Assembly (NCBI GenBank): GCA_011316305.1
Contig: SAUG01000046.1
Span: 310,001 to 374,000, forward strand
Direction of reading: 5' to 3'
From: Rusavskia elegans
Taxonomy: Eukaryota; Ascomycota; Lecanoromycetes; Teloschistales; Teloschistaceae
DNA length: 64,000 nt
Both the position numbers and the translations under genes were made by a program. The notes under the pieces are model-generated. The model saw only the letters and a list, made by a program, of their open reading frames with translations, did no database searches and was not told the DNA's origin. Within the stretch, counting starts at the first letter, position 1. Each line of letters begins with the position of its first letter. Below are positions 1 through 64,000 of the stretch, one piece after another.

Positions 1-1055
1 TTGTCCGAATATTCTGGCAATGCAAACTTGACTTCGGACTGTTGAGCGTTGATCTTCGCTATCTGGCTTTTGATGCCGCCGGCTTGCTGTTTCCACATTC
101 TGACCACTTCTGCTGCTTCTTGATCTTCTCTACGAGCCTCGGTTCGGTCGACTCCAGTCAGCTTCATGCCGCCTGCTTTACCCGCGTTTGCTGGGCCGAT
201 ACTCATCCTTTGAGCTAGATGCGTGTCACGTTTCCATCGTAGCTTCCGACCGGCCAGGATACGTGCAGACGCGGTTGTCATCGCCAAGTTATCGTGCAAG
301 TTTTCGAAAAGTGATTCGTGGCTTGGAAAAGCGTCATTCATCAAAGATGTACTCATCGAGGAGACAATATCGCGAATTTCGTTAGGGAGGCTGTCAAGCA
401 TCGTGACAATGATAGATAACAGTACGGAGGGTGGCGGTACATTGGAAGGCGCAGGTCCAGCCGTGGATGTACTCGATAGCTTAGGCGCCGTCCCTGTCGC
501 TTCAGCAGCAGCTGCTGGAGCACGAGCAGGAGGCGCAGTGGTCACCTCAAGAGAGTCCATGAGATCCAGCAGAGACGTATCCTGCTTTAATTTTTGGTTG
601 ATAGCAACGTGGACCATTGGAATTATCTCAGACGGTGGGTCTTCAACAAGACTTTCCGTTTGGGATTCTTGCTGGAAGTCTCCCCAATCGTCATGGTCTT
701 CTGTATAAGGAGACAAGGGAAGAGGCTTCCCAAACGACTTAGCTCTGTTACGGGGATAGGAAGGCCAAACGGTGATGGGCGTGTCTTCCGACCTGTTGTC
801 TACGAGGTTCCCATCACTTTCGTCCTGAGGAATAGCCAACTTTAGAGGAGCATTCAGTTCCCTGAAAGATGGTGATGGTGATGGCGGCGGTTTGGTGGTC
901 TCAGTGTCAATCAATAGTCCGCTCTGATTCGGACATGATGGCTTAGAATACTTTCCAAGTGTTCTATCATCTCCAGGGTCCCTCTCGAGCTCGAAAGAGG
1001 TTTCAGGGTGTGCGAAGTCACCAAAGTCATCCTCTTCTGTCGATCCGTTATTCAT
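1..1055 (-). CDS. Laa2-like (DUF5102) AP-1 cofactor, 3' end outside window
   Basis: Open on the minus strand from an ATG at 1055 to the left edge, 351 codons with no stop and no intron, so the gene is truncated only by the window. The N-terminus is acidic and disordered and holds two aromatic-acidic motifs, DDFGDF near residue 9 and DDWGDF near residue 120. Motifs of this kind bind the gamma-adaptin ear of AP-1. The central part is Pro/Ala/Ser rich. The last 130 visible residues are charged and probably helical (around LPNEIRDIVSSM, RKLRWKRDTHLAQRMSIGP, then a Glu/Gln-rich helix). This layout fits the fungal DUF5102 family, whose yeast member is Laa2 (YBL010C), which recruits AP-1 to trans-Golgi and endosomal membranes together with Laa1. 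The frame is certain; the family call is from motif pattern and conserved C-terminal style, not from a search. It is divergent from the TBC gene, with 333 bp between the starts. Confidence 0.7.
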   Translation of the reverse strand, partial: MNNGSTEEDDFGDFAHPETSFELERDPGDDRTLGKYSKPSCPNQSGLLIDTETTKPPPSPSPSFRELNAPLKLAIPQDESDGNLVDNRSEDTPITVWPSYPRNRAKSFGKPLPLSPYTEDHDDWGDFQQESQTESLVEDPPSEIIPMVHVAINQKLKQDTSLLDLMDSLEVTTAPPARAPAAAAEATGTAPKLSSTSTAGPAPSNVPPPSVLLSIIVTMLDSLPNEIRDIVSSMSTSLMNDAFPSHESLFENLHDNLAMTTASARILAGRKLRWKRDTHLAQRMSIGPANAGKAGGMKLTGVDRTEARREDQEAAEVVRMWKQQAGGIKSQIAKINAQQSEVKFALPEYSD

Positions 1056-1388
1056 GACATTATGACTGCTTGAAGAAGCCCAAGGATTGATTTCATCATC
1101 GTGCGAAGAGCAACTGAATTCTTGGAGAAGGTCCAACGACATGTTGTGGGTTTCCGAGCCCTTAGTCTCCTGGAAGAGTTTTATATCGTCTTGGACTATT
1201 CAAGAATACAAACTGAGGTGTTTACGAAGGCAAGGAAGGGGTTGGCGTATCAAAAGGTCTCGGATTGGGAAGCTTCGCTGTTGCCCCAGTAATTACTCCC
1301 GCCACAAGCAGCTGACGGCATACTCATACATGATGCAGCTATTTTGAATTCGTTTGTGCAGGGCGCAGCGGGAATTCGAAAGCATGCC
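1056..1388. promoter_or_regulatory. divergent promoter region, Laa2-like / TBC1D5-like
   Basis: This 333-bp gap separates two head-to-head start codons (1055 minus, 1389 plus) and must hold both promoters and 5' leaders. Short open frames on the plus strand here begin at non-ATG codons and have no recognisable product. I see no clear TATA box. Confidence 0.5.
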
Positions 1389-3716
1389 ATGAGGGCGTTC
1401 GAAGAAACACGGTAAGTAGACCGTAAAAAGCTTCACGCTTGAAGTACTAATTTAGACCTTCTTAGCGAACGTTGGGATGCAACCTTTGGTCAAAATACCA
1501 ACATCTCCGACCTAAGGACGGCTGTGAAAGATACGAATGGCCAAAGTCCTAGTGTCAAAGGGCTGAGATCAATATGCTGGAAGGCATTCATTTTGTTCGA
1601 AAATCTTGACAAGTCAACTTGGACCAAAACCCTTACCCACTCGCGGAGCGCCTATGGAACTCTTCGCGAACATTTCCTCAAGGACATCGAACATCCAGAC
1701 AACATATCAGCCGATCCGTTGACAGCTGACGCCAGCGTAAGGCACCTCCCACCTTTGCAGTCATATTCTTGATGCGGAGCATGCTCTCTGACCCGAGACT
1801 AAGAAGTTTGAAAGTCTCCATGGACCATACTGAGACAAGACGAAGAGCTCCGTGCCGAGATCTTTCAAGATGTCGAGAGATGTATGCCCGAGAATCTCTA
1901 TTTCCGCGAGCCAGCCACTCAATCCATGCTTCTCGATATCCTTTTCATTTACTGTAAACTCAATCCCGATGTTGGCTATCGACAAGGCATGCACGAGGTC
2001 CTCGCACCGATCCTGTGGGTCATCTCGCGGGACGCGGTTGATCTGAAAGTCTCAAAACCAACTTTCGACGAGCGAAATCCAGAGCACAGATTCATCTGTG
2101 AATGCTTTGACGGACGTTTTGCCGAGCACGACACCTTTACACTGTTTGGTATCGTCATGCAGACTGTCAAGTCGTTCTACGAAGTCGGAATAGTCCATAC
2201 TTTGCCGTCTTCACCTCCCAGCAGCTCGCCCATAGTGGAGCGCAGCCGACGTGTTCATGAAGTATACCTACGTCAAGCTGATGCCGAACTTGCTACACAC
2301 CTAACAGCCATTGAAATTCTGCCTCAGATCTTCTTGATCCGGTGGATTAGGCTCTTGTTTGGCCGCGAGTTCCCCTTCGATGATGTCCTCGCGCTTTGGG
2401 ACGGAATATTTGCGGAAGACCCTACATTGGATTTGATCGATCTGGTCTGCGTGAGCATGCTTCTGCGCATCAGATGGCAATGTGGGTACATCAACAGTAT
2501 CCCTCAGTGGTTTGGCTGATAACAGTTTCCAGTGTTGGATGCCGATTACTCAGAGGCCTTGACATTGCTACTAAGATATCCTGTCCCAGAATCTCCTAAC
2601 GGTCCATCCACCTTTGTAAGTGATGCCTTGTACTTGCGTCAAACCATTATGCAGGGTGGCGGGGCCCACATCATAAACAAATACTCCGGGAGATCCCCCG
2701 GTGCAGAGAGTGGTAGTAGAACACCCAAGTCAAACCCAGCAAAGAGTTTAGACAATGTCCGTCGACCAACAAATCCTTCATTTTCTCCTGGTAGATCTGC
2801 CGCCAAGTTCCTGCAGGAGCAAGGTGGTATCGACCACATCATTCAAGAAGCGGCCAAGGGTGTCTATAGCCGGGGCGAGAAGTGGGGTGTGAACAAAGCT
2901 CTTCGAGGTGCTCTCGAAGGATTGCAGTCAGGCACCAACTCTTCCCGAAAGCAGCCTGATGGATCGCGATGGTCGCTAGATGAAGGTCAAATTGTGCCTA
3001 GCATATCAGAAGTGACCGCTAATCTGGCAGCACTGGAGCAACGCAACAAAGCACTTGCCAAACTGCTGGGTACCGCCATGGAGGAGCTGTGGGAGCAGCA
3101 GAGAAAACACAGCCAGGAGAAAGAGGACGTATTGACTAATGCCCTTAGTGTCGCCATCGCAAAGGTTCAATTTGTGCAGATTTACCTAGAAAACTCTTCG
3201 ATGCCATTTTCCATGGAAACCTCCACAGCTGGGACGAATGTCACGGAAGAACAGCAAGACGCTATCCTTACTAACACCACACCTAGCGGCCCCCAAGCTA
3301 TCGAGTCACAATCCGTGGACGACAAAATAAAACCAGAAGAAACAGATGCACACACTGCTGACACATCCCAGCCGAACCTTCAAGGGGCTGGAAGAGTTAC
3401 AGGCGATTCGTCGACAGCATCTGAGCCAAAGATTACTGTTTCCAAATCTCGCATACAAGCGTTCCCTTTCCACAATCCAAGGCCAAGCTTAGCCCAGTCT
3501 TCTTTCTCCTGGATGCTTGGCGAAGACCAGCGCAAGTCCAGCTTCGTTTCTCCCTCGCCGTTTCCATCCGACAGGAGAGCAGCCCGAGAGCGAGCGGGCT
3601 TCTTGTTCGGTGAAGGTAAAAACGAGTCAGAGAAGAAGACCCAGAGAGGAAAGGTAGAGGAAGAGAGTGAGGATGAGGAAGTGATCACCCTAGGCACGAT
3701 GAAGGGCCGTAGATAG
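1389..3716 (+). CDS. TBC-domain Rab GTPase-activating protein, TBC1D5 type
   Basis: Four exons: 1389-1411, 1466-1736, 1815-2481 and 2533-3716, giving 714 residues; the exon lengths sum to 715 codons. The third intron uses a GTGGGT donor, which gives RWQ-LLDADY across the junction. The TBC domain occupies about residues 20-330. It shows RSICWKAF-like, DEELRAEIFQDVER, GYRQGMHE and IRWIRLLFGREFPFDDVL blocks close to human TBC1D5. The catalytic Arg finger (I-x2-D-x2-R, R120) and Gln finger (YRQ, Q155) are both present, so it should be active. The C-terminal half is Ser/Pro rich with one helical segment (about residues 460-510, LAALEQRNKALAKLLG). TBC1D5 acts on Rab7 and binds retromer on late endosomes, so a role in endosomal recycling or autophagy is likely (inferred). 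The start was chosen because MRAFEETRERW matches the family N-terminus. An in-frame GTAAGT at about 2604 could allow alternative splicing, but the sequence there looks coding. Confidence 0.88.
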
Positions 3717-4195
3717 CCACAGGAGTGTCCAGAATGAGGTTTGGAAGTGCATCAGTCCTAAATTATATCAACTACCTTACCCTCACCCAACAAGCAGGAT
3801 TAGCGTTTCAAAAAACACAGAAGCCTGTATAAAAGACACTTGGGAGCAATGGTCTCACAAGTAAGGGATTCAGACGTCTACGTATTCCTGATGTTGTGCT
3901 GGAAACATTGAAATACGATTTCGTGCACATCATAGTTGTCGATGCCACGACTTTGATGCCCGTTGTGGCGAGAACAGCCGAGCTCCAAGGGTCCAGTAAA
4001 TGCGCTAGCCTAGTGTCCCGAAGTGATTACTGTTCGTGATGCTCATCGTCGCCGAGATCAAGCAAGCCCGCTCGCCACCTGTGACACCCATATATGGTTT
4101 GATATTCAGTCGGGCAAGAGTCACAGCTCTTGGATGACAAGTCAACCGAGCATTTGCTGAGGCATCAAGCCTCCGACCAGCCTCCTCAGGATATC
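3717..4195. other. intergenic, promoter side of the AFG3-type gene
   Basis: 479 bp between two plus-strand genes. It holds the 3' UTR of the TBC gene and the promoter and leader of the protease gene. The protease frame is open 22 codons upstream of the chosen ATG, but that stretch has no ATG. No repeats or RNA genes seen. Confidence 0.5.
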
Positions 4196-6941
4196 ATGAC
4201 AACAATCCTCAGACGATCAGGCGCCATTCCAAGACTATCGACTTCGAGTTTCATCCCTTATGTTCGTTCACGACATCCTCCTCACTCCGCTTTCTGGAAC
4301 ATATTTTGTGCCACATTCCCCCGGGCACGACAATATGCAACCGTCAACCCTGGCGACCCTAGGGATCCGAAGGAGAAGGAGAAAAACACTTCAAGTGGGG
4401 AGGGTCAGTCGGTATCACGTAATGCAAAGTCTCCGGGAAAGGCTGCTCAAGGCTTCGAGCAGCTCTACGGGGATAATGGTGTCATGTCCTCAACATCATC
4501 CAGTGGTAAGGAGGCAAGCAAGAAGGCGAAGCTACCCGATGGTCCCATGCTCACACAAAACGAAATTCAAGCCGTCGAATCCTTACTCGCCATGTGTAAG
4601 AGAGGCATGCCCACTGAGCAAGCCAACATGATCGCGAGAGCTTTCGAAAGTATAAAGCGCGAAGGCATTCCGCCCGAGCTCCGTGAAATCCTCGATGCTC
4701 GAAAGAGTGGAAAACCATACGACATCGCTACCATGGCAAGATTGGTTCGGATAGCGACCAAAATGGCTCGGCAATCCGCGGAAAGGGAAGTCAATCGGCA
4801 AACGTGGGACGAGAAAGACAAGTCCGATGCATCTGCCTCGTCCAAGACGGACAAGCAGCAGAGCTCGCAAGGCTCTCAAGGCTCCCGAGGCTCCCAGGAT
4901 TCCCAGGGTTCGAAAGGCTTCAAGTTCAATGAGATCAAACTCGACAACCAGACGTTTCTCCTCACCGCTTTCGTTACCTACATGCTCTACCGCACCATGG
5001 TACCTGGAGACAACTCGAAAGAGATTACATGGCAAGAATTTCAGACGACCTTCTTCGATAAGGGCTTAGTCGAGAAGTTGACCGTTATCAACAGAGGTCT
5101 GGTCAAAGTATCTCTTCACCGTGAAGCAACTGTACAAATGTATCCCGAGAGCCCGGCTCAGCATGCCAACTTCTACTACTACTTCACCATTGGTTCCGTC
5201 GAAGCGTTCGAGCGCAAACTAGACCAAGCACAACAAGATCTAGGCATACCTCAATCAGATCGCATACCAGTTGCTTATACCGACCAGACGTCGTGGTACG
5301 CTACATTGATGGGCTGGGCCCCCATTCTCATCCTTCTTGGACTGCCATATCTGCTGTCGAGACGTGGCGGAGGAAGTGGCATGGGCGGCAGCAGTGGGCT
5401 CTTTGGCATCGGCAAAAGCAGGGCTAAGAAATTCAATCACGACTCCGACGTCAAGGTCAAATTCAAGGATGTGGCCGGTATGGATGAGGCAAAGGCCGAG
5501 ATCATGGAATTTGTGAGTTTCTTGCGGGAACCTGGCCAGTACTCGAGATTGGGTGCCAAGATACCCAGAGGTGCGATCTTGTCAGGACCACCGGGGACGG
5601 GAAAAACACTTTTGGCCAAAGCTACCGCAGGAGAATCTGGTGTACCCTTTTTCAGCGTCAGCGGGTCCGAGTTCGTGGAAATGTTTGTCGGTGTTGGCCC
5701 GTCTCGGGTGCGGGATCTATTCGCAAACGCCAGGAAGAACACGCCCTGTATTATCTTCATCGATGAGATAGATGCGATCGGCAAAAAGAGAGGGCAGGGC
5801 GTGTTTGGTGGCGACAGTGAACGGGAAGCGACTCTCAACCAGATCTTGACCGAAATGGATGGTTTCAATACATCAGAGCAGGTCGTCGTCCTCGCTGGCA
5901 CGAATCGGCCCGATGTTTTGGACAATGCTTTGATGCGTCCTGGCCGATTCGATCGGCACATTAACATCGATGCCCCGACCATGGAAGGCCGGAAACAGAT
6001 ATTCAAGGTGCATGTTGGCAAAATTGTCACTGACGAGGATGTCGATTACATGACTGGAAGGCTCGCGGCGCTCACCCCTGGCTTTTCAGGGGCAGACATC
6101 GCAAATTGTGTCAACGAAGCTGCGCTGACAGGTATGTGTGATCAATCTCGTAAGGGAGACCATTAGTATTAACCATCCCCTAGCTGCCCGAACGAATGCC
6201 ACCAAAGTAGTCATGTCACATTTCGAATCCGCCATTGAGCGCGTCATTGGCGGCCTCGAAAATAAATCTCGGGTCCTCAACCCCACCGAGAAAAAGACAG
6301 TCGCATACCACGAAGCCGGCCATGCCATCTGCGGCTGGTTCTTCAAGCACGCCGACCCTCTCCTCAAAGTCAGCATCATCCCCCGCGGCAAAGCTCTTGG
6401 TTACGCCCAAATGCTCCCCGACTCAGAAAACTACCTCCTGACCCTCCACCAACTGTTGGACCGCATGGCCATGACGCTGGGCGGCCGGGTATCCGAGGAA
6501 ATCCACTTCGAAACCGTCACGAGCGGCGCTTCCGACGATTTCAACAAAGTGACCAGGATGGCGAGGGCAATGGTTACGAAGATGGGCATGTCGCAGAAAA
6601 TCGGCTTCATCTATTTTGAAGAAGACGACCAGAAATTCAACAAGCCCTTCTCGGAGGAAACGGCACGGAATATCGATCACGAAGTCCGTCGTATCGTCGA
6701 CGAAGCTTACAACCAGTGCAAGGATCTGCTGACGGAGAAGAAGAAGGAGGTTGGGCTTGTGGCCGAGGAACTGCTGAGTAAGGAGGTGCTGGTCCGCGAT
6801 GATCTGGTGAGGATATTGGGTAAGAGGCCGTTTGGAGAGAATAAGGAGTTTGCAAAATACTTTGGTGGTGATGGGGGGAAGAGCGCGCCGGATATTCCGC
6901 CCGGGGTTCCGCCACCTGTTCCTCCGACGCCGGCGATGTGA
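4196..6941 (+). CDS. AFG3: mitochondrial m-AAA protease subunit (Afg3/Yta12 family)
   Basis: Two exons, 4196-6131 and 6184-6941, with a 52-bp intron; 897 residues. The N-terminus is rich in Arg and Ser, without acidic residues for about 50 positions, as in a mitochondrial presequence. Two membrane segments (about 253-268 and 372-388) bracket an intermembrane-space domain. The AAA module follows: Walker A GPPGTGKT (464-471), Walker B IIFIDEID (519-526), and second region of homology with the Arg finger in RPGRFDRH. The M41 zinc protease motif HEAGH is at 688-692. All catalytic elements are intact. The wording [15 protein letters not shown] and [19 protein letters not shown] is closer to Afg3 than to Yta12, hence the symbol, which is less certain than the family. 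The m-AAA complex degrades misfolded inner-membrane proteins and matures ribosomal protein L32 in yeast. An N-terminal Ser/Gln/Gly-Ser-Gln repeat ([14 protein letters not shown], near residue 230) is an unusual low-complexity insert. Convergent with the next gene. Confidence 0.93.
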
Positions 6942-7284
6942 GCGTAGTTCGGTTTATAAGATGGTTATGTGGTACATAGAAGCGTTTTTTTACCTCTCCT
7001 GTCCTGCCGTTGCATATAACCCCAGCGGGTCCTGTTTTGGGGGTTGCATGGCGCGTGTAGCATTTTCTGATTCTATATGATGTATGGTTTGCTCTGTGCT
7101 TTTATTTCTTCGTTCAAGTGAAGTTTGAGAGCATCGTTGGTCTGATCGTCGTGCATAAGGGCCAACGTTACATATACGAACGATTGTTTCTTTATTCATT
7201 TCTATCAAGACATCATCTTATCCTACATAAACGTTTCCCTCCTTCCCCCTTTCCCCTTGACCACCCAGCCCCCCCTATATTTCA
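6942..7284. other. convergent 3' intergenic region
   Basis: 343 bp between the stop codons of the plus-strand protease gene and the minus-strand transporter gene. It must contain both 3' UTRs. T-rich runs near 6985 and 7100 may belong to poly(A) signals. No gene seen. Confidence 0.5.
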
Positions 7285-9572
7285 CTACCGTGAATCCGGA
7301 TCCACAAGTCTCCAAGCCCTCAACGGCAGATCCTGCAACTTCAACGCCGCGGGACGGATGTACCCCCAGAACGTCACCACACCGATGATCACACAAATGA
7401 CATTCGTGATGTAATACCCGTCCCTAGAAATATCGCACGTGCCCGCACCGTCGAGACAGCGATGTTTCTGCGCTTCGAGGGCACAGGAGAAGGGCGTGGT
7501 GATGAGGTCGCCTTTGAGAGTGGAGAGGTCTTTGGGGGGTTCGACGGGAGGGTGGCAGGTGGCGAGGGTGAAGTAGTCGACGAGTTTCAGAATGAAGAAG
7601 CGGGGGAAGGTGCCTCCGAGATTGGAAACGCTATTCAAAGAGGCGAAAGGGTTAGTTGGTGGAATTGCTTAGAAGGTCTTTGAGATGTATATAGGCAACG
7701 CCGGAGGAACGAAAAAGAGATAAAACGTACGTAGCAAGCAAAGTCATATAAGTGCCTCCAATTAACGGATCCGAGATTTTGGCATGGAACGCTGATATCG
7801 CCACGAACATGACCGTGTTGGTAAATGTTGAGAATATATGTGATGCGATGACTGTCAAGAGATACCATGTCTGGACACCATCTTTCGGGAAGATCATGAC
7901 AACCCCCTGAGCGATGACCGCGGCAATGAGTCTACCGATGAATGCCCAGCACCATACATGCATGGCCGGGTAGGCTGTCGACCACCGACCGGCGTAGTAG
8001 CCGAGACTGATTTCGAAGGGGAAGTCGATCAGGACTGTCAGTGCTAGATCTTCCTGACTAAATCCTTTATCCAGCAATTTGAGATTCGTGACTCCGTCGT
8101 TTGCTTGGAACCCGATTTTGGCGATTAGGTGAACGATGATAATGCTCTGAACATTCTTCAGTTTCAAGATACCGATCATGCTGCGGTAGACTTCCATCAC
8201 GCTGTCCTTCTCCCTGGTCTTCTCCTCACGCTTCAGCATTGCTAAGCCGGCCGTCACAACCAGGTAAGCCCAGCCGGCGAAGGTGAGATAGCCGCTGAGT
8301 GTCATGACGCCAACTTCACGGGGTGTAGAGCGGAACCAGCGATTGGCGAATTCAGGGGAATTGAAGGCGAGGAAAACCGTCGAGGAGAGAAAATGACCAG
8401 CAGTGAGCCCTACGGTTTGAGCGGTTGAAGCGTATGAGATGTTCGGTAACGAAAGAAGAGTAAGGGCCCATCCTGAGATTCTTCATTAGCAAGCCATGTC
8501 TAATTGAGGGAAAAAGGCCTATACCATCCACAGCAATGTCCTGGGTTGCACAGAGAAACACCAAGAAGAACCACCACCCAGTAAATGCCCAGACGCCTGA
8601 TCCATCACTCGCCCCGGCAGTGACCATCATGTCTTTTATTCGGCCACCTAGATAAATCATGCCGAGTCCGGAGCATGTCTGCATAGGTAATATCCAACTT
8701 TTTCTTCGGCCTAGCTTGGGGCTCCACACAGCATCGACGATCGGACTCCATAGCAGCTTCAATGAGTAAGGGTACGATGCAAGTGAAAAGACGCCAATCT
8801 GTCCATATGAGAGATGTGACTTTAACAAGAAAGGTACGGATCCCGTGGCCAACCCCATCGGAATACCCTGTAGGAAGTACAGGAGCACGAGCAAGAGGAA
8901 GTTCCTCCTGTCTTGCCTGGGGAGATCGAGAAAACTGGTGTCGGTATTTGAAGATATAGGGGTAGGCGGCGGCTTTTCATCTAGCGAGAAGTCTTCCCTG
9001 CTCATGAGATGATCCGTTTGGGAGGCTGCGGTGGGAGAGTCAAGGGAGGGATGCTTCCGCCGTAGTTCGAGGTGGGAGTCCATACTCCCGCTGGCGTGAC
9101 CGTTTTGGCCCCTTGTGGTTGCCGAGGAAGGCCGGTCTGGCTCTTGACGACGCGGCTTTTCTGATTTCCGTCCCATCTGCGAGCTGGTGGAGCTTGAAGC
9201 AGGGGAGGCTACGGGGTATTCGAGCTCTGTGGAGCTGTGGTCCAAATCGAGTTTTAAGGGAGAAGGTTTGGGCTCGGTCAGATGGATACGGTCTCCGTGA
9301 TGTGTGCCCCTTGTTAGATTCTGGTCTTCAGATTGCTCCGTGATGTATGGTAGACTTTGTAGCTCTGTTTCTTGAGGATCGCTATGGTATGGAAGGAGTG
9401 CGTTTTCTTGCTCCAGTGATACTCTGACGGTATTCGGAATGAATGTGTCGCCGAACGCGGTAGGCATCCATGTGTAGGTGAAGTTAGATAAATCAGACTG
9501 TAGAGAAAGGTGTGGCTGCTGCCGGAGAACCTCTCCTCCAATGGGATTGCTAAGGCCACTATACATATTCAT
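7285..9572 (-). CDS. acetyl-CoA transporter, SLC33A1/Acatn family (MFS-type)
   Basis: Three exons on the minus strand: 9572-8525, 8472-7731 and 7630-7285; introns of 52 and 100 bp; 711 residues. The first about 200 residues are hydrophilic, Ser/Pro rich and probably cytosolic. The rest is a multi-pass membrane protein with family hallmarks: FLQGIPMGLA, SLKLLWSPIVDAVW, LGRRKSWILP, ATQDIAVDGWALTLL (across intron 1) and LLATVSNLGGTFPR (across intron 2). These are the blocks of human SLC33A1 (AT-1), which imports acetyl-CoA into the ER/Golgi lumen for protein and glycan acetylation. The conserved ATQDIAVDGWA block is restored only when intron 1 is removed, which supports the splice model. The second codon of an ATG-ATG-like start (9572) was used; the codon before it is TTG. 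It shares its strand with the J-protein gene but has its own 354-bp upstream region. Confidence 0.9.
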
Positions 9573-9926
9573 CAACGCGCTAAATGCGGGTAGAGGCCGC
9601 GTTTGAAGTGCGTTTCAGATCCGCCCTAACACTAGAACCCATTACGGTACTAAAAGTACAGGAGAATACTGGAAAGGGGTCTGAATGTCAAGGCCCAGGA
9701 ACTTCCAACCCATTGTGATCATACTCAATTTATGGGTCATCCACATTCATCTTTCTCTTAACGACATCCTCTGGATTCGCTGGCGTTCGCCGTTTATAGA
9801 GTAAGTGAAATCGACCCAAGCATGGCCCTTATCCGGTAGGCCCCTGACCTCTGGAACGACAAGCTCCTGAATAAGACATCGACCCTTCGTGATGCGCATG
9901 ATATCTCGAGATCCCACTCACAACGC
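9573..9926. other. intergenic, promoter of the acetyl-CoA transporter gene
   Basis: 354 bp between two minus-strand genes; 3' UTR of the J-protein gene and promoter of the transporter gene. Nothing else seen. Confidence 0.45.
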
Positions 9927-12068
9927 TCATCCAAAGCTGAAGCCTCCTGGGAACCCGCCTGCTCCTCTCGACCTTCCCCCTCTTGAACCTCCTGCACCCC
10001 CAAAAGGGCTTCCACCCGCGGTCGAGAACGAGAATCCACCCCCGCCCATGCCTCCTCCTCCCTGGCCCATCATGTTGAAGAGCATTTCGGGACTGATCCC
10101 CATACCACCCATACCACCTCCCATTGGGAAACCCCCACCGCCCTGACTGAACATCTCACTTGGATCGATCAGGTCTTCACCACTATCGTATCTCGCTCTC
10201 TTCTGTGGGTCACTCAAACATTCGTAAGCCTCCCCAATCTCCTTGAACTTTTCGGCCGCACTCTCGTCATCGGGGTTCTTGTCCGGGTGATGCACAATGG
10301 CCAATTTGCGGTATGCTTTCTTGATCTCGTTCTCTGAAGCGTCCTTTTCTACCCCAAGGAGTTTGTAGTAGTCTTTGCGTTTGGCCTTCTTCAACTCCAA
10401 TTCAGCATTGTGCACTTCCTTTTGGATCCCGGGTTCCGACGGGTTCGATTCGGCAATCGCTTTGAGTTCGCGGACCGCTTCATCCCAATTCCCGGACTCG
10501 CCGAGAGCCCGAGCCCGCGTTTTTCGCGCTTTGACGTAGGTGGAATCGAGGGCAATGGCGCGGTCGCAGTCCGAGATGGCGGATTTGAATTCCTTCAGCT
10601 ATACGTAACGTGGTCAGTGCTTGGTGGGATTGCTAACGAAACATGGAGGGAAGCTTACCTTGATCGATGCCATTGCTCGGTTTTGGTGCAGCTTCGAATT
10701 GATCCCCTTGTTGTTCGGATCCACCGCGAGCGCTTGCCCATACAGTTCAACAGCTTGCTTATACTTGCCCGTCTTGAAAGCCGTATTTCCCTCCTCCTTC
10801 ATCCTCTCAAGCTTCTGTACCAGTCGTAGATATTTGACACCATCCTTGTAGTCTGGATCGCAGTTTAACGCTTCCCGGAAATGTTGGAGGGCTTTTTCAT
10901 TTTCTCCTTGAGCGTACAAAGCACGACCTCGGAGTACCAGTGCTTCTGGGTCCTTGCTGTTCTTTCGCAACAACGACATAGCGACACCTTGTGCGTCTCC
11001 CAAGGAATTGACGTTGCCCATCTTCAGATACGCCTCCCCTCGCATGAGCTGCCATTTCCTAGGCTTCTCCACACCCGATCCCAATGCCCGCTCTACTTTA
11101 TCAAGGGCGTGTATAACCATCGAACCGGTAGTCCCCCGCCGTAAAGCCTCTTCTGCCTGTTTAATGTGTGTTTGCATTTCTGTTGCCGCGGCTCTCTCGG
11201 CCTGTGTTACTGTCTGGAACGTTGCAATGTGGTCTAGAACGTCTACAGCCTCTGATGGTCGGCCAAGAAGGACGTATATTCGCGCCAATCTGTACAAGAC
11301 CTTTGCATTTTGCGGTTCGAGTTCCTGTGCTTGTTTCGAGTCGGCAAGCGCTTCGTCGAATCGGTTTGCGGATATGAAAGCAGCAGCACGGTTGGAGAGG
11401 TATGTGACAGATTGTGGCTCGACACTGAGGGCTTGTGAGACGTAGGAAGATCAGCCGGATTATTCGCAGAGAAGAGACTAAGAAGGACAATGCACGCTGG
11501 CAAACGACAGTAACCCACCTTTCGTGTACTCTGCTATCGCCCTAACAAAGTCATTGTTTTTGTAGTATTTGTTTCCCAACGCTTTGCACTCTTCAGGATC
11601 CAAGGCGGGTTTTGCGGGGGGTGAAGTGGTGGGTTTGAATCGGTGTGGAGGTGGTACTGGGCTTGTGGGGCCTTCCATGTCGGCGTCGTTGGTGCTCCCA
11701 TTCGCATCGGAATAAGAGGTGGGATCTGTAGGTGGAGGACTGGAGGAAGCGCTTGATGCATCGCCATCTTGATCGACATCCATAGGAGTGGGCGGCGGAT
11801 CAGTGGGAGCGGACATTGCCGAACGTTTCCTCTCCCGCTCTTCGGGAGGAAGGTTCAGAGGATGTGTATCAGTATTGAGGACGTTCCTTGAGCTGGATCT
11901 TGAGGAAAGTTTTCTGTGTTGAGATCGGGGATCAGACTCCTTCAGCGATTTGGTCGGTGATTTTGACACGGATCTTCGAGAAGGTGAGGGATGTTCACGG
12001 GATTTGCTGTTTTGCTTCGGCAGGGGTTCAGAAGTCTTCTTGGGCTTGAAGATGCCTGGAAGAACCAT
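9927..12068 (-). CDS. TPR-J co-chaperone, DNAJC7/Tpr2 type
   Basis: Three exons: 12068-11519, 11431-10659, 10598-9927; introns of 87 and 60 bp; 664 residues. Residues 1-155 are basic, Ser/Pro rich and disordered. Tetratricopeptide repeats follow from about 160 to 500 ([53 protein letters not shown] and others). A J domain follows at about 515-580 with the catalytic HPD at 545-547. The C-terminus is a Gly/Phe-Gly/Met-rich tail ending GGFSFG. This TPR-then-J order is that of DNAJC7 (Tpr2), which binds Hsp70 and Hsp90 through its TPRs and stimulates Hsp70 ATPase. A cytosolic role moving clients between the two chaperones is expected. The J-domain glycine-rich tail is longer than in the human protein. 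An internal Met near residue 85 could be an alternative start, as the first 84 residues have no domain. Confidence 0.92.
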
Positions 12069-12981
12069 TGGATGAGGTCAGATTCAGCAGCGGCGGGTAG
12101 TACTGAATCGGAGGAATCTGGTCAGAGGCGCATCCCTGTCCACGACATCCGACTTTGACGTACGTACCCTTCCGCTTCTCTCGACACGAAGTCTAACGCT
12201 GGTCTTGATTTGATGTAGACTGCCCTATTAGTCGTGAGACAGTCACATGCGCTTGATATTATTATAGTGCCTTCCTGGTGTGACGAAAAAATGATTTTCG
12301 GGGCTTGAGGGGGTTTGGGTTTGGGTTTGGGTTTGGGTTTGGGGGGTGTGCTAGTTCAGCAGCAGGCTTCTGGAAGGTTCGATGCAGGCATCAACCCAAA
12401 ATCAGTCACCATGAGATACAAGACAACGATGAATCACATGTATGAAGAAAAGTCTGCAGGAGGTGTGACATGGAGTTGCTAAAAGCAGCAGTAAATCGCG
12501 GAAAAAAGGGAGTCGAATGGTTGTGTGTTTACAAGCAATTGCGTAGATTGCCCAATCACACCAAAGATGCTACCACTACGCATATACCGAATACACCGAC
12601 ATGTATTCAACGGAGATCCCAGCCAGGGGTGAGATATATAAGTGAACAACATTAGCGCCAGGCAACTTTGGGAAGATACGCTGGATACCTAAATTGCGAG
12701 CTTGCATGAAAGACTCATGTCTTCATGATTGTCTCTGGCTAACCTATCTCATTCCCACATCATCTATGGCCGTAGGATATCGTGACGAGTCCGAAATAAT
12801 GCCTCCCCATGAACGTGCAGGCGTCATGGCCAAAGTAAAACATCAACGGGCACCAGGAAGGACCTTTGCCGCGCCCAAAGTAGAAGAGAATGATAAAGAG
12901 TGAACATCTACAAGAGTCTAGATTGTGCTTGCAAAATACGAGACGGCCTCTCCTCCACCGTGGATATCCGTCTCATCCGCC
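12069..12981. other. intergenic region with a TTTGGG microsatellite
   Basis: 913 bp between two minus-strand genes. It holds the promoter of the TPR-J gene (left part) and the 3' UTR of the Rua1-domain gene (right part). The only structure seen is the TTTGGG repeat listed separately. Short frames of 60-70 codons on the plus strand have no recognisable product. Confidence 0.5.
12310..12346 (+). repeat. (TTTGGG)n microsatellite
   Basis: About five perfect head-to-tail TTTGGG hexamers end in a G run. The unit differs from the fungal telomere unit TTAGGG by one base and the tract is internal, so it is a simple repeat that could form a G-quadruplex in the promoter of the TPR-J gene. Confidence 0.8.
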
Positions 12982-14843
12982 TCATCCAAAGGAGCCATCG
13001 AGAACGGAGACTGCTCCCTCGACTCGTTTTTGAGGCTGCTCGCTTTTGCTGCTTTGCCCGTTCGGCCTTGGGTCACTTCTCGACGCCGCTTGGTTGTGTC
13101 CTTGACTTTCTGATGTGTGTGGCACTGAGACAGGGTTAACTATCGTCTTGACGGGAAACCCGTTGGTCGGACTGACCTTGTATGCGTGCCGAAACCATGT
13201 GGTCCCCTTCTTCTTGCTACTGATCAGCGCGATCCAGTCGTTGCAGCTCCCGCATAAGCCTTCCCAAACATCGGGGTTGCCCTTCATTCGCCTAGTCTCT
13301 CGTGGCCCCTCGAAGGGCGATCCTGTAGCTGCACTGATGCCGTGGGAGAAGCTCTTGTCATACCAAAAGGCCGAGTTCTTGAGCACCAGCCATCGGCCCG
13401 GTTTGCAAGTCCCACACCACCCTTCACGCTTATTGCCGTGCCCTCGTACGTACCGGGGCGTGTACATGTCGCCTTCGAAGCGGAGATCCTGAGCCCTTGG
13501 CATTTGAGACTCGTCGCAATCGAAATCCTCTGGCGGTGGGGACGAGGGCTCCTCGCTCAACGGACCGAAGAGATCTGGTGGGCTGGTGGCCCCTGCGAAA
13601 TGGTGCTCACAAAGATGCTTTTCTGATCCGTTGCTTTGTAGAACATTGACAAGCTCAGAGGAGGTTTGAGCCGTCTCCCCGAACATACCGACTGCAAAAG
13701 ATGCAAGTTCAGCAGGTGCGGGCCCGATGTTTGTTTCAGCCGTGAAACCTTGGTTCGACTGGCAGTACATTTCGAACTCGTTGTCTGTGAATGAGTCCAT
13801 GTTGTGGGTGGCAGTCAAAGGTGATGAATGATGGGAAGCATGCTCTGATGCCTGCTGCATGTTTTGGATATAATTTGACGCCCGCTGTGTCCGTGACAAT
13901 GCCGCAGACCCAGTCGAAAAGCTACGTCCTCGACCGAAGTTGGTGGGGTATGGAGAGGTGCGGAAGGAGTGACGTGGAGCAGACTCTGCCCGACAATGGC
14001 TGGGCGGTTGAGCAAAGCTGTATTGAGGTACGCTGGGTGTTGTATTTGCACTGCGAAGGAAAGCATCCAGGTCTGCTGGGAATTCTGGTTCTATGGTTGG
14101 CCCATGAGTTGAGGGTGAGCAATCAGCCATATCAGACGACAGCCCAGCGCTGGCCTCGGAAAGTGACGACCATGACTGCCCATCCGGAGAGCCAGGATCA
14201 AAGGCCAGAGTCTCCACTTCATTGACAAGAGATGGGTACGGGAAACGGTTCATTTCCTCCATTTTGTTGAACGTCTTCGAACCAATATCAGATCCCAAGG
14301 CACCGAGGCCAAGGCCAAAGTCTTGAGGTGCCAAGTGTTGTTCATTAATATTACCAAAGTCGAAGGCTGAGAAAGATTAGCACTCATGACTGTTCATGAT
14401 GGGTAAAGGTCGACGTACAGGGACCCCACATATCGGACGGGTCCGCCGTCTCCGGCGAGAGGGATGACGGGAGGTAGGTGGACCCCATGCTGAACGAGTC
14501 CGGGGTACAAATGTTCGTTAAAGGAGGAGTAGCGTAGACATTCTCGACGGGCGTGGCCATGGAAGGATGGGCTGGGTGGTAAACAGGCTTGTAAGTCATG
14601 CCAGAGGAGGCAGCATCATAGGAGAAGCCCCTTCCCGGCTGCGGACGAGGTTGCTTCGGAGGCATCTGCACGGGGCCTTGGGGTCGGTTGAAATGACGGT
14701 CGGGCACGCGCTGTGGTCGATAAGAATGAAAAGGCATAGAAATACTGGTTGAGAGTTGGAGGCTGGTCGAGTCAAGTCAGTTGATGGCCAGGCAGGAGGC
14801 TCAAATTGGCCTGGACGTACCATCGCGCTGTATGCGGATCCAT
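12982..14843 (-). CDS. Rua1-type transcription regulator (DUF4451 C-terminal domain)
   Basis: Best model: exons 14843-14821, 14744-14419 and 14366-12982, 577 residues. The N-terminal two thirds is Ser/Pro/Gln-rich and disordered. The conserved domain lies at about 415-515. It has YTPRYVRGHGNKREGWCGTC, W-x-L-K-N-S-A-F-W-Y-D, a conserved GP-x3-RR, DVWEGLCGSC and TTWFRHAYKV; the Cys pairs (C-x2-C twice) and a His are spaced as an unusual zinc-binding fold. This is the signature of the Rua1 C-terminal family; Ustilago Rua1 activates ustilagic-acid genes, but most members have no known target. The first 23-nt exon is inferred: its ATG, a GTACGT donor and a CAG acceptor join in frame with the downstream ATG at 14737, which is the alternative start (567 residues). 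The 1.6-kb upstream region and this leader intron suggest complex regulation. The domain call is firm; the regulon is unknown. Confidence 0.85.
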
Positions 14844-16453
14844 CTCGGGTGGAAGGAATGTCGTCTATCTGCATGAGCAACTCAGTCAGCCATGTGTCGG
14901 TTAAGCGATGTCTCACGGCTTTGATCGACAAGCAAGGGATGCCGGAGCACGTACCTATCTTGATCTCTGGAATGCGTGGGGAGGGTCAAGCAATGAAAAA
15001 GACGGTTAACGAATGAGAGGCAAGACGAAGCGCACAGCGCGAACAGAGCCAGCTCTCAAGAAACGAAAGTCAACGACTAGGCAGAATGAATGAAAAGAAT
15101 GTAAGAGAAAGGGCAGGCTCAATGCAGAAAAGGAAACGCATGAAAAGAGGTGGGAGATATATGGGCAGCGGTGATATTCCTACCATGGTACTCGCCCGGG
15201 GCCATATGGCGACAAACCATGGGAAAGATGAGACCGGAGTAGATTGCCTTGTCGTCTCATGCTACGATGACTTTGGACAAATGGAGATTAGATACTAGGC
15301 GCTCGTGCCCGGTGGAGGTCAGAGTTGAGTCCAGGCATGCTTCGATGCGGAGATTTCGTCAGATCGAATGCACAAGGTTGCTGGCGCATGAAGATAGGAG
15401 TTGTCGGCCAGATGAAACTTGGGGTGATACGTGTTTGATCTGCCTTAGCGAGCATTGGACGGGATTCTCCTGACTCCTCTCGCGTAAATCAGGGCGGCGG
15501 CTTTGACAGAGCCGTGGATGCGACAACCCCCAAACTGGCCTCGCCCTCCAGATTTGCCGTACATGACGATGCACATGTGAGGAATGATGGCATCCCGTGC
15601 ATATCACAGAGAGATCCTGATGACTGACTGCAGACTCTCAAACTCTTCCTCTTCCCACATGCACCTTGGTCGAGACACGTTGTCTTCATCGATCACGAGT
15701 ACAACCAAATCTGATATAGACTTTGCGTCTCATCTGGAGCCGTCGTCCACCAAAATCCCCTTCCATTTCAAGCTTAACCCTAGTCACCAATAGGAGGCTT
15801 GGTGGCTCGGATGGCGTCGAGGCTAATGCAGGAACCGTGAGCGGCTGGACCATACAGGTGTAACCGATACCTCGACCTCATGGGTGTAACCGATATCTCG
15901 ACCTCATGGACCATGCCGGCCTTCACCGAAGTTTACGTAAAGTAGCTTCCTTCTGTCTGCATCATGTTGTTGTTGTTGGAAATTGCTGAACATCGTGACC
16001 ATACCGACTGAGAGGTGTGGACATAAGGTAGGGTGGTGGCAAGAGCTGTGCAGCCCGTCAGATGCATTATAAAAACAGCAGCCGCCGCCGCCCCCCTACC
16101 TACTCCAATCATCGCCCACCCTTTTCCTATCAAGCGCTCGGATCATGTCCACCCTGAGCCCCCCCTGTGAGGAATATTCTTCATCTCGGTTCTCCTACCG
16201 AATCCATGCCCGCTGGCCCTTCTGAAACCCACCTGGGGAATCACTTGCTTATGTCAACCTCGATACCTACAGGACCGACACCGCGACCCTCGTACCGCCA
16301 GGACATCGACTGCGTATCCCTTATCCTCCAAGTAGCCCCTGCAGCTCGTCAGACTCCAGATAGCATCCTGCCATGGCCTTACAACCGCTGGCCCTGGAGC
16401 CTTTCTCCGTGTGAAATCGGATAGGAATCCAGACTCGGTTCATCGACTTATAG
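14844..16453. other. long intergenic region upstream of the Rua1-type gene
   Basis: About 1.6 kb between two minus-strand genes. It contains the promoter and probably a spliced 5' leader of the regulator gene, and the 3' UTR of the Sip3/Lam gene. Visible structures are a 26-bp tandem duplication at 15857-15908, a short TGT/TTG run near 15965 and a GCC/C run near 16080. Plus-strand frames at 15584 and 16167 (69 and 85 codons) lack family features. Confidence 0.5.
15857..15908. repeat. 26-bp tandem duplication
   Basis: Two adjacent 26-bp copies (GGTGTAACCGATA then C/T CTCGACCTCATG) differ at one position, a C/T transition. Short regulatory or replication-slippage duplication; no function can be assigned. 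Confidence 0.75.
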
Positions 16454-19400
16454 TCACCGCTTCACGGATTCCACCTGCTTCGCTGCCAGCAACTCCTTCT
16501 CTTGGACACAGCTACCACAGTAGACTCCATGCCACGACATGATCTGCGTCCGGTCTTGACTGCGGATCCCTGACAGCTGTTGACTGCCTTGGTCGGCACT
16601 GACCTCGCTGTTGAAGGATGCCGTACGGTTTTGCTGCATCAGCCTTTTCACGTGCTTGCATTTCATATTCTCATCCTCGAGCCAGCCCTCCCACGCGGCA
16701 TCTACCATCTCTCGCTCGATGCTGTTGATGACTCGCAAGGCGACTAGCAAATCATGTCGCTGAGATCCTAGCCGTCGCCGGGATCTTCCTAGCCGGTCAA
16801 ATGACCCTTTCCTGCTCGCAACCTGAGCCTTTTCTGGTATTGTTGCTGCATTCATCTCCGTGCTGCTCAGGAAGGCGTCGAAAGTTGCACGACTGCTCGC
16901 TGTGTAAGCCATGGAGGTGTAGCATGATGGAAATTCCCCCCGGGGACCTCTTACCACGCATTCTCCGACTCCCCAGACTCCCACGCCGGTGCCCAAGCAT
17001 CGTGGACATCCTGCAGATACACAGCCTTGGTCATCAAGCTGTTCGAGCCCACACCAATCCTGCCAAGATAGTTGACAACTTGCCGATCTTTCCACCACTG
17101 TGCCGTACCACTCGACGTGAAGAATACGTTCGCCACAGTGCTCACTGCAAGGATCAGCATTATAACGGCATTCGCATTCAGCGTTCTCCAGATCCAGCCA
17201 AGTAGTGCAAATATGCGGCGCGTGACTGATGCAGCAAAGCTGTTACCCGCCGAAACCAAAGACCCAGCCATTAGTCTGGCCAAGCTGCGGTGCTTGATCG
17301 AGCGCCGTGCTCGAGTGTTGATCGATGCATCGCTGCCAGCAAATTCGGTACCTGTATTTTGAGCCCCAACTTGGCCAAATATCTGGATGGCCTTTTTGGT
17401 CCGACTTTGAGCGCCAAGTTTTCGTACTTGGTCTGTGATGAGGTCCAAAAGATCTAATGCGTCCAACTGTAGATCTTCGAGCGCTTGCGTCGTGACAAGA
17501 CCTTCCAAATGTGAGTAAAGGACATGATATTTCACAGATTACTTACGCTTAAAAAGCCCTGCGCTACTCTCCCAATCTACTCTAGTGTAGATTGCAAGCC
17601 TGCACTTGGATTTGGCATGATGCGTAATTACAACCTTCGTCAACAAGCTGAAATCTTGTCCATAAGGCAAAGCCCAGGGTGTCTTTCGATCAGTCACTAC
17701 GTAACATAAGTGTTCATTGAGAGAATCAATCATTTGGTAGTCTGTGACTGCGGTAGCATGAACACGCCCTACGGTCCATATTAGTGAGATTGGGTGGAGT
17801 CTGATCGCATGGTACCTACCGAAGACATCGATATAGTCGATCTGATATTCGAAGTCTCGTCGAAGAAGGTCGTTTCCTGATCGAACCCAGGCGCTCTGTT
17901 TGATGCCTACATAAATGTTATTCAGTACTATAGGACATAACTGGCTTGAACGGGGAATACTGACGTTGTGCCCGACGCTCGTGGTAGAGAAGCTGCCACA
18001 GTGCACTTCTATCTCCGAACATGACGTGAAAGAGGGCTTTGGAGCTTATATCAAAGACTTTGTCAACCACAACCCGATCCATTCCGGTCGGAACGAAGAT
18101 CACAGGTTGCCGCGGGAGTTTGATCCTGCTGGCACCTGTAATCCCATCAGCACGATACCTGCTGCCGTCCCTGCCACCGTCCAACATGACTGCAGCATGG
18201 AGACCACTCCTTGCTCCTCTTCCGTCGTCCGAAGTAGCAGTGGCAGTAAAATCTTCCCATTTATCTTTGTTCGTATTGTTCGCCGATTCACTCGGATCCA
18301 GCTTGATCAATGTCTCTATTAGAGTCTCGGTCTCAGTTGGCTCGTCTAAACTGCAGTTTCTAACAAGAAAGTCCAGACGCTGTTGAAGAGATTTGAGGGG
18401 TTCAAGGAAAGCCTTGACCGTAATCCGAGTCGACGGCATATCATTTGAAGACTCCTTCAGATGTACGAAGAGAAGATCATAATCTCGACCAGGTGCGGCC
18501 GTCACTTCTGATACTGTATCAAGATTGATACCAGATGTGAGGATAAGGCCGAGATGGTGGCTATAGAAGTACATGTGATGGGATGTAATATAGACTCGGC
18601 CAGGAAACTCTTGCTGTTCGTTCAGGCTCCAGGTCGCGCGGAAAACGAGAAGGACTGTTTCATCCCGCGGGACGCTAGGAAACAACAGCCTGAATTGCGC
18701 GTCTTGTGTTCTTAGCTGTACTGGATAGTTTTTGGGGTATTGTGTGGGTAGGATGTTGGAGCTTGAAAGATTTGATGTGCCTCCAGGTAAACTCGTGGTC
18801 TTCCTGTGCGAAGGTGAAGGTGTTGTTGATGGAACCATTGACTTGCCTTCAGCGGCAGCATCGATCGATGGGCTAAGGATATTTAATGGCGATCCAGAGG
18901 ATTGAGCCTGTGAGCTTGAGATCCTTACACCTGACACATCCGATGGCACTTTCGCAACGCCTCCGCCTAGTCTGTTTAGATATCCGATGTAAGAGCTACC
19001 CCAAATATTACTGATGACTCCCATGGTGTCTGTACCCATCCCTCTTTCCCCGCTAATAACAACAGCCACTGTACTCAAGTTAGTGGGAACCGGAACGTTT
19101 GCTAACGTATCAGGGGCCAAATTGGTCAATGGTAAATCGTAAGGTCCTCTTGAAGAACCTGGACGATTTGTCTGTACGTCGGTCGGCGCGGGATGAGGTG
19201 GTATGGGTGGACCGACAGGCATCACATTATGACTTGCAGCTATGAGACTTGCGATACCACCGCCGGCGAGCGCCGGACTGGAAGGAAGAGGTGAGTTGGG
19301 GACTGGTGTAAGCTGAGGCCCCCCTGTAGACTTTCTGTGGATGTCGAGCTTCTGTATGATCCTTGAGGCATGATCTCTTCCGCTTTCACTGTCTCGATCA

Positions 19401-20962
19401 CCTCCGGTCGAACGACGGTGGCCACCTACATCAGTGCTACTGCGACTTGGCAGTCCAAAGCCACTGTCAGTCCCGGGAACAGGAAGGGTCGAGCCTCGCT
19501 CGAGGCTGCTTGTAGGACCATCTTCTCGGATTTGATACATGCCTGAGTCCGCGGCGAACTCTGGTGCAGGAGGAGACGTTATCGCAAAGGCGGGCGAGTC
19601 CATGCTCACCGAACTTTCGAGTGCTATCTGCTTGGCTTTTTCAAAAGTCTCTATCCACGCGACTAGGTCAGCTTGTGATTCGGCCTGAAGAACGTAAACA
19701 GAGTCCTTCGTCTTCACTTCGAAGGAAAACCTTCGCTCTTCCGACTGAGCAGGTCTGACGTTGCATAGTAGCACGCCAATCCTGTCACTTTCTTCAACAC
19801 CCCCTGAACGGGATCCCTGAACAAGCCAGCCGAAAATCCCGTTTTTGACAAACCCCCAGCGCCGAACCCAGACAGTCCTGGTTGGCTTGCCGGTGAGCGT
19901 TCGAAGAAAAAGCCACCCTTGCTTATCTGCTCCTTTGTGGGCTTCGTCGCTGTCGCTTTGGGGATCTATTCTTGCAAGAGTTTTGGATCCGCCGAACTGT
20001 GATGCAGGCACGGAATAGTCTTCGAGCTCACGTGATGGTCGTGAACGTGCTTCGGTGTTGTCTTCGATTTGTTTTCTGGCATTTGAAAGCTCTTTACGAA
20101 AAGCTGCCTCGCCGATCTCGACTTCTCGGCCCCAGCTACGTACGCGCTCGATATCTTTATTCCATCTGCGAACAGAGCCGTTGAGACTGTCTCTCGAATT
20201 GCGCATGTCCCGCCACTGATCGGAAAACACTTTCACTAGGACGTTGTCTAGCGCGGTTCGCAGCTGTGGAGCGATAACGCTAAAATCCATTGAAGCTTTG
20301 AGGTAGGCTTTCCGAGCTTCATGAAGTTGAAAGGCATCTTCCCGGAGAGAAGATGGTTCTTTGACCTTGTTTTGGCCATAGTATCGATAGAGAAGACCAT
20401 CGTAGACTTTCTGAGTCTGCTCCAACACACGACGACACTCCTAGATAGGTCATCAGACCTTGAACGTTGGATCCATGGCAGCGCACCTAGGCGTACCTTG
20501 AAGTTTCGTAAATCGTTCTGCATCAGGATGCGGACAGGCTCAACCATGTTGCCGTCCATCCTCCTCATCCCAAGAATGGTGGAAGTCCATATATCCCGTG
20601 CAGCATCTCCATAGCGTTTGATAGCAAGTAAGGTATAGTCATGATCAAGCGCCGCCTCGGATACGTTGACTGGGGGCACCGTCTGCATTAGGAAGCCATT
20701 GATCATGCCTTCCAGAGGGGCAATTTCGGCTGTGATTTTTGAAACCGACTTCAGCCACGTCTCGAGCCATCTCTCCACCAGGTCAACCTGTTCGGTAAAG
20801 TGGGTATAACCAGACCTGAAAGTAGGGGAGTCGAGCGCTGCTTCCTTAAGACCAACAGGTCTATATACTGTCAGTCTTTAACCTGACGTTTGATCGATAT
20901 ATCGATACCTACACCAGAGCTATCGGCTTTATTGGCTTTGCGGGCTCGGCAGCTTCCGACAT
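16454..20962 (-). CDS. Sip3/Lam-family sterol-transfer protein (BAR-PH-GRAM-VASt-TM)
   Basis: Seven exons on the minus strand: 20962-20913, 20860-20497, 20440-17965, 17906-17820, 17768-17547, 17501-16955 and about 16895-16454; about 1395 residues. Order: short start MSEAAEPAKP, BAR-like helical domain (about 20-290), PH domain (about 310-410, DKQGWLFLRTLTGK...WIETFEKAK), a Ser/Pro/Gly linker, GRAM-like domain (about 740-850, FRATWSLNEQQEFPGRVYITSHHMYFYS starts it), VASt sterol-binding domain (about 925-1095, VDKVFDISSKALFHVMFGD), then a C-terminal membrane segment (about 1174-1195). This is the architecture of yeast Lam1/Ysp1 and Lam3/Sip3, ER proteins that move ergosterol at ER-plasma membrane contacts. 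The PH and BAR parts are expected to touch the partner membrane. The acceptor of the last intron is uncertain: two in-frame AG sites lie 3 nt apart (exon from 16895 or 16892). The C-terminal 150 residues have no known domain. Confidence 0.87.
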
Positions 20963-21601
20963 CGTATTCAAAAGGACATTGGCAGAAATCGTATCAGGGA
21001 ATGAACATACTAAACTACCACACGATAACTTCAGCCGAGGTACGCGACACACGCGCCGGGACTACGTCATACTTTGGTAGAGATGATCTTACAGGGCGAC
21101 GCTTGAAAGCCAGCACAACAACATTGAAGAGATATAGCGATTTGAGCTTATGACCACCCGCTGATGCAATGGCTTGGTCTCGCTACCTTATGTTGAAAGT
21201 GCTTCCAAGCGTTTCCTGTTAATTAAAGTCAACATCGCCGTCATTTGAAACAAGAAAATGCTCAATATGCATCCTCTCAACCCTTCAAATTCCTTGCTTG
21301 TCCCCATCCCGCCCTCGGGTCTGTGTGAGTTCTTTCAGAGCAAAGAATTATGAGAGTGATGAACTCCATATAATACATGAACATGACAGAGTACTCGTTA
21401 CTTCCTACACCAGGACTTAACACGCCCGACAAAGTCCCTCCCTAAATGCCGTGATGAGAAGTAGAAAAATCCCCCTGGCGAGCAATGCTGTCCGACAGCC
21501 TCATGAACAGATGATTACCAACCCGCTCAAATGCATTCGGTGCATAGGAATGATAAAGTTCGAAGAGTAAGAAATGCAGTAATTGCGGGCCCACACGATG
21601 A
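20963..21601. other. intergenic, promoter of the Sip3/Lam gene
   Basis: 639 bp between two minus-strand genes. Promoter and leader of the Sip3/Lam gene on the left, 3' UTR of the endoglucanase gene on the right. No repeat or RNA gene seen. Confidence 0.45.
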
Positions 21602-23657
21602 TCATGCGTAGCTTCCGACACCCTTGCTCAGATCCGAGCCTCCGCTGCTATTATCGCTCGACGTTGATGATCCGCCCATACTCGAAGTCCCTGTGCCGGG
21701 GCTGCCAGACGCTGAGGGTGTAGGGATGTATGAAGTAGCGAAGGTACTTGAAGGTCGTGGTATGGCGGTTGGCTGTGGCGATTTTTCGGCCTCGCCCTTG
21801 TTGTCCTCTTCGTCCGCCTTGTTCTCTTCGCCCGTCTCGGCTTCTTCGTCCGCCTCGCATACATCATCTCCAATTTCATCATCGTTGACAACGTCGAGGC
21901 CGGTCTCTCCAGTCTTGTGTTGCGCGCTCTTCGACGCCACCTGAGCGGCCCCATTTTGAAGTTTTTCTGATCCTGGGGCATTTGGGACTCCACCAGGCGT
22001 GCTTTCTTGGCTTTCAGTGGATGATCCTTGGCTTTGCTTAGCTTCTTCTCCACCACCCTGGCTACCGGCTTTTCCAGCATCCTGTCCACCGGTTTGTCCA
22101 CCGGTTTGTCCACCGGTTTGTCCACCGGTTTGTCCACCGGCTTGATTCAAGGATTCACCAGATGATTCCTTGGAAGTAGAGCTTGATGGTTGATCAGAGG
22201 ATTTACCTGATAATTCCTTGGGAGTAGAGCTTGATGGCTGATCAGAGGTGTCATCAGATAAATCGCCGCTGTTGCTTCCAGGAGATGATTCCTCGGGAGT
22301 AGAGCTTGATGGTTGATCAGAAGATTCACCAGTTGAGCCGCTGTCGTAGTTTCCACTAGATGATTCTTCTGAAGTGGAATTCGATGAAGATTGACCGGTT
22401 GTACTGTTGGTACTGTTGCCTCCAGAATATGAACCCCCAGTGCCAGCCCCACCGGAAAATAATTTTACAAAGCATTCGGTCATGAGTGGAACGTCCTTCA
22501 TAGGGGTTTTCCTCATAGCCTCGTCCCCATCCCCACCCTCAGGAGTGAGAGAGAGCGCGTACGTTTCGTCGAAGGAGCCCGCCCCCCAGCCAAGGTAGCC
22601 CATGTAAACGTCGTCATTGTCATTGAGGTAGCTGAGAAGCTCACAGACATTCTTCAGACACGACTTAGTCGATGGACCGCCTCCCACTTCGGCCAGGATG
22701 GCTTGTCGTTTGTTGTCTTTTAGGAATTTGGTGAGATCTTCAAAGGCATCGATATTGTTGGAAACGCAGTCGAGATGTGTGCCTGAGTTGTCCTCGTCGA
22801 GATATTTGTGGACTTCGAAGATGAGCTTGTCGGTCGAGCCGTCAGCGTCTTTGACTCTCAAAAGGGCTTTCGCAGACCCCGATGAAACAAAGGTGCCCGC
22901 GCTCGTATAGCCATTACCTAAGACAGTCAACACGTGGTACTTCATCATCCTTGATGTTTCATACCTGGGAGTAATATGTAGTGATCGATTGCACCGGCCT
23001 TTCGTATCGCATCGACGACCGTCTGGCAGGTCTTTGCCCATCTTGTGATGTCCGGGACTTTAGCATACATTAGCTTGGACCAACGTCTTAATAAAGACCT
23101 CGAATATACCCTCGTGAGGCTCGTTTATAATGCCCATGGCAACTTTGGACTGGCTCTTGTATTGAGTCGCTAATTGGCTCCACAAGTCGGCGAATTCCTC
23201 ATCTGTAGGGCCGCCTTGACCGATGATCTGCCCGTCCCAGCGAGCATAATTATGGATGTCGATGATGCATAGGCTACCAGTAGCCAAGCATGCTTTTACA
23301 AGGGCATCATATTTCTTCATGTTTGCCGGTATCAGAGGAGCTCCAGGCTTTTCAACCAGATATTGCCAAGCAACAGGCATACGGAAAGCGTTCAGCTTGC
23401 CGTCTTTGACGAAGTGTTGCATCTGTTTCGCTCCATCTTTCCCTTTGTACTCATGTAGAGGTGGGACTACTTTTGTCGTATTGCATTCGCCCTATCCACA
23501 TCAGTCCATGAATGATATTCGAGAGGCCATTGTTTCATACAGTCGTTACACAGCCAAAATCGAAACCAGCGATATTGACTCCACCGTACTTGACCCCTGC
23601 AACGGCCTGGCCCAGAGTCATGGCCAGAGTAGCGCCAGCAAGAAGTGCTGAGCGCAT
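21602..23657 (-). CDS. secreted GH5 endo-beta-1,4-glucanase with repeat-rich C-terminal tail
   Basis: Four exons: 23657-23541, 23491-23110, 23057-22965 and 22917-21602; introns of 49, 52 and 47 bp; 635 residues. A signal peptide (about 1-21, hydrophobic, ending AVAG) precedes a GH5 catalytic domain to about residue 345. Markers are GVNIAGFDFGC, IIDIHNYARWDGQIIGQGGP, the acid/base Glu in NEPHE (E163), VHKYLDEDNSGTH and the nucleophile Glu in AILAEVGGG (E274). The order and wording follow fungal Cel5A (EG II), so it hydrolyses internal beta-1,4 bonds of cellulose. It lacks the N-terminal cellulose-binding module of Cel5A. Instead it has about 290 residues of Ser/Gly/Gln/Glu/Asp-rich sequence with repeated DQPSSST-x-x-E blocks and five TGGQ units, ending without a GPI signal. 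The tail is likely O-glycosylated and may replace the CBM linker or hold the enzyme in the wall; that is inference. Confidence 0.93.
22078..22142. repeat. 12-bp minisatellite inside the GH5 gene (TGGQ units)
   Basis: Five near-identical 12-bp units (TGTCCACCGGTT on the plus strand) encode repeated TGGQ on the minus strand. Copy number changes would keep the frame. Flanking this, longer imperfect repeats at about 22160-22330 encode the DQPSSST blocks. Confidence 0.85.
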
Positions 23658-24789
23658 GTTGATAGGTAAATAGGGAATTCGATGACAAGAGATACGTCGC
23701 GGGTATTTACAGGGTACTGGAAAGGATGTACACACGGACAAATCAAGAAGCAAGAACCAAAAGAATGTAGAGAATGTGGACCAAAAGTCGACGAAAGGAG
23801 CGGTATTCGATTGAACGAGCGGACGAAGGAAAGGAATATGTAAGGTAAGACTGACGGCCACAGAATACGAGGCAATACTTCGAAACAGTCCACCCGGGCA
23901 GGGACGGAGATTACAGTGCAGCCATAGGATGGCTTCTGTTGTGGCCGTCTTAGCAAACGGGTGCCGAGAGCATCATAACCGCGTCTCCCGCGGTGGATAT
24001 CAGAGCGGTGAAACACCACGAGCGGATGACGTTGGTCAGCGTCATCATCGCGGTTCGGATAAAGTAATGTATGGGAATCAGTCTACATCATGAGCCGTGC
24101 AAGTTTTCGTTGAAGGGCGTGGTTCGATGATCTTCCGGAACCGCTTACGGGGATTTTGGCCAGAGGGGCCAGCCACCAGGGCAGCAAGCAGGGCAGCCGA
24201 CGGACAACGTTTCACGAAGGTACGAAGGGACGGCATAATCATCTGTAGCCGTAAAATTTCTACACGCGCCTATCATCGAACGACCTGTACGCGGCTAAGC
24301 GACCACACCTCGGAGCATTATCACCAACCTAAAACAGCCATCGATTTCAGACTTGCACTTCACACCGAGGCTGACATGCTCGGCCGACCTGGAGTGGGAC
24401 CCTGGGGTAGATCTGCGAGAGATTGGCGTGGGATTCAACCAAACAGTCCTGGTCCTGGATTAATACCTTATCTTGGGCCGCAGACTGCATGCCGCAGACG
24501 GCAGGCGTTGCCGGACCGTGTGTCCTCAGACGGTGTCACTCGAATGGGGACAACAGTGGCACATGGTATCCCTCCCCGATTCCTCTCCGTGGTAATTTAA
24601 GATACAACAAATGCAACACTCAAGAAATGGCACACTGTATGAAAGGTTTCGAAATCACCCGTGCTGATATGTGCTGATATGCTGTTGGCCAAGATGAGCT
24701 CTGCAGCCCGTGGCACGGATCAGACCATCAACCCAATGACGTCTCCCAAGCCTTCAGACGGCACTACTTCCTCTTTCCGTACCTGTGTT
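23658..24789. other. intergenic, promoter of the endoglucanase gene
   Basis: 1132 bp between two minus-strand genes. It should carry the cellulase-type promoter of the GH5 gene on its left part. A 160-codon plus-strand frame at about 24127-24600 is Arg rich with no domain, and I do not call it. No repeat seen. Confidence 0.45.
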
Positions 24790-27060
24790 CTAAGATGGTG
24801 GAGGTGGAGGCGGCTGGTCGCTTGGAGGCTGTGAATTGGTGAGCTGAGTTCTGTAGAGTAAGTACGGAGAATGACTTACTGGAGGTGGAGGAGCATCCCC
24901 TGGAGGAGGAGGCGGAGGAGCTCCATTCGAAGGGCTTCCGCTGTACTGTTGGAAGAGGGCGCTCAGTCCAGGAGGAGCACCCAATCCCCCAGATCCGCTT
25001 CCTAAGCCTGGAGGAGCACCCATGTTGGACTGTCCATACCCACCGGTAGATTGGCCGTATCCCGCGCCTGGGTAACCACCATAGCCGTAGTCTTGCTGTG
25101 CGTTGGAAGCCGGAGGTCCATCTCGTCGTTGCCATGGAGCAGCCCCGCCCGAACTGCCACCGGGAGCTCCTCCGTATCCGCCACTCTGTTGACCATAGCC
25201 CCCATAATTATCACCTCCCCGACCAGCAGCCCATGGTGGCGCCGTGCCCCCTTCTTGGCCATAGTTATCGCCGCGTCCGCGGTCGTCACGTTGCCAGGGA
25301 GCGGCTTGACCAGTCGGTCCCTTCTGCCATGGTTTGAGGTCACGGTCACCTTCGGCGCCGTAGCCGTCAACGCCACCATTATCATAGCCTCCCGGGCCGG
25401 CTTCGATGCGTTGAGCCCCTTCGCCGTTTCCAACGGGAACACCGCCGGAGAGTTCTTGCATGAGTTGCTATGAAGTTTTCAGTCTTTGTTTCGCAGGAGA
25501 GACACAGTTCCAACGTACCTCGTACTCGCGATCCACCGCATCTCCTCCTCCGATTTTACCAGCAGGACGACCAGGCGTGGCTCCAGGGGCATCGTTACGC
25601 CAATTCGCTCCACGCTGTCTATCAGGACAATCTCTAGCCATGTGGCCAGCGTTCCCACAAACGCGGCAGATGATGTTGGCCGTGAAATTACGCTGCTCGG
25701 GGCAGTCATACTTGCGGTGACCGATTTGACCGCCTATGGAAAGTTTAGCAAATCGTCTACTTGTGCGCTGACTTCGAAACTTGCAGTTCTGGCAGGCCTG
25801 GTTCTCGTCGTCACGTAGAGTTCCGTTCAAGGCGGCGAGCTCACGGAGCTGGTTGCGCTTCAACTCGTTTTGACCCTCAGGAATCGAAGCAGCCTTGGCA
25901 TCTGTTAGCTGAAACGCAAAGCACTAGAGCAATGGGGCACTCACCGTCTCGATGACATTGTGGATCAGCTTCTTAGCCTTGTTGACCTTTTCTTCCGTGT
26001 CGGCCATGATCAAACAGTGTAGATCTTCCTCTTGATTGCTAGTGTGAGCAGCATCAGAACGACCCTTGCCTTCCTTGACGGATCCTTTTCCACGGATGGC
26101 AATCTTTGCTAAGGATTCTGTTTCCATCTTCTTCAATGTGTTGCCTCGAGGGCCGATGAGTAGACCAACTTTAGTAAGGAAAGGCAAGCTATGTGTTAGT
26201 CTCTGCTGTTCAATGGGGAGTAGGAATGGGCAGTGTTAGAAGTTAGTGAACAGAAATGCAACAATCTATACGGGATGCCTCATGCATCAAAGGAAAAGAA
26301 ACGACAGGAAAGGGAAGGTCAAGAGTCAGAGGGTTAGTTATCGTACTGAAGTTAATTTCCGGGTAATCATTGACCGGCACATAGACTTTCTCTTGGGTCT
26401 TGGTTGGACGTCTGTAGTCAGACGGCGGGTGATAGTTAGGGATGATCTTCATCGCCTTTTCAATCTGCTTGTGTCGTTCATCTTCCAGACGTTTGCGATA
26501 GCGATACTCGCGGGTGTTGACACGACGACCAAAGTTGTCATATTGCGGAGGTGGAGATGGAGATCTAGGTGTTGGATGAGAAGTGGCTCAAGCACGTAAA
26601 AGGAAGGGGGAGGAACGTACCGATCTCCATCCGCAGGAACCACGTCGTTGATTCGAAGTTTCTCGCTGATCTCTTGAATACGTAAGTGAAGAGTGTAAGC
26701 TTCAAGCTGTTCGTTGGTCATGTTGGCTTTGATCATTGTAGGCAAGCCCATTAAGCCAGCTGCCTTGTTTTCGGCGGCATCACCCCAGCGATTTCTCTTC
26801 TTGCGTCGCCTCTCGCCAGCATCTACAGGCTCAGCTGTAAAGACATCAGGAGGTATCCGTGTTTGGGCTGTGGGTTCTAACGTACCTCGCTCGGGACTAC
26901 GACCTCGTTTGTAGCCTCCGTCTGCAATGCCTGTAGCTGGCTGGCTTGGGTTGTAGCCTCCATCGTCGACTGGAGGAGTGGAGTCACCGCCTCCGAATCG
27001 ACGACGAGCACCCAGAGGGATGTTGTTCGAGCCAGTGATGCCTTGATTACGCCACGCCAT
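24790..27060 (-). CDS. MSL5: branchpoint-bridging protein BBP/SF1 (Msl5)
   Basis: Eight exons: 27060-26886, 26834-26621, 26564-26347, 26168-25945, 25893-25785, 25733-25519, 25467-24880, 24828-24790; 593 residues. All exon lengths agree in phase. The N-terminus [17 protein letters not shown] and the KKRNRWGD stretch (U2AF-ligand-type motif) precede a KH-QUA2 domain (about 140-275) with [24 protein letters not shown]; two CCHC zinc knuckles follow (C311-C314-H319-C324 and C336-C339-H344-C349), then a Gly/Tyr/Gln-rich and polyproline tail. The protein binds the intron branch sequence UACUAAC early in spliceosome assembly and bridges to U1 and Mud2/U2AF65 in the nucleus. Intron 5 (25734-25784) has a GC donor (GCAAGT); only that choice restores the first zinc knuckle CQNCGQIGH. 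The 178-bp third intron is longer than the other six. The last exon encodes only 12 residues ([12 protein letters not shown]). Confidence 0.95.
25734..25784 (-). other. GC-AG intron in the BBP gene
   Basis: The 51-bp intron has donor GCAAGT, branch-like GCTAAAC and acceptor ATAG. A GT donor 4 nt away (AAGTTT) would break the frame and destroy the first zinc knuckle, so the GC donor is the supported reading. GC-AG introns are a known minor class of U2-type introns. Confidence 0.8.
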
Positions 27061-27779
27061 CTTGACTTCAAAGCTGTGTAGAAAGAGTGTTGTGCGAGGT
27101 TGCAGAAATGCAGAGAGGCTCCCTTAGCGGCTTGGCAAGAGAGGAAATTTTGATGACTGATGTACAATACCTTACTACTCGTATGGCCCATTTTCTCATT
27201 GGCGATTATAATGCGCTAGCCTTATCAGGAAAGTGATGGACTTTTGGAATTTGGGCCTCACGAGAACTCGCCGACAGTCAGGGACCCCTAAGCATACCAT
27301 TCGAGAGCTCGAGATTTCTCACTTGTGCAACGTTTACGAGCTTCTACTGCAAGAACGCGCAGTGGCGGCAAGCTGCTAAATTTTGTGCATAGGGATGGGA
27401 AGCAGCCGGGTTACGAAAACTGAAAGTTTGGCTTTGTCATCTGGATTGTCGGCGCATGTGGACAACAGCATCTACAGGATAGACCCGAAGCACAGCAAAT
27501 CCTTAAAAAGTAATGACGCCAACTCATCATAATATGGAGCATTGGCTGAGATTCCATGGTTCTCCATCTGGCATCATAATTAGCTGTAAGGCTTTTTGAA
27601 TGTAAGACAAAATAATGTGTCTGATGGGATTCTTGAAACCCGTATCTGCTGTAGCCCGAGCCCATGGATTTATCATCTCCCGGATGACTCCAAGAAGCGC
27701 CCCTTCCCTTGAAACTCGTGGCACCACTGTGTCCCGTACGAGGTAGACCGCCTATGTAATATACAGCAACATTGCTCCC
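27061..27779. other. intergenic, promoter of the BBP gene
   Basis: 719 bp between two minus-strand genes; BBP promoter and 3' UTR of the complex I subunit gene. Nothing else recognised. Confidence 0.45.
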
Positions 27780-28282
27780 TCATTTTCCATTGCCGGCTGT
27801 AATGGAACGGTTGGTGCCTAAGACATCTTTTGTGTCCTCCTCCCTATCCAATAACCCCAGATTTCGTATAGCTCCAGGTCGCGGTGCGTTTTCTCGTGGA
27901 TGTGCAGCTTCAGCCCTTCGGTAAGCGCGTTGTAATTCGATCGCTCTAGCTTTCTGATCGTCCAAGCCAGGGTTGTCAGTGCTCATAAATGCCAATGGCT
28001 CCAATGAAGAGCAGATATATCAAAGACGATTACCTCTTTCCTGTGATGGAGACACTCGTAGTAATCCTCTAGCGCTGGTACACATTTCTTGGCACCGGTC
28101 ACATCATCGGTATTTGTGTTGACGACATAGCAGGCTAGGAGCTCTTGCCAGAAAGGAAAGCAGCGTGAGGGGCCTGTGATGTAGTCAGCCTTCTTTATAG
28201 CTGCCCATGTATCCATGACTTGGCATATATGATGTCGGCCGTGAGAGAACATACCTCCAGAGAGTCCATAGCCAGACGCCAT
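27780..28282 (-). CDS. mitochondrial complex I subunit, NDUFS5-like twin CX9C protein
   Basis: Three exons: 28282-28255, 28173-28034, 27953-27780; introns of 81 and 80 bp; 113 residues. The short protein has a twin CX9C motif: C14-x9-C24 (CFPFWQELLAC) and C40-x9-C50 (CVPALEDYYEC). The start MASGYGLSGG and the block CVPALEDYYECLHHRKE match the fungal NADH:ubiquinone oxidoreductase 11.5/15-kDa accessory subunit (NDUFS5 family). Such proteins are imported through the Mia40 disulfide relay and sit on the intermembrane-space side of complex I. The conserved tail RAIELQRAYRRAEAAHPRENAP is followed by about 30 residues that I do not recognise as conserved. There is no cleavable presequence, as expected for Mia40 clients. 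It is divergent from the DUF1295 gene with 165 bp between the starts. Confidence 0.9.
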
Positions 28283-28447
28283 GTTCCTGATGGCTATCGT
28301 GACTCTGTAGACAAGACACAGGTCGCTGCTTCAGATGAGTTTGAATCTGGACATTGGGGCGCTTATTAGCCGCGCAAGATCTCCCGCAGCCCAGCTTGTC
28401 AACGTCATCAACTGTTGATACTCGATTCTCAAGGGAGAATCATCATC
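28283..28447. promoter_or_regulatory. 165-bp bidirectional promoter
   Basis: Only 165 bp separate the minus-strand ATG of the complex I subunit from the plus-strand ATG of the DUF1295 gene, so both leaders and core promoters must fit here. Co-regulation is possible (inference). The leader ends in a CATCATCATG context. Confidence 0.6.
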
Positions 28448-29653
28448 ATGGCTCTACCCTTGGTCAAATCCGCCGTCGCATGCACCGATTTCACCAGAAC
28501 CGTCCAGCCATACATTCCTCAACTTAATGACCTCCCGCAGCAGATCTATCAATCAGCGACAGACTTGCAAGCTCTCAAGGAGCTTTACCTGAATACCAAC
28601 CCTCTGATTTCGGCTTTCGCATTTTCTCTGGCTCTCGTCCCTATCGTCCTTGTCATCTCAGAGATCAACAAGAACTACTCTCAGGTCGACCGTATCTGGA
28701 GCTTGCTGCCGACCTTTTATAACCTGCATTATGTCGCCTACGCTCATGCAAAGGGCCTGCCTACGCAGAGACTCGACTCCCTGGCGATCATCAGCCTTGT
28801 ATGGAGTGTAGGTGAATTATCTCCTCCTAGCTATACACGAAGACTAACGCTTTCAGGCCCGTTTAACCTACAATTACTGGCGCAAAGGTGGCTACCAAGT
28901 CGGCTCCGAAGACTATCGATGGGAAATTGTAAAAGACTACGTCAAAAGTCCCGTGATATTCTTCGTCTTTAACATTGTGTTCATCTCTCTTGCGCAAAGT
29001 GTACGAGTAGTTCTCATTCTGAGAGGATTGGTTTAAGTCTAACCCTGGCATAGCTTCTCCTCTTCTCCGTCACAATGCCAACATACGTCCTCGTTCTTGC
29101 GGCTCCCATCACAAAAGCTCAAACACCCGACATTATCTTCACTCAACTCCTTATCGGATGTGTCTTCCTAGCATATACCGCTGACCAACAGCAATGGGGT
29201 AAGCAATCCAACCGAGACTTCTCGCAAGTGCACCAAATCACTGACTAAGACCCATCTGTACCCACAGACTTCCACGTTGCCAAGAGCTCTTATCAGAAAA
29301 GTGCCAAAGTCCCAGCCTCCAGCAGATATACCGCCGCAGACCTTGACCGCGGCTTCAACACGAAAGGCCTTTGGTCCCTGTCGCGCCATCCCAACTTCTT
29401 AGCCGAGCAATCCGTCTGGGTCACACTATACATCTGGTCCTGCTGGGCAACAGGAACGAATTACCATTGGGCTGGGTTGGGGGCGGCAGCGTATTTGTGT
29501 TTGTTCCAGGCAAGCACGTGGCTCACAGAGTTGATTACCGCTGGGAAGTACTCGGATTACAAGCTGTATCAGAAGAGGGTTGGGAAGTTTGTACCGAGCT
29601 TATGGGGCGAGGGGATGCCGAATGCGAACGCGGCAGGGAAGAAGCAGAAGTAG
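28448..29653 (+). CDS. DUF1295 / steroid 5-alpha-reductase-like membrane protein
   Basis: Four exons: 28448-28807, 28857-29000, 29054-29198 and 29268-29653; introns of 49, 53 and 69 bp, each with a clear branch site such as GACTAAC; 344 residues. Several membrane segments are visible (about 50-70, 100-120, 155-190, 200-230). Family motifs are VDRIWSLLPTFYNLHY near residue 80, RLTYNYWRKGGYQVGSEDYRWE after intron 1, ADQQQWDFH across intron 3, and FNTKGLWSLSRHPNFLAEQSVW with WLTELITAGKYSDYKLYQKRVGKFVP near the end. These are the hallmarks of DUF1295, a branch of the steroid-reductase/isoprenylcysteine methyltransferase fold. Its substrate in fungi is not established; an NADPH-dependent reductase acting on a lipid in the ER is only an inference. 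The protein ends with a Lys-rich tail GKKQK, which resembles a KKxx-type ER retrieval signal. Confidence 0.85.
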
Positions 29654-30612
29654 AGAAGATTTGAGCAGGGGAGGTTGGGTGTCCCAAGACCGTAACTCCA
29701 GGGAGGACTTCCATCAGAAGCAGCCACATGCCAGCTCATGATAGCGCATTTGGAGGATTTGCGATCTATGTCAAAATGTTTCCAAATTACTATAAATCGA
29801 ATTTCTTAATCAAGCGCACACACCGTCAGTGATTCATGCCAATTCCAATATCTTCACAAAGCAGGGAAATCATTATGCTTTCCTTTCCAAGCTGGTATGT
29901 GTTCGTGGAATATATTCCTGTTCTCCTTATCGTCCCTGCAGGATCTGCCGAAACCGAGATCTCGAATGCAACCACTTCACCACACCGAAAGACAGTCAGC
30001 CTACAATCAAGGTACAAATCGCTTCATACTACATATATTCAGAAATATTCTCATTCTCCTGCTTATCAACGTGAAAAACATACACCTCAACGATGATCTC
30101 TCGCGTTCACTAGCTCCAATTTTCAACGCCTCGATCCGCTGCACAACATCCTCTCAAAAGCCCTTCTGATATCTATGCTACGACATCTCGTCGAGGTTGT
30201 AGTTATCGAGAACTCAACCTCAACCAGCTTTTCTTACTCATTGTATGTTTTAACCCCATTGTGATATACAGGTCCAGATGCTTCAATTTCATGTCCCGTA
30301 CCATCCGTATTGCCTCAAACATCCGTGGTCTCAGTATTTTGATACTTTTTGCCTCGAGGTAAATCCAATGGTTAAGGCTGCAATAATAAATTCCCACAAA
30401 TGGTATGCAGCCATCATCACAAGCCGCCTCACATCATACTCTCTTTGTGCATTGTTATCAAAGGAAATGATAGGCAAGCTAACCACCAAGGTCGACAAGA
30501 ATAAATGAAAGTAGAAGTTTGAGGCAACAACACACTCATATCCAGCTTCACAAACCAGTTCTAGTATCAAGAACCGCGTACAGGTAGAATCACACTCATA
30601 TATAAGCCACAC
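29654..30612. other. convergent intergenic region
   Basis: 959 bp between the DUF1295 stop (plus) and the stop of the split gene (minus). Three overlapping short plus-strand frames at 29829-30169 are mutually exclusive and have no recognisable product. AT content rises slightly but CpA and TpG remain common, so RIP has not reached here. Confidence 0.5.
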
Positions 30613-32548
30613 TCAGTGTCTACCAGCATGGGAGACCAATGATGATTCTTCGCGAAAGAAATCCTCGGAATCCACAAGAACAACTTTTGCGTGCCGATAC
30701 AGAGCCATGTTTAGCTCGTCTTGGGAGGACACAATGGATATACCCTCCCGAAACGTCCACCCTTGATAGACACATGCGAGACACACCATCGCATTCACAG
30801 CCTTGCAAACATTGGTGATAACTGGGTTGAATGTGTATCCGGAAACGTCGGCAGTCGTTTCGACCAATCGCTCCTCCGGCTCCACTGAGTATCCTCCTTC
30901 GTATGTGTTCAACGAAGCCAAGGTACCATTGGTTGCTACTAGATAAGGTGGACTGTTATCAAATTCTTCGGCATTTGGTTTTGGCTCACAAGTCTCAGTG
31001 AAGATTGGACCCGCAAGTACAAGGTCCATCTGACGGGGATTGAGTCGCTGGACTACCCGGCCTCGATGTCTGTATGTGACGAGGCATGTCTGCGAGTCGT
31101 AGTCCCAGCCAGGTTCAATATGGATGGTAAAATCGTCAATGGCTCGTCCTTGTAGTTGTTTGATGCTGACTTTCTCCAAGACTACATCCTGAAACATGAC
31201 AGCGTCCGATACACTGTCGTTCGGGGTACGCTTTGTCGGATTCCTCGCGTTACCAGGGTATACGACCCCATTAGTGCCACTTGGTATACACGATGGATCT
31301 ATATCTATCAGGCTGAATCTTCCGAAATTACCCGGTCGCGCGACAACAAGGCTAGAGTAAAGAACAGGAAGCTTTCCTAAGATCCCTATCGCACCATATT
31401 TCACGGTCTCAACCTGCCGTCTTTCGGCACCACCGAAGAGATAGGCTGCCAGCTTCAATATTTCGAAACGGTACAGCATGTAGACCCTGCCTTTTTGCTT
31501 GCGTTGGTGCAATCTTGTGCAAACAACCTCCCGGATTAGGTTCAAGCAGTGGATATCGCCCCAAGCCCAGGCGCCGAAAGCTTCTTGAGTAGTGAGCTGT
31601 GTAGTATCCAGTAAAGGCAGGAGGAGCTGATACCAATAGCCGAGAAAGAATGCTTGGAACCAATGCAAAGCGTCTCCATAATCGTACGCTTTATCAAGCC
31701 CGTAGGATCGGCTCTCCATTGACTCGTTGTTTAGAGATAAGGCAATCATCTGCAGGTTGTAGGTTTCTTGATCGGAACCGTTGAGCTCTCTGACGATGTC
31801 AAGAAGCGCATTCGATGCTGCGGGCGTAGGTACTGGGAACAGCCAGTCTGCAAGTCGATACACATCGCCGTCAAGGCGTGGTATTTCGGCTGTTGAAGTT
31901 GACTCGACGAACAGCATCAGATCCTGTTCCTCTTCGAGGAAAGGCGATCCTTTGACCCGTGGAGGGTCATCCTCCGAGCGGTATGGCCGAAGAGATAGGC
32001 CATCTCTTCTCACCGCAGCCATGCCGAGTTGGAAGTATCTGCGCATTCTGTTTCGATCCAGGCTCTGAGGGAACAATGAAGCTACCTCCTCCATGTGTGT
32101 GAGTGGGACACGCATTCCAGGACGAAATGTTCGCTGCGATTTGACAAGGGCGGTTGGTGTAACGGTGCTAGTCCAGTAAATGACGGTGTCTGATTCGTCA
32201 ATACGGCTCATGGTAGCGGTTTCAATAAGCTTGATCTTCATTCCTAGTTCCTCTAATACAACGGCCAAACTGAATATGTCGGTGGAAGCTGTGGAATCTG
32301 TGGAATAGGCCTTACTCTCATCCTGAATCAGCCATGTGAGAAATTGGATTACTGCGCTTGACTCAGCTTCTGGGATGTACCCATACTGGTGCTTTCTTTG
32401 ATGGCCAAGCTTATTCCATTGATCGCGTGCCTTGAGAGAGATATTCCGCACAACAGCTGCTGACTTCCATCCTTGAATATGTTCATTTGCTTCGCGCCGC
32501 AGGAATTCGGCACTCTCCCCGTGGTCCTCAAAAAGTGTTAGAAGTAGC
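30613..32548 (-). pseudogene. C-terminal part of a split gene of an uncharacterised fungal family
   Basis: The intact frame of 1931 nt (32543-30613) encodes the C-terminal 643 residues of a protein whose first 131 residues lie at 58542-58935. The outer LTR of the retrotransposon separates them; 32544-32548 is one copy of its target duplication. The fragment has no stop or frameshift and no RIP. Blocks such as EFLRREANEHIQGWKSAA, FRPGMRVPLTHMEEVASLFP, GYWYQLLLPLLDTTQL, EAFGAWAWGDI and YRFEILKLAAYLFGGAE are recognisable from a large family of fungal proteins about 750-800 residues long without assigned function; I do not know a biochemical role. The frame continues upstream into the LTR, where an ATG at 32565 would add seven LTR-encoded residues to the LTRAC of the exon and give a 650-residue product. 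Whether that is expressed is unknown. As an insertion allele the gene is presumably non-functional. Confidence 0.88.
32544..32548. repeat. 5-bp target site duplication, left copy
   Basis: GTAGC immediately before the TG end of the left outer LTR. It is identical to 58542-58546 after the CA end of the right LTR, as expected for integrase-mediated insertion. Confidence 0.93.
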
Positions 32549-32791
32549 TGAAGACCTGCGAACATGGCATTTATGGTCGATGCGGAGACGACTCCGGGAT
32601 ACGCGATGGAGAACGGACCTCTGAGGTCACGTGTACTTCCTATTATAGCTAGCGCTGCCTATTTAGGCCTAGCGCTTACTTATTACGCGTACTATTTAGC
32701 TATTTATCGATTTCCTTTTTTTTTACTTTTTAGAATATATAATATATATTTATTTTTTATATAAATTTTTATTTCTATATTCGAACTAATA
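32549..32791 (+). repeat. left outer LTR (243 bp) of the copia element
   Basis: Aligns without gaps to 58299-58541 at a fixed offset of 25,750. It begins TG and ends TA, where the right copy has CA, so the last C was mutated. The outer part (to about 32660) keeps normal composition; the inner part, from about 32700, reads T where the right copy has C and A where it has G. So this copy is RIP-mutated only on its inner side. With a plus-strand element this is the 5' LTR. It also supplies an ATG on the minus strand that opens into the split host gene. Confidence 0.92.
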
Positions 32792-33969
32792 GTTATAAAC
32801 TCGGTATTATATATTAAAGTATTATTATTATTATTTACATCAGCGAATCCCAAAATGGATTTTCAGATTAGACCGGCTAACAGCTATCTCAATCCAAATA
32901 ATCCAAAAATCTAAATAATCTAAAAATCCAAAAAGTGGATTTTCGATAGATTAGAACTCTAATAGTATCTATAGTACGAAAATAAACTTAGTAAATAGCC
33001 TAAAATAGAATCTATATATAAGCTAAAAATTAATCTATCTAATCTAAGTCGAAAATAAAGTTTAGCGGCCGCCGCTAAAAGCGAGAATAACGGAAGTCGA
33101 ATATCTATTTAATAAACCACGCTAGACCTAATCTAGTTAGATTTTAGTAAAGAAATCTAATATTTTCGATCGAGACGAAGCTAGTCTAGCGTTATATATA
33201 GGCGTATATAGGCCTACTAACTACTAATAAAGATTTAAACGAATTTAAAATCGAATCTCTAAATCTTTTTAGCCGTCTTAGCCGCGCAGCCACGCAGCTT
33301 CGGGTATACCCGAAATCGGCTAATAAGCCGCTTATAAGCCGGTTTTAGCCGTACCGGCTAAGAACCGGCTAAGACGGCTGAAACGGCTGAAACCGGCTTT
33401 AAACCGGTTTTGGAAAATATTAATATAATTACTAGTATTAAATACTTTAGCGTATAAAATTCTATTATAAAAATCTATTATACCGCTGCTATTTTTTACT
33501 ATTAAAAAAATTTACTAGAAATTATATAAAGTTTAATATATTTTAATAAATAGTAAAAATATTTATAATTAATTAGTTATTATATATAAACTATCGGAAG
33601 CTCGTAGCTATAATATAAAAATGAATTTTATCGTTTAAAAAGACCTTTTATCTAAAATATATATATATTTTTTATATACTATAAAAATTTAAAAAAATTA
33701 TAATATTCGTTAAATACGATATTAAATTTACTTTAATAAAAGATTGGAATTTATAATTTATAGCTATATAAAATAAAACGACCGGCTAGCGCGTTTAGAA
33801 ATTTATTAATCTATCTATTATTCTAAAATCTAAAAATCTTTTAAAATCTATTAAATTAATTTTATAATAAATATAAACCGGTACTATAAAAATAATAATA
33901 AAAATAAAATTTAAATTTAAAAAAATAAAGCTAGATTATATCGATAAAAAAAAAGACTATATATAAAAA
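32792..33969. other. copia 5' internal region, AT-rich, with GC hairpin array
   Basis: RIP-degraded sequence between the 5' LTR and the first SINE. At about 32835-32960 a less-mutated stretch repeats ATCCAAAAA/ATCTAAA motifs, and at 33268-33415 an unusual GC-rich run of short CCGGCTAA/CGGCTGAAA units can fold on itself. No open frame of 60 codons. It may include a further small inserted element, since gag normally lies close to the LTR. Confidence 0.4.
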
Positions 33970-34411
33970 GCCGGTTTGGATAACGTAATAGCAACGCTAC
34001 GTGACCTGGCGACCTAACGGATCCAACTCGGGCGCTTTTCGGAGTTAACGGGATTAAATCCGGCGGGTCGGAAGTTCGAATCCCTCGAAGGCCAACTCTA
34101 ATATTTGAGTTTTTTCTATCGACTAAGTCGATTTTTATACAGAGTTTTTATATAGAGAAATTATTTAGTAAATCGTCTCGATCTAGCCCGATCGATCGAA
34201 GTAAATTGAATTAATTAAAATTAAATAAATTACGGTTTCCTTTTAGGTTTTAGTTTAGATCTAGCTTCTTCGGAAATCTTTAATTCGAGTTTTCGGTAAA
34301 ATATTTAAATACCAAATAATTGCGTAATTTGATCGATTTAGCGCCTCTAGCGTTAAAATCGTGAAAGATTAAAATTAAAAATCCGAATGATTAATCGTAT
34401 ATATATATATA
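33970..34411 (+). mobile_element. tRNA-derived SINE, copy 1 (RIP-mutated)
   Basis: About 440 bp. The head corresponds to an RNA polymerase III promoter: the A-box equivalent is damaged by G-to-A changes, and the B box reads GTTCGAATCCC at about 34072. The body matches 54256-54698 in inverse orientation over its whole length. The 3' end is an (AT)n/A tract near 34400. The 13-14 bp around TATATAAAAAGCCG occurs on both sides, a likely target duplication. It sits in the 5' part of the copia element. Confidence 0.65.
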
Positions 34412-36445
34412 TATAAAAAGCCGATATATTCGCTAAAATAAATAATTTTATCTAGAAAATAGTAGTAAATAATATTTTTATTTTTATTAAATACAAAGAA
34501 TTATATCTATAGAATTTTTTTTATATATTTAAATTTAGATTCGTTTTAATATTTCCGCTAGATTAATAGAAATCGAATATTCGTATAAATTACTTTCGGC
34601 AAGACCTATTAAAAATTAAAACTTCGAAATATAATTCGATATATATATTTTAATATATATCTAAATTAAAAAAGTCGATATTATAGAAACTAAAAAATCT
34701 AAAAAAGTATATAGAAACTTTATTTTTACTATTATAACTCCAGCGCTAGTTTTTACTATAAATGATTTATTAAAATTCGATAACGAAATAGATTATAAAA
34801 TCGAATATTTTAAATTTATTAAAAGTTTCTATAATTATATTAAATTAAATAATAATAAATCTCCTATTACCAATTTAGTATTTACTATTATCGAAAGCGA
34901 TTTTAAATTAAAAGAAAATAGAAAACTATTATTCCGAAATAATAATAATAAACTTTCGAAATATATCTACGATTATAAATACTGGTTCGACGATTACTAT
35001 TATCTACGTTATGATTTTCACTTTAAATATCTAAAAGTATTAGCGAATTAGAAGCTAAAAGATAATATAATAAAAAAAATACGCGAAACTTTCGATAATA
35101 ATACTATAGAGAAAATAAAAGTTAAAAAGATTATCGATTATTCTATCTAGTATAAAGAATACCCTAGCGAAAAAAAAGAAAAATTTTAAAATAAAGAAAA
35201 GATATAGATAGAAATCTACGCTATTATAAGCGAAGACGTCGTTTTCGAATTCTAAATATTTCTATAGTATAATATATTCTATACGGTTTTTTAAAAAATT
35301 TTCGCTATCGATTTCTATCTATAAATATTATAGATATTCGATAACGGTTTAGTAATTAATATCTATAATAATTTAATAATTTACTGTTTTATTTAAAAGA
35401 AATTATATTTTAATAATATATATATCGTTTCCGGAAAAAATCGTATATTTATTATAATCTATAGTCGAATAATAATCGAAATTAATATTTCTATAGATAA
35501 GAAATTTATTATAATAATAAATATATACTATATTCCGGAATTTATAATTAATTTAATTTTTAAAAGCTATTTAGAAAATAAAAGCAATCTTTTTTATAAT
35601 AGAAAATATCGCTATATATAATAAAGAAATTAAATAGTCTTTAACTATATAAAAATCGGCGGATATTATTTATTCGAAAATAATCGAAATAGTAAAGGCG
35701 ATATAGCGTCTATAATATTTATAACTATATCTATTAACTCCGGTACTATATATAAATAGTTCTAGATTCTAGTTTACGCTGCTAATAATTCTATTTAATA
35801 CCTTTCGTAATTAGCTAAAAGAGTAAAGATTACTAATTCAACGAAAGTACTTTCTATAAATAAATACGAGATTTATACAGTTTTTAAAATCTATTAAATT
35901 ATTTCGCGTTTATTATATAAAAGAAAGGATTCCGATGAATTTTATATTATATTCGATTTTATTTCTTTTATAATCGTTTTAAATAAATATAAATATATTA
36001 TATATATTATATATACTAAAACGGACTTTTATTTTATATTTACTTATCGCTATAAATTAAAAGCTATTCGAACAATTTATAAAATAATTAAAATAATCGA
36101 ACTTCGCTATAATAGTAAAGTAGTATTTTTAAAATCGGATAGAAAAAAAATCTTTCCAGAAAAAAAATCTAATAACTTTCTATTCCAGCTAGATATTTTC
36201 TAGAAATCTTTATCGCTATCTATATTTAAATAAAACGGTTATTCGAAACGCTTGGACTATATTTTAATTATTAAAGTATAAATAATATATAATATAGCTA
36301 GTCTTTTCTATTATTTTTAGCTATAGATTTATTATATAACTGGAATAATTATAAATCGTATACTAAAAAATAAACTCGTCTAGAAAATTCTATTCGAAGT
36401 CGTTATTAGATTTTAATTTTATTTAAATTATTTACGTATATATAG
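34412..36445 (+). mobile_element. copia body, left part: gag, protease, integrase remnants
   Basis: The plus strand carries gag-like sequence (about 34700-35200, aromatic and Lys-rich, no clear motif), the protease site at about 35331, and integrase to 36445 where the coding run breaks off within the segment that in copia reads L-R-(V/I)-Y-G-C. The same run resumes at 55475. Nearly every Trp, Gln and Arg (CGA) codon context has become a stop, as RIP predicts. A short direct repeat TATAG (36441-36445 and 55470-55474) flanks the break and may be the target duplication of the inner insertion. Confidence 0.75.
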
Positions 36446-37341
36446 TCTGATTTCTCGCCGGAATAGATTGGAAAAATCTATTAAAATTTGGTATAGTAGA
36501 CTTTTTTGGATTGATATAGTATAGATTTTGAATATTCGGAATCTATACCGATATTTGTATTAAAAAAGATAAAAAAATGGATTAACTCTATTTATCTAGT
36601 AATAGTAGCGATATATTCGTATTTACGTTATTTTATATACTATTCTATATACTATCGTATACTATTATTATAATTATCTATTTATTCGTAATTAAAATTT
36701 ATTAAAAAACTAGCTTTTAGATATATTATTACCGATGTAGTAGATATATTATAGAAAGCGACTACTAGATATATTAACTTTTAATAATTTCGCTATTATC
36801 TCGCTTTCTATTATTTCTTTTTTCTAAAATATCCGCGATATCTTATTCTAGAAAGCTAGTACAACGATTTCTAGACGATAATATATTAGATTCGCTAGTA
36901 TTTTCTATATTCGTAGATCGCGGAATAGTTTTTTTTATTTTAGATTGATATAAACGAATAGCGGATTTAGCTTTCGGTTTAATAAACGGGCCGGCTATTT
37001 TTTTTAAAATAATCTTTAGTACTAGAAAAATAATACGAATTAAATACGCTATAAAATCTATTAAAAAATATATTTCGCGATTCTATAATATAGATAGAGA
37101 AAATAGATATAATTATATCTAAAAGTATTATATATTAGTAAATTATTAATAGCGTAGTATACTACGTAGTATAATAGAAAATATTTACGCTTTAGCGTAA
37201 ATAGTTAGACGATATATCTTATATCCTTTTATATAATAGTAACTCGTTTAATATAAATATACGTTAAATTAACCGTTAAGTAATCTATTAGTTTTATATA
37301 TATATTATATTATTAACTATAGAATTTTTACATTTAAACTA

Positions 37342-37570
37342 GACTATTGTAGTGGTTAGGGTTTTGAATCATTCGAACGGCTTAAAGGATCATAGAATGT
37401 ACATCTGGATTGTACAATTATATACGAATTCGGATACTAACTGATCCGGTCGTTAATCGCAAGAGCGGGTATAGGAGCGGGTATAGGTCTAGCGTGGAAA
37501 TACTTGTATACATAAATGTCTCACTCCTCTATAGTTATAGGAAATCAGCTTGGAATTCTACACTATTAAA
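37342..37570. mobile_element. RIP-poor island, possible young short element
   Basis: About 230 bp with ordinary base composition inside fully mutated DNA: CA and TG dinucleotides are common here (GTAGTGGTTAGGGTTTTG at the left, CATAAATGTCTCACTCC near the right). It holds an adjacent duplication of AGCGGGTATAGG. The ends carry a weak inverted match (TATTGTAG / TAGTGTAG). It may be a late insertion, or a sequence too short or too low in copy number for RIP. The class is not determined. Confidence 0.4.
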
Positions 37571-40500
37571 ATAGTTTCGGACGTTTTTCTAATTACTTCG
37601 ACTATAAAAATCTAGAAGCGTATAGAATTTTATCTAATTTAAACCGATTCTATTATAATTATTTATATTGAATATATAAAGGAGATTTTAGATATAAATA
37701 AATCTATATTCTATTATAATCTTTTAATATCGCGGAACGCAATCGCTAAATTTTATAAAAATTTAGCCTACGTAAAATAATTCGCAGGATAAAGCGTAGA
37801 AATATATATAATTAAACTTTATTCTATAAATATATAGACCGTTTATAGTAGTTCTTTTATTTAGAAAACGTTTCTAAACCTTTATATATATATTAAACTT
37901 CGGCGTATTAATAGATTTAAAGACCGCTTTAATAGCCGCTTTAGTAGTTTTTTTCGGAACTTTTACTAGCGCCTTTTACGGTATTTTACTACTAGTAGTA
38001 GATTTTTAAAATAATATTAGTTTTATAAAAATATTATAAAATATATAATATACGAAGTTTCTTTAATATAGATTTAGCTATAGTAGTTAGAATTTAATAA
38101 TATAAAAATAAAATATTTCTATTATAGAATTTTTAGCTACTCGAGTTTTTTTTATTCGATATCTACTAGTTATAACTATTTACTATAATCAATAAATTCA
38201 ATTCTACTTTTATTTATTTTATTATCTATAGAATAATTGTATTTTAACTAATTTCCTTTCGATTTTCGAAATTTTTATACGTTTAATTTAAGTACGTTTT
38301 ATTTAACTATAGAGTCTATTATTACGATAATCTATAATTAGATTATTTTACGATTAATTTTATATAGATAATAGTATAAACGTATAGAAAAGTAATATAT
38401 ATACGAATATCTAAATACTAGACGAAATAGACCGTTTAAAACTAAATTTAAAATAGTAAAATTTTACCGTTATAATATATCTTTAGCTAATTATTACTAC
38501 GAATTTAAATTTTTTCCGTTTATAATTATTATATAACTATCGTACCAACCGTATATATATAAAGCCGAAAAGAACTGAATAGTAATATAATAAATAAAAT
38601 ATCGTATAGAATAACTTTTTATAACTATAAACTAATAGTTGGTTTAATAAATTAATAATAGATACGGACGTACTATAATTGAATCGGAAGTAATTTAACC
38701 GTCTATTTAAACTATAAAATAAACGTAAAAGAAACGAAAAATATTCTATAAATCTATAAATAATTACTTTTAAAACGCGGACGGTTTAGTATAGTCTCTA
38801 TAAACTAGAACTATTAAAAGTTAAAAATTCTAATCGTATAGTATTTAATCGCGTATTAAAAATTATAAAATCGTTTTCTAGATATATAGTTACTACTAAA
38901 GCCGAATAAAATAATATAGAAATATAGACCAAAGTAAACGTTTAGACGAAATAGTAAATATATTAAAATTTTTACTATAATATATTATATTAACTAGCTA
39001 GTAGAATTTTCTAAAAAAAATATATAATAGTAATCGCTACTAGATATTAAATATTTATAAACTCCGGAAACTTTATATATATCGTTAAAAAAAATAAAAA
39101 AGACGTTTAAAAAAATTTAGACGAAGACGAAACTATAAAAAATAAAGTTATACTTTTATTTTCCGAAGATACGGAAGTTAAATATCGGTCTAGACTCTAT
39201 ATATAAAACTATAGTAGCTATAAATAATAAAGAAAATTTCGGAATTAAAAATATATTAGATAATAAACTCGACTACTATATAGAAAAAAATAAATTAAAA
39301 CGCGAATATTTATATACGTTGCGTATATTTAATCTAATATAAAACGTTTAGAAAAAATAAATCTTTAATATAAAAATTGGATTTTAATATACTAATTTCT
39401 ATAGATATATATAGAATAATATATATAATTAAATATTATACGAATATAATAACTTTTATAGATTCTAGTTTTTCTATATATAGATATATTTTCATAATTA
39501 AATATCTATAGTAAAAAATCAATTAATTAACTTTTATAGAATAGAATATATCTACTAGAATCCTAGCTGCTATATATAAATTTTAGCCGGTAAGATATAA
39601 TAATATAAAGGAACCTTCTAACCTACCGCCGCTATATAATTAGAAAAATTAAAAGCCGCGAAGAGAATTAGATTAAATTTTTTAATTCTATTAAATAGTA
39701 GGATATTTATCTCGATTTTAATTCTTTTCTCGACGAATAGATACTAGAAAAGGATATTTAGAAGACGGCCTACGTCTACTATCTAGTAAAAAGAATATTT
39801 AGTAATTACGTATCTATAGATTTTCGTTATTTAATTATTTCGAACGATAGATTTTATATAGCTCGAAATAATATAGAATAAATAGTATAATAATCCGGAT
39901 TATTATAACGAAAAGAAATAATCTAATAGATAATTTTAATTAAAAATATATCTTTCGATAAATATAGATAGGTCTTTAGCTAAATCTATATTCGCTACTA
40001 GTAATTCTATAATTATTAAAATCGAAACGTATATATAATAATAAATTAATATATATAATATTAAAATTAAAACTTTTCTAAAAATAATAACTATCGATAT
40101 CTATTTTCTTCTTTAATCTAGCTAAATCTTTATCGATCTACTACCAAATATTTTAATAATAGAATACTACGCTCGCTTTCGAATTTAAAAGCTAGACTTT
40201 ATTATCTAAGAAGTTAAAATTAGAGAAATTAGATAATAGAATTAATAGAACGGCTAAATTTACTAATTAGTTTATATTATTTTTATTATTATTATTAATA
40301 TAATCGCGATCTAGTTTATCTTTTAGTATTTTATTATAAATTTCTATTTTTTTTTCTTTTTAATTTTATCTATTTCGATTTCTTACTAGAGGTTAGCGTA
40401 GAGAAATTAAAATTTTTTTTTATTTTTTCTAAAATAGTATTAGCGAAAGATTATCTTCGCTGTAATTATTAATAGATAATATAATTTATAATCGCCGTAG

Positions 40501-43500
40501 ATTCTATTTATAATAAAAAATCATATTTTATTTATAATTCCGGATAAAATAGTAGTAAAGATATTATACGCGATCCGTATAAAAATAGAAAATTAAGGTT
40601 CTAGTTCGCGCTATTAGTCGAAGACGGATTTATTTTTTCTAGTTAAATTATAGAGATAGAAAGAAACTAATAAAAGATAAATAAATAATATATAGAGTAA
40701 ATATCCGGATTTTATTTATTTACTTTATATCAACTATAAATTTATTATCGTCATTATTTAAATATTATAGGCTATTTTTAGTTAGATAGTTTTTAAACGT
40801 TTCGGTTCTTTAGAAATTTTATTAGCTAGATATTTTTTCTAATTTTAATACTATTCCGAAAAACCGATTATAATAGATATAGTACGTTTCCTCTAATATA
40901 TTCTAATAAATATCTTTCTAAAATTTACTATTATTAGTATTTTCGATTCAAGATATATTATTAAATAGTAAAAAGTAAAACGATAGATATAATAAAACCG
41001 TTTATCTATAAAATAATTTTAAACTATACTAAATTTTACTATAGTAGTAAAAAAGTTTAGTAAAAGCCGCGTCTAAAATTTCGAAAAGTTTTTTTTTCTA
41101 AAAGATCCGTTTTTTCCGAAACCGTATCTTAGTATTTTTAATATAATTAAATAATTTATTATAGATCTAAAAGACGAAATAAATTATAGGCCTTTTTATA
41201 ATATTTAACGTCTTCGTAAAAATATAAAAAAGTTTAAAAGTTTAGATTAAATATCGAATTTAGTTTTACTTTTTATTATTAAACTTTAACCAATAGGTAT
41301 TCTAGTATTCTAAAATTTTATAAATTTTATTATAAAAAATAAATATACGGATTAATATATAATACGTCGAATTCTACTATATATTAATATTTTAAAAAAG
41401 ATTTAAGACTTTCTAATAATAAAATTTTTTCTATTCGATATTAGATCGTATATTAATTATTAGCGAAATTTAAACTTCGGCTATTTTTATTAATTATAAC
41501 TCGCGGACTTTATCTTTATATTAGCTATTCGCGTTAATCTAGATATTTATCTTCCTAGTCTAAAAAAAATAAAAAATAGGTTTAAACCGGATATATCGAA
41601 GTATTTTAATAATATAAAAAAAATAGAATTTAATATAAAAAACTCCGAAAATAGATTATATAGCTAATATAAATAATATAGAACTTTATATAAAATAATT
41701 CCAGATATAATTTAAAAAGAAAATAAAAATCTTGTAGTATATCGTATATTACGTAGAATTTTATATAAAATGAATTCGGATACTATATATATAGAATTTA
41801 AATAGAATAATAAAATGAATATAGAAAGTTTATTTTAGCTAAAATTATCGGTAGTCTATAATCCGCGCTAATAACGATACTCGGATTATAATTTTTATTT
41901 TAATTTTTTTAGAATAATTTATTAATAGTTTTAAATTTAATATAGCCGAATAGTATTTATAGTACTAGTTAAAGTATATATATAAAATATAGAATATAGA
42001 TAATCGGATTTTTAATACTATTAATATCGGAAACGTAATCGATCCGAATTAACTATATAATAAAATAGTTATTATTAAATATATTCTTCTAGTCTATTTT
42101 TTTCTACTTATTATTTTTAATATAATTAATATATTCGGTATATTATTTAAAGTATTCAATCGCGTTAACGAATATAGTTTTATTATTACCGGTATTATTA
42201 GTTGTAATAGTAAAAATTCGATTAATTAATAAATATTTTCTAAAAATTTCTAAAAATATTTTAGATAATATAATATTTATATAGTTTTCTAATATAAAAT
42301 TAAATCCGATAAAAATCTAATACTAAATCTAATTTTTATCGATAAAGAAATCGATTATTAATATATAGGACTAGCGATTATTTACCGATTAACTATTTAG
42401 AATAATTAAATCTTTAGTTTCATTAGATAGAAATTCTAATAATCTTTATTCGATATTTATAACGTTATTTATAATTTATTTCAGAATCTAAATAGTATAA
42501 TATACGAAAGATATCGATATATTTAATAATACTAAAATTTTAATCTATTATAATTATCTATCGTATAAAAGTTTTCGGAAAATCTTTCTATAAATATATT
42601 TTCGCTAATAGCTTTTAATAGATAAATTATAAAAATATTAGATATAATATCCAACGTAATATTATATATATATATATATATATCTATTTAAATACGATTT
42701 CAATTAATACTAGACTTTTTAATAAAGATTTATTTTTATATTTCTTCGTTCCGATAAAGTTACCTATTATTATTAATCTATACCCGGCGGAAAAATAACC
42801 GATAATATACCCGCAGTATTTATAGTAAACTTTTAGTTTACTATTCGAAATCCGGGTAACTTTATAGAAATATATCTAAACGGTTGATTTTTTAAAACTA
42901 CCGAAATATATATTAAATCTTTTAGAATATTTTTCTAGTTATACGATATTTATAATAGTCTATTCGGTTTTATTTTACTATACTAGAAACTCGCTCCGGC
43001 GGAAGATTTCGTATAAATAATATTTATAGTTTTTATCGATAATTTAATAACTATCGACTAATCTAATAATATTACTAATATTTAACTAGTTAAAATCTAA
43101 TTTCGCTAATTATTAAAACGATTTAGCCTCGCTATTATTATTAATAATAGATAATATTTCGAAGATAATAGTCGTATTATATCTAATTACTAATATAAAG
43201 AAAAGTTTTAAAAAATAAATCTTTCCCTATTTATCTTTTTTATTATTTAGAGTACTATTTAGCCTTCTAATTCCGCTATAATAAAAACTAATATCGAATA
43301 ATAAAAAACTATTAAATCGATAGTTTTATTAAAGAAACTAGTAATTTTAGCTTTTTACTAACGTCTTTTTAGTATTCTATATTTTTTTTCTCTCGTCCTA
43401 TTTTTTAATTTCGTCGAAATTAAAGCTATATTAGATTATTATATAAAGATTCGGAAATACTATATAGAAAGATATTAAAATATTAAATTAATTTTTTTAT

Positions 43501-44499
43501 ATTTCTATTTTAATACTAGAAGTACTAGCTTTTAGAATAATATCTCTTTCTACCGACTACTATCTATTTTTTATTCTTTACTATTATCTTTTCGTTTTTT
43601 TATACCGGCGTTAAATTTCTTCCTATTTTTACTTTAATTTCTTTCTAGCTATTAAATTAATACCGACAGTCTATAAATAATAGTTATAGCGGATTTAAAA
43701 TAGAAAAGTATTTATTTTCGAATATAAAACTGCTATTTTAAAATAGTAGTTACCGTATTATAAAAGTTTATTTTTCGATTTTATAAACGATTAAATATAT
43801 AGAATAATATATTAGAATATATATTTTTTAATATAAAATTTAATATTAAACTATTAGATATAAATCTATAAAATAAAATATTAATTATTTAAAATAATCT
43901 ATATTATCTTGCAAGTAATATTATATAGTTAAATATAAAATTTTAAATATACTAAAATTTCGGAATAGAAAGCCGCCGATACTAGTACTATATCGATTAA
44001 TCTATTAGTTTTACTAATATTAATTCTAGAAATTTTTAGGTGCTTTTTTTAACCTATAAAAATATTCTATTGTTAATTTATAATACGGAAAATAGATATC
44101 GATAGTATTATTAATTTTTAATTATTAATTATAATCGACGAGATTACTAATATAATAAATTTTAAAATTTATATTTCCGATTTGAATAAAAAAATAAAAG
44201 GATCTTTTTTTTTCTAATAATACTACTATTTAAACCGACGGAATAACGCTATAATAAATATACGCGGATTTAAATATCGAATAATTCGATATAAATCTTG
44301 AATAGATTATAGTAGAATATAGTATCCGAAAAAATATCTAATACTATATTCTTCGGATATTATAAATTTACCGCGAAAAAAACTAGATTTTTGAAATCTT
44401 TTCTAATAAAGCGAAAGAATATCGGCGATAAAATTCCGTATTAATTTAAAGTCGGGAAAACCGTAAATAGATTTCGAAAATATAAAAGTAAATTTTAAT

Positions 44500-44504
44500 A
44501 GTAT
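44500..44504. repeat. gypsy target site duplication, left copy
   Basis: AGTAT directly before the left gypsy LTR; the partner at 50652-50656 reads AATAT, a single G-to-A difference consistent with RIP. Confidence 0.7.
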
Positions 44505-44995
44505 TGTTATAAAACTATCTGGAAGTTTCTAGTATTTTTAAAAGTTGGTTGGATTTATTGGTATATCTGTAAACGGAAATATAACGGGTAATTTTTTAAA
44601 TTTAATTAAAAACAAATCAGTTAATTACTAGAACAGTATATAGCGATAACTAATAAATTAAATATAAGTTATAAAAGCGTCGAGATCGGAATCTATATAG
44701 ATAAGTAAAATCCTCTACTATTTAGATTATTTATTAACTAAAATTACTAAAATAGTTCTATTTTAAGATATTTACTCGCTAAAACTACTAAAATTAAAGT
44801 ACTTATAGTATTTACTTACTATAACTACTAAAATTAAAGTATTTATAGTATTTATTTACTAAAATTGCTAAAATATTCTTTAATACTAATATATAGCTAT
44901 TCTATATATTTTTACCTGCCGAGACGTAATAGAAAATCTAGCGCTATACTAAATACTACCGCGTTTTCTAAAGTACGCCGCCTGTATTTATAATA
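44505..44995 (-). repeat. gypsy LTR, left (3') copy, 491 bp
   Basis: Begins TGTTATAAAACTATCT and ends TTTATAATA (CA changed to TA). It aligns along its whole length to 50121-50651. It contains a 40-bp minisatellite (ACTAAAACTACTAAAATTAAAGT-type units) in three copies where the right LTR has four, which accounts exactly for the 40-bp length difference. Confidence 0.87.
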
Positions 44996-47900
44996 CTAGG
45001 TCTCTTTTTTAGATTTTTTGTTCTAAAAAACCTTCTATCCTTCTTTTTTATAGATAAAAGAAAAAGATCGTTAATTAAAAATTATCGTAATAAAATTCTA
45101 TTATTAGGTATCGGTATATTAGCTATATATTTTTATCGGAATTATTTCTAATCGGGAAAATCTTTAGTTTCTTTAGATAAATTAAATTCGAAATTCTAAA
45201 GTCTTTTAATTTCTTTAATCGAAAATAATCCGATTTTATAATAGTTAAATTTTTTACTTAAAATCTTTATTTTCAGATTTTTTATAAAAAGGTATACTTT
45301 ATTTCCTTTTTTTAACTAAAATATTATTTTTTATTTTTTATTTTAGTAATTATTTAAATATTTCTATATTTTTAGAATATTTTTATAGATTTTTTTCTAA
45401 ATATCGACTTTTTAGATTACTAATTCCGCTGATTTATATAGTAGCAGTTATTTAAATAAATTCGGATTTTTCCTATTATTAGTATAGAACGGTATATCTT
45501 TTATTATATTTGATTCTTTTAAATTAAATACTAAATATACTATTAGTAAAAGCGAAATCTAATTATTTTAAACGTTATTAATATAATACTTTAAATACTA
45601 TTCTAAAATCTAGTTAATACGTTCTATCTATCTATTCGTTATCGAATAGAAAGCTATTAATATTTTTAGCTTTATACTAAGTAGAGAAATAAGGGTTTTC
45701 TAATAGTTTAAAGTAAAAAATTTATTTCTATTATTTATCAATACTTCTAGTAATCCGTAGTATCGGAATAATCGATCTAGAATAATAAATCTAAGTTATT
45801 TTACTATAAAATCTTTTTATAATAGAATTATATAGATATATTTTTTAGACTATCTATTATATTAAATATTAAATCGTATTTTATATTTATTATCAGATTT
45901 TTAAATTTTAGAGATTTTATAATAAAGTTTAATATAATTTTCTTCTATAGTAAATCCGATAGTTTTTAATACTAAATCTTTTTATAATAAGTATATATAC
46001 TATATTTATTTTATTAATAACTAAAATATTTTTTAAAATATACTTCGATATATTACTTTATATTAGAGAACTAATAATATTATCGTATAAGTTATATTAT
46101 TTTTATTACATCTAGATACTTTTATAATATTTTATTATCGTACTTTTTAATATATTTATCGATTTTATCGTCTAGTATTTACAGTTTTCCTTTTTTAATA
46201 GAAAACTATTTCTAGTCGTCTCTAAATAAATATAATATTATATTTATTTTATACTAATTGATTAATAGTAATCTATTTTTATTAATTTTAAAAAAACTAT
46301 TACTAAAAACTTCTTTTATTTTTATATAATTATTTCTTCGATTTAAAATATCTATTTTTCTATTTTCTTTATCTAATATATAGTATATTTTAAATTTATA
46401 CTAACCGAAAAGTTTAGACTATTATATTTATCTTCTACTAAATTACTTTATTATTATAAAATATAGAAGATTTCTATAATCTATAAAAATTATTAATTCT
46501 AATAATCTTTCGGTATATACTTTCTACTATTCTAATATAGCTACTATAGCTAGTAGTTCTTTATTATAGATATTATAATTCTATTCCGCTAGCGATAAAT
46601 TTCTAGATATATATACTACCGGGTACTATTTACTATTATATTATTATAGAAAATATATATTTATAGCTATATCTAACGAATTAATTTCTATTTATAATAG
46701 TTTTTTTAAATCGAATATTTTAAATACTAAGTTTTTTATATATTCTTCTTTAAAATTTTCGAATATTTACTATTTTTTCTTTTTCTAATACTATTTAATA
46801 GTATTTTTTTTTAAAACTATTAGAATAAAAGCTTTTTTAGAATAGTTTTTTATAAACTTTCGATTATAGTTTATAAATCCGAAAAAATTCTAGATTTTTT
46901 TAATATTTATTAGTATTTTCTATTCTATAATAGCTTTTAGTTTACTAGAGTAGATATATAGCCTATTATATCTAATTATAAATTCTAGAAAGTTAATTTC
47001 TTTTTTATAGAATTTATATTTTTCTAGTTTAAAACGTAAGTTTCTTTTCTCTAGATATTTAAGAACTTTACTAATATATTATTTATATTCTTCGAATATA
47101 TTAAAAAAAACCAAAATATTATTAAAATAGGCGATAATAAATATATTTAGATATTTTTTAAAAATATTATTAATTATATTCTAATAGATTATCGGAACGT
47201 TTAAAAGTTCGAATAATATAACTATATATTTATAATAACCGTAATATATTTAAAAAGCTATTTTTTATTCTTTTCCGGCTTGTATCTATATAAGGTTATA
47301 TATTTTTCGAAAGTCGAATTTTATAAAATATTTTACTCTAGAAAGTCTATTTTAAAATTCGCTAATATTTAATAATAGATATCGATTTTTAAATATAATA
47401 TTATTTAGCTTTCGGTAATCGATATATAGACGGAATATTCCGTCTTTTTTAGATATAAAAAGAATCGAATATTCTACCGGTAATTAAAATTTTCTAATAA
47501 ATCCTTTTTTTATATTTTCGTCCAGATATTTATAGAATATTTTGAACTCTATTATAGATAATAGATAGATAGGTCTAAATATAGATTATATATCTAATTT
47601 AAATTTAATTTTATTATTTTATAATTAATATTTAGATAGTACTTTTATAGTTACTTTTTTTCGAAATAAATATATCTAATTTTTATATTTATCTAGAATT
47701 TTTTCTAATAGATTTTCTATTAACTTTTTATTAGATAGTATAGAATTTTCGAAAAATTTATAATTTTCTTTTTTACTTCTATTTTATCAATCTAGCTAAC
47801 CTCTATCGATATCTAATAAATCGGACTTAAATGGTTTTTAGTTATCTTTTTTTAAAGCTATAAATTCGTACTTTATATTCTATTTTTTATTTATCTAAAA

Positions 47901-50120
47901 TCGCTATTTCGGTATAGATTAGATATTTTCTATATAAAAATATTATTTAAAACTAAGTATTTTTTTCTCTAGTCTATTACTAGATTATAATCTTTTAAAT
48001 AAAGAATTCTAAATACGATTTCGGAGCTAACTATTTAAATAATATTAAATTAAAGTTTTATCTAGTACTAGTTAATTATTATTTAAAGCGATATTATTTT
48101 TTTTATAATCTTTTTATCTCTATTTAGTATTTTATTTCTATCGATAATTATTAAATTATATAGGTCTTTTTTTTTAGCTCGAAGGAACCTTTTTCTTTTA
48201 ATTAAATCTTTTAATATAAAATTTTCGGTTACGCCTAAATTAATAAATATTTTAACCTTCTATAATCTATTATTAGTTTCGATAATTATTTTAATCTCGA
48301 ATATATATATATATAGCTAGCTAAATTTAATTACTTCTTTTAAACTATAAAGTTATACGTTCGTAGTATATCTATTACTATAAGATTTTAACTTTTTTTA
48401 AATTATTATTTATATTCTTATATTTTTTACTTTTATTATCTGCTTATAAAATATATCTATAGAGTTTCTAATTAAAGATTTTATTTCTTTTTTATATATT
48501 TTTTCTAATATTTATATCTGCTATATATATAATATCGAAAATAGTTATAAATATTATAACTTCCGATTTAAATAGATATTATAGGAGCGCGTCGATATAG
48601 CTTTAATAAATACTATCCGGTTCTTTTTTTTTCTAATTTATAAATCCCGTAGCTATTATTATAGCAGGCGGTCTAACTAAATAGTATATATTAATCTTCT
48701 ATTATTATATTCTTTTATTATATTATCGGTATAGAAATAACTTTATTTTTAAAAATATTACTTCCGAGTTTTTTTTTTAATATATCGACGATATTATTGA
48801 CTTTTTAGTTATATTGATTATTCTATAGATATTCGTCGCTAATATATATTTTATAAATATTTTTATATCTTTTATAGATTACTATAAATTTTTCCTTTAC
48901 CAGTTTTTTATTATAAAAAGTTTAAAGGTATATTAATTTAATATTCTCTATTATTATAATTATCTATTTAAAGGCAGTTTTCTTTCTAGTAGATTTTATT
49001 AATATTTATAGTAAAATATTATTTATTAAAGCTTTCTATAGTATTTTATCGTTTTCTATAATTATAAATTCTTTATCTAAATCAATTTTCTAGAGTTTAA
49101 AACTACTATCGTCGTCTTTTAAAATAATTTTTTACTAATTTTTAGATTTCTTTAGTATAGCGTTAAACTGTCGTCGTTATACTTTATTTAATCGATATTG
49201 TTTTATAAAATAGCCCGGATTATTATAGTTATAGTATATTTTAGAATTTTTATTTCTTTTACTATCTCTAAAATTCTTTTTTTTACGTCGCTATTATATA
49301 GAATCTAATTCTATTAATATAGGTCTATAGTAGCTATTTCCGAACTATTTTTTACTAGAGTATTATCTTCTATAGAGCCGTCCTAAATAATATCCCGTAT
49401 TATTTCGTAGTCTACTATCGTAGTATTTCACTATATCCTATTTATATAATTTATTATTAAAGTCGATAGATATTTTAATTAGATTATCTAGTATATTATA
49501 TATTCGACGATTATATATAAATTTATCTTTTATTCGTTTTTTAAATCTTTATCTAAATATTATATATAGGGTATCTTTATTCTATTTCGTTAGTAGTATT
49601 TATTCTTTAAATTATACGGCGTAGTTAGATACTATATTCTTCTATTAAAAATATTAAATAAAATATTTAATAGTTTAGATTTCGTTTAAAATTCTAAAGA
49701 ATTTATAAATAGCTTTTTTAAACTTTATAAATAATATAAAAATTTATTTATTATTTTTATTATCGTCTATATATTAACGAAGGAAAGATTTTATCTAGTA
49801 CTAAACTCGTCCTCGAAAGTAAAATATAGCGAAAAGAATCTTTTTTTTTTCGGGTATAGAATAGAATACAAAGTATATATCTAATTATATAAACTAATCT
49901 TCGAGTTTATTACGATCTCTATAGTATTTATCGGACTTATTAATTTTAATATTATAAAAGCGTTAGTTAGTAGTAGGAATACTAACTTCTTTATTATTAC
50001 TATTATCTTTTATCTAGATTTCTTTCCTTTTAGATTCGGACTTTTTCGCTATAAAGCTGGAGTTATTTAGAGTAGAGATTTAATATTAATCTACGACAGA
50101 TATTCTAAAGATATTTAAAA

Positions 50121-50651
50121 TATTATAAAACTATCTAGAAATTTCTAGTATTTTTAAAAGTTAGTTAGATTTATTAGTATATCTATAAACGGAGGTATAA
50201 CGGGTAATTACTTAAATTTAATTAAAAATAAATCAGTTAATTGCTAGAGCAGTATATAGCGATAACTAACAAATTAAATATAAATTATAAAAGCGTCGAG
50301 TTCGAAATCTATATAAATAAATAAGATCTTCTACTACTTAGATTATTTATTAACTAAAATAACTAAAATAGCTTTATTTCAGGATATTTACTCGTTAAAA
50401 CTACTAAGATTAAAGTATTCATAATATTTATTAACTAAAACTACTAAAATTAAAATAATAATAATATTTATTTACTAAAACTACTAAAATTAAAGTATTT
50501 ATAATATTTATTTACCAAAATCGCTAAAATACTTTTTAGTACTAATATCTAGCTATTTTATATATCTCTGTCTACCGAAGCGTAATAGAAAATCTAGCGC
50601 TATACTAAATACTATCGCGTTTTCTAAAACACGCCGCCTGTGTTTATAACA
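50121..50651 (-). repeat. gypsy LTR, right (5') copy, 531 bp
   Basis: Begins TATTATAAAACTATCT (TG changed to TA) and ends TTTATAACA with an intact CA. Contains four copies of the 40-bp internal repeat. As the 5' LTR of a minus-strand element it would have held the promoter. Confidence 0.87.
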
Positions 50652-51870
50652 AATATTCTATCTAATATTATCTAAATATACTCGTATTTCTATATATTTT
50701 ATAGAAATTAAATACTAAATTACTATTATTCTAGATATATTATTCTACGAAATCCGGAATCTATAAAAGATAATCGAATTAATTTTTTTAAAAAAACCGT
50801 TTTAACGATTTATTAAAGAAATTATAATAGTAGAATAGAAGAGCGATTTAAAAATCTAATTAATAGTATTTAAAATATTTTAAAAAACGGCCGAAATTTA
50901 TTTATTAACCGAATTTAAAAATATAGCTTTACTATACGATTTCCGTTTTAATAGATTTTAAATTAACTAAAGGTAATTATTTAACTATATACTTTCTATA
51001 TAAAGAAAGTAATATTTCTATCGAAGAATATATAGTTAATTAGAACTATTAAAAGATATCGCGTATTCTAAAAAACTAAAAATCTATAGATATATATTTA
51101 GTATACGAGATATTATATAAAATAATTTCGATTTTAGTAAATTTCGTATATTATTAAAAGTATATAACTTTTTAAATAACTAGATCTAAATATCTGACTT
51201 TTATTTTTATTAATATAGCTATTTATTATAGTTATAAAAGTATTTTAAAAGTATTTCTAATATAAAATTTATATAATTCCGAAACGTTTTTTTATAATAC
51301 CGACTAACTTTAATAATTACGTTCTATTCTATTTCGATTATACTAATTTTCTTTTTAGTAGAAAGACGAGCCGTATCGGTAAAAATATAAATATTAAAGT
51401 ATCGTTTTATAAAATAATAGACGTAGGCCGCTCTTTAAATATCTTTATCTAGTATCTATTCGTCGAAGAAGAAATTAAAATCGAAATAAATATTCTATTA
51501 ATATACCGGGTCAGATAGTTCGATCTAACTATTATTTCGATCTTTAATATCTTTTATTATTATATATCGATAGAAAACCAGGTTATTCTAAATAGTTAAA
51601 TCTATATTATTAAATATATTATATAAAAATAAAAATACGTCGAGAAAAGAATAAATCTAAACTGTAATTAGTATATATAATATTTTATACAACAATTACT
51701 AAAAGTTAACTTTTTTCTTTAATCGAATATTAATAACTAAATATTTCGATATATTAATATAGCTATTTACGGTAACTCTATAGATAAATTATTTTAATAT
51801 CGTTATTATCTTTCGATTAGTAATCGAAGATATATGAAGTCTTACTATAATAGTATATATTAATATAATT

Positions 51871-52532
51871 AGACTGGCCGTTTTATTAAATTTCGAATTC
51901 GAATTCGTATTCCGGGTTCGAATTTCTAACCGTATTAGGAAGGAGATTAACTTTAACTAGTAATTTAGACGCAATAGCTACGTTTATCGCGAAATCGAAT
52001 CGCTACTTTGGTTCGAAGTAGCCAGTCTAAATATAATATAATTTATTTTTAAAATAATAGATAATTTAGATTTAAATAGATTATATAGTTTCAAAGATCT
52101 ATAGCTATCGATAAAAAATTTTTATAGTTTCGCTTTCTATTTTTAAAGTCTATAGTTACTCGGCGGAAACTTCTAGAATTATAAATTTCTTACTATTAAT
52201 TATAGCGACTAAAGTTTCGAAAATAGAATTTATAAAACATTAATTCTATAATTAAATATAATAGTACTCTTTACTACGATTTGCTTTTTTATTATCGATA
52301 TTAATTTAATTCGGATTATTTTTTATAAAATTTAAAATCTAGTTTTATATATTAAAAAATATTCCGCTTTTAATTAGATTGGCTACTTCGAACCAAAGTA
52401 GCGACTCGACTTCGCGATAAACGTAGCTATTACGTCTAAATTATTAGTTAAAGTTAGTTTCCTTTCTAATACGATTAGAAACTCGAACCCGAAATACGAA
52501 TTCGAAATCGAAATTCGATAAAACGGCCAGCC
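51871..52532. mobile_element. MITE-like element with about 155-bp terminal inverted repeats
   Basis: The first about 155 bp (GACTGGCCGTTTTATTAAATTT onward, to 52025) is repeated as its reverse complement at 52376-52532, ending GGCCAGCC. Differences between the arms are mainly transitions. The roughly 350-bp core is AT-rich and has no coding. Size and structure fit a non-autonomous DNA element or foldback transposon. The right tip GGCTGGCCG and the left tip GACTGGCCG differ by one G-to-A change. The target duplication is unclear. Confidence 0.65.
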
Positions 52533-54247
52533 TGCTTTTAGTAGTATAGATAGAAATATAGATACCTTTAATATATCTATATATCGGGTTAAATTTCTCG
52601 ATATATTATAATATAAAAGTATAATTTATCTTTCCGTAATTATTTACTATCTACGTCGTTTCTTTATATTTTTTCTTTAGTTTTCGAATATATTTTTATA
52701 GATACGCTATTTTTTTAAACTAATAATAATATAGTTTTAAATTTTATAATCTATTCCTTTAATTTAATTTAACTTTAACTTATATTTAGTATAGCTATCT
52801 ATACGGTTTCGCGAGGCGATTATATAAAGGTTAGTAAAGTAATCGTTTTTTCTTTTACGTTTACTTTAAAGACTAATCAGACGGCTAAATCTACTACGAT
52901 TCGATTATTTAATATTTTAAAACTAGTTAATATCTCGCGTTTTATTCTATATAATAAAAGCTTTTTACTATTTTTAAATATTATAACTATAGCTCGAATA
53001 TCTATAGTAGTACGAGACGTATTTAATACGTCTATTATTTTAAATAATTATTAATTATAAAAAATAATCTATAATTATAGATTTATAAAAATAATAATTT
53101 TCGTAGTAGAAACAATTAATAAACTAACGATATTAGATTAAACGCCTAATTTTACTATCGCTAGCATCGGTAATATATAGACATTATTTATCTAAATTTT
53201 AATTAAAAGTTTTTTAATATAATTAATTTATAATCTATTTTATAATAGATAGAAACTATCTATTTTTGAATTCTATTACTATAGTACGCGCTTTCTAAAA
53301 TAAAAAAGGAAAGATTTTAATATCTATAAAAATAACGAATATAGAACGTAGAAATCTACTATTAGAAATGAGAAAAGCTAATAAAATAACTATTAAAATT
53401 CCGAAAGAAAATACGCGTAAAAATATCCAGATATATTTTTCGAATAAAAAATTAACTAAAAATAATCCGTATATTCGGCGTCTAAAAGCTAGTAGTAAAT
53501 ATTTCTAGACTTTATTTTATTCTATAAATTATTTTATAAAAGTTAAATTTTTATTAATTTTAGCGTTCGTATTTCGCGATATAAAAAAATTATAAAAAAA
53601 TATAAATCTATTAATATCGTATATTTTCTTTTTATATTTAGTCCGAGAAATTATAGAAGATTTGAAACTCTAATCTAATAGTTTATAATTCCAAAAATTA
53701 ATAGTAGAAATACTAAAAAAAATATTCGAAACTATTTTAATTATATAGTTTAAAGATATATATTAGTTCTAATAATTACTATAATATTTTCCAATATATT
53801 TTAGTTTTAAATCTTATATACATCTATATAAAACGCGTTACTATTATAGAAAAAAACGCTAAATATTTCGTTTTATTTTATATTCTAAACTATATAATAG
53901 CTGGATTTTTCTATATATTTTTCTATATCTATTAATTTTTAAATATATATATTATTTATTTTCCTATAAATTTATATATTTTTAGAAAATAGAAATTATA
54001 TTATCCGGTAAATCTATATTATCTTTACCCGAAAAAGATAAAATTCTATTAAAAATCTAAAAAGTTATTTATAGACTTTTAATTTTTTAAAAATAAAAAA
54101 GCGAAATAATTAACGGCGGAAAAAGAACGCTTTAATATCTATAGGACGATAGAAAGAGTAAATAAAAAAGCGCGTTTAAATCGCGTTTAAAAGAATATAA
54201 ATATATTATATACGGCTTCTCGTATATAATATAAATAGGATTAATAA

Positions 54248-54255
54248 TTTAATTC
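54248..54255. repeat. SINE target site duplication, left copy
   Basis: TTTAATTC next to the poly(T) tract; the same eight bases occur at 54699-54706 beyond the head of the SINE. Confidence 0.7.
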
Positions 54256-54698
54256 TTTTTTTTTTTTTTTTTTTTTTTATTAATCATTCGGATTTTTTTG
54301 ATTTTAGTCTTTTACGAATTTTAACGCTAGAAGCGCTAATTCGATCAGATTATACAATTATTTAGTATTCAAATATTTTTATCGAAAACTCGTATTAAAA
54401 ATTTTCGAAAGAATTAGATTTAGACTAAAATCTAGAGGGAAACCGTAATCTATTTAACTTTAATTAATTTAATTTCCTTCGATCGATCGAGCTAGACCGA
54501 GACGATCTACTATCCAGTTTTTCTATATTTTAAAACTCTATAAAAATCGACTAGAGTCGATAGAAAAAACTTAAATATTAGATTAGCCTTCGAAGGATTC
54601 GAATCCCCGACCTATCGGATTAATTCCGTTAATTCCGAAGAACGCTGGATCCGCCGGACCTCCAGGTCACGCAATATTGCCACTGCGCCACCCAGATC
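54256..54698 (-). mobile_element. tRNA-derived SINE, copy 2 (better preserved)
   Basis: 443 bp on the minus strand. The head starts GATCTGGGTGGCGCAGTGGC: TGGCGCAGTGG is a good pol III A box (TRGYNNARNNG) and GGATTCGAATCC about 75 nt on is a B box (GGTTCGANTCC type). The body lacks coding. The 3' end is a run of over 20 A (T on the plus strand at 54256-54278). TTTAATTC duplications flank it, as expected for LINE-mediated insertion. The source tRNA cannot be named by eye. Compared with copy 1 this head is nearly free of RIP changes. Confidence 0.75.
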
Positions 54699-55474
54699 TT
54701 TAATTCTTTTTTAAATCTATTATTATATATACTAATCGCTTTATATAATTAACAGTTTTAAATCTTTAATATAAAAAAGTATTATAAAACCGAATAGATA
54801 CGAAATAGAAAGTTAATAGAAATATTCGAAAATAACTAATTCCGAAATATACTAGTAAACTAGTATCCGGTATATATATATAATAATTATAATAACTTTT
54901 TCTATAGCGAATCTAACCGAATATATATATAGTTAGTCGCGGGTAATTTAAATCTACTAGATATAAAAATAGAAAAAGACGAAATTAATAGAGCTAATAC
55001 CGAAAAAAATCTAAAAGCTAATAGAAAACCAGCTAGTGAAGAAAATTATATAAAAGCTAGTAGAGATATAAAAATAGATATAAAAAGAAATCCGGCTATT
55101 AAAAACGCTAGTATAGAAACGGATAAAGCTATATAATAGCAGGACTATATATAAAATAAATTACGCGAGTTTTATTCTATACGTTCTATTATTAAAAGCG
55201 ATTTAACTAGTTCTATTTATATTTTTATTATAAAATAGTATAAATGTCGGTTAATTATTCGAAAGTTATATTAATTATTTAAAAGTTATCTTTAATTATA
55301 TATCGTAAAAACTTCCCTTTATATATATCTAGGTTTTCTAGATTAATTCTATTATTTTCTAATCTAAAAATATATATCACTTTTCTTTATATTATTATCT
55401 ACTAAATTTTAATAGTATAGATTTTAATTTTCAAAATCCAAATCAATCTATATCATTCTAGCTATATAATATAG

Positions 55475-58298
55475 CTATAAAGTCTACGCGTTTAATAAAT
55501 ATATTATATATACGGAAAAGTTTTTTCTAAAAGTTTATATTAGATTTCTAATAGAATATAATAGTTCTAATATCTATAATATCTGGATATCTAGCTAGCG
55601 GAAGGTTATACGAAGCCGTAATATTATATTTAACGAAGATTCGTTCTATTTTCTAGAAAAGATTAATATAATTTAATTTTAAATAAAGTTATTTTTTTAT
55701 AATATATTTAATAATCTCTATATAGACCCGTCTATATACAACGAGCTTTCTAAATTTAACGATAATAACGAAAATAAAAATATTATTATTTAAAAATCTG
55801 TAGAAGCGTTAAATAATATTAAAAAAAAGAAAAAAAAATTTTATTTCTATTTTCTCTAAATTTTTTAATTTTGAAAAATAATAATAACTATTACCTAGAC
55901 GATATATTCTAATATAACGATATCTAGAATATTTTCGAATCAATTTTTTTACTATAGAAAAAATCGAGGCCGCGTAAAAAAATTTAGAAAAAAAATATTA
56001 TCGTTAATAATATATCTTTAATCTTATATTCGAAAGAAATCGGAAAAAATTTAAACGTATATAATATAGCTAATATTAATAGATAATATTCTATAGATAT
56101 TTTATATAGCTTTTATAATTTATTATATAGCTCGAACGCTATATAAAGATAATTTCCCGCTAGATCTACTATTATATAAGCGAATTTTTATTAATATATA
56201 CTATTATCGCGAGTAGTTTCTATCGAAATCTAAATACTGAAAAAATATATTTAAATATCTATTAAAAAAAAGCTTTATAAAAACTATATAAATCGAAATT
56301 AAAACGTTTTAAAATAAAGAAATCTAGAAAAAAGTAGCCGATAATAAAGTTTCTAAAAATAATAGTATTACTATTTCTATTATCTAGGTTTTTAAATATA
56401 AATTCGATAACTAAAAATATCTATTTAAATTTAAAACTTGTTTATATACTAGAAGAAATCTTTAAAATATTAAAGTAAATATATATATTATTATATTAGC
56501 TATAAATAATTTTCGAGCTTTTATAGCTATTATTATATACTTTAACTATAAAACTCGGCAGTATAATATCGTTAACGTATTCGCTAACAGCGATATTAAT
56601 AAATCCATTTATATTAAATTTCTATAGAGTTAAAAAGAATCGAAAATAGTTCTACTACTATTTCTATAAACGCTATATAGATTAAAGTAATTTTTAACGT
56701 TTTGGTTTCGCTATTTATTATTTATATTAAATAATTTATAATTTTAAACGATTTCCGGTACCGAATATCTCTTTATCTATAAATATATATTTCTATTCTT
56801 TTTCGTTAATAATATTACTATTATTTTCGAAGCTAGGAATATTAAATATATAGAGGAATTTTAGATTAAACTATTTAAAAAAAATATATATATAAAATTT
56901 TTAAATAAAATTATATAGTTTCTAGATATTCGAATAATATACGAAAAGAAATTATATAAACTATTTCTATATTAGAATTCCTTTATCGATAAAATTACGA
57001 AAAAGTATTATATTAATTTTCCTATAAAAAGTTCTAGAATTTCGTTAGCGAATACTAAAATTTTTACGAAAAATATTAAATAAATTATATTATAGTAAAA
57101 TTTCGTATACTAATAATTTATCGGTTTAATATAATTCGCGGCTATTATAAACCGCGTTAATATCGGTTTTATTTTTTTTTTAATTTTTAAAATTTTTTAT
57201 AAATCTTTCCGAATATTATTATATAGCTACTGTTCGAGTTCTATAATATCTAAAATATTTAAAATTTCTTTTAATTATTTATAATATCTCTATACCAGAT
57301 TTAAATAAAATATTTATCGATTTATCGGATATATTTTTTATAGATAATTCTAATATTCGCTGTAGCTTTTAAAATTATTACTTTAAACTATTTAATAGTA
57401 CTATTGATTAGAAAACTTCTAAATAAAAGATAGTTATAATAAATTTAACGGAAACCGAATTATTCGGCGCTATAATAATAGGAAAAAAAATTATATAATA
57501 AAATAAATTTTTTAAAAAGATCGCTATAGATTTAAACTATAAATTTTTTATCGAAATCGATAATATATAGATTATATAAATCTTCTAGAACGGTAATTTA
57601 TAGTTTATATTTAAATTTCGTTATATAGATATTTATTATTATTAGTTTCGCTAGAAAATTTATAATAGAAACGTTTTAATTAAATATATAGCTTCCGTAG
57701 CTATTTTAGTCGATAGTTTTATAAAAACCCTTCCAATATAATATTATAAAGAGTTTATTTAACTTCTAGGATTTCAGAATATAGAATTAAACGAGATTTT
57801 CTATAATAATACTATTACTACCGCTATTAATATTTTAGATCTATCTAGATTTATAGATCCGAATAAATCTAATTAAAAATTCTTTTATATCGCTTTTAAA
57901 GTTATATATTACTTTAATATCTAGTAAATATAATTAAATAGAATAGTATAGTAATTAATATAGATATAACAGAAATTTTATAATAGTAGAACTATTATAA
58001 TAATATTTACTATTACTATAGTTCTAATATTATAGATTTATATTTATTAAACCTCGATTCGAATCCGAATTCTATTAATTTCTTTTTACTCTTTTTATAT
58101 ATTAAATTCTAGTTATTTTATATTAATATTTAGTTTATAATTTAGTCTAAAATATAAATTCTTTAATTTCGACTTTTATTATTTATAATACGGTTATTTC
58201 TATACTAATTTAAAAGGAGGATATATACGGTAATACTATTAATAAAAATTATATAGAAGTAAAGTCTATCGACGCTTACTATCGATTTTAAAAAGATA
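55475..58298 (+). mobile_element. copia body, right part: linker, reverse transcriptase, RNase H remnants
   Basis: The plus-strand coding run resumes with the equivalent of Y-K-x-Y-A-x-N-K-(Y/H)-I, in register with the left part. A linker with WIxSxRKVIRSRNIIFNED-like wording follows at about 55580, then reverse transcriptase (catalytic pair NN at about 56791-56840, ...IEEF-x-IKLFKK... after it) and RNase H up to about 58000. A purine tract GGAGG at about 58214, or AAAAAGA at 58291, would be the polypurine tract. All frames are broken by RIP stops. Confidence 0.75.
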
Positions 58299-58541
58299 TA
58301 AAAACCTGCGAATATAGTATTTATAGTCGATACGGAAACGATTCCGGAATATACGATAGAAAACGGACTTTTAAAGTAATATAAACTTTTTATTATAGCT
58401 AACGTTACCTATTTAGGCCTAGCGTTTACTTATTACGCGTATTATTTAGCTATTTATAGATTTCCTCTTCTCCTGCTTCCCAGAATATACAATACACACT
58501 TATTTTTCATGCAAATTCTCACTCCTGCACTGGAGCTGACA
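58299..58541 (+). repeat. right outer LTR (243 bp) of the copia element
   Basis: Gap-free match to 32549-32791. Here the inner side (58299 to about 58465) is RIP-mutated and the outer side (about 58470-58541) has normal composition, the mirror image of the left copy. It begins TA (TG in the left copy) and ends CA, followed by GTAGC. It is the 3' LTR of the plus-strand element. Confidence 0.92.
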
Positions 58542-58546
58542 GTAGC
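58542..58546. repeat. 5-bp target site duplication, right copy
   Basis: GTAGC directly after the CA end of the right LTR, identical to 32544-32548. Confidence 0.93.
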
Positions 58547-58935
58547 CTAGTCAGCACCTTCTCCTGGTCACTCGGTTGCATCGCGGCATCAAGTGCCGCT
58601 GTTAGCAGGATCATCAGCCAACTAAATCTGTCCATCTGTTGCACCAGTGGATTATTCCCTGTATATTTGTTGCGGAACATGGTGCGCTGTCCATTCTGAT
58701 ATAACATTATCTTCTGGGACCAGCGCTTTTGCAAGTCTGCTGTCTCGAACAGACCCTTGCGTGTGAACACGGTGTCGATATCGACATTCATCCAGTCGAG
58801 GAGCACTCGATCCTTGAATTGTGCCATGATCCAAGTTCCTACTTTGCGGCCGGCACCGGCCATCGTGGCAATGTCTCCAGCCGAGAACCCCCATGTAGCG
58901 AGCGCGACCGATCCGGATTGGAAACTCAGTGCCAT
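58542..58935 (-). pseudogene. N-terminal part of the split gene
   Basis: From the ATG at 58935 (MALSFQSGSVALATWG) the frame runs 131 codons to the GTAGC duplication, then enters the LTR and stops within eight codons (58519). Blocks GDIATMAGAGRKVGTWIMAQ, KDRVLLDWMNVDIDTVF and MDRFSWLMILLTAALDAAMQ are the usual start of the same uncharacterised fungal family whose remainder is at 30613-32543. Joining 58935-58542 to 32543-30613 gives 2325 nt, 775 codons, with the junction reading VLTRLL then LTLFEDH and no stop. The exon itself is not RIP-mutated. An upstream in-frame extension (to 58983) begins at a non-ATG codon and was not used. Confidence 0.88.
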
Positions 58936-60815
58936 AATAGCTGGATCCGGCTGAGAGCAGCAAAATCCAGATTCGGGGCTCAATATATAGCTTGCAAGGT
59001 CGACTCCAGCTCTCCCACCGCGTCCTGGTCGGATTACGTTTTCCGTAGAGTTGAAAGTATAGTGATGTGGTGTGCTGTGCTTCAGTACCTGTCTGACTCT
59101 AATTGCGCGAGATTGACAGGCAGCAGCTACAACGTACTAGGCTGCCGACCCACGGCCTGGTCGAGCCGCGACTGTAGAACTTAAAAAGCAGAAAGTACAT
59201 ACAAGGCTACACTGCGAATGGGGGAATCAAATCGCACCCCACTACACCTACTGGTAAACGGATTGAGAATGCAGCTTCTGCGAGGATGATCGTTTCAAGC
59301 CTTGCCATTGTTATACTCTTGCTTCACATCTCTAAAACGAGACGGTGGATTCACTTTGGTGGCAGTAAAGTTCTTTGAAGGTAACGAAGTTGCTAAGCAT
59401 TGGCCGTATTATAATACACCCATTTTTAATAGCTTTAGTCTTAGACCTTCTTTAATCAGTATATAGAATATTGGGGTTTTGTGACGTTTTACTACTTACC
59501 GTTTTAGTTTTGAATTAGATTTGATTTAGAAACGTAACGATTTATTAGAATATACTAGTCGAAAATTTTGATTTAAAATAAAAAATTGGATCACCATAAT
59601 ATTGAGGGAAAAGAAGATTATCGAAAAAACTTTAAATAGTCTGAATACCGCTACCGCTTTATTTATTACCGTCTTCCAAGCAACCTTGAATACAATATAT
59701 TCAACCTTCGTGACAGCAGTGTCCAGTAAATCGAAATACCAATAGAACGTCAACAATCATCAAAGAACCGGGAAAAGAGAGTCTTTCCAGAGGAATTGAG
59801 ATTTGACTGTGTAACTGTATCGAGTACTCGCAATAGAGGTAACGATACGCGGTATCCAATACCTCGATTGCAGTTGTTGGATTGTTAATATATGCCGGCG
59901 TTTTGAAGATCTGACGATGGCCTCGTAGTAGGGTATCATATCTTGTAGGATAACAAGTAGTTGCAATCGAGGTGACGGTGAGCGATATCCGATACCTCAA
60001 TTGCGTTCGTTGGATGTTTGAAGGGCTAGGAGGCGCGATACCCCAGTGCATTGATGGTGTGGTCGCCTTCACTCATCAATACCTTGTTTGCGTGAGTACA
60101 GATGTCATGTTCGTCGGTATGGGCGGATTCGACAACCGTGGTATCGACTTGAGTTTGCGACTTTGTCGTGGTCTTCAAGGATCTGATGATGACCTTGTGG
60201 TGTAGGAGCGGCGGAGGGTAGCATGTCTTGTGGGATGACGAATGGTAGTTGGAAAGTATGCAGATTACTCCGAAATGAAGCATGCTTCAATAAATCTCAT
60301 GCACTGGTAGCAGGCTACCGGACTTGGATGTCCGTCGACGTATTGAGATGCCCGACTTGCCCACCAAGGGAATAGCAGCGTCCGTGCAGCCATGCTCGAT
60401 GTTAAGGGTCGGTGCGCAGGAAACAAGATTCATAGTAGAGAAGGGCATAGGAGAACATACGAAGCAGGAGGCAGCAACAGTGATCAGTCCTCAAGTTTCT
60501 TTGATTTTCTCAATTCCACTAGTATATGTACACAAGCTCTCCAAAGCAAACGAGCCATCTTCGAAAAGATTACCGCATTGAAATCCACACAAAGGTCCCG
60601 AAGAGATTAATCACACCCAAAGCAGCTCACAGAGCCCGTCGCACGTACGTGATACATATAGCCCCCCGCAAATCTATGCCAGCCATATTGATGGAAACGA
60701 CATCTTTTGTTCCACTTGGTATCATGGGGGTATCTCGGACGCACACTGATCGCAGCAGGGCCGAACTGAAAATTTGACAGAAGATGATCATGACATGACT
60801 TCGTAGATGCTTGAC
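58936..60815. other. gene-poor region with AT-rich patch and imperfect direct repeats
   Basis: The right part of the split gene's promoter lies at 58936-59400. An AT-rich patch (about 59400-59700) shows mild loss of CpA/TpG and may be an old transposon scrap. From 59827 to 60260 a unit containing GAGGTAACGATACGCGGTATCC / GAGGTGACGGTGAGCGATATCC-type sequence is repeated with divergence. Small frames on both strands lack recognisable products. Confidence 0.45.
59827..60260. repeat. diverged direct repeats, about 57 bp and 65 bp motifs
   Basis: The motif GCAAT-x-GAGGT...TACCTC-x-ATTG...GTTGGAT occurs at about 59830 and 59964. A second motif, GATCTGA-x-GATG-x-CCT-x-GT...CTTGT-x-GGAT, occurs at about 59911 and 60180. 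The second pair is separated by an extra 150 bp. Many differences are transitions. Probably an old tandem duplication. Confidence 0.5.
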
Positions 60816-61868
60816 TTATACGAAGAAGATGGCGGCGATAGCGGTAAGACCAGCAGCGACGAAAGAGCCGCTAAAGGTGCTTGCTGCGCCAGTAAAAGGG
60901 GTGATGGGAGCACCTGTCGGGCCGGGGAAAACACTGTGATATATTAGCCAATGCTACTTTGAACGAATTAAAATGTTTCAGTAGACTTACCCTCCAGTTG
61001 AAGCAGTGCCGGCAGGGGCAATTCCACCAGCCGGGGCAACTCCACCAGCAGGGGGAACTGCTGGACCAGTAGCGTAAGGGGGAACAGCTGGCGAGTTGTC
61101 CACTGTGCTGGGAAGTGCTCCGCCCGAAGGCAAAGCAGCATCTCCATTGTTACCAGCGCCACCTTCAATTGGGCTGTTGGACCCAGAGCCATTGCCATTG
61201 TCAGCACCATTTCCAGGGGTAGAACCACTGGTAGGGACGCCTGATGGCGCAACGGTGACAGTGATGTAGCTGGTGACAGCGGGAGGGCAAGTGGTGGGAG
61301 GGCAGACACCGCTAGCGAGAGGAATCGAAGATGATTCGCCAACAGGGGAGTTATCTGAGTTGCTTGGAATCGACGAGGTGGGTGCGGGCTGGTTGTCTTG
61401 CACAGGTGCGAGAGAGGTGGGTGCGGGCTGGTTGTCTTGCACAGGTGCGGGAGAGGTGGGTGCGGGCTGGTTTTCTTGCACAGGTGCGGGAGAGGTAGGT
61501 GCTGGAGTATTGATAGGCGCTGGGCTGGTTTCCTGAACGGGCGAATTGTCGGAATTGACTGGCACGGGCGTGCCGCTAACGAAAGGCACGACGCTCGTGG
61601 TTACGTAAGGCGAGGTGGTTGCAGGGCAGTAGGTGACAGTCGGAGCACAGCTGGTGACGGTGTAGGTCTGAGTCTGGTAGACAGTCTCATCGGCGGAAAC
61701 AGTTGAGGATTCCTCTACTGGCGATTGGGCGGTGGATGAAATGACTGGGTTGGAAACCGAGGTAGGTGCTTGAACCTGTCCATCGGGAATCTGAGAGACG
61801 ACACCACCCTCCAGGGAAGCGGAAGCAGCACCGATGAGGACGGCGGAGGCGACGACAGAGTAACGCAT
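60816..61868 (-). CDS. GPI-anchored Ser/Thr/Pro-rich cell-wall protein
   Basis: Two exons, 61868-60991 and 60933-60816, with a 57-bp intron; 331 residues. An N-terminal signal peptide (MRYSVVASAVLIGAASA) is followed by a Thr/Ser/Pro-rich region with TQTYTVTSCAPTVTYCPATT near residue 70 and CPPTTCPPAVTSYITVTV near 190, wording common in fungal GPI wall proteins. Between them are three to four repeats of about 13 residues (NQPAPTSPAPVQD). The second exon ends with a small-residue omega region (GAASTFSGS) and a hydrophobic C-terminus (FVAAGLTAIAAIFFV), a clear GPI addition signal; without removal of the intron this signal is lost, which supports the model. It is expected at the plasma membrane or linked to wall glucan. 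No enzymatic domain is seen. Upstream is over 2 kb without a convincing gene. Confidence 0.88.
61379..61503. repeat. 39-bp coding minisatellite in the GPI-protein gene
   Basis: Three near-perfect 39-bp units and a partial fourth (GGTGGGTGCGGGCTGGTTGT...) encode the NQPAPTSPAPVQD repeat. The unit is a multiple of three, so copy number can vary without frame loss. Confidence 0.88.
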
Positions 61869-64000
61869 CGTGACGGATTTATTGATCTTTACTTGAAGAA
61901 TTGGAATTGGTGGTGGTTGAGTGAGAGAAGGGAAAAGGATTAAGAGAGTGTGAAGTCTTTGGGCTGTATTATTGAGTAAAGAGTGGAATGCCCGAAGTCC
62001 AGCGAAGCAACAGCTGGTAAGAGGACTGAAATAAGCAAAGACAGAAGAAACGGCTTGTGAGTGTGGAAGAAAGAGACGGAGCTACGACCGGCTGTTGGAG
62101 ATTTATAACAGCGGTGAAATTAATTTGCTGATCGGGAAAAGGGGAAGCGATCTAGCCGAGCGCGGGTTAGCGTGGACCCTCCCAGCTCCACTTTATTGGC
62201 ACCTCATCTGCAGGTACTTTACCGCTTCGAGTCGCTGCCGTTCCAATTTCACTCTTAGACGCACTCCCTCATTGGGCTCGATCCTGCTGAATGTCACTCA
62301 TCTAATTTCCCCGGAGGCCTTGGCGCATCTGCTCCTTCGTCCCATTTGACCACTGGAGGCTCTGCAGCAGGACGGCGTCGAGAGGCTGAAGCCCAATTCG
62401 ACCAATGCAGCAAGTCCAAACCTGCGTGATCAAGGTGGGTTTTATCATCACCCCAATAACAACGTGTATGACATCTGAGTATTATTCCAGACGATTATTA
62501 TTGCGACCGATGTTTGGAACACAGGAAACTGGCGCAAGAAGGCTCTTGCAACAGAATCATTGAAGGGTGCTTTAGCGTGAGCTTGTCAGGGGCAACGGTT
62601 GACACCAATGAGACAGACTGCTTACGCCGTACACGCTAAGTTCAATCTCAAACGTCGGTGTGTTTCCCCTGCAACCTCGCAGCCTATCGGAGCCTCTTCT
62701 TGCTCCACTGCCATCCTTTTTCTATCCGCTTCTCCAAGCCATGTCGCCTCTGTCTTTCGTGTTTGATTTGACCTGGACGCGCTCGCGTATGATCCTAATC
62801 ATATCCCATCCTGGACATGCACGACATAGACGGATGATGTCAGAAGGCGGTCGTGTTTGTGGAGTTTTGCAATGCGGCCTACCATTTGCCCATTCTATCA
62901 TACTATGCGAAGAGGTCGCCAGGCAGTAAGACCCTTCAGCCTTTGCTACATCATATTGCTTTGCCCGATATCGACGTTCTGACGCTAGAGAAGTTCCTGC
63001 CAGGAGGTTACTGGGACTCAGATGTGGAGTAGAGGCGCGGTTAAAGGCAGCGAAGGCGAAGTAGTCGTGGCACAGATTGCCCGATAGCGAGGACAGTCGA
63101 GACCTGTAACCAGAGATCCATTGACAAGGACATATCTTATTCTCCTGAGTGCCTTGGTAGGAGTAAAGCTCACATTTCAGACGACCTGCAAATTTTCAGG
63201 CTGGTCGTCGGGTTTTGTCTGTATTCCCGGTCAGCTTTTCAGTTATTTGTTGTCTCTGAATGATGCACGGAAATCCTAATTCTGGCTTTCACCGAGCTTG
63301 TCAGTGCTCTCATTGATCGAGAGGTGCTTTTTCCGAAACCATGCAACAATTCCACATCTATTCGAAAGCAATATCATCTTGTCTGTAACAGTCGATCAAG
63401 TCAATCCATACTACCATTTCATATCACCCTGGTTAGAGCAGCTGTCACCGAGTTCGTCTTACGTGACCTTATTACCAACAAGTCCAGTGGGAAGGATCAC
63501 TCCATTGGCGAAAAGATATGGTGCTGACATGGTGACAGGGTGACATGTTCGAAAGGTTCAATGTCAGACGCGCCCAGCTTGATGATGGATATGGCAGCCG
63601 AAGACAAGATTAGCGTGGACGTTGGAGGGAATAGGTAAACCCGGTGAGTTCTGTGCAAAAGGAAGCATCGAAGATGATGAGCATACATTGTCTGGCCCAA
63701 GTCATGATTTGGCGAAGGCCAAACGCCAAACATGGACTTAGTCAACCGTGTACTCTGTACAGCTTCGCCGTTGTTGGGTTAAACATAGCGAGCCGCCATG
63801 GAATAGCTGAGGTTGTGTTATTAGCAGTGAGTACGTGGATCAATGTCATACTCGGCTCGCCGTCCGAGCTACTTGCCATGGTTCTTCGGCAGGGCATATG
63901 AATCATAAGCTCACAACTGAGTAAGTGTCACCTTGAATCGGACCCTGATGCCAGACGCCCGTTCAACTGTAACGGATTCGGAGATGGTGGTGGGGCTTAG
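61869..64000. other. 2.1 kb without a convincing gene
   Basis: The first few hundred bases hold the promoter of the GPI-protein gene. At about 62340-62640 a possible spliced frame gives a Cys-containing peptide (DDYYCDRCLEHRKLAQEGSC) that I could not assign. Short frames at 62660, 63298 and 63644 show no features. Composition is normal with no repeats. Confidence 0.45.

Follow-up and report, generated by a model that had tools for sequence, protein, structure and literature searches.

How can a gene be cut in two by about 26 kb of heavily mutated repeats and keep both halves of its coding sequence open and normal in composition? The question is raised by a locus in Rusavskia elegans (assembly GCA_011316305.1, contig SAUG01000046.1, positions 310,001 to 374,000), a stretch of 64,000 nucleotides that was analyzed as a whole and is called the window here. 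The answer developed below, which we consider very probably right as a whole, combines insertion of a copia-type element, nested growth, and RIP with spared edges, and it leaves a split gene. Retrotransposons that interrupt genes are well known, as are nests degraded by RIP, and the event is ordinary in kind; its resolution is unusually sharp. The useful part is the measurement, in which LTR pairs act as a natural same-sequence control for RIP.

The rest of the window is an ordinary gene neighborhood at positions 1887-27060 and 60990-61868, where two of 10 open frames are without a Pfam match. Neighboring matches are to TBC, AAA/FtsH_ext, an acetyl-CoA transporter, Rua1_C, PH/GRAM/VASt, GH5, SF1-HH, and PIR repeats. 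Tandem repeats with units of 39 bp (3.3 copies; 61375-61502) and 12-75 bp (22045-22366) lie in or beside open frames.

A Host Gene in Two Pieces

The two parts of the host gene are on the minus strand. The N-terminal part (58543-58935) has 131 codons and is 94% identical to residues 1-132 of a 771-aa protein from Xanthoria sp. 2 (P0003), the closest among the matches listed; that protein is an unreviewed gene prediction from a MAG. Such closeness by itself makes Xanthoria, or a near relative within the Teloschistaceae, the most likely source of the window. The C-terminal part (30613-32548, with one TSD copy included) is 91.6% identical to residues 131-771 of the same protein. Between them is a block of 25,993 bp (32549-58541), with GTAGC on its left (32544-32548) and right (58542-58546) as read on the plus strand. 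The two flanks joined through one GTAGC copy give 2,325 nt, or 775 codons including the stop, which is terminal and the only one in the joined frame; the block length, the codon count, and the absence of an internal stop were all rechecked by script. The frame reads PSDQEKVLTRLLLTLFEDHGESAEF at the junction, and the host coding sequence is a single exon that encodes a protein of ~774 aa. The claim of an earlier note that a GTAGC-flanked LTR block splits one minus-strand gene is exact to the base.

A protein search with the C-terminal part, in which the best 7,997 candidates by words in common were scored, matched at least 20 homologous proteins. Named sources include the lichen-forming Xanthoria sp. 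2, Polycauliona, Pyrenodesmia, and Circinaria and, among other ascomycetes, Zopfia, Massariosphaeria, Periconia, Delphinella, and Alternaria. Both halves are present in one protein in 15 of the 20 homologues listed, and their junction has neither extra nor missing residues; the two query pieces overlap by two residues, and contiguity was judged apart from that overlap. The other five (368, 385, 372, 635, and 514 aa) are shorter and do not match the N-terminal part. The earlier note had read the halves as one gene, and among these 20 proteins they are not found as separate genes, nor does any junction depart from the predicted one. On these alignments the N- and C-terminal parts are pieces of one predicted protein, and the view that relatives carry the empty site at the protein level is supported. 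No second copy of the gene was found in the 44.2-Mb assembly, where the Xanthoria protein matches just the two pieces. An annotation made without this context would call the halves unrelated hypothetical proteins.

The nature of the protein is less apparent. Its one Pfam match, to Big_12, is below the cutoff, and PDB sequence searches found no match, whether with the C-terminal part or with a profile built from 18 homologues. For the intact Xanthoria protein, AlphaFold2 gave a model with a mean pLDDT of 63 and a pTM of 0.55, which finds no Foldseek match at E <= 0.001. In this low-confidence model of the relative, the break site would map to a helix at residues 121-136.

A Copia-Type Element and Its Nested Insertions

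The block has the direct terminal repeats, TG...CA outer ends, and 5-bp TSD of an LTR insertion, as do 12 other pairs of the family with an exact TSD. Its 5' LTR (32549-32791) and 3' LTR (58299-58541), both on the plus strand and 243 bp long, share 186 identical positions and differ by 53 transitions and 4 transversions. The TG...CA ends claimed previously are present at the two outermost ends of the block, but the inward LTR ends are TA after RIP. Chance is not a sensible source of the LTR and TSD pattern, in view of 5,910 bp of collinearity with an uninterrupted copy elsewhere in the genome and of the family at large: 13 of 17 assigned LTR pairs have identical 5-bp flanks, and the other four are one base off.

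That uninterrupted copy (C67, locus L076), 5,910 bp long at 24-35% GC, is the reference for the outer element. The element (32549-58541, plus strand) is present as four collinear segments, 32549-32837, 33418-33973, 34408-36445, and 55463-58541, which match reference positions 1-288, 280-832, 817-2855, and 2843-5910. On its plus strand the reference has RVT_2 (PF07727; E 1.2e-19), preceded by a below-cutoff SH3_retrovirus match, with no integrase core match in the scan. Because RVT_2 is on the plus strand and no domain match is found on the minus strand, the outer element is classed, from its predicted coding content, as copia-type and antisense to the host gene.

Three insertions interrupt this element. 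The first (32838-33417; ~580 bp) is unclassified and has no strand assigned. The second (33974-34407; ~434 bp, plus strand) is tentatively a tRNA-derived SINE. It contains a motif that, by eye, we take to be B-box-like, and its flanks, also read by eye, are ATATAAAAAGCCG; ARAGORN and Rfam found no match over the window, this insertion included. An inverted copy with 80% identity lies at 54279-54694 on the minus strand. The third insertion (36446-55462; ~19 kb, no strand assigned) is composite and includes a 6.1-kb, putatively gypsy-type LTR element on the minus strand (44505-50651), with LTRs at 44505-44995 and 50121-50651 and flanks that read AGTAT/AATAT by eye. RT_RNaseH is found at about 46431-46772 on the minus strand; RT_RNaseH and RT_RNaseH_2 are above cutoff, with no RVT_1 or rve match in the scan. 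This RNase H match is the only one in a six-frame scan of the third insertion, and the rest of it (36446-44504 and 50652-55462) is without a Pfam match. Each of the three insertions matches a family for which the genome has hundreds of initial candidates (295 for the first, 551 for the second, and, taking the inner LTR for the third, 549, with the best 40 scored in each case). The two short inserts have 36% and 34% GC, and the long ones 19-22%. The short inserts may be younger, or else they may be too short for efficient RIP.

On this evidence, a 5,910-bp copia-type LTR retrotransposon integrated antisense in the single-exon host gene, duplicating GTAGC, and three further integrations into it produced the block. 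The earlier description of a 26-kb retrotransposon block is borne out in its size and LTR boundaries but not as a single element, given that 5,910 bp of it is the copia-type element and the remainder came with three nested insertions.

RIP Fades Toward the Host-Facing Edges

The block carries the marks of RIP, a defense of the host fungus, with C-to-T and G-to-A transitions in repeats and loss of CpA and TpG. The ratio (CpA+TpG)/(ApC+GpT) is 0.12-0.46 in block segments versus 1.24-1.53 in the host halves. The two LTRs place the border between these states. Compared with its partner, the 5' LTR is free of RIP changes over its outer ~143 bp and has them over its inner ~75 bp; in the 3' LTR, the inner ~143 bp has RIP changes and the outer ~75 bp does not. 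Directional changes over the first 81 bp number 18 in the inward-facing right copy versus 0 in the left, and over the last 81 bp, 25 in the inward-facing left copy versus 0 in the right.

The same holds across the family. The LTR copies came from the best 40 of 61 and the best 40 of 63 candidates; 14 of 60 loci were dropped as duplicates, and 46 copies from 48 places were used (C73 and C187:176086 were left out). Sides could be assigned from internal sequence in 36 of the 46; the 10 unassigned copies include the left LTR in the window, two solo LTRs, and a truncated copy. In 35 of these 36 copies, mutation is lighter at the host-facing end than at the inward one; the exception is the right LTR at C139, which has an AT-rich outer flank. 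Sides had earlier been set by likeness to the window LTRs, a partly circular procedure (42 of 43 with the pattern), and those labels agreed with the internal-sequence sides in 36 of 36. Among 17 facing LTR pairs, 566 directional changes are in inward-facing stretches versus 27 in outward-facing ones, with inward exceeding outward in all 17. Without the two pairs matched partly on flank agreement (C21 and C120/C181), the counts are 491 versus 24, and a further pair (C91), omitted as its flanks differ, has 17 versus 2.

The fraction of changed sites, taken inward in 24-bp steps, starts at 0.06-0.07 by the edge and has reached 0.39-0.66 some 150 bp in. Outward from the edge, flank GC in 50-bp steps is 0.47-0.52 with no dip (18 left and 18 right copies whose flanks are host-like), and mutation of the outer end correlates weakly with flank GC (Spearman -0.31, p 0.045). 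As a pattern of the family, RIP dies away over roughly the last 100-150 bp before the element edge, and the clean exons are not peculiar to the split-gene locus: containment is genome-wide for the copia-type family. The host halves kept their normal composition beside a 26-kb mutated block because RIP weakened over the last 100-150 bp of the repeat toward the host-facing edges. The earlier note had offered recent disruption or contained mutation as reasons for the clean exons; containment is upheld genome-wide, and recency is treated with the age of the block below.

Substrate sites do vary along the LTR, from 7 to 15 columns per 27-bp bin, and the clean ends could in principle reflect a sequence with few RIP sites and not position. 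This is very unlikely, given that a stretch clean on the outward side is mutated in copies where it points into the element: the changed fraction over the first 54 bp is 0.125 in left copies versus 0.498 in right copies, and over the last 54 bp it is 0.204 in right copies versus 0.821 in left copies. The two solo LTRs are clean over their whole length and are no test of the edge rule, as recombination of two clean outer parts gives the same result. Position in the element is the preferred explanation. RIP took the repeats to ~20% GC and faded over the last ~100-150 bp at the host-facing edges, probably as homologous pairing was lost near the edge of the shared tract; we infer that the triggering homology ends at the element edge and that mutation is weak near that end. 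Searches of openly licensed papers listed no account of RIP-spared repeat ends. The LTR-pair edge test is applicable to many RIP genomes.

Other Insertion Sites of the Family

Two uninterrupted copies (C67:88036-93945 and C145:362175-368077) have long compatible frames in both flanks. Three of the 17 pairs have a compatible frame that stays open on both sides for at least 100 codons (the window, with 502/196 within the fetched flank; C145-, with 432/137; and C67, with 147/489), and because of these frames the family has probably split other genes too. At C21:781056-869711 (L068, L025), two LTRs of the family, one left and one right, lie 88.7 kb apart with the same outer 5 bp, TGTTG; they may bound a single insertion site that has expanded to 88 kb, of which the two ends alone were read. 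A left LTR at C120:23535-23777 (L027) and a right LTR at C181:6313-6555 (L048) have a common TSD, GAAAT, which suggests that the two contigs are neighbors with one element spanning the join. Block length correlates with LTR transversions over 16 pairs (Spearman 0.65, p 0.006; 0.72 without C21), where the values for C184 and C42 (15 and 14 transversions; C42 length 10,140) include truncated LTRs and are inflated.

Age of the Insertion and Fate of the Halves

The inner LTR element has 7 LTR transversions in 487 ungapped columns. Because the block has 4 and four uninterrupted family copies (C67, C143, C159, and C145-) have 0, the block insertion is older than those copies and is not very fresh; "recent," as once proposed, applies in a relative sense only. 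Three or four of the block's 4 transversion states are rare among the 46 copies. Neither host half has a stop, and over 764 sites, with Polycauliona as the outgroup, private amino-acid changes number 19 in the window lineage versus 18 in the Xanthoria protein (5 versus 2 in the N-terminal part and 14 versus 16 in the C-terminal part, differences that are not significant). The absence of stops and of an excess of changes is suggestive, not proof, of continued constraint. Neutral-decay simulation puts the probability of such intact halves at <0.001 to 0.17, depending on assumption; its clock is set by 4 (or a pooled 11) transversions with assumed ts/tv ratios, and the result is not leaned on. 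This leaves an inaccurate clock, fast growth of the block, or continued use of the C-terminal part. Halves no more decayed than the intact relative would be easier to square with a very recent insertion, or with use that continues, than with a loss of long standing.

For this locus to yield full-length protein now, the RNA would have to lose the 26 kb, an unlikely event, and host-gene function was presumably lost. Shortened products may be possible, judging from the open frames: the N-terminal frame enters the LTR by 7 codons and stops at 58519-58521, and the C-terminal frame extends 17 bp into the LTR to an in-frame ATG (32565), for a frame of 650 aa.

There is about an even chance that, by the standards of gene decay, the insertion happened very recently and that the halves are dead and not yet degraded. 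The 774 codons without a stop or frameshift, at rates equal to those of the intact relative, are what this reading predicts, but it must also accommodate three later insertions, one of them the 6.1-kb element with its own LTR transversions, and the uninterrupted family copies with none. An error in assembly would remove the puzzle by placing unrelated sequence between the halves, and AT-rich repeats are hard to assemble; the perfect TSD, the complete element ends, and the four collinear element segments make such a join extremely unlikely.

Continued use of the C-terminal part is possible, not likely. A shortened C-terminal protein made from the LTR ATG and kept under selection, with or without the N-terminal fragment, would account for the open frame starting in the LTR, the lack of stops, the near-equal counts of changes, and the low neutral probabilities. 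These probabilities come from a clock with very few transversions, an out-of-frame ATG (seen by eye) lies 5 bases ahead of the in-frame one, and the copia element's own promoter is directed the other way; we regard selection on the halves as unlikely. A stronger form, that the split gene is alive, with the C-terminal 643 aa starting from the antisense-LTR ATG in the RIP-spared stretch and one gene turned into two protected, expressible parts, is quite unlikely. If it were true, edge sparing by RIP would let a retrotransposon insertion make two expressible parts of one gene.

Comparison with Known Systems

The block element resembles Ty1/copia-type LTR retrotransposons in its RVT_2 domain, short TG...CA LTRs, and 5-bp TSD. 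It differs in that no intact copy is present among the loci fetched, and the uninterrupted C67 copy is itself at 24-35% GC. In Leptosphaeria maculans, RIP leaks into flanking single-copy genes. The two cases are alike in having RIP beside genes, but the direction is opposite here, and flank GC does not fall.

The Cladonia rangiformis report (PMC12542154) describes RIP-mutated, gene-free TE islands with genes practically unaffected. Nested low-GC TEs with sharp borders to genes are common to both; in R. elegans a same-sequence control places the border inside the LTR, and the island lies within a coding sequence. In Neurospora crassa, according to a RIP study (PMC4858203), a distal portion escaped RIP in a single synthetic construct, which is not the setting seen here. 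In this genome, by comparison, the shared tract is largely spared over its final ~100-150 bp.
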